Program-made: the position numbers and the translations under genes
The notes under the pieces: generated by a model
What the model saw: only the letters and a program-made list of their open reading frames with translations
Database searches by the model: none
Told to the model about the DNA's origin: nothing
Part shown: piece after piece, positions 1 through 64,000 of the stretch
Position numbering within the stretch: position 1 is the first letter of the stretch
Layout of the letters: each line of letters begins with the position of its first letter
From: Crambe crambe
Taxonomy: Eukaryota; Porifera; Demospongiae; Poecilosclerida; Crambeidae
NCBI GenBank assembly: GCA_963924555.1
Contig: OZ004586.1
Span: forward strand, 558,001-622,000
Length of the DNA stretch: 64,000 nucleotides
Direction of reading: 5' to 3'

Positions 1-105
1 TTCTTTGAGAACATGTCCAAGAAGTCTAAGAGTAGTGGTAACCATCTCCAACACTCTGCTGAGCTGGAAGACAGTGGCTTCCAGGTAGAAGACTCACAGG
101 ATTAG
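1..105 (+). CDS. MAP3K12/13-like: 3' terminal exon of a MAP3K12/13 (DLK/LZK)-like gene, left copy (partial)
   Basis: From the first base a frame reads 34 residues (starting FFENMSKKSKSSGNHLQ, ending EDSQD) and stops with TAG at 103-105. It matches the end of the last exon of the right-arm kinase copy (9502-9606) with one visible residue change (SKS versus SNS). In the right arm this exon follows an exon whose gene is recognisably DLK/LZK-like, so this is the C-terminal tail of a neighbouring full or fuller kinase gene lying left of the window. The tail is low-complexity, has no domain of its own, and nothing here shows whether that upstream gene is functional. The identity rests on the paralogous copy and not on these 105 bases. 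Confidence 0.75.
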   Translation, partial: FFENMSKKSKSSGNHLQHSAELEDSGFQVEDSQD

Positions 106-300
106 CAATCTGAGTGTATCTTAATGATCATGCATTGTCTTTTGATGCAGAGTCCTCAAGCTGGTGTCCTGAATGAACCCTTTCCACTGTTCTGTTAAAA
201 ATAACATGACTCTGTGAAATTCATTGTTTTGTATCATACCATGATTAATTATATGAAGCTCCACCCACCAGTGATTCAGAGGGTAATTAAACTAGAATAT

Positions 301-505
301 GACACATCAAGCATTCTGTTCACCACATCAAAGGAAGTTCTCCACATCAAAGGATCTACCCACCAGTGTTTCAGAGGGGTGATTAAGACACCAAAAGAAT
401 TCACATCAAAGGAAGTTATGAACACATCAAAGGAAGTTATGAACACATCATGTCCACATCAAAGGAAGGTATGACCAAGTCATGACCATATCAAAGGAAT
501 TTAGG
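301..505. repeat. Minisatellite between convergent genes (left arm)
   Basis: Degenerate tandem units with core CACATCAAAGGAAGTT recur about eight times, sometimes shortened, between the kinase stop (105) and the ankyrin-gene stop (718). The right arm has the same array in shorter form (9809-9945), so units have been gained or lost since duplication. I see no coding potential. The rest of 106-717 is AT-rich 3' flank of the two convergent genes. Confidence 0.8.
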
Positions 506-537
506 TCCTGCATCATGTGAATGTCATTTTTTGGCAC

Positions 538-543
538 TTTATT
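538..543 (-). terminator. Poly(A) signal AATAAA of the left ankyrin/death-domain gene
   Basis: TTTATT on the + strand reads AATAAA on the - strand, about 175 bases beyond the stop codon at 718-720. The same hexamer is kept at 9969-9974 after the right-arm gene. Confidence 0.6.
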
Positions 544-717
544 TTGAAATAATTTTAATAATTATACAAACAAAATCCACAAAATTATAATGTGAGAAGT
601 GAAACAAAAAGTGTAAGTGAAGCAAATAGAACTGACCATGTGAGTGAGGGGAACCAAAATTATTACAAAATGAACACAATACAATAACTAGTGGTCAGTG
701 CATAGTTATGGAGGAGA

Positions 718-3700
718 CTAACAGAGTGAGTGGAAATAATCCACTACTTCACTGTGACCCTCTGCTTGGGCCAGCTGGAGTGGAGTCTTGTTAAACATGC
801 TTCTGATGTTTGGGGAGCAATGGAGATCTTCGACGAAATACTTGATAGTTGCGAGCTGACCAAACTCTGCTGCCCAGTGAAGTGCAGTGCCTCTATTCTT
901 GTCTTGTAACATAGTGTTGCATCCTTTGACTTCAGTTAGATATCGGATGATGGATAGGTGTCCATTCTTGGCTGCAATATGTAAAGGTGTAGAATTGCTG
1001 TCATCCAGAGAATTGGGATCGCAGGTATGATTCTCTATGAGATTCTTGACGAGGTGGAGGTGACCTTCTTGTGAAGCATTATGAAGTGGTCGTCTTCCAT
1101 ACTGACCAGGAACATTAGGATTGCACTGCATAATGTTTATTAAATAGTTACAAACATCACTATGTCCATAAAGGGCTGCAAGGTGAAGTGGTGTGTTGTT
1201 CCTCTTGTCCCTACAGAGAGGATCACACCTCATGTCTTCACATAGATATTTCACTATTGATAAGTGCCCTAACTGTGCAGCAAGACCTAGGGGGGTGCCA
1301 TGCTCATCATTTCTACTCTCAGGGTCACACCCACACTCCATTATCAGGAACTTGACAATGGACAAGTGACCCTTCTGTGCAGCATCATAAAGAGGTCCTC
1401 CACCATGCACACCATTAGGAAGGTTGGGGTCACAATTGCAGTCGTGGATAAAATATTTCAATATTTCGATGTGACCAAATTGAGCTGAAATGTGGATGGG
1501 AGAAGTCTGATGCTTTGTGAAATCCTTGAAAATATCTTCCATCTTCATGAAGGTCAGCATTGTCTCCATCAAGTACTTCACTACTTTTAAATTTCCACCT
1601 ATACAAGCTCTGTGTAGAGGTGAGAGACCTTCCTCGTCCTGCTCAAGGGGATCGACTTGGTGCTTTTCGACTAAATACTGTACTATGTTGAGATGACCAT
1701 GTTCAGCTGCTTGGTGTAATGGTGTCACTCCATATTGACCTAACGCAGCAGGGTTGCATAGCTCACTTTCAATCAGGTACTCCAGCACTTCCAATCTTCC
1801 ATAGCCAGCTGCTAGATGTAGTGATGTATTATTGTTCGCATCTTTTGTTAAGGGGTTGAGTCCCTTTGTGATGAGACGCTTCACTTCTTCCAGGTCTCCT
1901 CTTCTGGCAGCACGATGCAATTCCAAGCTCTGCTTGGTGGTGGTTTCTGCTGAGACTATCATGTCCAGTCGTGGGTCTATCAAGTCTCTCCCAACATAGT
2001 CCTGTCATGTGAGGGAAGGAAATTCTCACTCTAGTACTAACATAATAGAGGAATTGTTGACTTATTAGCTATAGAAGTCTGGAAATTTATGGACTGTGCT
2101 ACAGACATTACAACCATTGTTTACAAGTAACAGCAATTAGAAAATACATGGAAATTAAATTAATACAAATACAAGTAAGCATGGATATTAAAATTAGTAA
2201 ACATTAGGTGTGAGTAAAATTACTCTGCTCCATTGTTTTCTTGATCTCCAATTCTACCTATTATGCTTCTTAGAAATTGTTCTATATGTAGCAATAAATT
2301 TATCAGCATTGAAGATATTCTTCTCTCATTGAATGAAGTGACAAAACCCTTTCATAAGCTGTGTAGATGAGGGTTGGACTAAGAGGACTCTCTTGAAAGG
2401 AAAGATAATGAGGGTAATTCATCCTGGCTCACTGAACCTCAGAAAGGTCTATGAGTAATTGCCTATTAAGCTCAATTATGCCCTAAAAGTTATTATGTCT
2501 AAATGTAAAAGAATATGCTACATCATTTATTCCTCCCTAATTATTGAATTAGGTAGAACTAGTAGCACGTTGATATCTTTATGTTAGGGGAATGATGATT
2601 TTAAAATCCTTACCTGGAACACAGACATTACAACCATTGTTTACAAGTAACAGAAATTAAAAAATACATTGAAACTAAATACAAATAAGCTGTAACCATG
2701 GATATTAAAATTAGTAAAAACCTGATGTAAATGAATATGCTTCCAAATAATATGTTTTTATATTAGGAGGAATGATGACTTGTAAAATACTTACCTGGAA
2801 CTCATCAGAGATATAGGTCCCGAGTCCTGATGTGAATATGCTTCCACCATCATCTGAGTGAGTGGCAATACCTGTTCCAGTGATGTCACTAACTGCACCA
2901 GATGCTGAGTCAGCATCATCATCACCATCTCTACCCTTCACCTTAAGGGCAGCCATTTCCCCCACTAGAGAGAGGACAGGGTCTGGGTAGGAGAAGAGAC
3001 ATCAGATGACGTCTAATACCAATGGAGAGAACTCACCTTTTCCCTTATCATCAGTTGAGACCTGAGAAGAAAGATCGAGACTCTGGTCTCCATAGCTGAT
3101 ATTCACGAACCCCAGACTTTTCAGAGCAAGCTTTTGTTCTTCAGTAATACCATCTATCATGTTGTTATCCAAAGTTCGGTATTTCATCTTGCAACCTTCA
3201 TCAATACACAGCAGTCGTAACACTGGACCTCCCAATGCAATTTTCATCCTTTTCTCTAGTTTTCCAAACTCTTCAATGGTCATTTTGTTAAGCTCTATTT
3301 TAGTTTCCAGAGAGACAACTTTTTCTGATTTCTCTGCATTACCAAATGCATTACTTGGACATTCACAAACTCGTCTTTTAGAATACTCCTGGATCTTTTG
3401 TTTAAAACTTTTAAGTGCCTCTTTATTTTCCCTTCCACCAAATTTCTTAATCCAAAGCTTTATAATATGATGATCATGAAAAGAGCAAAATCTAGACACT
3501 CTACGAAAAGCTTCAGTCATTGTATCAGAACCTTCCAACAATTTTTCTTCAAATTTCATATCATAAAGATTAAGGAGGCTTAGAAAGTCATCGAATGTGT
3601 ACGATTCTCGTACAGACTTCTGAAGACCAAAGATGAGTTTAACAAATCTAGTTTTAATCTGTTCAGTTTCTTGATAAAGCCGACTCATTTTAATCTTTTT

Positions 3701-4573
3701 TTCATCTTCTGACATTCCATGAGTTGGGAGAAAAGGAAAATGTGGAATAAGTTCCACAACACTTAGCACTGAAAAATTATAGTTATTAATACTTAGCATA
3801 GAAACACTTCAAATAACATACCTGAACTGGCGCATGAACTGACAGTAGAGGCAGCAGATTCATGATATTGAGTTTTCAGTTGATCTGTTGAAGTGACAAT
3901 GAGAATTGATCACGATATACATAAAATCTTTACCTTGTGCTATCTGTTGAGCCAGTCCTCCATGACCAATAGTTCTGAGTGCTCTCATCAAGCTCTCCCA
4001 GGTGGGTTTATCACTCTCCTTCATCACATTATCTTGCTGATTGAGCCAAGCCAAAACCAATCCTTCACATAGTGAATCAGATGTCATCCTATCCAAGGTG
4101 GTGTAGCGGAGTCCCAGAGCCCCACCCAACGATTTCAAGTCTTTTAAAAGTAGATCTTTCAAACATTGAGTGACTTTGAAATGATCATCAACTTTTAGTT
4201 GTGCTACAAAGAAAAGAAAAAAAATTGGATGGGCTACAGTGACATAGGATATCATTTCTCAAAATGATTTGTTAGACTTACTCTCTGGACCTGGGTTAGA
4301 TTCGACATCACCACAGAGTATCAAGAGAGAGGGGAGAACTGTCTGTGCAAAGGACAGGTTGAGAAGGGAGCCATGATCCCCCAGATCAGATTGAACACAG
4401 AAGATATTTTGTGTAGGAGAAGAGAGATCACCAATAAGTACTGGATAAAGAAAGGACGAGTGTCTAGTTATCACTAAAGGAAGTTGGAAAATGCTTATTT
4501 TTCTTCTATGTAGGCAGAAAATAAAAACATAGTTGCACATATTACCTTTGAGGGTTTTTTCAGCTTCTTTCAT
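718..4573 (-). CDS. 2A-leader / death domain / ankyrin-repeat protein, left copy
   Basis: Seven exons on the minus strand: 4546-4573, 4282-4440, 3934-4203, 3822-3884, 3037-3768, 2795-2982 and 718-2001. All junctions are GT-AG, and the lengths sum to 2724 nt (907 residues plus stop) with every phase consistent. The order is: a 60-residue leader ending in a 2A motif (exons 1-2); a death domain in exon 3 (LGLRYTTLDRM, VLAWLNQQDN, PTWESLMRALRTIG); a short Ser/Ala linker; a roughly 240-residue mainly helical module in exon 5 (FCSFHDHHII, YSKRRVCECP) that I cannot name; an acidic Gly/Ser/Asp linker; and 12 ankyrin repeats in the long last exon. There is no NACHT, TIR or membrane segment. Death domains form homotypic signalling complexes and ankyrin repeats bind proteins, so a cytosolic sensor or adaptor role, perhaps in immunity, is inferred. 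ATG at 4573 was chosen because the longer frame upstream opens with GTG and the paralogue starts at the same ATG. Confidence 0.85.
2101..2801. repeat. Direct repeats in the last intron, with a duplicated splice-donor region
   Basis: About 100 bp starting ACAGACATTACAACCATTG occurs at 2101-2205 and again at 2621-2721. The sequence around the exon 6 donor (2764-2801) is also repeated at 2584-2620, including a perfect-looking CCAG|GTAAGG. Both duplications are present in the right arm too (about 11530-11640 / 12310-12415 and 12494-12535 / 12283-12315), so they predate the segmental duplication. The rest of the 2002-2794 intron is AT-rich without recognisable genes. Confidence 0.7.
4286..4312 (-). 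other. 2A (StopGo/CHYSEL) recoding motif GDVESNPGP, left gene
   Basis: Exon 2 encodes the residues LLILCGDVESNPGP, an exact fit to the D-V/I-E-x-N-P-G-P consensus at which ribosomes skip the Gly-Pro bond and release the upstream peptide. The predicted products are a 60-residue leader with a hydrophobic stretch and a downstream protein starting with Pro just before the death domain. The motif is unchanged in the paralogue (14026-14052), which argues for function. Cleavage is inferred; the motif is read directly. Confidence 0.85.
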
Positions 4574-4930
4574 GCTTGCACAATGAAATCCTGTCACTAG
4601 ATTTATGGTAGTTATTATAATGTAGCCGTTTATTAGAGTCGTTTCATACCTTCTTGTACGAGCCCCACCCCCTTAGCGATCTGCAGTAGCTTGATCCGAA
4701 CAAACTAGTAGCAGAAATCCGGAAACTAGTGCTATATAACTAGTTGTTATCACTGAGTTTATAATTTCAGGGCTGTGATACAGAACTGGCAGTTATCAGG
4801 ACAAAAAAAGGGAAATGGGCGTTCCCTTAAGTAAACAAACTTAATGCGCATGTGCAATTGTTCTATTATTCATGAGCCCCACCCAGCTATATGGTGCGCA
4901 TTCGTAGAGTAGCTGTGTGTCTGTGATCAG
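4574..4930 (-). promoter_or_regulatory. 5' flank / promoter region of the left ankyrin/death-domain gene
   Basis: No open gene. It aligns with the right-arm flank 14283-14846 but lacks one copy of that flank's internal direct repeat. It contains TACGAGCCCCACC (4657-4669) and CATGAGCCCCACCCAG (4871-4886), CACCC-box-like motifs that recur in the right arm. A TATATA-type string lies near 4733-4741, about 165 bases upstream of the ATG. Promoter function is inferred from position and conservation. Confidence 0.4.
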
Positions 4931-5062
4931 GTACATGGCTCCACGTCCAGAACTTCAAGAACACTTGTCCCGTCTCTTGATTTCTGGGAGGTTATCAGTC
5001 AAAACCCTTCCTCCAGTTGGTATTGTGTGTCAGGATCAATAGGTATGGGCATTGATTTTTTT
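4931..5062 (-). pseudogene. Decayed 3' stub of the giant Ig-like repeat gene
   Basis: The minus strand reads PIPIDPDTQYQLEEG and then degrades. The intact giant gene ends with PIPIDPDTQHQLNGG at the matching place (about 15035-15082). The nucleotide match runs on through the last domain (GGAGGTTATCAGTCAA, GTCTCTTGAT, ATGGCTCCA), with several internal deletions and in-frame stops, and about 60 bp are missing relative to 14896-15082. It sits at the position expected in the left arm, just upstream of the ankyrin gene. It is too short and broken to be coding, and it marks the far edge of the left duplication arm. Confidence 0.8.
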
Positions 5063-5835
5063 AATCTAAAGCTAGCTATCTGTCCTACCTGTTGGAAGAC
5101 ACACAATCCTTTCCTGAAATATTAAATCTTGCTTGCTTGATAGCCAGTTTGTTGGCAGCAGCAGAGATCGCTGCACTGACAGACTCTCTGAGTAGACACT
5201 CGCAAGGCCAGCAGCAGCCAGATAATAGTTTATGAGCCACGTTATTGAATTTTTGTGGTGGCAACAACATTCTGTCGTATGTCAAGAAAACCTAGCAATT
5301 GTTACCAGATGTACTTTTCCCCCTCACACAGATTTCAGTTGGTCCTTACTTGATGAACAAAAAGTGTAATTGAGTGAGGGGAACCAACACTTCTTCCAAT
5401 AGTTCCTGTTTTGAAACCCCCAAAGTCTCTCCTGTAAGTGGTTGGGACTGAGCACAGTTCCTCAAGTGTGCAATATATTGCAGCTTTAAGAATTTAAAAC
5501 ACACTTTTCAGAGGATCTGATTGGTCACAAGTCATGTGACCAGCACTAAATATCTAAGTTGTGCTAGCAACGAGGTCAAATGCTGAGCTGAGCAATGTGC
5601 TTTTATCAGGAGTGTTTATCAGCATCTCCAAATAAAGAGAACTTATTCAACAGGTTGAACCAGTTCCAGTCATGCCACTTGTTAGGGGACATGTTGGATG
5701 TATTCATCCAGTCCCTTTAAAGAAAGTGTTTGATAAGTAAATTATATTCACTCTCCCTCAGCCTGAAAAATAATCAACACATTCTCATCATAATGCCCTT
5801 AGAGAATAATTTATAATGTATATCTTTCCTTGTAG
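5063..5835. other. Duplication junction zone, no recognised gene
   Basis: No exon of the kinase N-lobe (glycine loop, VAIK lysine) or other gene could be found on either strand. A short stretch at 5353-5390 (AACAAAAAGTGTAA, then TGAGTGAGGGGAACCAA) resembles the 3' flank of the ankyrin genes (602-655), perhaps debris of an older copy. An E-box-like GTCATGTGACC lies near 5532. Left-arm homology ends before this zone and the right-arm kinase begins after it, so the duplication breakpoint should lie here. Confidence 0.5.
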
Positions 5836-8800
5836 AGGGGTTTGCACTGAGCCTCCTTGCTTCTGCTTGGTCCTTGAATACTGGCCTGGGGGCACGCTCT
5901 CTGACTACATACAATTGAACATCGAGGTCCTCCCCCCTCAAGTGGTCGGGTGGGCGAGGTATATCAGATCTGGCATGCTCTATCTCCAATCCAAGATGAG
6001 GATTACTATTGTGTCAGGGTAGTCTGTCCACAATGGGGTAGTCATAACAGGGTAATAAGGTCGTTAAGGGTATTCACAATTATTCCCACATTAAGATCAT
6101 TGGTGTCCACAATAGAGATTAGTGTCAGTGCAATTCATAAGGGTATTAATCCCACATCAGTATAGCAGTCTTGTTTGGTGTTCACACTAGAGGCAGTCAC
6201 AATAGGGTTAGTGTCAGTGTAATTCATTACCTTTGTATGTGGTCATACAGTTACCAAATTATAAATATTTATGCCTGTTGCCATGAGATCAAGTCCTAAA
6301 GCAATTCATGGAGGATGTTGTTAGTCACAAGGACCACATGCAGTGGTTTAATGAACCTAATCAATATCAAGAAGGAGCTATGAATGATTATCACCTCTCT
6401 CTATCATAGTATTCTTCTCTGCAATAACGATGTCCTGAAGATCTCTGATTTCGGAGTGAGTCGTCATTTTGGTGAGAAGAGCATGAAGATGACTTTTGTT
6501 GGAACGGTTGGGTGGATGTCTCCTGAGATGATTAGACACGAGTTGTGCTCGGAGAAGGTGGACATCTGGTCCTGCGGAGTCCTGCTCTGGGAGATGCTCA
6601 TGCAGGAGAAACCATACAATGTAAGTGAAATACAAAAGAAGGTTGGAGTAACTCTAGCATATTGGGAGTTTGGAATTTGGAGTCCTTTAGTGACTTTCAA
6701 CAAATTGACATTTTGTTGAACACAGCATTAGGTGTATCGCTATAGCAACCTTTGACACTGTTTGCATACTTGCAGAATGTGAGTTCCTCTGCAGTGATTT
6801 GGGGCGTTGGTAGTAACAGTCTCCACCTCCCCATCCCCTCGGGCTGTCCAGTGGGTCTCAAAGTCCTCTTGGAAATGTGTTGGTAAGGAATTAGTGGAGG
6901 GGCAAAGTCAGTGGAGGGTAAATATGAGTAGTTCACGACATGGAGGAGTTGTTAGCAGTTCAGCATTCAATGGACAGTGATTAGCTCTTATCAGTTATGT
7001 GGTGGGCATTCTTTATTGTTGTGGGGGCACAGGGTTGTAAACAGCCCTCAGGTATTTTACAGATAATGTGTTTATATCTAATTAGACATCTGTTTGATTG
7101 TATTCTCCATTTCGTTTCCTAGGCAACCCAAGCCTAAAAACAGACCATCTTTCCGGCAGATTCTGATGCATCTTGATCTCGTAGCTGGAGCATTTCTAAC
7201 CATCCCTCCAGATACTTACCTCATGTCCCAGGCAAGTTTCAGCTCACAATAGTTATGTTGGATGTACAGTGATATTATTTGGTTTGCAGGAGAGTTGGAG
7301 AGGAGAGATAGAGGAGTGTCTTAGCAAGCTTCGTATCGGGGGGATCCCTCCTAATGACTCTGAACTGATCCAGCAGAGGGAGGAGGAACTAAAACATGCT
7401 CAAGACATCTGAGTCATGTACGAGCAGAAGCTGCAGACGGCAGACAAAGAACTCAAGTCCTGCAAGAGTCAATTGGATGCAAAGGAGTTGGAACTGACAA
7501 GGTGAGAGAGTTAGTTAATGGTAACTAGGCTCCCTTTCAAACAGGATAAGCACGTCCTTCCTGTGCCCACTCATTATGACCTTAAAGAGTATACAGAAAC
7601 ACTATATAAATGCATTCATGCTATGACCTCATTGGATCCCATCTTCTCTATTTTAAGAAGAAGGGTTACATCACCATTGAAAGTTGTCTAGGGATGGTGG
7701 GTGGAAAAATGAACCAGAAATGATCTTCATTACTTGTTTGCTGTTTCCAGACGGGAGAGACAGCTGAATGACAAGACATATAAGATGAAGCGTCAATCTG
7801 CAGGTGGGGGTTTCCCCCATCACACAGCACTTGATTGTGGGACAACTGACAGCAGTGATAATGAAGAGGATGGGACGTTCCAACCACACGTGCCCACCAT
7901 CAAATCATATGACTCACCAGGAGGACGAAAGAGGGTGTGGCGTCGGAAGAGAAAATCAAGCCAGTCCAAGGAAGACAAAGTTAAAGAATCGTCAGGATTT
8001 CTGGACAGGGTTCAGAACTCTGACCTCCTCGCTCGGAGAGAGTCCCTCCCCCCACTCAGTAGTCTGATGACAACCACACATGCCCCTCACAATCTCTCCA
8101 AGCACAACCCGTCCACTCACTCCCTCCTCGATGAACCAGCTGTGTTGGATACTTTCAGTCGAGACTCCACCCCCCGTCCAAGACACTCGACCACACCCCT
8201 TGCACCGGACGGCAGTTTCTCTCCTGAAGTGACCGAACTGATCGAAAGTGTTCGTCACCCACGTGGTCACCGTAGAAACGGATCCAATGGTTCCTTGAGG
8301 ACTCATAAGAGACAAGGGTCAAGTGGATCAACCGCTAGCTCCAAGGGAGTGTTCGCAGATACCATGCCCCTCAGACCTCAGTCTCGTTCCAGTACCAATC
8401 TGAATAATACTCCAGACAGACCTCAGTGTGGTACCAATCTCAGCAGCAGTCGAGTCAGTACTGCACATTCCAGTAAAAGAGGTTCACTTGAGCACACTCC
8501 ATCACGTAGAGGGTCAGGTTCTGGAATTCCATACTCCAAGATGGATTCGTCCGATTCTGAGTCCAGTAGTTATAAAGAATCGAACATATCTACGTCTGTT
8601 GGCATCGGAAGTGGACTACAAGACTCAGTTGCCAATCATTCTACTGGAGAGGACAGCAGTGGCAACATGGGAAGTAAATCTTCCATCGAAGACAAGAAGT
8701 CATCCCCTAAGGCTACCAGTCATCAGGGTCTCTATAGCAACGAGAGCAGCATGGATACCCACGGGTCAGATGGAGATGGACATGATGCTGATGGAGAGTC

Positions 8801-9606
8801 CACCAGTGACGGCTATGAAAACCGGTTTGACCGGTTCAGTGGGACAGAGCCTAATGAGACCACGGAGTCTAATATCGAGTCTTCAGTAGCTTCTCCCTCC
8901 CAAGCAGAAAGTGACGAATTGACCTCGTGTTCCACCCCAGACATAACAGAATCGGACATCACCTCCAGTCTCATTCCGAAAATCCATTCCAGTAGAACTG
9001 ATTATAAGAATGTAACTGTGATGAGTACGACTGTATCCAGTCATCCACCCCCACCAACTAATGAAAGGGGCTCCCCTGGAACTACCCACAAGACTGATCT
9101 CTTTGTTTCAGGGAACATGCTCACATACACACCACAAATAGTACACTCCAACAGCTGGCAGGAGCTTTCACCCCCTAACAACACCCATAGCAACCTCCAA
9201 GTCTCCTCACTGGTGTCGCAGTTTGAGAATAGTGGACCACAATCATCGACTGAGCCAACAAGTTCAACCAGTTTGACCATTCCTGTGCACATTCGACGCG
9301 TGCAGAGCCCAGAAAGAAAGGACGACAGTAAGTTGATGATATTAATATTGGAACCCTTTACCTATTATTGCAGTGGAGAGTTAGTTACACTAATATCAGG
9401 ACTATTGACTAGATATCTCTCTCCCCTTCACTCCAGGTGGCTCTGTAACGCCAACCATAGCCAAGCCTAAGATAAATTCCATGACTGCCATTGTTCGGAG
9501 TTTCTTTGAGAACATGTCCAAGAAGTCTAATAGTAGTGGTAACCATCTCCAACACTCTGCTGAGCTGGAAGATAGTGGCTTCCAGGTAGAAGACTCACAG
9601 GATTAG
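5836..9606 (+). pseudogene. MAP3K12/13-like: MAP3K12/13 (DLK/LZK)-like kinase, 5'-truncated and decaying copy
   Basis: Seven exons can be placed: 5836-5995, 6410-6620, 6776-6882, 7123-7231, 7290-7501, 7751-9327 and 9437-9606. They follow DLK closely: GVCTEPPCFCLVLEYW; KISDFGVSRHF with MSPE and [43 protein letters not shown]; then a coiled-coil segment and a long Ser/Thr-rich tail. DLK kinases act in JNK stress signalling. The N-lobe is absent from the window and no intact HRDLKSPN catalytic loop exists between 5996 and 6409. The donor after 5995 reads ATGAGG where GTGAGG is expected. A TGA at 7410-7412 sits where DLK has Arg (HALDIREHYERKL versus HAQDI-stop-VMYEQKL), consistent with CGA to TGA. 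The intron after 7231 starts with GC. The 1.6 kb exon is still open, so decay looks recent. A readthrough or partial transcript cannot be excluded. Confidence 0.85.
6108..6228. repeat. Imperfect direct repeat in a kinase intron
   Basis: CACAATAGAGATTAGTGTCA at about 6110 recurs as CACAATAGGGTTAGTGTCA at about 6199, each followed by GTGYAATTCAT. A weaker related unit (GTCCACAATGGGGTAGT) lies near 6026. It looks like a degenerate tandem repeat with a period of about 89 bp filling the intron where the catalytic-loop exon should be. Confidence 0.5.
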
Positions 9607-9808
9607 CAATCTGAGTGTATCTTTATGGTCATGCATTGTCTTTTGATGCAGAGTCCTCAAGCTGGTGTCCTGAATGATATATGAACCCTTTCCACTGTTC
9701 TGTTAAAAATAACATGACTGTGTGAAATTCATTATTTTGTATAATACCATGATTAATTATATGAAGCTCCACCCACCAGTGATTCAGAGGGTAATTAAAC
9801 TAGAATAT

Positions 9809-9945
9809 GACACATCAAGCATTCTGTTCACCACATGAAAGGAAGTTCTCCACATACCCACCAATGTTTCAGAGGGATAATTAAGACACATCAAAAGAAT
9901 ACACCACATCAAAGGAAGTTACGACCACATCAAAGGAATTTAGGT
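9809..9945. repeat. Minisatellite between convergent genes (right arm, short allele)
   Basis: Same CACATCAAAGGAAGTT-type units as 301-505, with fewer copies, between the kinase stop at 9606 and the ankyrin-gene stop at 10148. The remainder of 9607-10147 is shared 3' flank with no gene. Confidence 0.75.
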
Positions 9946-9968
9946 CCTGCATCGTCATTTTTTGGCGC

Positions 9969-9974
9969 TTTATT
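9969..9974 (-). terminator. Poly(A) signal AATAAA of the right ankyrin/death-domain gene
   Basis: TTTATT on the + strand, about 175 bases past the stop at 10148-10150. Conserved with 538-543 in the left arm. Confidence 0.6.
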
Positions 9975-10147
9975 TTGAAATAATTTAATAATTATACAAA
10001 CAAAATCCACAAAATTATAATGTGAGAAGTGAAACACAAAGTGTAAGTGAAGCAAAAAGAACTGACCATGTGAGTGAGGGGAACCAAAATTATTACAAAA
10101 TGAACACAAGACAATAACTAGTGGTCAGTACATAGTTATGGAGGAGA

Positions 10148-13100
10148 CTAACAGTGTGAGTGGAAATAACCCACCACTTCACTGTGACCCTTTGCTTGGG
10201 CCAGCTGGAGTGGAGTCTTGTTAAACATGTTTCTGATGTTTGGGGAGCAATGGAGATGTTCGATGAAATACTTGACAGTTGCAAGTTGACCAAACTCTGC
10301 TGCCCAGTGAAGTGCAGTGCCATACTTCTTGTCTTGTAACATAGCATTGCATCCTTTGACTTCAGTTAGATATCGGATGATGGATAGGTGTCCATCAATG
10401 GCTGCAATATGTAAAGGTGTGGAATTGCTGTCATCAAGAGAATTGGGGTCACAGGCATGATTCTCTATGAGATTCTTGACGAGGTGGAGGTGACCTTCTT
10501 GTGAAGCATTGTGAAGTGGTCGTCTTCCATACTCACCAGGAACATTAGGATTGCACTGCATAATGTTTATTAAATAGTCACAAACATCACTATGTCCACG
10601 AAGGGCTGCATGGTGAAGTGGTGTGCTGTTCCACTTGTCCCTACAGAGAGGATCACACCTCATGTCTTCACATAGATATTGCACTATTGATAAGTGCCCA
10701 TTCAGTGCAGCAAGACCTAGGGGGGTGGTATGCTCATCATTTCTACTCTCAGGGTCACACCCACACTCCATTATCAGGAACTTGACAATGGACAAGTGAC
10801 CCCACTGTGCAGCATCAAAAAGAGGTCCTCCACCATGCACACCACTAGGAAGGTTGGGGTCACAATTGCAGTCGTGGATAAAATATTTCAATGTTTCGAT
10901 GTGACCAAATTGAGCTGCAACGTGGACGGGAGAAGTCTGATACTTTGTGAAATCCTTGAAAATATCTTCCATCTTCATGAAGGTCAGCATTGTCTCCATC
11001 AAGTACTTCACTACTTTTAAATTTTCACCTTTACAAGCACTGTGTAGAGGTGAATAACCATCCTCGTCCTGCTCAAGGGGATCGACTTGGTGCTTGTCGA
11101 TTAGATACTGTACTATGTTGAGATGACCTGCTTCAGCTGCACTGTGTAATGGTGTCCCTCCATATTGACCCAACACCGCAGGGTTGCATAGCTCACTTTC
11201 GATCAGGTACTCCAGCACTTCCAATTTTCCATTGCCAGCTGCTTCATGTAGTGGTGTATTATTGTTCGCATCTTTTGTTAAGGGGTTGAGTCTCTTTGTG
11301 ACGAGACACTTCACTTCTTCCAGGTCTCCTATTTCGGCAGCATGATGCAATTCCAAGCTCTGCTTGGTAGTGGTTTCTGCTGAGACTATCATGTCCAGTC
11401 GTGGGTCCTTCAAGTCTCTCCCAACATAGTCCTGTCATGTGAGGGAAGGAAATTCTCACTCTAGTACTAACATAATAGAGGAATTGTTGACTTATTAGCT
11501 ATAGAAGTCTGGAAATTTATGGACTGTGCCACAGACATTACAACCATTGTTTACAAGTAACAGCAATTAGAAAATACATGGAAATTGAATTAATCAAATA
11601 CAAGTAAGCTGTAACCATGGATATTAAAATTAGTAAACATTAGGTGTGAGTAAAATGACTATGCTCCATTGTTTTCTTGATCTCCAATTCTACCTATTAA
11701 GCTTCTTAAACATTGTTCAATAAATTGATCATATATGTAGCAATAGATTTATCAGCGTTGAATATGTGACAGTACTTGGGAAAAGGTACCTTTTTGCACA
11801 AAACATTAAAAGCTGTTAAACACTTGTAAAGTTTACAAGCTACATATAAAATGTACAAGAGATGATAAATTCAATTAAGTGGTGTATAAATTTGATTTAA
11901 AAGCCATGTAAATCTCCAGATTAAGAGCTTTAAAATGATACCAATAACTCAATTTTGAATTTTTGCGCAAATAGGTACCTTTTCCCAAGTACTGTCACAT
12001 AATATATTCTTCTCTCATTAAATGAAGTGACAAAACCTTTTCATAAGCTGTGTAGATGAGGGTTGGACTAAGAGGGCTCTCTTGAAAGGGGAAAACAATG
12101 AGGGTAATTCATCCTGGCTCACTGAACCTCAGAAAGGTCTATGAGTAATTGCCTATTAAGCTCAATTATGCCCTAAAAGTTATTATGTCTAAATGTAAAA
12201 GAATATGCTACATCATTTATTCTTCCCTAATTATTGAATTAGGTAGAACTAGTAGCACGTTGATGTCTTTATGTTAGGGGAATGATGATTTTAAAATCCT
12301 TACCTGGAATACAGACATTACAACCATTGTTTACAAGTAACAGTAATTAAAAAATACATGGAAATTAAATACAAATAAGCTGTAACCATGGATATTAAAA
12401 TTAGTAAAAACCTAATGTAAATGAATAATGCTTAATTATGAGCTATTACTCTGAAATTTCCAAATAATATCAGTAGCAGGTTGATGCTTTTATGTTAGGG
12501 GAATGATGATTCTTATATCCTTACCTGGAACTCATCAGAGATATTGGTACCGAGTCCTGATGTGAATATACTTCCACCATCATCTGAGTGAGTGGCAATA
12601 CCTGTTCCAGTGATGTCACTAACTGTGCCAAATGCCGAGTCAGCATCGCCATCACCATCAATATCCTCCACCTTAAGGGCAGCCATTTCCCCCACTAGAG
12701 AGAGGACAGGGTCTGGATAGGAGAAGAGATATCAGATGACGTCAAATACCAATGGAGAGAACTCACCTTTTCCCTTATCAACAGTTGAGACCTGAGAAGA
12801 AAGATCGAGACTCTGGTCTCCATAGCTGATATTCACGAACCCCAGATTTTGCAGAGCAAGCTGTTGTTCTTCAGTAATAGCATCTATTATGCCGTCATCC
12901 AAAGTTCGGTATTTCATCTTGAAACCTTCATCAATATGTAGCAGTCGTAACACTGGACCTCCCAATGCAATTTTCATCCTCTTCTCTAGTTTTTGAAATT
13001 CTTCGATGGTCATTTTGTTAAGTTCTATTTCACATTTCAGAGAGAGAACTTTTTCTGGTTTCCTTGCATTACCAAATGCATTACTTGGACATTCACAAAC

Positions 13101-14282
13101 TCGTCTTTTAGAATACTCCTGGATCTTTTGTTTAAAGCTTTTAAGTGCCTCTTTATTTTTTCTTCCACCAAATTTCTTAATCCAAAGCTTTATGATATGA
13201 TGATCATGAAAAGAACAAAATCTAGACACTCTGCGAAAAGCTTCAGTCATTGTATCACAACCTTCCCATAATTTTTCTTCGAAATTCACATTATGCAATT
13301 CAAGGAGGCTTAGAAAGTAATCGAATGTGTACTTTTTTTGTAGTGACTCTAGAAGACCAGAGATGAGGTCAGCAAATTTTGTTTTCATCTTTTCAGTTTC
13401 TTGATAAAGCTGACTCATTTTAATCTTTTTTTCATCTTCTGACATTCCATGAGTTGGGAGAAAAGGAAAATGTGGAATAAGTTCCACAAGACTTAGCACT
13501 GAAAAATTATAGTTATTAACACTTAGCATAGAAACACTTCAAATAACATACCTGAACTGGCGCATGAACTGACAGTAGAGGCAGCAGATTCATGATATTG
13601 AGTTTTCAGTTGATCTGTTGAAGTGACAATGAGAATTGATCACGATATACATAAAATCTTTACCTTGTGCTATCTGTTGAGCCAGTCCTCCATGACCAAT
13701 AGTTCTGAGTGCTCTCATCAAGCTCTCCCAGGTGGGTTTACCACTCTCCTTCATCACATTATCTTGCTGATTGAGCCAAGCCAAAACCAATCCTTCACAT
13801 AGTGAATCAGATGTCATCCTATCCAAGGTGGTGTAGCGGAGTCCCAGAGCCCCACCCAACGATTTCAAGTCTTTTAAAAGTAGATCTTTCAAACATTGAG
13901 TGACTTTAAAATGATCATCAACTTTTAGTTGTGCTACAAAGAAAAGAAAAAAAATTGGATGGGCTACAGTGACACTATAGGAAATAGGATATCATTTCTC
14001 AAAATGATTTGTTAGACTTACTCTCTGGACCTGGGTTAGATTCGACATCACCACAGAGTATCAAGAGAGAGGGGAGAACTGTCTGTGCAAAGGACAGGTT
14101 GAGAATGGAGCCATGATCCCCCAGATCAGATTGAACACAGAAGGTGTTTGAAGAGAGATCACCAACAAGCACTGGATAAAGAAAGCAGGAGTGTCTAGTT
14201 ATCATTAAAGGAAGTTGGAATATAATATCTAGAGGGAACAAAATTATAGACCTAGTTGCATACCTTTGAGTGCTTCTTTCAT
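10148..14282 (-). CDS. 2A-leader / death domain / ankyrin-repeat protein, right copy
   Basis: Same seven-exon structure as the left paralogue: 14264-14282, 14022-14171, 13664-13933, 13552-13614, 12767-13498, 12525-12712 and 10148-11431. The lengths total 2706 nt (901 residues plus stop) and all phases agree. The leader is 54 residues (MKEALK start) and ends in the same 2A motif. Over most of exon 3 the death domain differs from the left copy by one residue (KESG versus KESD). The helical module differs mainly in its first 90 residues and is then nearly unchanged. In the ankyrin exon about 53 of 421 residues differ, roughly half at the variable positions of the xxPLHxAAxxGH turn/helix surface. 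The gene lies 565 bases downstream of the giant gene on the same strand. Function as for the paralogue: a probable cytosolic recognition protein with a death-domain output. Confidence 0.86.
11765..11999. mobile_element. MITE, 235 bp, long terminal inverted repeats, TA target duplication
   Basis: The ends are TGTGACAGTACTTGGGAAAA at the left and its reverse complement at the right (TTTTCCCAAGTACTGTCACA). The inverted match extends to about 39 bp with roughly three mismatches. The element is flanked by TA at 11763-11764 and 12000-12001. It has no coding capacity and an AT-rich centre. The left arm has an uninterrupted site at the corresponding place (about 2310-2325, TTGAAGATATTCTTC). TA duplication and a CAGT string near the ends suggest a Tc1/mariner-type non-autonomous element; the family call is inference. 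Confidence 0.88.
14026..14052 (-). other. 2A (StopGo/CHYSEL) recoding motif GDVESNPGP, right gene
   Basis: Identical peptide and identical preceding residues (FAQTVLPSLLILC) to the left gene, although the start of the leader differs by indels (NIFCVQS versus NTFCVQS and a shorter exon 1). Conservation of this segment beside an otherwise length-variable leader supports a selected 2A plus hydrophobic leader. Confidence 0.85.
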
Positions 14283-14846
14283 GTTTGCACAGTGAAATTC
14301 TCGAAATGATCTATGGCAGTTATTGTTATGGGATAATTGTTGATTGAGCTTGTAGAAGTTGATTATAAGCTTTCTACGAGCCCCACCTCCAAGGACCAAG
14401 ACGTTTGAAATCCGTAACTAGGTTATCACTGAGTTTAATTATTGTAGGACTTTAGTTCAATGAATGGTAATTCTAGAACTGTGATACAGTTATTTCAGGA
14501 CAATTTTGTCGCTTTTTGATCACAAGCTTTTCTACGAGCCCCACCTCCAAGACGTTTGAATCCCGGAAACTAGAGTTTATCGCAGGACTTCAGCTCGATG
14601 GCAATTCCAGAAAACTAGACAAAAAATAGAAATAAGAAAACAAAGGGCGTGGTATTTCGGGAGATTCCCTTAAGTAAACAACTTTAACGCGCACGTGCAG
14701 TTAGTAATAATACGAGCCCCACCCAGCTATCAGAAGGAGCATGCGCACAAGAGAACTGGCATAATAATAAAGTAATATAACAAAAAGAGACTAATAGTTA
14801 AAGTTTCAAGTTCAAGTTTACTAGCTAGCTAGGAATTTTCCAGTTC
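14283..14846 (-). promoter_or_regulatory. Space between giant gene 3' end and right ankyrin gene 5' end, with direct repeats
   Basis: Two direct copies of a segment of roughly 90-150 bp (from about 14370 and about 14524) share TTTCTACGAGCCCCACCTCC, AAGACGTTTGAA and TAGGACTTTAG/GCAGGACTTCAG strings. A third TACGAGCCCCACC is at 14711-14723. The region must hold the giant gene's 3' untranslated end and the ankyrin gene's promoter. ATTAAA-type strings exist on the minus strand (about 14433), but I see no convincing AATAAA for the giant gene. Confidence 0.45.
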
Positions 14847-17800
14847 TCAAGTGTTGACTTGTCGACATCCATCAATTCCATTCCCATTCATGTCCATGAT
14901 GGCTCCAGAACGGTACACCAGAAAACAGTCCAGAACTCCAAGAGTACGTGTACACATGTCCTGTCTCTTGATCTCATTCAGATCTGCTTCTGTGAAAGCA
15001 AAGGTCACTTCTGGGAGGTTATCAGTCAAGACTCTTCCTCCATTCAGTTGGTGCTGAGTATCAGGATCAATAGGTATGGGCATAAAGGTCTCGTTGTTGA
15101 TGAGTGCAAGGTAATCAAAGATCAGTGAAGTGGCATTGACTGTTTCATCAAATCTTAAGGTCAACTCCCCACGATTCATATCGATGGCAAAGTTGAGGAG
15201 TCTTGGTGGGGTGGTGTCAGGGACAAAAGAGCTCAAAGAGAAAGTTGGAGACTGAAGAACAGGATTACCATCCATGTCCATAATGGTGATGCTTGTGAGG
15301 GAGAGGTAGAGGCTCGAGTTATCCACTGCAAGCGTTTCACGAATCTTTATCTGGTTGAGGTCATCGTTGGTCAGGACGATGCTAATGATGTTGAGTGGAG
15401 GTGATACAGAGACATATTGTCCACTGAGGGAGTAGGATGGAGTAGATGTTGAAGCACGATCAAAGAGATTGATACCACTTGTATCCAAACTTGATGAGTT
15501 CACTGTCTCTGAGAACGTTAAGGTCAGAGTTCCACTGTTAGCATCGAAATCGAATCCAGTGAGAACAGGGTTAATAGTGTCTCGTTGGTAACTCGTCACT
15601 CTGATGGCACCACTAGGGGGAATTCCCACCACTGAGTTCCCGAACGTATCATCGATGGTATCCTGTGAGAAGAAGATGTAAGTATCATTTTCAGATGTCC
15701 CTAACAGATCACGACGCTTTATCTCGTTGAGGTCAGAGGTGCTCAGGCTAATGACCACCTGGGGCAGGTTGCTGGCCTGCATGGTCCGGCTGGTGTTCAG
15801 AGTGTATGTTAAGTTGTCTCCAGTGATGTTGATACCTGAAGCAAGGGTGATCTGAGAGACATCAAGCGATTGGAAATCCACAGACTCATTGAAGGAGAGA
15901 GTCAGAGTTTCAGCTGTGACGTCCAATGAAAATCCCAGGAGTGAAGGAGGGGTGGAGTCTGGAGTGTACCTGCTAACTGGTATTGCATTCAGTCCACTGA
16001 GGATCGGTACGACTGGATATCCTGAGACGTCCAATATAGTGGTGTTGGTCAAAGTGACCCAGGCGGAGGTATTGGTGCCAGCTATGTCCCTCGTTTTCAA
16101 AACATTGAGGTCGTCGTTGGTGATCTCTACGACCACAACAGGGGCATCATTAGTCGTCACAAGCCTTCCATTAGTGAGGGTGTGAGAAGAAGCTTGAAAT
16201 CCCATGGATGTCCATTGGAGAGTGATCCCTGTGAAATCAATGGTGGATACATCGACTGTCTCAGAGAAGTACAGAGTCAGGTAGCCATTATTGAGGTCGA
16301 TATCAAAGCTTTGGAGGACAGGGTTAATGGTGTCTTCAACGAATGCACTTGCTTGTAGGGCAGAGTTGGCTGAGATTTCAGCAACTGCATTGCCATTGAA
16401 GTCGCTGATAAAGCCAGGGATGATGCGTAGGAAGGAGGATCCAATGTCGACGAGGAGATCCAAATTCTGCTTGATGAGGTTCAAGTCCTCCAGAGTTATG
16501 GCTAAAACGACTTCAAGGTGATCTGTAGTTGTGGATTCACCTCCAGTCAGAGTGACTTCTTGCACACGACTCCCTGCTCTTTGTTGAGCTTGCAGAGTCA
16601 AGAATGTCTCATTGATTGTTCCAATGTCAATGGGCTCATCGAAATTCAGAATCAAAGTGCTGGCATTGACATTCACCACAAAGCTGGTCAAACGAGGACT
16701 GATGAAATCTCCATAGAAGTCGGCGATGCAGTTTGTAGTAGAAGTAATGGGCACACCAATCATTGAGAGGTCTCTTATTGCACTGTCTCTGAGAAAAACG
16801 CAAGTGTTGTTATCGTCTGTTCCCAAGTCTAAGTTTGTTTTCAAGCTATAGAGATCTGCCTGACCCAGGGTGATGGTGATCTGGGTGGAGTCGACTCTTG
16901 AAGCATTGCTGTCTCTCAGAGTGAACTGATTGCTTCCCATATCGTCAGATTGGATCTCAATGTTGGAGATTTGAACACTCGACGCATCCACCGTCTCGTC
17001 AAACGTCAAAATCAGCTCCTCGGAGGTGAGGTTGAGGGAGAACCGAAGGAGAACAGGAGGAGTCATGTCCGCCATGAAGGTACCAGAGAGAGCACTGCCA
17101 TTGGAAACAGCAACAACAGGAAGACCAAAGAAGTCCCTGATGAGGTCAGAGGTGTGGGAAATGAAGGTATTTGTAGGTGCTGTGGCAAGAGTGGTGATTG
17201 CCTTGATTGCATTTGCATCAGCATCCGAGAGGAAGATGTTGACTTCTACCAAGTTTTCCAGATTTGCTTGACTGGTTGCTGTTAGTGTGTAAGAGCTGGA
17301 AGAGGCACTAGACCGTCTTCCCTGTAAGGTCAGCTCTCTGACATCAAATGAAGAGATGTTGACTGCCTCTGAGAACGTGAGAGTGAGGATTCTTGCATTT
17401 AGATCGAGATTAAATGAAGTGACGATTGGCTGAGTGGCATCAGTGAGGAATTCACTTGCTGTTATCGGATTGGTCGGTGGGACAGACACAACATCATTGG
17501 AGTTGTAATCACGCGTAAGATCACTTGTTATGGAGAGTAAAGTGTTCAATCTTGAAGAAGCAAGATCAGGTCGACTCTTTAACTCATTGAGGTCGTTTTG
17601 TGTCAACTGGAAGGTGACTATGTGAGGAGTCGAAGAATAGTTTATGAAAGAACTTCCTTCAGTGAGGGTGTACTGAATAGAAGATGGAGCTGTTGTGACA
17701 TTCATGTTGCCAGAACCACTTGTCATTCCTGAATCTGAGGCTGAGCCTGATGCTGATCCACTGCCTGAAGTAGCGGGATCAGGTCTGGCTAGGAAAGTGA

Positions 17801-19500
17801 TGGTTGAAACAGTGAGGAGAGGAATGCGGACTGTTTCAGAGAAGGTCAGAATGAGTACCTCACCCTGGAGGTCAAGTGTGAAGTTGAGCAGGACTGGAGC
17901 TGTGGTATCCATGGTGATGTTTGTCACTTGAGTTGGGATTGTGTTGTTACAGTAATAATTGGAGGTGGAATCTTGAATCGAGCGCTCACTCAGAAGGACA
18001 AAAGTATCGGTGATTTCAGTAGCAAGAGCCTCGTTTGCCAGCAGCAAGTCAAGATCAAAATCAGAGAGCATGAGGTTTATAAATCTTGTGTATTCTCCAG
18101 TGTTGAATGTACCAGAAGTGAGGCGATATCTCTCCCCCATTGTCCCATTGTTGTTAAGCACTGTTAACATTGTCGGATCAAATGTTGAAGTGTTAACAGT
18201 CTCGTTGAAGGTCAAAGACATCAAACCAACATTCAGATCAAAGTCAAAACTTTCCAGACTGGGACAGTCACTGTCGGAAGTGAAGTTAGATGCTCCAAGA
18301 TTGACTCCAGGGACTCTTATTGGGTTGGAGAACTGGTCTTGCATGAAGTCGGGTGAAAATGACAAGAAGGTATTTCCTTGTTGAGTAGCCAGAGTGATGA
18401 TGGATTTGATGTTGTTGACATCCTCTGTAGACATCTGGAAGACGATGATCGTACTGCTCTCATTTACCGTCAGAGGGACGGGGGAAAACCCTGTCAGACT
18501 GTAATTGCTGGATGTTGGATTCCGAGAAGGATCTGCAAACTGGAATAAAACTACTTCAGTTGGATCGAACGAGGTCACGTTTACAGACTCTGAGAAGAAG
18601 AAAGTGATTGTGCCGAGGTTGAGGTCAAACTCGAATGAAAGCAGCTCAGGAGGTGTGAAGTCGAGTGAGATATTGCTGACTTCCAGGGCATCACCAGAGT
18701 CTATCACTGCCAAGGGATTTCTAAATGTATCCATTATGACATTGGAATTCACAGTGATGTAAGTGTCGTTCTGATTGGTCGCCAGTCCAGTCAAATCCTT
18801 AATCATATTGAGATCAAACTGTGAGAGCTGGATCACAATTTCAGGTGAATTTGTCATGGAGAGATTGGAATAGCTGGAGAGACTGACAGAAGAAGTGATG
18901 TTTGTGAGTTCAGGGTCAGACTGAAGAGTGATACCTGTTACATCAAAAGTGCTCACATTAACAGTTTCTGTGAATGATAAAATGAGAATTTCTCGATCCA
19001 AGTCTAACAAGAATGACAGCAATTGTGGGTCGGTCAGGTCAGGGGAGAAGACAGTCACAGGAACGGCATTGGTGTTTGGAATTGGAGCAAGTCTGTTGGA
19101 ACTCATATCCACAATTGCCGATTCTGTGACAGAAAGGAAGGTCGTCTCGTTACTCACCCCAATAGAATCCAGCTGCTTTATGCGATTCAGATCCTGTGTA
19201 CTAATATTCACCACGATTACCGTCCCATTGATGCTACTGGTGAAACTCATGTCAGAGAGAGAGTACAGTGGTTGTGTTGAATTGGCTTCAGACTGGAGTG
19301 ATATTTGTGTTACATCAAGTGAATCTGCATTAACTGTTTCACTGAAAGTCAGTGTTAGGATTTCCTGATCGAGATCAAGATCAAATCCTTGGAGTTGAGG
19401 TGACACAGTATCACTGGTGAATTGTTCAGCTTGTCTGGGTGTGGTGACGGGGAGCACAGGATTTGAATTCATATCTTGAATCAGTGTCTCAGTTAGAGTC
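14847..19500 (-). repeat. Higher-order unit 7 (about 12 domains, contracted)
   Basis: Contains the class at domain 118 (CPSLESF, FDPTML), the DEPI class at 122, the SAWVTL class at 123 and a terminal Cys-class domain (CTRTLGVLDCFLVY). The classes are in the usual order but with about six domains missing. Confidence 0.5.
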
Positions 19501-22500
19501 AGGAAGGTGTCAGTAATATCAGTGGCTAACTCTGTTTGGAATTTAATTGCATTGAGATCAGGAGTGCTGAGATTCAATGCCAGATAAGAAGAGTGGTCAG
19601 TGTTCAGAAGTTGGCCTCCAGTTAGTGAATATGATTGTGCTCCTGGAAATATGCCTTCGTGGAGAGTGACCTGAGTGACCTCGAATGTTGTGATGTTCAT
19701 AGTCTCGGAAAAGTTGAGGTAGAGGACCTCCATCGTGAGGTCGATGCCAAATGACTCCAAGTAAGGCCTGATTTCATCCTCCACATAAGTCTGAGCTGGA
19801 AGCGCTGAAGTGTTGGAAATTGGAACTATGCCAAGTCCGACCATGTCAAAGATGGAATTGGAATCAAGAACGAGATAAGTGGAGGCATTGCTTGAAGCAA
19901 GAACTGGGAGTCGACGTATTTCATCAGAATCGAATCTGCTGAGGTTGACCACAATGGTGGGGTTGGAGACGAGAGACGTGACTATGCTATTAGTGAAAGT
20001 GTGGGAGAGAGTCGTGTTGTCATCAAACACTTCCTCACTTTGAAGTGTGACTCCATTGATAGCAAAGGAACTGGTGTTCACTGTCTCTGAGAAGACAAGA
20101 GTGAGGAGATTAGAAGTGAGATTTAGATCATAGCTGACGAGAGATGGTGGTGTAGTGTCATCTGTGAAGTTTCTCACAGGTTCAGGGATGACGATATCCT
20201 CGACAGAATTCCCATCCATGTCCTCAATGAGGTAAGAAGTTATCACAAGATATGTGTTGTTAGGCGAAGTTGCTAGATTGTCAATTCTCTTTAAATTGTC
20301 CTCGTCCTCTCGCAGTATCTGGACCTCTATGACAGGTGAGTTTTGCATCCCGACTCTTCCCTCCAACAACTGGTATTGCAGGAAATATGGTATTTCTGAC
20401 TCCACGATTGTGATAGCAGTGAAATTAATCGTGGATATGTTCACAGTCTCCGAGAATCCCAATGTTAAGGTGACTCCATCCATGTCCAGATCGAAGAACT
20501 CCAGAACAGGACTGCTGGCATCTCTGGTGTAGTTAGTGACTCTCAACTGAGACGTAGTGAGGTTATTGCCTGCCATATCAGCAATGGCAGTGGGGAGGAC
20601 CCTCAATGATGTATCAAGCTGACCAGTAGCTAGATTTGTGAGGAGTTTAATGGCATTGAAGTCACGTCTGGTGATATCGATCATCACTATGGAACTGTTT
20701 TCGGAGAGACTGAAACTGGACATGAGTTGGTAGCTCTCCCGAGGGGATCCCAGACCAACAAGCGTGAAGCCAGAGATATCAAGTGAAGATACATCGATTG
20801 TCTCAGAGAAAGAGAGTGTAATGATGCGCTGGTCAAGATCAACGTCAAAGCTCTGGAGAATAGGTGGGACGACGTCTTGGAAGAACATATCAACTTGAAG
20901 AGCGTCATTCTGTGATACCTCCACAATATTATTTCCAAACACATCTTCAATAAGGTTAGAGTTAATTCGGATAAAGGTGTTATTCTCTTCAGTAGCCAAC
21001 TCATACATTTGCTTGATGGTGTTCAGATCGTCCAGACCCAGAACGACCTCAATCACACTGCTGTCCGAAGAGTTGAGGTAGCTAGAACCAGTCAGTCTGT
21101 AATGGTTGAATGTGTTGTTTCCATCTGCAGTATCCTGGAAGTAGATTGACGAGACATTGAAGAGAAAAGTGTCCACAGTTTCAGTGAAGCTCAGGACAAT
21201 TACTTCTCTGGTGAGATCGAGGTTGAAGGACTGCAGCTGAGGTGGGGTCATGTCTGAGGTGTAGTTTCTGACCAATCGGGCGTTGACGCCATTCCGTAAA
21301 GCTACTACTTGCTGGTCATTCATGTCCAGAATTGTGCTCTCGTCCAGAGTCAGCCATGTTGTCTCTCTGGAGACACCAATCCTTCTTCTCTTAAGTTCGT
21401 TCAAGTCCTCCAAGGAAATCTGAATGGATGCTAGAAGGCCATCTTGAAGCATAGTGAGCATTCCACCTGTAAGCATGTACCTGTTACCAGGGTCACTAAC
21501 ATTGGAGCTCCTCTGGAGTACGATTCTGTTGAACATTGTTGTTGAAACGTCCACAGTCTCGGGGAAACTCAGGAGCAGTATGCCACTGTTGACATCCAGG
21601 TCAAACCCAAGAAGAAATGGAGATGTGGTATCGTTAGTGAACATGGAGGTAGACAAAGCTTGTGATGGTTGGATCTCATTAACTCTATTGTTATTCATGT
21701 CAGTAATGGCTTCTGGTGCAATACTGAGAAATGAAGTAGATTCATTGGTGAAGAGGAATTCATCTCGTTTGATGGCGTTGAGATCATTGATGGTCAAAGA
21801 GATCTCGATCTGTAAGCCATTGGAGCTGTTCGTAAAGCCTCCATTGAGACGGAAGAAGTTAGGAACGGTTTCTTGGTCACCACTCGAAGAATCATTAGAA
21901 CCAGATCCGATCTCCACTGCAACTCTTCCAGAGTACAAAGTGAATCCAGTGAACACAATGCTGCTTGCATTGACAGGCTCATCAAAGTTGAGGGTGATCA
22001 GGCCTGCATTCATATCAACAGTGAAAGACACGAGGTTTGGGTTGACTCTGTCTTCTACATAGTCATCTGCAAGGATTGCTGTTATTGATGGCTGAATGTA
22101 GTTTGGTTCCAGGGCCATATCATGGACGGCTGATGGAAGGAGCTGGAGGTATGTGTTGTCTGCTGAGGTAGCTAAGTCGGTGTCCAGTTTGATTTGGTGC
22201 AGGTCATCCAGAGCCAGAAGCAGCGAGATGATGGTGGAATTCTCCATTGATATCCTTCGATAGTCTCTCAGAATGTGGTACGAAGAATAGGAAACATTGG
22301 CACCAGAATGGAGAATGAGTTGACTGATATTGAAACTCTCCAGCCTCACAGTTTCGTCGAATGTGAGGATGAGGAACTCAGATGTCAGGTTGAGTGTGTA
22401 GGAGACTAATCGAGGGCCTGTAGAGTCATTAATGTATGCATCGGCCAACAGGGCCATGTCTGAAGTTATAGGTTGTAGAGGTAGTCCAATCATATCACTG

Positions 22501-25500
22501 ATTCCATCAGCATCTATCGAGAGGTAGGTTGAATTTGGCGTGTTGGCTAACTCAAATATCTCTTTGATGGCGTTAAGATCAAGAGAGCCGATGAAAACTG
22601 TTATAATTGGGTCATCAGTGCTATTCGAGTAAGAAAACTCAGGTCCCATTCCCATTCCATCGACTAGAGTGTAATTCTCACCAATCACAAGAGACAGCTG
22701 AGACTGGAATGTGATGGAAGAGATATCGAGAGTCTCAGCATCGACTGTCTCTGAGAATGTGAGAATAAGGATCCCTTCATCAACATCAAGACTGAATCCA
22801 TCCAATACAGGACGAATCTCATCTTGAATGAAATTGGTGACCTGTAGGCCATTAGATCCAGATATCTGTAGGACGGCATTTTGGTTCATATCTTCGATGG
22901 CTGTGTAGTTCAGAGAGAGGTAGGAATTGTTTCTCGATGTGGCCACTTCTGTGAGACGCTTTAGATTATTGAGGTCTAATGTTCCAATACCCACGGTGAT
23001 GGACGTGGCATTTGGAGATGTAGAGGAACTTGAAGGAGTAAGGCTGAGAGTAAAGAGAGGACCAGAAGAGTCCCGGGCGTGTTGGATGGTGATGGATTCC
23101 ACATTGAGGGAGTCCCTGTTCACGGTCTCGTTGAATCTCAGCAATAACTCGCTATTATTCAGGTTGAGGTCAAACTCCTCCAGCCTTGGGCGATTGCTGT
23201 CAGGAACAAACACAGAGACAGGCAAGGCCTGGTCGTCTGGAATGTCGTTTACAGCATTGCTATTCATATCCATGATAAGTAGAGATGAGATGGACATGAA
23301 AGAAGTAAAATTGCTGGTTGCTAAGGTGTATAGTCTCTTCACTTCATTGAGATCTTGATCTGACAACATAATGATGATAACATTAGAATCATTTGAGTTG
23401 GAGTAGCTTGTGTTCGACAGCGAATGTGAGTAAACTCCTCCAGAGATATTGGAGCTGTCCTGTAATGTTATCTGAGTAATGGAGAGGGAGTCGGCTAGGA
23501 CTGTCTCAGAGAACATCAGGGAAACGATTCCTACGTTCATGTCAAAGTTGAATGACTGTAGAGAAGGTGAAACCCTGTCATCTGTGAAGATACTCACAGG
23601 GAGGGCAACGATGTCTTCCACAGCTATGAGGAAGTTGCCACTCATGTCTGTAATAGCACCACCAGTCACAGAGAGATAGGTGTTGTTTTCGCTTGTGGCC
23701 AGACCAGTAAGTCTCTTGATCTCGTTCAAGTCAGGAACTGATAGTTCCACATTCACAATGTGGTAATCATTCGGCTGCGAAATACCTCCAGAGAGGTCGT
23801 ACCTCTGCATGACTGACATGTCATCTCCACCAGAGAGGACAGTGTATTGGTCCAGGGCGTGGGTTGACACCCTGACAGTCTCTGAGAAGGAGAGAGTTAA
23901 GACGTCGGAGGTCAGGTTGAGATTGAATGATATGAGTTCAGGGCTGATGACATCACGCTCAAAACCACTAGCCCTGAGGGCAGTGGAGTCCATAATTGCT
24001 GTCACTGGATTCCTGTTCATGTCCAAAATGGCTTGCTGAGTGATCGAAATGAACGTGTTATTCACAGATGTTGCTACTTCTGTCAAACGCTTTATTTCAT
24101 TCAAGTCATTGAGACCCAGGAAGATGGTTACAATGGTAGAAAATGCAAGAGAATGGTTGCTGTCAGACAGTGTCCTGAAATCAGACCGTACACCTGCTCC
24201 TTGGATGGTGATTTCCGGAATACTGAGTGAAGAGCCATTAACTGTCTCATCAAAAGTCAAGATGATCACTTCCATGGTGAGATCAAGGGAGAAAGTAACA
24301 AGCTGAGGAGAAGTAAGATCATTGTTGAACTGGACTACTTGAATTGCCGACTCATTATCAACTGCTTGGACTTCATTGTCATTCATATCCATGATAAGTT
24401 CTTCACCGAATGCTATGAACATATCTCTGCTCCCAGTAGCAAGGTCATCAAATGCCTTAATGATGTTATGATCTTCCACAGAGAGATACAGAGTTATTAC
24501 TGTGGAATCAACAAGAGAGGCAGAGCCGTTTGTAAGTGTGTGGAAGGAACTTGTCTCACTGATGTTCAAGGCATTCAGTATCGTGATCTCTTCTTCCATG
24601 ATTGTGTTGGCTCTCACAGTCTCATCAAACGTGAGGATAATGGCACCTTGATTTGCATCAAATGTGAAGTCCAGCAGTCGAGGGGAAGTCATATCTTCTG
24701 TGAAGTTGGAAGCCGGGATAGCTTCTTCAACAGTGGAAGCAATCACATCCCTACCAAAGTTATCATTGAATGTGAAGGCTCTCATTGAAATGAAGGTGTT
24801 GTTGCGTCTGGTTGCAAGGTTGTCATTCATTTTGATTTGATTGAGGTCTTCAGTTGATATGTTGATGGTAATGAAGTATCCATTATCACTCTCTGTGTAA
24901 CTGGAAGAAGTGAGGGTCACTGAATTGTCAGTGTTAATTCTACGAGAGTTCTGCAGAGTGAGCCCAGCAGGATTGAAAGTGCTGGCATCGATGATGTCAT
25001 TGAATGTTAAATGAACGAGCCCAAGATCCAGGTCAAGAGTGAAGTCAATCAGTGATGCTTGCATGTCGTCGGACACAAACCTAGAGGCTGCTAGAGCCCC
25101 CTCTGGGGGAACTGCCACCAGGTCATTGCCAGCCATGTCTTGTAAACTTCCTTGCCTCACACTTAGCCAAGTGTCTGAGATTCTTGTTGCAAGATTACCA
25201 GAGAGCTTCAAGTATCTGATGTCGGGTTGGAGGAGCTGAACTATGAGAACCATTGTCCCATTGAAGTCAGTAGCTTCAGTTGTGGTGCCTCCTAGTAGTG
25301 TTCTGTTGTCACTGGGAAGTGCCGAGGGTTCTGATTGGATGGTGAAGCCATCGTACATGGCACTTGAGACTCGAATGGGCTCGTTGAAAGTTAGGAGAAT
25401 TTGATCCAAATCAAGGTCCAGCTCAAAAGATGTGATCCTGGGAGGTGTTTGATCTCGAGTAAGAGTACCAGGTGTGACGGGTATTGCTGATGCAGGTAAG

Positions 25501-28500
25501 ATGGGGTTGACTTGGTTCGGAGTGGTCCTTGATACTGCATCGGCTATCAAACTTTGATTGATGGCTATGAAGGTGTTGAGATCTGCGGTGCCAATATCAT
25601 CCAGAGCTTTGATGCGATTGGCGTCCTCAGGGAGCAAGTCCACCACAATGAAGCGGCCATCGCGAGAAGAAGTGGTACCACCAGTGAGGGTGATCATGGT
25701 GGCATTGTCGGAGCGAGCGTTCAGCAAGGTAATGGCGGTAGCATCCAATGTGGAGACCGACACAGTCTCACTGAAGGTCAGAGTTACTGTATTCAGGTTC
25801 AAGTCGAGTTCAAACGACTGAAGGTCTGGTCGTCCTTGATCATCAGTGAAGGTGGAAACATACTGAGCTCTTTCTAGTGGGATAGGGATGATTGGATTGG
25901 TCGATGTATCTTGTAGAAATCCGTCTCCAAGAGCAACCCAGCAGTTAAAAATGGCCGTGCATAGTCCTCTCTGCCGCTGTATTTCGAAGAGATCCTCATC
26001 AGTCAGCAAAAACGTGAGACTTGTGTTGTCAGAGGATACGATGTTACCTCCCGTGAGGTTGTACGAGAACTGGGGGAGACGGTAGAAGGAGTGCAAGGAG
26101 ATTCTTGTCAGGTCCACACTTGAGGCATTTATAGTTTCATTGAATGTTAGTACGACTGTTCCAGAGTCCAAGTCAAACAAAGTGAACGCCGTGAGAGAGA
26201 CTCTGTTCATGTCTGGAGTGAACTCAGTAGAAGGGAAGCGACACTCTTCAAAAGTGGCAGGATCTATTGGATTCCATGACTGGTCCGTGATTGGTTCACC
26301 CATGATGGAGAGGCAGCAGTCTCTCCCATTGTTGTTGTACAAGCAAAATGGCAGCCGTTTGACCTCATTCAGGTCTTCAGTTGTCAGAGGACAAGTGAAG
26401 AAGGTCCTCTGGTCGTTGTTGCAGAGTCCTCCAGTGAGAGTAAAGTTGTAAATAGGCATATTACACAGTTCATTCATATTGAAACTCCCACTTCCAAATA
26501 TTCCATTCATACCCATACCACTCCCATTCCCAAATAAGCCACCAGTCATGTCACTCTCATTAACCATGCTCATGTCACTCTCATTAACCATGCCCATGCC
26601 ACTCCCTAAGCCACTCCTACTTCCTGAATCAACTGGACAGTTGAAGCAACAGTCGTGCAAAACGAGGTCCAAGGGACTGAGTACGGATATATTCACAGCT
26701 TCACTGAAATTCAAATTGAGGACTCCAGAGTCTAAATCCACTGCAAAGGTCAAGAGTTCAGGAGGTATTTGATCGCCAATGAAGGTACCAGTTCTTACAC
26801 GTAGGGCTTGTCCATCTGTGATGGGTACTAGCATGTTATTGTTCATATCTCTCACCAAATTGGATCTGGTGACTAAGAAGGAGTTGTCACCAGATGTGGC
26901 TACATTCTCCAGTTGTTTCAGGCTGTTCAGGTCGTTGAAAGAGAGCTGGAGTTGAATCACAGTGTTGTCATCTGTCACATTCCAAACACCTCCTGTGAGA
27001 GTGTAAGTGCTCATAGGACTTGCTGTCTGAGAGTCTTGGAAAGAGATGGCACTGGGATCAAACGTTGAGGCTCGCACTGTCTCTGAGAATGTGAAGCTGA
27101 TATTTCCAGTGGTGAGGTCCAGTGTGAAGCTATTCAGAGTAGGTTGGGTGGTATCCTGAGTGAACACTCGTACTGATCTGGCTGACATATCTGGAATCGA
27201 TGTGACAGAGTTATTCGCTGTGTCAGAGATAGCTTCGGGGGTGAGAGAGAGGAAAGTGTTGAAAGAGGAAGTTGCTAGGTTGGTGATGCGTTTGATTTCA
27301 TTGGAGTCCTCGGGAGAGAGATTGATGACAACAATGGTACCATTCATGCTACTGGTGGTGCTGGAGCGTAGGGAGTACTCGACTGATGCTGTTGTGTTAT
27401 CTTGTAAGGTGATAGAGCTGACATCGAGACTCTCCGTATTGACAGTTTCATCAAAAGTAAGAGACAATTCACCAGGTCCATCTAGATCCAAGTTGTACGA
27501 CACCAACATTGGAGGAGTACTGTCTTCCACGAAGAGTCCAACTTGAAGTGGGTCAGTTGAAGTGATGGGAACAATGTTAAGCTCTGAAGTGTCACTCAAA
27601 GCTGCTGCAGTCAGTACAATATAAGTGTTGTTCCTCTCGGTTGCCAAGGTTACGATCTGCTTGATGCGATTCACGTCAGGTGTGGTGAGGGAAACCATGA
27701 TTACCGACCTATCCTTGGTGGTTCTCACAAAACCTCCTGACAGAGAGAATGTAGAATTTGGGTTAGGTCCATCAACAAGCTGAAACTGAGCGAAATCAAG
27801 GGTTGAAAGGTCGATGGTCTCTGAGAATGACAGAGTCAGTACTTCTGTAGTTAGGTCCAAGTCAAATGCGTCCAATGTTGGTGGTAACACATCAGCTCCG
27901 AAATCATCCAAATTCACTCTGGAAGCACTTGCTTCTAACACAGCTGTCACTGAGTTAGCTACCATGTCCTCAATGAAGTCTGAAGTAAAACTGATGAAGG
28001 TATTGTTGACATTGGTTGCTAGGGAAGGTCGTGCTTTCAAGGCATTCAGATCAACAAGGCTGAGTTGTATGGAGAAGATTGGAGAGTTGGAATCGTTGGA
28101 GAAACTTGATGAGGTCAGAGTGTAGAAACTGAATCCATCGACATCTCGGGAAATCTGAGGTGTGTTCTGGAAGGTAAGTCGAGTGACATCAAGTGTCCCT
28201 GTCACATCAACTGTTTCCGAGAACGTGAAGCTGATAACACCAGACGTCAAGTTCAGACCGTACGTTAGCAACACAGGCTCTGTGATGTCCGCAGTGTAGT
28301 TATCAACTCTTGCTGCATTAATTCCATTCAACCTCTCCTCCACCTCTTGCATGTTCATGTCACTTATCAAAGTACTTGGAAATGTTAGCCAAGTGGTGTT
28401 AGCTTGGTTAGCGATTCTTCTGATTTTAATCTCGTTAAGATCATCATTTGTTATCTGAATGAAGACGATCGTGTCATCCCTATTGGAGAGAAGTGACCCT

Positions 28501-31500
28501 CCTCTGAGGGAAAACTCGTAGAAGTCAAAGGAGACATTTGATGATCGTTGCAAGGTGATATCAGTAAATTGAAGGGATGAAACATTCACAGTCTCAGAGA
28601 AGGTGAGGGTTAGTTGTCCGTTGTTTATGTTTAGGCTGTAAGCTTCCAGAATTGGCATGGTAGTGTCGTTACGAAAGAGAGAGGCTTGGAGTGCATTTGG
28701 ATCTGAGATTCGTTGTATTCTATTCCCGGCGATATCTCTGATGAAAATAGGATCAATGGCTATGAACGAGCTGTTCAAACTGGAGAAGAGGTTCTCATTT
28801 CTCTTCAAGTCATTCAAGTCCCTCTCTGTGAGAGACACAATGAGCATAAGACCGTCCTCACTGGTCGTGGTTCCCCCCGTTAGCCTCATCATCTGGTCCA
28901 TTCTCATAGTCATACCCACGCCTTGAAGGATTATGCCCCTGGGATCGAATGTGGACACATCAACTGGTTCATCAAAGTTCAGTGTTAGAGTCCCTCTGTC
29001 CACGTCTGCTGTGAATGTAGTCAGTTGAGGTGCAACAGTGTCAACACCATAAACATCAGCCTGCTGAGTCCGTTCCTGACTCGGGTTTGGTTCCAAAGCA
29101 TTGTCCGAGAAGGCTCCTCCTCGTATAGTGAGGAAAGTGTCGTTGATACTGCTGGCGAGGCCCCGTAGGAGTTTTATCTCATGGAGGTCAGAGTCCGTCA
29201 GGGAGATTGATATCACAGGTCCATCTGTTCCAGTCACTCTTCTGGTACTGGTCAGCCTGTATGAGAAAGTCAAAGGCTCAGGTTCCAATATAGTTCCCAT
29301 TCCAGAACCGGAACCTGTCACTCCAGAACTGGCATTGGAGGGTTGTATTATTCCTGATTGCAGAATGAGGAACGTGATATTGAATGTACTGACATCTACA
29401 GTCTCATCAAAGGTGAGAATCAAGAGTTCAGAGGTCAAGTTCAAACTGAAGGAGAGAAGAATAGGACCGACTGTATCTGCAGAGTACATAGTCACCATCA
29501 TAGCTCCACCATTGGGTAGGGGGATAATGGTATTGCCGGCCATATCACTGATAAAACCAGCTGGTATTACAATAAACGTATCATTCAGTTCTCTACCAAT
29601 TGTTTCAATGCGTTTGATGCTATTCAAGTCCTCAGTACCGATACTAATGACAATGTTGTCTGAGTCATTTGAAGCGGAAGAACTGAAGAGAGGAGGTCTG
29701 CCAGAAATCAGTGTGTATGTAGACTCGGTCATCCCAACCAGAGCTGCAGACTGGAAAGTGATGGTGCTGATGTTAAGACTGCGGATGTCGATAGTCTCAG
29801 TGAAATTGATGATCAATATGCCAGAGTTGAGGTCCAGTTCCACTGAAAGTACTTGAGGACTGACTGAGTCCCTCGTGAATGTCCGAACAGGTTGAGCCTC
29901 GAGTCTTGATATCGCTACAACGTTGTTAGCATTCATGTCCAGAAGAGAGATATTGGTGATAGCAATGAAGGTATCATTCATATCAGTGGCCAGTCCTCGT
30001 ATTCTCTTCAGCTCGTTGAGATCTTCCAGACCGATTCTCACATCAACCACATCATTGAAAGGTGTCGAAGTGAAGCTACTTTGAGGTGAAAAGGTGAACA
30101 TTGGGTCATCGTCATCATTAGTGTTGGCTGCATAATGCAGCGTTATCTGACTAACGTCAAGTGATGAGGTGTTAACTGTCTCAGAGAAATACAATGTTAG
30201 TATCTCAGAGGTCACATTGAGATCAAACGCTAACAACACTGGTGAGGTGACATCCTCTGTATAAACACTGACAGGCAATGCATCACATCTGCTACCCCCA
30301 GGGCATAGCAGAGCAGTGACATTATTGGAATTCATATCAAGAATCAACTCCGAGGGGAAAGAGATGAAGGTGGTATCATTACTCGTAGCCAGTTCTGGAA
30401 GACGTTTTAGTTGGTTCACATCTTCCAGTGTGAGATTCAACGTGATCATTGTCGAGTTCTCCAAGGAGAAGGAACCTCCATTGAGGGTTAGTCTAGACAC
30501 ATTGATGGCCGTGTCGGTACTGACAAGAGTGATGTCTTGAAGGTCAAAGGTTGAAATATCAACAGTTTCAGAGAAAGTCAAGAACAGTTGGCTACTATCG
30601 AGGTCGAGATTGAAAGATTCCAGATATGGAGGTGTCATATCGGGTGAAAAGATCCGCACTGCTCTGGGATCGAGTTCACTAATGCCCACCACACTATTGT
30701 TATTCATGTCCAGAATACCTCCAAGATCCAAACTCAAGTAAGTGGAAGAGTTGGAGATGGCAAGGTCGTAAAGCCTACGAATCTCGTCAGAATCTGCCTT
30801 CATAAATGTCAGGTTGATCATGGTGGAGTCCAAGATAGAAGAGTTGCCACTGGTGAGTGTAAAAGTACCCAATTCATCTGTGCTGTTAGGTCTGTTCAGT
30901 AACGTGAAAGATTGGTAGATGATGGTGCTGGCATCAACGGTCTCAGAGAAAGTCAAGAAGAGTGTGTCAGAATCCATGTCCAGATCGTATGATATAAGTT
31001 CAGGTGGAATGATGTCTGCAGTGAATCTGGACACGAGAAGAGCTGAAGAAATCGGTTGTTCCTGTATTGGAACAAAGTTCATGTCACCAACCAGTTCTGG
31101 AGTGAAAGAGAGGTAAGTGTTTCCTTGGTATGTGGCTATTTCTTCTATCCTCTTAATCTCATCGAGATCTTCCTTAGTGATCCAGACGTATATTACCAAG
31201 CCATCCACCATCGAGCTGTTTCCTCCGGTCAAGGTGTGACCAATGATGGAGTTCTCTGCAGATTGTATGCGAAGCCTTGTGACGTCAAAAGATGAGGCAT
31301 CCACTGTCTCAGAGAAAGAGAGTGTCATGTTCCCGCCATTCATGTCCAATTCCCATGCCACCAGGAATGGGTTTGTGGTATCAGGAATGAACCTTGCAGC
31401 CTGTTGAGCAGCTGTTGTCTCGATGGGCACGATTCTGTTCCTGTTCATATCAACTATCAGACTATCCGGGAATGTTATGAAAGTTGTATTCCGGGAAATG

Positions 31501-34500
31501 GCCAGTCCGAAAATGCGTTTTATCTCATCCAAGTCTTCTTTTGAAAAAGTGATGTTGACTGTCGTAGCATCAATAGATTCAGTGTGATTCCCATCACCTC
31601 TCAGAGTAAAGTGGAGCACTTCCTCCTCATATTGAAAGCCAGTGACTATCTCAACTGTAGCATTGGTGGCGTTGCTATCATCATTCAAGGTTTCATTGAA
31701 GAGGGTCACGTTTTCCTGAATCTCGATCAGAGATGTGTTCATGACGTTCTGAAAGGTGATGAGAGTGCGATTCAGAGTGTTAGCCTTTACTGTCTCATTG
31801 AAGGTTAAGTAAAGGACCCCGATGTTCATGTCCAGTACAAAACTGATAAGTGATGGGTTATTTATGTCTGGAGTGAAGAACCGAACTCTCAAGGCCTCTC
31901 TTTCTGCAGGAGGAAGAATGGGGTTGGGAATCGCAAAGATTTGCAGTTCATTGTTGTCATCTCTGACCAGTAGATCTGTGTGAGTCACAAAGGTGTTATT
32001 GGCTTCAGTCACAAGGCCTTCGTTTCTCTTGATATCATTAAGGTCTCTTGCAGAGAAGCTGAAGACAGTGAAGTAATCATCTGCATTCCTTGCCACACTT
32101 TCTGGTGCTCCTCCAGTCAAGGTATAGTTATTAAGTCCAAAGAGGACACTGTCATTATGGAAGGTCCATGCTGTGGGCCTGAAACTACTTTGAGAGACGA
32201 CATCATCGTAAAACAATGTCATAGACCCAACATTAAGATCGACATCAAAATGTAACAGGATCGGATCTAGAGTGTCTGGTGTTAACATGGTTGCCCTGAT
32301 ACCCTCACTTGCAGCTATTCCTAGTAAAGGATTGTCGGCTGTATCCAGTACTGTGCCATCGGCAATGGATAGGAATGTATCAAATGGAGTTCGAATGCCG
32401 TCAGAGAATGCCAGCTGATCTGTGAGCTTCACAATTCTCATATCTTCTCGAGTGAGCGTGATGATCAAGATGGATTTGTTTGGTGAACCATACTCCACTG
32501 AGCCGCCTTTCAGAGTGAATGAGGGTGTGGCTGAAAGTGTTCCATTCATCACTCCCTGGAGGGTGATATTGGTAAAGATGGTGGAGTTGATACGAATTGG
32601 CTCATCGAAGGTAAGACTGAGTAGATCATCACGAAGGTTGAACTGGAAGAATTGGAGAGTTGGACTGGTCACATCGGGTTCATAGTCCCATGTCTGTAAT
32701 GACTCGTTCATCGGTACAGCCTCAATGGGGTTATTGTTCATATCCATGATGGTGGTACTAGTGATGGAGATGTAAGTGTCACTAAGTTCAGTTGCCAGTT
32801 CCTCAAGAGCCTTGATAGCAATCAAGTCATCAAAGGAGAAGCTGAACTCCAGATATAACCAATTTGTCTGGGTCAGTCGAGTTCCTCCAGTTAGAGTATA
32901 GTTCTGTAAACCAGTGGTGGAGGAGTTGAGGGAGTTGTAAAAGGTAATTCCTGTTGGATTGAAAGTCTGGACGTTGACTGTCTCGTCAAACGTTAGAGTC
33001 ACATTTCCGGCGTCCAAATTGATGGAGAAGTTGACCAGCGTTGGAGCCACAGAATCTGCTATCACCATGGCGAAAGATGTCGAGAATGCTGAATCATCAC
33101 TCACTATTTGAACAGCTGGATTCATGGCCATATCCAGCACGACATAAGGGGAGAACTGGATATAGCAGCTGGGGGTTGTGGAGACCACACAGAGAGAGGT
33201 GTCCTGTTTGATGCGGTTTAGGTCAAAGGTAGTGACCATAAACGAGACTGTAGTGTTGTCTCTCTCAGTGATCAATTCTTCAGGTCCCGTGAGACGCAGG
33301 AACTGGAATGTTGGATCAGGGATTATTGGCATCTGCCAGAACCTCTTCAGAACTACTTCTGATGTGTTGAAACTCGTAATGTTGACCGTTTCATTGAATC
33401 GAATGGTCAATATCTCATTGGTCAGATCGAATAAGACAAACTCAACTAAAATTGGACTAGTAACATCAGGAACATAGCGATCAGCCCTCTGGGAAGTATT
33501 AACACCTCTCTCTACCAACAAGTTCCCATTCATGTCTAGAATAGTGAGGTTTGTGTAGGAGATGTAACAATCTAGTTCCCTTAATGTGTCAGTGCAAAGA
33601 GAGAGCCTCTTGATTTCGTTGAGGTCTTCTACGGAAAACCTCACAGTGATAACGGTGCTGTTGTCCAGGCTGTGTGATAATGGAAGGGAGAGGGGGAGGG
33701 AGTCTGAGATGGGAGGGGACGCATCCTGGATCACAATCTCACTCACGATTAGAGAATCCCTGTTCACAGTTTCGTCGAACGTGAGGAGCATGTCCCCTGT
33801 GTTCAGATCCATAGTCCACTCAACAAGAACAGGTCTTGTGATGTCTTCAGTGAAGTTAGTGACCCTCAGACCATTGCCGTTAAGGATAGGCACGACCTCA
33901 TTCATGTTCTGATCTCTAACTAGGAGTCGAGTGTGAGTGAGGAAAGTGTTGTTCACTTCAGTGGCCACCAGGAACCTCAGCTTGATTGCATTTTGGTCTG
34001 TTATGGTAAGGTTAAGGGTGATTTCTGTTGAGTCGGTCATGGTCCAGTTTCCTCCTGTCAGTGTGTATGTCATCGTCACATCTCTACTGTCCACCATCTC
34101 GTCCAACTGGATTGAAATCTGGTTGGGGTTGAAGGATTGAGCGTCTATCGTCTCGGAGAAAGTGAGGTACATCACCCCAAGGTTCATGTCTAGATCAAAG
34201 GATTGTAAAGTGGGGGGAGTTACATCAGCTGTGAAGTTTCTAACTCGCAAGCCATCAGTCCTATTCACAATCTGATTCTCAAACATATCAACAACCAAAT
34301 CAGAGGAGTACGTGATATAAGTGTCAGCTGCTCTAGTGGCTAGACTGAGATCAAACTTGATGCGATCCAAGTCGATCTTTGTGATGTTTAAAATGAGAAC
34401 AGAACTATTGGCCGTGTCAGTGAACCCTCCGGTTAGTGTGTAAGAATCAGTGGCAGAGGGACCATCCTGGATGGTGATTTGCGTGGGATCCAGACTGAGC

Positions 34501-37500
34501 GAATTGACAGTCTCCGAGAAAAACAGAGTAAGGATGGAATCATCCGTGTCAAGATCAAAATTCTCCAACTCTGGAGGCACATTATCTCTGACGAACGTGC
34601 CTACTGAAGTTGCATTAAATTCAGGGATCGCTTCAACTAAATTATCGTTCATGTCTCGAATTGCTCTCTCAGTGATTGATATCATTGTGTTTCGACTGTT
34701 TGTGGCCAAGCCTGTGAGTTGCTTGATGGCATTGAGATCCGCACGGGTTAAGTTCACAACCACTATTGGTTCGTTTCGGTGTCCCACTGAAGCATTTGTG
34801 AGAGTGTAACGTTCTCCACTCTCCGCACTCAACAGGGTGATCTGACTCTCGTTAAAAGTGTCAACATTCACTGTCTCTGAAAAGTAAAGAGTAAGGATCT
34901 CCAAGGTTAAATCAAGATCGAACGCCCTCAGGACTGGTTCTGCCATATCTTCAAAGAAAGTAGCAACAGAGAAGTTTTGAGCAGCAGAGACATTGCGTAT
35001 GGGATTTCCGACCATATCTTCAATAGCTAACATGTCCAGTGCGATGAAAGTGTTATTCTCACTGGTGGCCAGCAGGGTGTCACGTTTGATGTTGTTAGCA
35101 TCAAATTCACTCAGCTGTATCTCGATGATAGGACCATTAGGAGAACGTGAGACACTTCCACTAGTTAGTGAGTATTCAGTGCTCTGATCAAACCCGAGAA
35201 GACTTATCATCTCCACAGCAAGTGTGGATCTTCGCACCGTCTCATCAAAGAACAGAGTCAGGACGTCTGTGGTGAGGTTGAGATTGAATCTCTCCAGCAC
35301 AGGCCCAGACACATCGGGCATACGTAGCAATGGTCGCAAGCTGTTGACTCCATCCATGCGAGGAGCGTTAGGGTTACCACTCTGATCAAAGACAGTGCCT
35401 TCTTCAATGTTGAGGTAGACATTGGAATCGGTGCTTCCAATCTCGAGTGCCTTGAGGGCATTAAGGTCATCACGATCCAGACTGATGATGACATCGGGAA
35501 CGTCACCCTGTGAGAGGAAGGAGCCATTGGTGAGGGAATATTGTCGGGGGTTAGCTGTAGTCGAGGTGTCAGAAACGGACTGGAGCGAGATCCCTGAAAA
35601 GTTGAAAGTGGTGATGTTGATGGTCTCTGAGAAGTGTAAGATGAGGATCCCACGGTTGAAATCAACCTCAAAACTGTCCAGAACGGGTACAGCGCTATCA
35701 TTGAGAACGAGCGTAGCTTGCAGAGGATTTTCTGAGGTGATTTCCATCACTTCGTTAGGCATGCTTTCATCAGTGAATGGTGTTGGATCGGTGATGAAGA
35801 AAGGCTCCACTGCAATGAAGGTGTTGTTAATATCTGTCCAAAGATCCTCCATTTGCTTGATGATGTTGAAGTCATCATTTGTCAGAATAAGCACAATCTG
35901 GAAACCGTTTGGAGAAGTGGTCACACCACCAGTCAGTGTGTGGTTGGATGTGGAATTTGGAGCAGATAAAGCTATAAGTCCTGTAGCATTCAAAGAACTC
36001 GCCAGAACCGGCTCGTTGAAGTTCAGAGTGACTGTACCGACAGTGAGGTCCACAGCGAAGGACTGAATGATGGGTCCAGTTTGATCGTATATGTAATCCC
36101 CAACCATTAAGAGAAGTTCAGCTGCTCCATTGGATTCAAGAGCTGTGTCTCTAACTGCATTGAGTCTCACTAAGAGGAATGTGTTATTGGGAGTGGTGGC
36201 TAGAGTTGACAGTGTCTTGATTTCCAACAGATCACTTGGATTCAGGAGGAACTCGACGACAGGTGACACAGAGTCCACACTCACACTACCAAGCAGTCGA
36301 TATTGTGCGTAATTCATTGTGTCATTGAGGGCGTCGGAGCGTACAACCAGTCTTCTCACTCGCAGTGTCCGGGCGTCCACTGTTTCATCAAACTCTAACG
36401 TCAGCCGACCAGTATCTGCATCAAAGTTGAAATTCTCTAGCATAGGTCTGCTGGTATCGGATACATAACCACCAACCAACACAGGCTGGGCTGTCAAGTT
36501 GGTTATATTCACAGCAACAAGTCCTTCCATGTCTTCAACAAGTGATACTCCAATGCTGATGAAAGTGTCAGACTCTTGCTTGGCTAAATTCCTCAGTGCT
36601 TTGATGTTGTTGGCGTCTGTTCTGGATAGCATAAGGCTCAATATTGGATCATTAGAAGGCCTCACCAAGTTGCCTCCAGTTAGACGATATGATTCAGACA
36701 TATTTGACTCCAAAGACTCCATATTTTGAAGTGTGATGAAGGTGCTGTTAAATGTGTCTATATTGACAGTCTCGGAGAAGGTGAGACGCAAGATCCTAGT
36801 ATCCATGTTCAAAGAGAAGCTCACTAATTCTGGTGATGTCGTATCGGGTGTGAACACTCTCACTTGCTGAGGGGAAGACTGGTTGATTTCCACCACAGTG
36901 TTCATGTTAGTATCCAAGACAACCAAGCTGGTGAGACTGATGAAGGTGGAGCTATTTGACACTGCTAATTCAGCCTGCCTCTTCAAGTCATTGAGATCGA
37001 GAGGGTCCAGCGTTATTGTAATTGTTGTTGAGTCGTTTGTGGACACGTTGCCAGCTACTAGTATCCTAGAGACCGTTGTTATATTGGCTGTTGTCATGTT
37101 GACTGCTGTCATGTTGGCTGTGGTCATGTTGATGGAAGTGTCATTGTCCGATAACTCATCAATTAGGTTGACTAAGATTGTAATCTCCTCAACGTTCACA
37201 GTGGCCGCCAAGACTGTTTCGCTGAAGCGAAGTGTCAGCAAACCCTCGTCCATGTCAAGGTCAAAGTACTCCAGCTCAGGAGGAGAGGTGTCGGGTGTGA
37301 AGAGTCTCACCCTGAGGCTGTTGATAATATCGATCATAACCACAGGATTTGCATTGGTATCCATGACGAGGTTTGGATCGATTGAAATGAAAGTGCGGTT
37401 AGAAGCTCCGAGTTCCTGCAAGTATTTCAGAGTGTTCAAGTCACTATCTGTGAGCGTGACAGTAACCATGGGAGATGGGAGGGATGAGAAGTTACCACCA

Positions 37501-40500
37501 GAGAGAGTGAAGGTTCGAGTAGGAGCGAATCTGAAGTTACTCAGTGTGATGAATGAAGGATCAAAAGTGGTGAGATTGACTGTTTCAGAGAAAAAGAGAG
37601 TGACGGTTCCTTGATTCATATCCAGTTCGAAGCTTTCCAACATTGGATTTGTGAAGTCATTGAAGAAGGTGGTAACCTGAATGGCTTGTATAGGTGGAAC
37701 GGCCAACACAGGATTGCCAAAGGTATCATTCACAGCTGCCATTGTGATGGAGAGGTAGGTGTTAGTCATTGCAGTGGCTAGTCCGTCCAGCTTCTTCAGT
37801 TCATTGAGGTCAGACCGAGTGAGAGAGACAGTCATCGTGGGGGCATCTGGAGATATCACAGAACCTCCAGTGAGTCCATAAGCAAATGTCGGCATGCTTG
37901 ATTGTTCACTTTGGAAAGTGAATTGAACAAGATCAAAGGAAGTAGCACTAACAGTCTCAGAGAATGTCAGCACGAGTTCCTCAGTCATGAGATCTAGAGA
38001 GAACGAGAGAAGGATGGGAGAAACATCATCTCCAGTGAAGTTGGATAACATCAGGGCCCTTCCGTCTAAAATGGGTACATTGGCATTGCCACTGACATCA
38101 AGTATGGTAGCATTGGTAATCACGATGAAAGTGTTGGCAGTCGAGGTGGCCACTCCTGACAGCTGCTTCAGGACGTCAGTATCGTTGGATATCAGGGAAA
38201 CGATGACCTCGGTGGAGAGGATATTGGAAGTCGTCCCACCTGTAAGAGTATAGAAATCACCCTGAGGCAGTCTGAGAGCAGATCCTTGGATCGTGATTTG
38301 TGTTGGATCAAGTGTTGTGGCATTGACAGTCTCGGAGAACGTGAGGTTGAGAACGCTAGCATTCAGATCCAAGACAGCCTGAAGCAGCACTGGAGGGCGT
38401 TCGTCCATCATGAAGCGGGTAGCTTGAATAGCGTCGGAAGTGTTCATAGCAGAAATGCCACTGGTATCCAGAATGGAGCCATTGAAGAGGTACACGAAGG
38501 TGTCTGTCATTCTGGTTCCAAAGTTAGGAATCTCAGTGATCATATCGACATCACTCTGTAGCAACTGCACAGCAACCACTGTGTGACTCACTCTGGTGTG
38601 TGTGGTGGACTCATCCAGAGTGAAGTTCTGATCATCTCCTTCTAGAGTGTTCTGCAATTGCACTGTAGTAACGTCAAAGAAGTTGTGTTGGACCGTCTCT
38701 GAGTAAGTGAGGAGTAAGAGATTCATGTTCAGGTCGAGTGTGAAAGCAGTCAACTCTGGAGGAGTCATGTCTGTCATCAAATCATCAGATCTGGTGGCAT
38801 TTCCATCCACGACGGGTCTAATGGGACGCCCGTACACGTCGCTCAACGTACCCAACCCAACTGTCAGGTAAGTATTGTCAATCTCCGTTGCTAAATTGAG
38901 TCTGTACTTGATTTCATTCAAGTCTTCATCTGATAGCGTCACGTTGACTTCATAGCCACTTGGAGATGAGGTATTGCTGTTGGTTAGTGTGTAGGACACA
39001 CCTTGTGCTCTGAAATTGGAGTTTTGGAGGACGATTCCACTTGGATTGAAAGTAGAGGTGTTGACAACATCGTTGAAGGTAAGGAGAAGCATACCTGTGT
39101 TCATATCGATCATGAAGGACTGAAGAGACGCAAGTGTTGAGTCTGGTATGACAGAAGTAATATTGTAAGTCCTATTCTCATTATCATTACTTGCTGTATC
39201 CATGATTGCTCCAGCGGCTAACACAATGTTATTGCTATCCAAATCAGCGTTAAAATCAGCGTTGATTTTAAGAGCTATCAAGTCTTCTGGGGCCAAGTTG
39301 ATAGTGACTCTTGTGGTGCCATCGATGGAGTCAGGACTCAGGATCCATGGGGTGAGGGTTAGCTCAAATCCAGGCGAAGACTGGATTGTGATGCCGCTAA
39401 AGTTCAACGAGGAAGTCAGCACTGGTTCATCAAATGTCAAAATCAACTGATCTCTGTCTAAATCGAGAGTTGATGATGTGATAATTGGTCCACTGATATC
39501 CATCCCATAGTTCCTGACCTGCAGAGCATCAGAGTTTAGTCTAGGAGCCACTGGAACTCTGGAGTGCGAAGTATCTGTGATCAGTCCTGATGTGAAGGAG
39601 ATGTACGATTCATTCGCATCTTTGAGAAAATCCAAAGAAGCTTTGATTCTAATGACATCTTGAGCTGATAGATCGAGCACGACTTCTCTACCATTGGGAC
39701 TGGCAGTTGTGCCTCCAGTTAAAGCCAAGGACTCATTGGAGAAAGCTGATGGCTCACTCTGCAAAACTATGGCAGTGGGGTCGAAGAACTCCACATCTAC
39801 TGGCTCACTAAAGAACAGTGTCAAAGTCTCATTCTCGACTGAGAGGTCAAAGTACTCCAGGACTGGAGGCTGGTTGTCAATCACAAATCCTTCGGTGTAA
39901 ATAGCATTGCTGACAGGAACAGCCACCACAGCATTGCCAGCTAAATCCATAACTGTAGCACGACTGAACGACAACCAACAAGTATTACGTCTGAAGCAAA
40001 TGGTAGGATGTCTCTTCAACGTATCGACATCAGGTGTCAGTAGAGTGACAGTCACTATATGTGAATCAGGCCCACTGATAGCACCACCTGTTAGAGTTAT
40101 CTGGTCACCCCTGGCTGGAATGGTGAAGAAGCTTTGGAAAACAAGCTCACCAGCATCGAAACTTGAGAATGAGACGGTTTCGGAGAATACCAGTGTAATC
40201 GTCTCGTTTATGTAGTTGAACTGAGCAAAGGATGTCAGGATTGGAGGAGTTGTATCCCGCATGTAAACTCTGGGAAGAACAGGGTCATCTGGAGGCTGGA
40301 TGGCATTTTCTGTCGCATCGATGATGGCATATTCGGTGAACTCCAGAAGACAGTCACTTCCCATCTGATCGAAGACACAAATCGGCAGTCTTTTCAACTC
40401 GTTGAGATCTTCAAAAGAGAAGTTGATAATCACCACAGGACCATCTGTCGAGGATGTATTTCCGCCAGTCAGAGTGAAGATAGTGGCATTGGTGTCATTT

Positions 40501-43500
40501 GAACTTCGCAGAGAGAAAGCAGTGGTGTTCAGAGAGGATATGTTGACAGTTTCATCAAACACCAACCGCAGTGTGCCAGCATTCAGATCGATACTGAACT
40601 CAGTGAGCATGGGTCTGGAGTCATCCATAGTGAAGTCCATGGAAGCAAGGATATCGGGAGGCTGCACAGCCACCACCATATTCCCAGCCATGTCCATCAC
40701 CAGTCCAGAAGTGGTAGTGATGTAAGTGTCGTCGACGCCAGTAGCCAGACCTGGAAGGCTCTTAATCGCATTGAAATCTTCGGGACTAAGTTGGAGGACG
40801 ACAACAGTGGAATTATCTGTGACAACCATCCCACCTCTGAGGTTGTAAGCTTGCCCATCGAGGACTTGCAGAGGGTCGGCTTGAAGAGTTATGGCTTGCG
40901 GATTGAAAGAGTTTACATTGACTGTTTCGTCGAAAGTCAGAGTAAGATTTCCAGTGTTGGCATCAAATGTGAAGTTCAGGAGGCGAGGTCTGGTGATGTC
41001 AGGATCATAGATTTGGGCTACCTGTGCCTCGTCAATCTCGATGGCATTGATTGTGTTAGAGCTCAGGTCACTGATAGCACTCGCATTGAAAGAGATGTAA
41101 GTGCTCTCTCGATCTATGGCCAAGTCAGAGAAGAACTTGATTTGGTTCAAGTCTTCATCTGTGATGTCCAGAATCACGATGTTGCTGTCGTATTCTTGAG
41201 TGAAGCCTCCAGTTAACTGATAACTCGTGGAGTTGGCGTCTGGTGAACTTGAGATCACGATAGACTCAGGATTGAACGAAGACACGTCAACAGTCTCAGA
41301 GAAAGTGAGGTAAAGGACACCTTCGTCCAAATCTAGCTGATACTGAGTCAGGTTGGGACTGATCCCATCACTTGTGTATGTCAGCGAGTTCAGCGTTGTC
41401 ACATTGACAAGCTCGTTCCCATTCATGTCCTGGATGCCGTTGGAGTCGACAGATAGGAAGGTGGAGTCATCAGAAATAGCTAATTGAGTGAAATTACGCA
41501 GCCTGTTTGCGTCCAAGGTGTCCAGCTGCACCACCATGATGGGGCCATTGTCCGTGATCACCTGACCTCCTGTGAGGGTGTAAGTCTCATTTGGGCTGGG
41601 CATGTCTGAGGAAAGAAAAGTGAAGGAAGATGCATTGAAAGTGCCAGAGTTCACCGTCTCTGAGAACCTCAGTATGAGCTGGTCAGAGGAGAGATTGAGG
41701 TCAAAACTTTGAAGGACAGGAGACCTGGTGTCAGAGACTAAGTTCCTCGTCCTCATAGCAAAAATAGGCAGGATTGGAAAGTTCGGGTTTCCAAAAGTAT
41801 CTGTCACAGTTTCATCATCAAATCTTATGTAGACTGTGTTTCTTTGGAAAGTGGCTAAATTCTGTCGTCTCTTGATCTCGTTCAGGTCCTGGACAGACAG
41901 TCTAATGACCACCACTCTACTGTCAGACTCTGTGAAGCCAACCACCATCACTGGAGGAGGCTGAGTCCCATTCCCGAAATCAAATCCAGAACCACTGGCC
42001 AGAGAGGTGTCAATCATGAATGTGCCCAATGTTGGGATAATGGTACTGGAATCGGTAAGTTGGTAGATCTCAATTCCAGGCATGGAGGCATTGGAATGGG
42101 ACTGGAGGTAGATATGAGTTATGTTGAGAGGAACCATGGTGTTGACAGCTTCTTGGAAGTAGATGGTAAGCAACTCTTCGTTCAAGTCCAGTGTGAAGTA
42201 ATCGAAGGATATCATCGTGGTATCTGCTGTGTAGTTTGAGACTTGGAGAGTAAAGACACCATTTTCTAAGGGATAGACATTTCGTCCTGCCATGTCCAAG
42301 ATTGTGACATTGCTGATGGCAATCCAGGTACTCTCCACACTCAGACCGATACCTCGACGCTTTATCTCGTCCACATCAAACGTGTTGAGTTGTATGAAGA
42401 CTGACGTGTCATCTACTTGTGACTCTAACATGATTGGTCGCGACAAAGTATGTGAGTGGGCAAAGATGTTACTTACAACAGCCATGGACTGAAGAGTGAT
42501 CTGGTTGAACATGAGAGTAGACACGTCCACAGTCTCACTGAACATGAGAGTCAGGAGAGCTTGGTTCTGTCTTGGGCCGTAATTCATGTTCAAGTCAAAC
42601 TCCACCAGCCTGGGTCTCACGTCATCCGGCATGAAGAGTGCAGCTGGTATGGCAGCATCACCACGTACTATCACCACAGGATTCCCGTTCATGTCCGATA
42701 ACAGTCCAGATGTGAAGCTGATGAAAGCTGTTGACTGATTACGGAGGAGATCCTCGTCTTGTTTGATTAAATTCAGATCATCCATGTTGATGTCTATGAT
42801 GATCTCGAGACCATTTGAGCTATTTGAAGAACCTCCTCTCAGTTGGAAGGAAGAACCGTCAGAGATGTTTAGAGTTGACTGCAAAGTGATTGCAGTGAAT
42901 GACAAAGTGCTACTATCTACAGGCTCATCAAAGATAAGGATAATTGTGCCATTGCTTAAATCGATGGAGAAGGAGGCGATATTTGGTGGCCGCAAGTCTG
43001 CTGTGAATTCATCGAGTTGTTGTACAGTCTCCATTATGCTTCGTGGTGCAAAGGCCAAATCAGACACTGAATTGGATGCGATCCTGATGTAAGCATTGCT
43101 TTGGTTAGTAGCCAAGTCTCTGCGCAGCTTAATCGTATTTAGCTGATCAGTTTCTATCATTATCTCTATGACTGGAGAGTTGTCGGAGAGAACCACACTG
43201 TCCATCAGGGATACGCCATTCATGAAGGTTCCATTTGCTGGGAACAGGGAAAAGCTCGACAGAGAGAAGCTGCTTGCATTAACTGTCTCGTCAAAGGTCA
43301 GAGTGATAATACCAGAGGTCAAATTCAAACCGAAAGCCAACAAGACTGGACTCATTGTGTCTTCCTGGAAACCAGTCACAGGCAAAGCATCCGAGGGAGG
43401 AATACTGTCCACTCTTAACCCCACCATATCCTGGATGGTGCTTGGATCGACAGATACAAAAGTATTGTCAGAATTAGTGGCCAGATCCAGGATGGCTTTA

Positions 43501-46500
43501 ATGGAGTTGAGGTCATCTCTGCTGATATCCACCACTATCACAGGTCCATCCATAGAACTAGTTGATGTATTGACAGAGATAAGCCTGTGGGTGGAGTTGA
43601 TGCTGGTCAGTGATCCATTGGACTGGAAAACTATTCCAGAGATATTCAAAGTGCTGGCATCCACTGTCTCAGAAAACGTCAGGGTTAGCTGAGCAGTATT
43701 GATGTCAACGCTGTATGCTGTGATATTAGGCCTGGTGATGTCGCTGGAATAGAATCGAGCAACAGCTGCTTGAGATCTGTTGAGAGGAGTGACTTGGTTA
43801 CCGAACATGTCGGAAATGGCTTCTTCAGTGAATGACAGGTAAGTGTTTCTGAAGTTTGTTGCTAAGTCCCTCAGCTGCTTCACTGCATTAAGGTCATCCA
43901 ACCCAAGTGTGAGAACTATTGAAGTCCCATCTGGACTCTCGGTGAAACTTGCTGCTGTCAGGTTGTAAAAAGAGTAAAAATCTGCTGATTCATTCTGGGA
44001 GCTTTGCAGTGAGAATTGGCTTGCCTGCAGACTAGAAGCTCTCACCGTCTCAGAGAAATTCAACAAAATTTCTCCACTGTTGAGATCAAGTTGGAATGAC
44101 AGCAATTCCGGGCTGCTTGTATCGTTAGTGAGTGAAGTTATTCCACGGGCAGCGTTAGGTGAAACTTCAGTGAGCAGGTTATCATTTGTATCTCTGACAG
44201 CAAATGGCGTCAAAGCGATGAAGGTTGTGTCCTCTCGGACTCCGAGAGGTTCTAACCTTTTGAGCTCGTTCAAGTCGGCATCTACCAGCATGATGATGAG
44301 TGTGGTGTTGTCTCCATAAACTGAAGTGCCATTTGTTAGTGTATAACCATTCGTGGCTATAGCAACATTTGAGGTATCCTGGAAAGAGATCTGACTGAAA
44401 TTGAGTGAACTGGCACGGACAGTTTCGGAAAAGGTTAGAGAGAGAATACCTTGGTTGAGGTCCAAGTCAAACGAGAGGAACTGTGGTTGCCTGTCATCTT
44501 GAGTGAAGTTGAGAACTTGCTGAATTACAGGTTCTATCCTGTTTTCCGCCATGTCTGTCACGGTTCCATCTGATAAAATGATGAATGTATTATCACTGGA
44601 GGTGAAGAGCTCATCGAAAAATCGTATCTGGTCGGAATCCAACTTGTTGAAGGTGATATTCAAGAACCTTGTGTCATCATCGGTCCTGTTGCCGCCAGTC
44701 AGGATGTAAGTGATGGTACGATTGAGTGTGGCGTTGGAATCAGTTAGGGAAACCAAAGTGAAATTGAGAGACTCTGGACGTATAGTTTCGGAGAAGGTGA
44801 GGAAGATCGTATCCAGGTTCAAGTCCACGTTAAAGGACTCTAATACTGGTGGTGTCATATCGGCAGTGTAGTTGGTGACCTGCTGAGCATTGTTTTGTGA
44901 AATGCCCACTAATCTATTCACTTGGGTCATGTCGGATATCAGATTTGGCGTCACAGATATAAGAGTTGATTCTGGGGACACAGCCAACCTCCTCCTGCTC
45001 TTAATCTCGTTCAAATCGTTGAAGTCAAGCCTGAGAGTAATGATGGTTGAATCGTTGGTGGATGGTATGCCTCCTCGCAAGCTGTAACTCTGGGAGATGG
45101 TGGAGTTTTGTGACGAGACCAAGGTGATAGCGGAGATTGTGAAAGTGCTAGTGTCGACTGTTTCATTGAACGTTAGAGTCAGCACTTCAGAAGTCAAGTC
45201 CAGATCAAAGGACACCAAGATTGGATCTGTTCTGTCCACAATCACATTGACTGCATTCAAAGCATCTTCACTGTCAATTTCAACAACGTTATTCATATTC
45301 AGGTCCACAATTGTGCCATTATCGAAGGCAATATAAGTGTCTGTCACAGCTGTGGCTAGTCCGGGAGTCAGACGCTTCAGTTCATTCAGATCGTCAATGG
45401 ATAACTGCACGATTATCAAAGTACTGTCAGTTTGTGATGAATTTCCACCTGTCAGCTGATAGACAAACATGGTGCTGCTGAAACTCGAGTTGCTGCCAAG
45501 GATGAGGTTAGTGATATTCAGAGTTTCGGCACGAACTGTTTCATTGAAGGTGAGAAGCAACAGTCCCTCGTCCATGTCGAGAACAAAAGAAACAAGGTGT
45601 GGTCTTGAGGTGTCCGCAGTGAAATCAGATGCCTGGAGTCCAGATATTTCAGTCAGGGGGTTGTTGAATGTGTCGGTAACTGGGTGATCGTTACTGGGTC
45701 GTGTTGTTAGGAAAGTGGAGTTCCTATCGACTGCTAGATCTAAGTCGTTTTTGATTGTGTTCAAATCGAACTGAGACAAGATCACAGTCAGGAAGTATCC
45801 ATCTGGTGAGACAGTGTAAGTGCCAGAGGTGAGTTGATGTGAAGCTGTGATGTTGGAAGCTGCATTTTGAATGGTAATACCACTTGGTCGGAAAGTGGAG
45901 TTAGCTAAGACAGTATCGTCAAATGTCAGCTCCAGAGTGCCAGTATCCAGATCAATGGTGAAACTCAGCAAATCCACAGCATCACTATCAGTGATGAAGT
46001 TACCAGGTCTGACCTGAATTGATTCATTCAGAGGTATTCCAATGACATCATTATTGAACATATCAGTGAAGGTACCATCTTCGATGGAGATGAAGGTATT
46101 GGCAATTCCCGTGACAAGACCACGATTAAGCTGGATGCTAAGAACATCCTCATCAGAGAGGAGAATTTGCACTCTGCGCTTCTGGAAGTTTGCCGGTTGA
46201 GAGTAGCTGACTGTTCCATTTGTGAGTGTGTAATTGGTGAAGGTTCCAGCACTGATGTCTCGGCCTGAGGCAAGAGTCACAAGGGTGGGGTCCACCGAGG
46301 GCAGATGGATGGGTTCGTCTGCTTCCAATATGAGTGTCTTGGTGTCAAGGCGAAGCATGAAGTCGACCAAATTAGGTCTCGTGAAGTCACCTGTAACAAT
46401 TCTAGCTTGGAGTCGATTAGGTGGAGATATTGGAATCAAATCATTGTCACTGACATCTTCAATCAGATTCCTCTCATGCTGCAACCAAGTGGTGTCCTCA

Positions 46501-49500
46501 GAGACCAGCAAACCTTCAAGAGCTTTGATTGCGATGAGATCAGCAGGTGTGAAGTAGAATTGAACAAAGATGGAATTGGCAGTGATGTCTTGTCGTGCGA
46601 TAAAATCACGTTCACTCATCAATCTGAAACTCTCTGTAGCATTCATATTGTCAGCATTGAAGAATGTGATGGAGCCTGCGATCAGATCGGAAACTGAAAC
46701 AGTCTCATCAAATGTAAGCATGACACTGCCGTTATCCAGATGGACTTCGTAAGACTCCAGCACAGGACCCGTGTTGTCCATTATGAAGGCAGTGGGGAAC
46801 TCGAATGTTTCAACGATTGTGTCGTCAACGAGAGGAACTGCTAAGTTCCCTGCCATGTCTCGAAGGAGTGAACTTGTAAAGCGTATGAAACAAGTTCGAT
46901 CAGTGATGCAAAGTTCTTCCCTCTCTTTAATCACGTTCAAGTCCAAATTAGTCGGTGTAAATTCCAGAGTTATGTCGTTGATTTCCGTGATATTGAACCC
47001 ACCAATGAGAGTGCGGGGATTGAAAGGGACGCCGTTGAGTACAGTATCATTGTAGGTCCAACGCTGGAGGGTAATTTGCGTGGGATCAACTGAACTGATG
47101 TTTATTGTTTCATCAAATATGAGACGGATTTTGTTCGAATTTAGATCAAAAGTGTCAAAATTCATCAGTTGTGGTGGTGTACGGTCGGGATTGAAGAATC
47201 TTGCTTGCTCAGCAATTAATGGATCCACAGAAACGACCCTGTTACCACTTGTGTCTTCAACTGCGTCAGAGGGGAACACCAAGAAGCAATCATTTTGCCG
47301 ATTCGCTTCTGTGCAGAGGTCGATCCTCTTGATCCTGTTCAGATCGAAGAAGCTGAGTTGGAATCGGTAGACTTGATGGTTCCAGTTTCCAACAGATGTG
47401 TCTCCCGTCAAGGTGTAGTTGAGAATGGCATTCGATAGATTCCTTGTGACTTCCAGTGTCACTCTGCCGTCGAGGAATGTCTCGTTTATTTGCGTCGGGA
47501 CCAGACGATTCTGTTCCACTTGGAGGGAGAAGGAGGTAATGTTTAGAGTGTCTCTGTTCAAGGTTTCATCGAATGTCAGTATCAGCTCTCCTGAGTTCAT
47601 ATCAATGTCGAAGGAATGAAGATATGGTGGTGTGGTGTCATTTGTAAAGTTAGAGACTTGAAGAGCTTCTCCATTTGGTAAGGGCACAACAGGATTGTCA
47701 TTCATGTCCACTATCAAACCCTGTGTGATGGACACAAAAGAATTCTCCATACTTGTTGCTATTAGAGACAAATTCTTGATGGTGTTCAAGTCATCTGGTG
47801 CCACAGTCAAGTCAAAGAGAATGTCAAAGTTAATCACAGTTGTGTTCTCCTCGCTGGAATTACCACCTGTTAGAGTGTAAGATTGATTCAGGAACTGCAC
47901 AGTTGGGCTTTCTTGAATGGTTATCTGGGTCGGGTCAAACTGGTAAGCATTGACTGTTTCAGAGAAGGTCATGCTGACTCGACCTACATTCATATCTAGC
48001 TCCCATCCAATCAGTTCTGGTGGAGTCGTATCGGCAGTGAAGTTATTCACCATCAGAGCTCGGCCATTGGGGACTGCGACTACTTCATTCCCATTGATGT
48101 CGTCAATCAAGAGTGAAACGATGGAAATGTACGAGTCAAAGCGAGACGTCACTAAGCTAGTGTTCTGCTTGAGGAGATCAAGGTCAAATTTGGTGATGTT
48201 AACCACAATGATAGAACTGTTTGAGGTCTCGGTGAGTCCACCAGTGAGCTGATAGCTGTCATCGGCTATTACCATGTCTTGGAGAGTGATGGTAGAAGGA
48301 TCAAGTGTGAGGCTGTTCACTGTCTCAGAGAAATATAAGGTAAGTGTAGATGCATCCATGTCAAGGTCAAAGTCCAACAGCTGAGGTGCGATCATGTCTT
48401 CCACGTATACTGCCACTTGTGAAGCATTGCTGGCAAGTATCTCCACTATCCTGTTCTTGTTCATGTCCATGACAGCAGTATTGCTGATGGCAATGTGGGT
48501 GGAGTCTTGACTAACGGCCAATCGTATGAGCTGCTTGATCACGTTCAAGTCTTCGTTCAGCAAGTCCAAGATAATCACATTGGGTCCATCATGCCGTGCT
48601 CTGCCTCCAGTCAGAGTAAAGTTTTCTCCAGTGCCATCAGCTTCCTCATAGAGAGTTATTTGAGTTGGATCGAGACTGGTGATGTTCACTGTCTCAGAGA
48701 ACAATAGAGTCAACTCGTCAGAGGTCAGATTCAAGTCAAAACGAACCAGCCTTGGTGAAATAGAGTCATTTCTGTACCCACTGACCAAGAGAGGCCTATC
48801 AGATGTAACCTCAGAGTTATAGTTTCTTTTTATGTCTTCGATGGTGAAGTTTGTGATCGAAAGGAAGGTTGAATTCCTTGTGGCTGCAAGAGAACTGAGA
48901 AACTTGATGTTGTCTAGATCAAAGGTGCCAAGGTTGATGGTGATGTTATCGTAGTTGCTATCAATCACGACACTGGATGGCGTGAGTGTGTAATTGGAGG
49001 GTTGAGGATCGTCCTGCGAACTGAGGAAGGTGATCTGGGTCACATTCAAAGTTCGGGCTCTCACAGTTTCATCGAAGGACAAAGTCAGAGTCTCGTCGGT
49101 TAGGTCCAAGTCAAAGAACTGCAACAATGGAGGTGTAATATCAGGAGAGTAGTTTCTCCTCCTGATGCCACGAGCAGTGAGAGCATTCTGTAAGGGAACT
49201 AAAGGGTTTCCGTCAATGTCTGAGATCGTCATGGCTTCCAGAGTCAGCCATGTTGTCCTGGCATTGCGTGCAATTTCGAGCCTCTTCAGTTCATTTAAAT
49301 CGCTTCGTGAAAGAGATAAGACCAAAATAGGCCCATTTGAAGAGAGAACACTTCCTGAAGTGAGCATGAGTTCCAGTCCTCCAGGGTCAGAGGTGTTGGC
49401 TTGGTTCTGGATTATGATGCCTGGAAAGAACAGAGAAGAAGCATTGACTGTCTCAGAAAAAGACAGAGTAAGGTTACCAGAGTCCATATCAAGCCAGAAA

Positions 49501-52500
49501 TCTCTGAGACGAGGAGAGATGGAGTCATTGAAGAAAGCAAAGGCCATAGTGGCATTGTTAGGTGAGATTTCACTCACATTGTTGCCACTCAAGTCTTGAA
49601 TCAACTCTGAACTTAAGCTGATGTAAGAGCTGTCAAGATCTCGCAACAAGAGAAGCATCTGTTTCAGAATGTTAACGGTTTCTTCTGACAATGTGATGGT
49701 GATTTGGAGGCCATCTTCACTGATGGAGCTACCATTGGTCAGAGTGAGAGTCTCATACTCTGAGATGTTAAAAGCGCTCGCATTCATTATCGACTGGAGA
49801 GTAATCCCGCTGAAATTCAGAGAATTTCGTTCCACAACTTCATCGAAGTTGAGAATTAACTGAGACTGGTCGAACTCTACCACCCATGAGGCAAGATTCG
49901 GTGGAGTGGTGTCTGGAACGAAGCTCATGATTTCAAGGGAAGATGGTACTACAAAGTTAGGGATTTCCGACAAGTCTTGGACTGCATTTTGACCAATGGA
50001 GAGAGCAGTGTTGCTGGAACTTGTGGCTATGCTACGATCGAGTTTGATGTTGTTCAAGTCGAATTGACTGAGCGTGATTGTTACAACTGGAGATGGAGTC
50101 ATTGATGCTTGGCTTCCTGAAGTCAATGAGTACGTGTTGTTTTCATTATCAAATTCCGAGCTCTGTAAAGTGATGGTGTCCACTCTGAAGTTCTCAGGGT
50201 TGACACTTTCAGAGAAGGAGAGGGCTAGCTCACCACTGTTCAGGTCAAAGTCAAAGGCAGTGAGTCGAGGAGGTGTCACGTCAGAGATGTAGCCATTTCT
50301 CTGCACTCCCAAAGCTTCAGTTGCATCGACAGTCACTACAGAGTTATCAAAAGTATCGGAAAGAGCTGAACTGCTGAAACTGATGAAGGTAGTGTTCTGG
50401 TTTTGTGCTAAACTTGGAATTTCTTTAATGGCGTTTTGATCTGTGTTCGATAGTTGGATGACAAGCACATGACTGTCGGTACTAATCACAGTTGCATTGA
50501 CCAAAGTATATGATATGTTAGAGATGCTGATATTGTCAGAACTCTGAAATTGGAACTGAGTGACGTTGACGGAACTTGCTGAGATGGTTTCGCTGAAAGT
50601 GAGGAGCAACTGTCCCTGATTGGCATCGTATGTAAAGAACTCCAGCACTGGTGGAACCTCATCAGCAATGAAAGAGGATGGAGGAACAGAATCCTCAGGA
50701 TTTACGGGAAAAACCTGATTTTGATCGACATCTGCAACAGCTACTTGTCTGATGGAGATAAACGTATCGTTCCTGTTGGTAGCGAGATTTGAAAACCTCT
50801 TGATTGCATTGGAGTCATCTCTGCTCAAGAAGATAGTGATTTCGGTCGAGTCTTCTTGAGATGTGACACTATTGGTGAGTTGGACTTGATTTGTTGTTGT
50901 GCTAGATGTGTTAAGCAGTGTCACACCACTGACGTTAAAGGAGGATGCATCAACAGTCTCTGAAAACGTCAGGATCAGCTCAGATGTGTTGAGATTAATG
51001 CTGAAATCAACCAACATGGGTGGGGTCATATCCCTAACATAATCTGAAGTCGTTATGAGCTCAGATAGAGCAACAGAATTGCCAACTATATCTTCAATTG
51101 CAGAGGGCTCAAGCTGTAAGAGTGTATTCTCAAGTCCAGTTGCTAGAAATTGAGTGGCTTTGATGGCATTGAGGTCGGCAGTTGATACTTGGATCTCTAT
51201 CGAGGCTTCATTGACGCTTCCTATCACTGTTGCGTTAGTAAGTCGATATTCAATCGAGCTAGAGGTAGCATTGAATAGAATCACTCCAGTGGCATTGAAA
51301 GTGGAGACTCTTACAACCTCGGAGAAGTTAAGAGTTAGGATTCCTGTGTTCAAGTCAAAAGAGAAGGACTCGAGGATTGGAGGCGCTTCATCTTGTGAGA
51401 AAGACACAGATTCTACGGCAATAGGCTGGCTGGAGTTGATGGCCACCACTGGATTGCTATCTACATCTCTCACAGTGCCTGAGGTCAGAGACAAGAACAG
51501 GTTGGAAGGATCTGTGGCAAAGTTCTCATTCATTTTGATGAAGTTAAGATCTGGAGTGGAGAGGATGAGCTCTAGGATTGGTCCGTTGAATGACTGAGTG
51601 ATCGTTCCAGAGAGAGAGATGGACACCCCACTCCCATTGGACCTGCTATGCAGCGTAATTTGAGTGGAGTCTAAAGTCTGTACATCCACGCTCTCAGAGA
51701 AGTACAGGGTGAGAGTATCGGAGGTCAAGTTGAGCCCAAACCTTTGTAAGATGGGAGGGATGTTATCACGAGTGTACTCAGTGACTCCCAAGGCCATGAC
51801 ATCACTTATAGGCACCACCGGATTGCTGCTGGTGTCTAGGATCGTATTCTCACTGATCACAAGGTAAGTGGAAGCAGCATCTCTAGCTAGGTTGGGGAGT
51901 TCCTTGAGAGCATTGGTGTCTTCCACTGAAAGATTAACAGAGATGACAGGAGAGTTCAGCAGTTGAGGTTGGGATGACGAGGTGAGTGAATAGGTGGCAC
52001 CGGTTCTATATATCCGCTCACTCTGGAAGGTCAATCCAGAGACATTGAGGGAAGATCCGTTCACTGTTTCTGAGAATGTGAGATAGAGAACCCCCTGATT
52101 CAGATCCAGTCGATAGGAGTTAAGTGTAGGACTGAGCATGTCTGGAACAACATCTCTTGCTGCAGTGATGTTTGTCATGTTTAGTGCATTATCTGCAAAA
52201 TCAAACACACTTCCTTCCAGTATTCTTAGGAAAGTGTTAGTGACGTCAGTAGCGAACTCAGGAAACATCTTAATGGTGTTAAGATCAGACTGTGTTAAGA
52301 TAACGGTGGCTTCTGTCAGTGAATTTCTCTGTATTTGGGAAGAGGCATTGAGTGTTAGAGATTGTTCAATGGCTGTATCATTGGTAGTGTTGGTGTTGTC
52401 TTGCAAAACTATGCCATCTGTTCTTAAGGTGTTGAAGTCCACAGCTTCGGAGAAAGTGAGGGTCAAAGTGCCCAGAGTCAAATCAAGGGTATAATTCGTG

Positions 52501-55500
52501 AGGGTAGGAGGTGTGGTGTCTGCTGTGTACTCCTCAGGCAATACTCCAATCCCGTTCCCATTGGTCACTGCGATCACGTTCTCTCCAAAGACATCTTGGA
52601 CAGAAGATGCACGTAATGTGATGAAAGTATTTGTATCGTTGCTGGCTAAATTCTCAATGGACTTGATGTTGTTGAGGTCATCATCACCAATTTGAACCGT
52701 GAGCGAAAATCCATCTGGACTGAGATTGATACTGTTGCTCGTGAGTTGGTACCGGAATGAGTCCTGGGCATCAGCTGCGTTTTGGATGATAATGCCACGA
52801 GGATCAAAACTGCTGCTACTCACAACATCATTGAAAGAGAGTATGAGCCTCCCAGTGTTAACATCGAGAGAAAAGGACTGTACCCTCAGCTCAGTGCCAT
52901 CAACAATCACATCTTGACTTTGGATACCTCGGACTGCCATGTTGGGTTCTCCGAACGTGTTAAAAACTGTGTTGTTCCTCAAAATGATGAAGGTATTGTT
53001 CACATTAAAAGCAAGAGTGCGAGAGGACTTCAAAGCTGTAGCGTCAGCTTCATTCAGCTCTATTATGACGTCCATTAAACCTTGATTGCTATCCAGAGAG
53101 TTGGTTACTCTTCCTCCTGTCAGTGTGTACACTTCATCCATGGCTGTCGGGTCACGAACACTGGTGAATGAGATCCCAGTGAAGTTGAAAGTGTCTGGTA
53201 GGACAGGCTCATTGAACATCAGCAAGAGGCGATTCGTGTTATAATCGATGGAGAAGGAGCGAAGGATCGGACCGTCCTCATCGGCTGTGAAGTTCCTCAC
53301 AGGTAGAGAATCCTCGGAGGAAATCTCGTCATTCTGGTTTGGAATGAATGACGTATCACTGAATGCCTCAGGCAAGACAGAAATAAATGTTGTGTTACTG
53401 TCAGCAAAGTATCTTGAAGCCTTCAGTGACTCAATATTATCACCACTGAGGTAAAGGAGAAGGGACCTTGAGGTTGGTGAGGTCCTGTTGAAAGGAGCAA
53501 GCAAAGGAAACAGAACTGTGTCAGTAACGTTTGAAGCATTCATCGCACCTTGGAGAACAATATTCTCATAATTGATCGAGTTCAGTTCGATAGGCTCACT
53601 AAATTCTAAGGTGAGGTAGCCCACAGCAAGGTTCAAGTCGAAGGCAATTAGACGAGGATTAATGGTGTCAAAGGTGAAATTCTGCACCAGGAACCCAGGG
53701 AAGGCATCTTGTGTTGGAACCACCTGATTGGAGTTCATGTCATCGACCAAACTCTCGGGAAAGGAGATGTAGCAGTTACCCCTGAAGGCACACACCATGT
53801 CATTCTGCTTCAGGGCATCCAAATCTGCTTGAGTGAGGTTTATCTCCAACCTTGAAGTGTTCACAGCAGGCACCGTCCCTCCGGTCAGTTGAACAGCCGA
53901 TGTAGGATTGGCAAAGAGATTTCGGAAAGAAATGGTGGAGAGATTCAATGTTTCTATGTTTAGTGTCTCAGAGAATTGCAGAATGATTAACTCACGGTCG
54001 AAATCGACCTGGACCAACTGTTCTAACTCTGGCTGTGTTGTGTCAGGTATGAACTCTCCTGGAAGCTCAGCACTATCTTGAGGTATTGGCAACACTGCAA
54101 GGTTTACCATATCCAGGATCAAGTCTTCCGTGAAAGTGAGAAAGCAGTTGCTTCCCTCGGTACAAAATGGCAGACGTTTCAGCTCATTGAGATCAAACCT
54201 GCTGAGAGAAATGCTGATAATATGGCTAATGTCTAAGTTGCTAAAACCATTTCTCAGAGTGAGGTTGTAAGTCGACTGATTGGATGCATCCTGAAGAGAG
54301 ATCTGAGAAGCATCAACCGTAGTCTCATTGACTGTCTCATCAAATGTTATCAGGATTCTACCAGTGTCCATATCAATCGTATAGTTAGAGATTTGAGGCC
54401 GAATGGTGTCTCTGGTGTAGTTGAAGACACTGATGGCAGCAATGTTAGGTACATCTATGAGCTCATTCCCTGCCATATCTCTCAATGCTTCACGATCGAT
54501 AGTGATGAACGAGTCGAGGGTTGATGTCAAGAGTCTATCCGTAGCCTTGATACCATTACTGTCCTCTTCTGAGAGTTGTATGGTGAGAATGATGGAGTCG
54601 TTACTTGTCACAACACTGTTTCTCAAAGTGTAGAACCTGTTAGCGTTACGATCACTATTCTGAAAAGTTATCTGCCTGACGTCAACTGAACTAGCGTTAA
54701 TGGTCTCAGAGAAAGTTAGTGTGATTGTCTCAGCAGTGAGATCAAAGTCAAATCGTTCCAGTCGAGGGCCAGTTCGATCTCGTATGAGCATTCCTTGAAA
54801 TGGATTGTCAGGACTCACCATGAAAGCCTCGTTGAGTGAATAGTCCAGCACTACCCCTCTCTCGAAGGAAAGGTAAGTGGTTAGACGAGAGACAGCAAGA
54901 TTTGTAAGGAGCTTAATCGTGTTCAAATCATCATCAATGATTTCAAACATGAGAAGACTTCCCTCAGGTGAGGTGGTGACATTTGTGGCATTTGTGAAGG
55001 TGAAGAATTGACCAAGACTTGAGTTGAAGCCCACTTCACGTCCACTGTGAATGGACAAACTCATCGGTATGAAAGATGAGGCTAAAACTGGTTCAGTGAA
55101 CTGCAAGGTGACTGCTCCCTTGTCAAGATCCAAGATGAACATATCGATTCTTGGGGGGTTCAGATCAGCAAATGAGCCGTTGATATTGGTGGAGTTGTTA
55201 ACATCAATGGGTACAATGGGGTTATCAGCCATGTCCAGGACGCTGTTGGGAGCAATGGCCAAGAATGAGGTCTCGGGGGACGTCAGAAGAAAGGTGGAAT
55301 CGAGTTGTCGAATGCTCTCCAGGTCTGTTGAGTTGATCAGTATCATAATGAAGGTTGAGTCCACACTTGAGACAAGGCCACTTGTGAGTTGGAATGTCTG
55401 AGTGCCATTAGACGTGTTACTAAAGGTGAACCCAGTGGGTCGAATGGAGGAGGCATTTACAGTTTCAGAGAAGAGCAATTCCAGAACTAGATTCTCAGTT

Positions 55501-58500
55501 CCTCTTTGTAGGTAGAGATTGAAGAGGACCAGTTCAGGTGGTAACATGTCTTGCGTGAAAACAGTAACTGGAAGAGCTCTCTGGTCAGAAATGGTGACAA
55601 GTGCATTGTTGTTCATGTCTTGAACGGCTCCTTCTAGCACCGAAAGGAAAGTGGTGGAGTTGAGGACTGCCAGAGTCGTATCCTGCTTGATGGGGTTCAA
55701 ATTATCGTCTACGATGGTAATGGTCAGAATGTGACTGTTTTCAGTAGAACCGATGGAAGCGGTAGTGAGTCGGAAACTTCCCTCCAGTCCGGACAGTACT
55801 GAAGAGTTCTGTACAGATTGGAAAGAAAAGCCAGTTACATTCAAAGTGGACGCATTGACAGTCTCGGAGAATGTCAGCGTCACTTCTCCAGAGCTGAGGT
55901 TGAAGTTGAAGGAGAGAAGGTAAGGACTGATTTCATCAGGGTAGAACCTTGAGACGTTCAAAGCTTGAGAAGGTGGAACGGATACGACCGAATTATTCAT
56001 CGTGTCTCTGATAGCACTTGAGGTGATAGAGATGTAAGTGTCATCCTCAGACGTGGCCAAATCCAATCTCTTAATCTCATTCAAGTCATTGGTTGAGAGT
56101 TGTATGAAAATTTCAGTTGAGTCTACAATTGGAGTGACGAAACTGTCCACCAAGGTGTAGCTAATGGCTCCTTCTCTGCTGTCTTGGAAAGTGATGGCAT
56201 TGTGGTTGAAGCTGGAAGCACTCACTGTCTCGTTGAAACTGAGAGCAAGAACATCGCTGGTCAGGTTCAAGGTGAAGCTGATGAGTTGTGGGCCAGTTGT
56301 GTCAGGGATGACATTGTATGCTTGCAGTGGATCGGTGGTAGGAACTGCCAGCACTAAGTTCATGTTCATATCTTCGATAAGATGAGGTGGAAGTGATAGG
56401 AAAGTATTGTCCACTGATGTTCCTAAAGTTAGAAGAACCTTGAGTGTGTTCAAGTCCATGGATGTCAGAGAAACAGTTACGTGTGTGAAGTTTCTCATGG
56501 AGACACTTCCACTGGTTAGAGTGTAAGTCTCAAGAAAGCTGCTGAAGGAGCCATTTAGGAGAGTAAGAGCAGTGAAGTTCAAACTCTGAGCATTGACAGT
56601 CTCGGAGAACACTAGTAGCAGTTCTCCTTCATCAAGGTCAAGGGTGAAATTAAGCAGTTGAGGGGGAATTTGGTCGGGAATGAAACTGTCTGCCATGAGA
56701 GCAGATCCATCAAACATCCCAGTGATACTATTTCCATTCATGTCCTGAATTGCACCTGAGTCTAGACGGATGAAAGAGTTTCCCAGTTCCGTAGCAAGGG
56801 TGAAAATTTCTTTGATCAAATCAGTGTCCATCTTGGAGATATCAACCACAATGATGGAAGAGTTCTCACTCTGCACATCTCCAGAGGTAAGTGTGTAGCT
56901 GTTATTGGACTCTACCTCATCTTGTAGCGTGATACCTCGAACGTCTAATGTGGGCGCTGAGACTGTTTCAGAGAAATTCAAGGTAAGTTGAGAAGTGTTT
57001 AGGTTCAAACTGAAGCCTTGTAAGACAGGTAGGATTACATCTGGAGTGACAATACTGGCACTCAGAGCTGATGTGTTGGAGATGGACATGATGGCGTTTC
57101 CACTCAAGTCTCTAATGAGTGCAGAGGTGATGGAGATGAAGGTGTTCTCCACCACTGTGGCTAAGTTCAGGAATTCCTTAATGCGGTTGAGGTCGGGAGT
57201 CTGGAGTTGAACATCCAGCTCAAAGTCATTTTCTCCCACTGAGCCATCAGTGAGAGTCACTGATAGGTCGGCTGAAGTCCTGCTGCTCTGGATGGTTATA
57301 GCACTGGCCATAAAGCTAGAAGCATTGACAGACTCGGAGAAGGATAACGTGAGAGTTTCGTTGGAAAGATCAAGACTGAATCCCTCCAGCATTGGTGGAA
57401 CTGAGTCACGGGTGAAGTTAGTGACCCGGAGAGCCATAGATTCAGATCGATTCACAAGGAGGTTTCCAAACATGTCAACAATGGCTGAAGATGTGAAAGA
57501 GAGGTAGGTGTCATCTTCTGAAGTGGCCAGACCTAGCTCCAATTTGATCTGGTTGAGGTCATCTCGACCCAATCGTATGACTATGGAAGTTCCATTACTG
57601 CTGTTCAGAGTGCTGACTTCTGTTAGGGAATAGTTGACTCGTGCCAACTGATCCTGAAGTGTGATCTGAGTCACATCTAACGACATAGCTCGCACAGTTT
57701 CGGAGAAAAACAATTCCAGTGTCTCCTCCGTGAGATCCAGATTGAAGCGATCCAGAACAGGTGATGTCATGTCAACCACATAGCTGGTTGCAGCTCTTCT
57801 AGTGACTGCAGTTGCATTGTTGTTGAAGATATCCTTGATGAACAACTCACTGAAAGTCACAAAGGAGGTGAGTATGGAGGAACCGATCTGAAGTCTCTTC
57901 AGTTCATTCAAGTCGTCAGTCAGAATTCGAAATTGGATGATTTCACCATTTGAAGTTGTGACGACATCTCCACCAGTCAACCGATAGCTCTGATCATCAA
58001 TACCCATCAGTCTTGCTTGCTCTAGAATGACCTCTGTGATTTGGATGGTAGATATATTCACAGGTTCATTGAACTCAAAGGTGACTAAGCCACTGTTCAA
58101 ATCGAGTTCAAACGAAATCAGAGTTGGGCTGTTCGTATCCACAATCAAGTTATCAGCCTGCAAGGGAGCAGGTGGAGGTGAGAGAGCATTTCCAGCCATA
58201 TCCTGCACAAGATTGCTCATTACAACTAAATATGAAGTGTTCAAGGAGACAAGCAGTTCGTCAAGCACTTTGATTCCATTGAGGTTTTCAGTTGATAAAA
58301 TGATGGTGAGTGCTAACCCATTGATGGTGTTATTCACTGGAAGCACTGTGCCGTTGTTCAACGTGAACATTGAAGTCACATTCTCATCAGCTTCTGCATT
58401 CCGGAAGGTGATGGCATCAAAATTCACACTACTCCCATTCACAGGCTCATCGAAGTAAAGCACGAGTAAGCCAGTATTAAGATCTATGTCATAAGACTGT

Positions 58501-61500
58501 AGAGAAGGCGGGATAGTGTCAGGAGAGACGTTACTGGCCTGTAGGGTCACAGCCTCGATAGCATTACCACTTGGAGATCGGGCATTATCTCGAATGCCTC
58601 TGGCTTGAATATGGAGATAAGTATCACTGGTAGATGTCCCAAGATTCTCAAACAGTTTCAGTTGGTCCAAATTGTACTTGGTAAGGGTGATTCTTATGAT
58701 TGGATCGTCAAGAGTTTGGACTACTGAGTTCCTCGAGAGAGTGAGCTGGGGATTTGTCATTGTTTCATTCACGGCATAAAGAATGAGAGATTCTGGAATC
58801 AGGGATGAAGCATCAACTGTTTCATTGAATGTCAGCAAGAGTGAACCCTCCGTCACGTTAAGAGAGAATTCCAGTAAGAGAGGTGGAGTTGAGTCTTCTG
58901 TATACTCAAAGACTGGGATGGAATCATTGGCAACTAAGTCAAGACCATTCATATCTCGGACAGCACCTGCCGATACTGACAAGAAAGTGTTAGAATCTGA
59001 AGTGGCGAGTTGCCGTTTACGCTGGAGAGAGTACAGATCCAAATATCCGATTCTGACTACTAGGACGATTCCATTCCCACTCTCGGTATCAGAAAATTCT
59101 GGAAACAGTCCATCCATGAGATAATGAGTTGTGTCAGAAGTGTTAGATTCTGGGGCAGCATGAAGGACAAATCCAGTGATGTTGAGAGAAGAGACGTCAA
59201 CAGGTTCATCGAAAGTGAGTGAGAGTCTTCCAATATTCATATCAAGTCCAAAATCCAAAAAGCGAGGTGAGGTCATGTCTTCTGTGAAATTACGCACCAT
59301 TTGACCATCTATGGGAGACACCCTGTTACTATTCATGTCCATGATGGCAAATGTTGTCAGTGATATGTAACAGTTGCTGCGAGAGGTGCAGAGGGAGGTA
59401 AGAAGCTTTATCGAGTTGAGATCTGATGTCTGTATCTCCAACAAGACCATTGTGTCATTGATCTGCGATATTACAAAGCTGTTTTCGATGGTATAATTCT
59501 CTGCTGATGCTAGCAAGTCCATATGCGAGTGCAACGTGATCTCAGTTGCATTGAAAGAGGTAATATCAACTGTTTCATTGAAAATCAACAAAATCTCCTC
59601 CCTTGTCAGATCCACATCAAAATCCACCAACTCAGGAGAGGTGACATCTTCAGTTATCTCCTCCACCATCAAATAATCCGAAGGACTCATTCTGCCATCT
59701 AACAGATTTGGAACAGGGGCCAGATCTACAGCTGCTCCTGCTGACACGCTCAAAAAGGTCGTATCATTGCTAATCGCCAAATTGACGAGTCTCTTGATTG
59801 AGTTCAAGTCGTCTACAAGCAAAGTGACTTCCACTATCGGAGGGTGGCCGGGGAAGACATTCGTCCCTGACAGGAAGCCTCCATTCAACCTGAATCTTGT
59901 TGATGAGGAGCTGTTATCACTATGGAGGGTAAGACCCTGAAGATCCAGTGTGGATGCATTTATAACCTCAGAGAACGTTAGAGACAAGATGCTTGAATCC
60001 AAGTCCAAGTCAAAGGATATTATTTCTGGGGAGGTTACATCAGGAATGAGAGTGTTGGGGGTGACTTGAAGAATGGAGCTGCCATTAACGTAAGGATTTC
60101 CATTCACATCCATCACACCAAAATTGCCAAGCTGCAAGAAAGTTGTCTCGAAACTGGCAGCCAGTGATCGACGGAACTTGATGAGGTTTAAGTCCATGGT
60201 TCCCAGTCTGACGTCTATTGTCACGCCATTGGTGATCTCATTAGTGCTGTCGATGAGAGTGTAGATCATCTCTGGCATGGAATAATTGGACAGGAGCATC
60301 AGGGAACTGATGTTCAAGGTGGAGGCATTTACTGTCTCAGAGAAGGTCAACCTCAAGAATCCCGTATTCAGATCAATGGAGAATGCGACTAACTCTGGAG
60401 GAGTTCTGTCTTCAATTACATCGAGAGCCTGCAAAGCTGCATCTCCAGAGATTGGTTCAACAGGGTTTTGATTCATGTCCAGAATGGTGGCATCTGTGAT
60501 GGAAATGTAAGTATCGTCCACACTGGTGCCCAGCTCAGTCAGACGCTTTATCTCATCAAGATCACTTCGGCCTAAATTGATGACAATAATGGTCTCATTG
60601 ACACTATTGGAGATGCTGCCATTGGGAGGAGAGCCAGGGATCAATATGTGATATTCGCTAGAATTCGTTATGTTGGAAGCACTGGCTTGAAGAGTGATGG
60701 TTAATATCGAAAGAGAGGTCACATCCACTGTTTCTGAAAATGTCAACTGGAGGAGACCGGAATTGACATCGAGAATGAAAGAATCCAACTCTGGGTTTAT
60801 CTCATCGGGAATGAAGTTGGAAGCTTGCATTGGAACTGTGTTAGTGCCGTATTGATTGCCACTCATGTCTGCCACGACCAGTGAAGTGAAGAACAAGTAA
60901 GCGTCGTTCACTGAAGTTGCAATCCCCAGCATCTGTTTGATGACATTGAGATCAGTGGTGGAGATATTGAGCTCAACGATTGGTGAGTTCACAAGGGAGT
61001 TATCTCCTCCAGTCAACACAGAGGACTGACTAGAGAGAGGTCCTCCACTAATGGTTATCTGGTTAGGCTGGAAAGTAGAAGCATTGATCGTCTCGTCGAA
61101 AGTTATCTGCAACTGCCCGAGATTCATATCTAAGAAGAAAGACATCAGCATTGGAGGAGTTGAATCAGGGATAAACGTCCTTGCCATTCTAGCTCCATTG
61201 TTGGGAATTGGCACTATAAAGTTATCATTTGCATCACTGATGGCAGCAGTTGGAAAAGACAGGTAAGTCGTTGCTCTGTTGACAGCAAGATCTTCGTAGA
61301 GTTTGATGGTATTGAGGTCTTCTCTGGTGAGTGCAATGGAGAAGCTGGTGGGGTAAAGGTTACTAGTCACTTGTCCACCTGTCAGAGTGTATGAGCGTGT
61401 GGCATTGCTCATTCTATTCTGGAGTGTCAGTAACGACACATCGAAGGAATCAAGTTTCACCGTCTCATCAAAAGTGAGAGAAAGAGTCTCTTGATTGTAA

Positions 61501-63347: not shown

Positions 63348-63372
63348 GATGTATCAGTAGAACTCAATGTTC

Positions 63373-63645
63373 CTAGTGAACAAATAGAAACACTATGAAT
63401 AGCTAGCTTGGCTTTCATTCATTATAACTGCAATGGAAATAATACTTCGTAACCATTAATATTTTCTCATACTAAATGAGATGGTTGCCTTTGCATGCTT
63501 AATCTTAATTTTCTCATTGTATTGCACATTTGAAGTAACAGCAAACTATTGATCCCATGCAACAGGTAGCAATGAATGTCACAGTTTAATAGCTAGCTAG
63601 CTAGCTAGCTAGAGGCTACAAATTTGAAAGCTTTCATAATCTTAC
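63373..63645 (-). other. Possible 5' UTR intron of the giant gene
   Basis: On the minus strand a donor-like ATTAG|GTAAGA ends at 63646, and an acceptor-like TTTGTTCACTAG lies at 63373, 26 bases before the start codon. If used, a non-coding exon upstream of 63646 would be joined to the coding exon. It is a sequence-only guess. Confidence 0.3.
63590..63612. repeat. (TAGC)n simple repeat
   Basis: About 5.75 perfect TAGC units, 243 bases upstream of the giant gene's start, within the possible 5' UTR intron. Shorter TAGC runs also occur just beyond the stop (about 14822-14832). Confidence 0.95.
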
Positions 63646-64000
63646 CTAATACATGGCCCGAGGCACCAAGAAGGGGGTGGGGCTAGAATCTGGAGCAGAT
63701 CTTCTTGAATTAATCGGTTCAAACTGTTTCTTGAAGAGATTCAGCTTTGAAAAAGTACAGTTGGTCTACAGCAGTTGTATTGTTTAGCTGCTGTTACCAT
63801 AGGACAAACATTCAAGTGGGCCTCACATCGCCTTTCGTCCGTAATCTTTGATGAATAGGCTATGAATATCAAGAAGGGATGGCGGGATGTTCTGTTTTTC
63901 CGCCCTTTTTCCATGGATACTGACAAACATTCATGGGAGTTCTGACCTTTTCCAGTCCCAGGCATCACGCTAGGCACTAGTTCCCTCCAATTCTGGAGAT
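63646..64000. other. Upstream flank of the giant gene, no gene recognised
   Basis: No convincing coding exon on either strand. GGTGGGGCT at 63677-63685 is the reverse complement of the AGCCCCACC motif seen five times upstream of the ankyrin genes. Promoter content is likely but unproven. Confidence 0.35.

Follow-up and report, generated by a model that had tools for sequence, protein, structure and literature searches.

The window analysed here, a 64,000-nucleotide stretch of DNA from Crambe crambe, contains a giant gene whose coding sequence is never interrupted by a stop. We consider it fairly probable that this gene is one 48.5 kb coding exon, and that its product is a secreted, N-glycosylated chain of 126 Ig-like domains forming an extended filament of the extracellular matrix type. 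An earlier note on this DNA had reported the uninterrupted 48.5 kb frame, and its extent proved exact; the extreme exon size that was claimed for it was also supported. To the earlier description we add the minus strand, an 18-domain block structure, joint units with cysteine pairs, and a decayed duplicate of the tip of the gene. The frame and its N-terminus lie as follows.

14847–63347, minus strand: single open reading frame of 16,166 aa, confirmed by counting stops in all frames.
63258–63347, minus strand: signal-peptide-like N-terminus, aa 1–30, recognised by eye, with a hydrophobic window at aa 8.

The frame comprises 16,166 codons (48,501 bases) with zero internal stops. Over these bases, the five alternative frames (two sense, three antisense) contain 1,084, 1,209, 623, 403 and 1,538 stops, and none of them stays open for more than 258 codons. 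With 0 stops versus 403–1,538 in the other five frames, a chance open frame was ruled out; the giant frame is a real, selected coding frame. A different account holds that the frame is an assembly artefact of misjoined repeats, or a fossil gene whose frame is out of use. This we judge very improbable. The window is without undetermined bases (no N), and a single substitution would turn 3,317 of the 16,166 codons into stops, yet none has been hit. A decayed copy of the gene's tip, described below, displays the effect of lost selection. Moreover, in-gene copies that blastn aligned over more than 150 columns share only 57–66% DNA identity, so assembly confusion is unlikely; a collapsed or expanded assembly was also rejected.

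The start codon stands in the context ATC-ATG-G, and a TGA in the same frame lies shortly before it. Together with the signal-like N-terminus, this agrees with the proposal of a signal peptide in a good initiation context. A putative 3′ splice site, CTATTTGTTCACTAG, also recognised by eye, stops 25 nt 5′ of the ATG and raises the possibility of an intron in the 5′ UTR. Because of the upstream TGA, no coding exon could be read through this candidate site. At the other end, the canonical AATAAA is absent from the 400 nt downstream of the stop. Within the frame, splice-donor-like GTRAGT motifs occur 13 times versus 13.7 in 300 synonymous shuffles and are thus not depleted, and AATAAA or ATTAAA occurs 9 times versus 21.1 (z −2.9), a mild depletion. 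Since the donors are undepleted and the antisense control TTTATT leans the same way as the poly(A) signals (z −1.9), neither test favours a single unspliced message. Taken together, the splice-donor, poly(A) and downstream AATAAA results neither confirm nor refute one. A scan of 600 bases for bacterial-type promoters, with a promoter model unsuited to this gene, gave nothing useful, and Rfam gave no match at gathering scores.

An HMM built from the protein's own repeats produced 129 hits. Because two of the units behind these hits are split by inserts, the protein comprises 126 units with complete starts and an N-terminal half-unit; the count of about 126 repeats given previously is correct. 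The unit is roughly 125 aa long (range 118–187 aa, with 118 of 126 units within 118–137 aa), and its consensus reads DTTPPELESFDLDLNSGTLTLTFSETVNASSLNVTQITLQ...YTLTGG...STEDLNEIKRLEELATSENNTFLSITSELIEDMNGNPVV.... Pairwise identity between units averages 31% and reaches at most 53%. Asp occupies unit position 1 in all 126 units and position 103 in 125 of them. Inserts of at least 16 aa are strongly localized, with eight of nine falling at HMM column 48, each in a different unit, and several are rich in Ser, Gly, Asn or Thr. A recent tandem satellite was rejected, as a tandem repeat finder detected no more than two short arrays within the gene, 59 and 62 bases long. From the N-terminus onward the repeats are arranged as follows.

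63054–63257, minus strand: N-terminal half-unit limited to HMM positions 67–122, with Cys at aa 56, 65 and 90, from the HMM and a cysteine count.
54045–63053, minus strand: units 1–24, of which units 7–24 are out of register with the 18-unit blocks, from the register test.
47187–54044, minus strand: block 1, units 25–42, with Cys-pair units at both ends, from register and cysteines.
40257–47186, minus strand: block 2, units 43–60, with Cys-pair units at both ends, from register and cysteines.
33468–40256, minus strand: block 3, units 61–78, with Cys-pair units at both ends, from register and cysteines.
26214–33467, minus strand: block 4, units 79–96, with Cys-pair units at both ends and ten Cys in unit 96, from register and cysteines.
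26451–26630, minus strand: 60-aa insert rich in G, S, M and N within unit 96, at the HMM column favoured by long inserts, from the HMM alignment.
19413–26213, minus strand: block 5, units 97–114, with a Cys-pair unit at the start only and a register that fades after about unit 111, from register and cysteines.
14850–19412, minus strand: units 115–126, the last unit being without its final ~14 residues and forming a three-Cys end, and the final 200 aa lacking a hydrophobic anchor, from alignment and hydrophobicity.

We then compared the units with each other to ask how selection has acted on them, since the earlier note had argued for selection over the full length. Among identical aligned residues at ten unit offsets, the codon is shared in 0.355–0.383 of cases versus 0.351–0.354 expected from codon usage. 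Codon positions 1, 2 and 3 are identical in 43, 54 and 31% of comparisons between random unit pairs, where composition alone would give 27, 28 and 26%. Because codon sharing is near expectation and third positions are only 31% identical, synonymous sites are close to saturation. The protein core, by contrast with these third positions, is conserved along the whole gene. Each of the 126 units keeps 11–14 of 14 core positions, and the means for successive thirds of the protein (13.7, 13.5 and 13.7) are even along its length; the 14 positions and their permitted residues were picked by us from the same alignment. A comparison from outside the gene comes from the following scrap.

4945–5052, minus strand: decayed copy of the 3′ tip of the giant gene, interrupted by gaps of 4 nt and 8 nt and missing a further 36 nt, from sequence comparison.

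Its two pieces are 87% and 76% identical to the giant gene, and it is only moderately diverged and presumably unselected. Since this scrap has gone out of frame within ~110 bp while the 48.5 kb frame is intact, it serves as a control for selection. The saturated synonymous sites, the evenly kept cores, the absence of stops and the contrast with the decayed copy all agree with selection acting on the entire frame.

The middle of the gene is organized at a second level: a block of 18 units (~6.8 kb) is present there five times, in register. When excess similarity was calculated for unit offsets 1–109, with unit averages removed, offset 36 ranked first (z 8.3) and 18 second (6.2), followed by 94 (third, 3.3) and 54 (fourth, 3.2), with 72 tenth (1.9). 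For units 20–117, those of equal phase modulo 18 have a similarity of 0.0316 versus a mean of 0.0002 in 500 permutations (sd 0.0023, maximum 0.0066). Compared pairwise, the five blocks match better in register than in any of the 17 rotations in 10 of 10 pairs (z 2.6–9.6), and units 7–24 match none of the five in register (z −1.2 to −0.3). The register signal spans about units 23–111, with weak spots similarly placed in most blocks. As the period alone fixes no starting point, we set the block edges at the cysteine units. When the six 18-unit stretches were placed in a tree, 25–42 and 61–78 were joined with a support of 96, the remaining nodes having 50 and 65. This grouping and the strong offset of 36 therefore give a hint of a 36-unit duplication step. 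The gene would have grown by duplication of the unit first and then of the 18-unit block, to five copies, all of them ancient.

The cysteines follow the same order. There are only 45 in 16,166 aa and most units have none, but pairs occur in units 24/25, 42/43, 60/61, 78/79 and 96/97, exactly 18 units apart. The two cysteines are spaced by nine residues in units 42, 60, 78 and 96, by six in units 43, 61 and 97, and by eight in unit 79; the first joint is unlike the others because unit 24 has a six-spaced pair. Cys-pair units 1, 10, 86, 118 and 121 lie away from the joints, and unit 126 also carries cysteines. The N-terminal half-unit and the last unit each have a nine-spaced pair plus an extra Cys, 25 and 20 residues further on, respectively. 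Disulfide hairpins are likely at the joints of the 18-domain segments, and the odd cysteine at each terminus could bond chains together.

These joints divide the chain into segments of 24, 18, 18, 18, 18 and 30 units, and both ends of the protein resemble joints. Such an arrangement could also mark a precursor whose cleavage at the joints between blocks would release about six proteins with 18–30 domains apiece. We think this improbable, as the only two R-x-K/R-R motifs in the protein, at aa 5338 (inside unit 42) and aa 8996, both lie outside the joint linkers.

Structure prediction, which had been proposed as a check on the Ig-like nature of the repeats, supported it. The input alignment contained 115 of the 126 units, with those longer than 135 aa omitted (units 42, 43, 56, 69, 79, 82, 83, 89, 96, 108 and 119). 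From it AlphaFold2 predicted a single unit as an Ig-like beta-sandwich (pLDDT 94.7, pTM 0.87), and a two-unit model from 104 two-unit rows scored similarly (pLDDT 96.4, pTM 0.88). In a Foldseek search of solved structures with the single unit, SbsC entries 4uic, 2ra1 and 4uj6 appeared at ranks 3, 5 and 8 with probability 1.00, at E-values that are weak (3.5e-3 to 1.2e-2; TMq 0.49–0.51). The best E-value of that search was 1.8e-3, with none below 1e-3; early matches included an amylase and two esterases, and antibody domains filled most of the remainder of the 50 rows. In the two-unit search the top ranks went to antibody chains that superposed poorly (TMq about 0.2), and SbsC came at ranks 13, 14 and 30. 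BFVD gave four matches at E ≤ 0.001, including one ‘Ig-like domain protein’ and one ‘oligo alginate lyase’.

At the level of sequence families, the whole protein, scanned in four pieces, matched no Pfam family at its cut-off; therefore no lectin, Calx-beta or VWD domain is recognisable. The best-scoring family was Glyco_hydro_5_C (PF18564), with 21.9 bits versus a cut-off of 22 (E 2.5e-4, aa 1742–1799, profile positions 10–65 of 87). The consensus unit, too, scored highest with this family (16.9 bits versus 22), which only 2 of 115 single units matched. Although this is the closest Pfam score, it is partial, and no glycosidase domain was found in the giant protein. Big_5 (PF13205) scored 16.4 bits with the consensus unit (E 0.016), below its cut-off of 23.6. 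On single units it was found in 16 of 115 at E ≤ 1, with a best E of 6e-4, and the next families had one or two units each among the 25 of 45 families shown; when the whole protein was scanned in long pieces, Big_5 was not listed at E ≤ 1. The unit thus looks like a domain of the SbsC/Big_5 type, going by the predicted fold and these scores, yet fails Pfam's membership rule. The suggestion of an undescribed class stays a conjecture: the profile check finds no family at cut-off, but the fold resembles bacterial SbsC-type Ig-like domains. PDB sequence searches reached a best E of 0.032 with 1,000 aa and 0.12 with a profile, and PHROGs and NCBIfam scans over 115 of the 126 units matched seven and four families, each in one unit.

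The composition of the protein would suit an exported glycoprotein. After removal of the first 30 aa it has a mass of 1.77 MDa and a pI of 4.05, and the net charge of the whole chain is −1,290. N-x-S/T sequons number 472 versus 302 for the reversed motif, an excess that is not seen for D-x-S/T (307 versus 330). Every unit has at least one sequon, with a mean of 3.7, and they are commonest at columns 33, 28, 90 and 44. No hydrophobic segment was found in the last 200 aa by 19-aa Kyte-Doolittle windows, where the maximum is 1.18 versus 1.57 in the signal region. Internal windows at aa 6667 and 11293 reach 1.62 and 1.61, as hydrophobic as the signal, and both lie inside repeat units. We therefore picture, on our favoured reading, a very acidic and probably heavily N-glycosylated chain of beta-sandwich domains, exported and without a membrane anchor, which may act as a scaffold or as a glycan-presenting fibre in the matrix or cell coat. 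Straight domains of an assumed 4 nm each would add up to ~0.5 micrometre, a length that is arithmetic on that assumption.

A bacterial-type Ig-like fold and the lack of an intron would also be expected if a giant Ig-like adhesin gene had been acquired horizontally from a bacterium, which would account for the missing introns. We regard such a transfer as improbable. Two motif scans of bacterial and archaeal genomes, covering one genome each of 84,980 species and each resting on one motif, and three scans of viral contigs gave 65, 1, 5, 63 and 37 pattern matches, none of which was confirmed as a relative. Similarly, when plasmids and phages were each searched by tblastn, with a 506-aa stretch and a consensus as queries, no relative was found. 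The prokaryotic and viral collections that were covered thus yielded none. Furthermore, the sequon excess fits a eukaryotic secretory protein, and the units are strongly diverged.

The rest of the window includes a duplication that contains neighbouring genes.

9502–14390, no strand assigned: segment duplicated at 1–4672 with about 90% identity, containing an ankyrin gene and a 2A-motif gene, from sequence comparison.

Just past the first duplication copy sits the decayed 3′-tip fragment of the giant gene. Candidate introns with GT-AG borders, 88, 53 and 54 nt long, occur in the neighbour at 12.5–14.35 kb and were chosen by eye among 10 donor-acceptor pairings at three donors; the short introns ascribed to neighbouring genes are accordingly seen, as candidates in one neighbour. 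Paralogous 421-aa ankyrin-repeat frames lie at 718–1983 and 10148–11413, both on the minus strand. The frames at 13999–14310 and 4259–4672, also minus, carry a hydrophobic-looking stretch followed by the 2A-like motif LILCGDVESNPGP and resemble reported N-terminal 2A-like signal sequences. The duplicated genes contain GDVESNPGP, which we take to be a 2A-like motif. On the plus strand, 5813–7412 and 7713–9606 comprise kinase exons and then a long Ser-rich frame, possibly one gene with short introns. An imperfect palindrome at 11763–12001 (opposite-strand self-match of 68% over 246 columns) is missing from the other duplication copy and is perhaps a small inserted element.

It is conceivable, though we think it rather unlikely, that the selected frame encodes a recognition or adhesion molecule and not a structural fibre, acting in allorecognition, in microbe capture or as a decoy. 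The clustering of eight of nine long inserts at column 48 in different units, and of sequons at the four columns given above, would then mark a variable loop that forms the working surface together with the glycans. The duplicated neighbours with ankyrin repeats and a 2A-like motif also fit, as N-terminal 2A-like signal sequences are described in one report that deals with NLR-type immune proteins (PMC4981915). However, the Pfam scan gave no recognisable lectin, Calx-beta or VWD domain, the same profile fits every unit, and the protein has only 3 RGD triplets. A matrix-like filament remains the reading that we prefer.

Very long repeat proteins encoded by large exons include titin, mucins, dumpy and giant ankyrin. 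To our knowledge, a single coding exon of 48.5 kb exceeds any in animals. Unlike those proteins, the giant protein shows no Ig I-set, FnIII, spectrin, ZP or mucin domain at E ≤ 1 in the whole-protein Pfam scan, and a mucin identity was rejected. Membership of the classical, titin-like animal Ig superfamily was likewise rejected, since there is no Pfam Ig-family match over the whole protein and most units are without the Cys that a core disulfide needs. Sponge aggregation factors are giant secreted acidic glycoproteins with Calx-beta and VWD-type domains; neither domain appeared at E ≤ 1 in the whole-protein scan, and this identity was rejected as well. With 16,166 aa the protein is shorter than titin and much shorter than recent bacterial giants. 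A long exon is described for giant ankyrin in one paper (PMC5135030), and 41,754 proteins longer than 5,000 aa are counted in one survey (PMC11573180), so size alone is not new here.

Like SbsC and Big_5 proteins, the giant protein would be a secreted surface protein built of tandem Ig-like beta-sandwich units. It differs from them in its 126 units, its eukaryotic gene context, its N-glycosylation sequons and a score below the Pfam cut-off. Giant bacterial adhesins such as BAP of Acinetobacter have long arrays of 80–110-aa Ig-like modules (PMC4647330). In contrast to these, the giant protein has a eukaryotic context, a signal-like N-terminus, highly diverged units and an 18-unit block order. 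Giant modular Ig-like secreted proteins are an already known kind, to which we would assign this one with a proposed function. What is new is the 48.5 kb single coding exon, the 18-unit order with cysteine joints and a repeat family outside Pfam cut-offs. Among the best-ranked open-access records on giant exons, giant proteins and this repeat, no such gene is described. We suggest, tentatively, that this could be the largest single coding exon of any animal and that its product could represent a novel type of extracellular filament: a glycoprotein ruler of 1.8 MDa made up of 18-domain, disulfide-bounded segments joined via three-cysteine ends.

Its block history makes this gene a clear example of how a giant gene can grow in steps, from the unit to the 18-unit block, with the hint of a 36-unit step. 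That 16,166 aa can pass without a Pfam family at cut-off also shows how domain annotation can overlook such genes. If the gene is transcribed and translated whole, it would test how a 48.5 kb unbroken message is exported, translated and folded into a 1.8 MDa secreted protein. If our reading is true, it would show whether animals build matrix fibres from a bacterial-type Ig-like fold.
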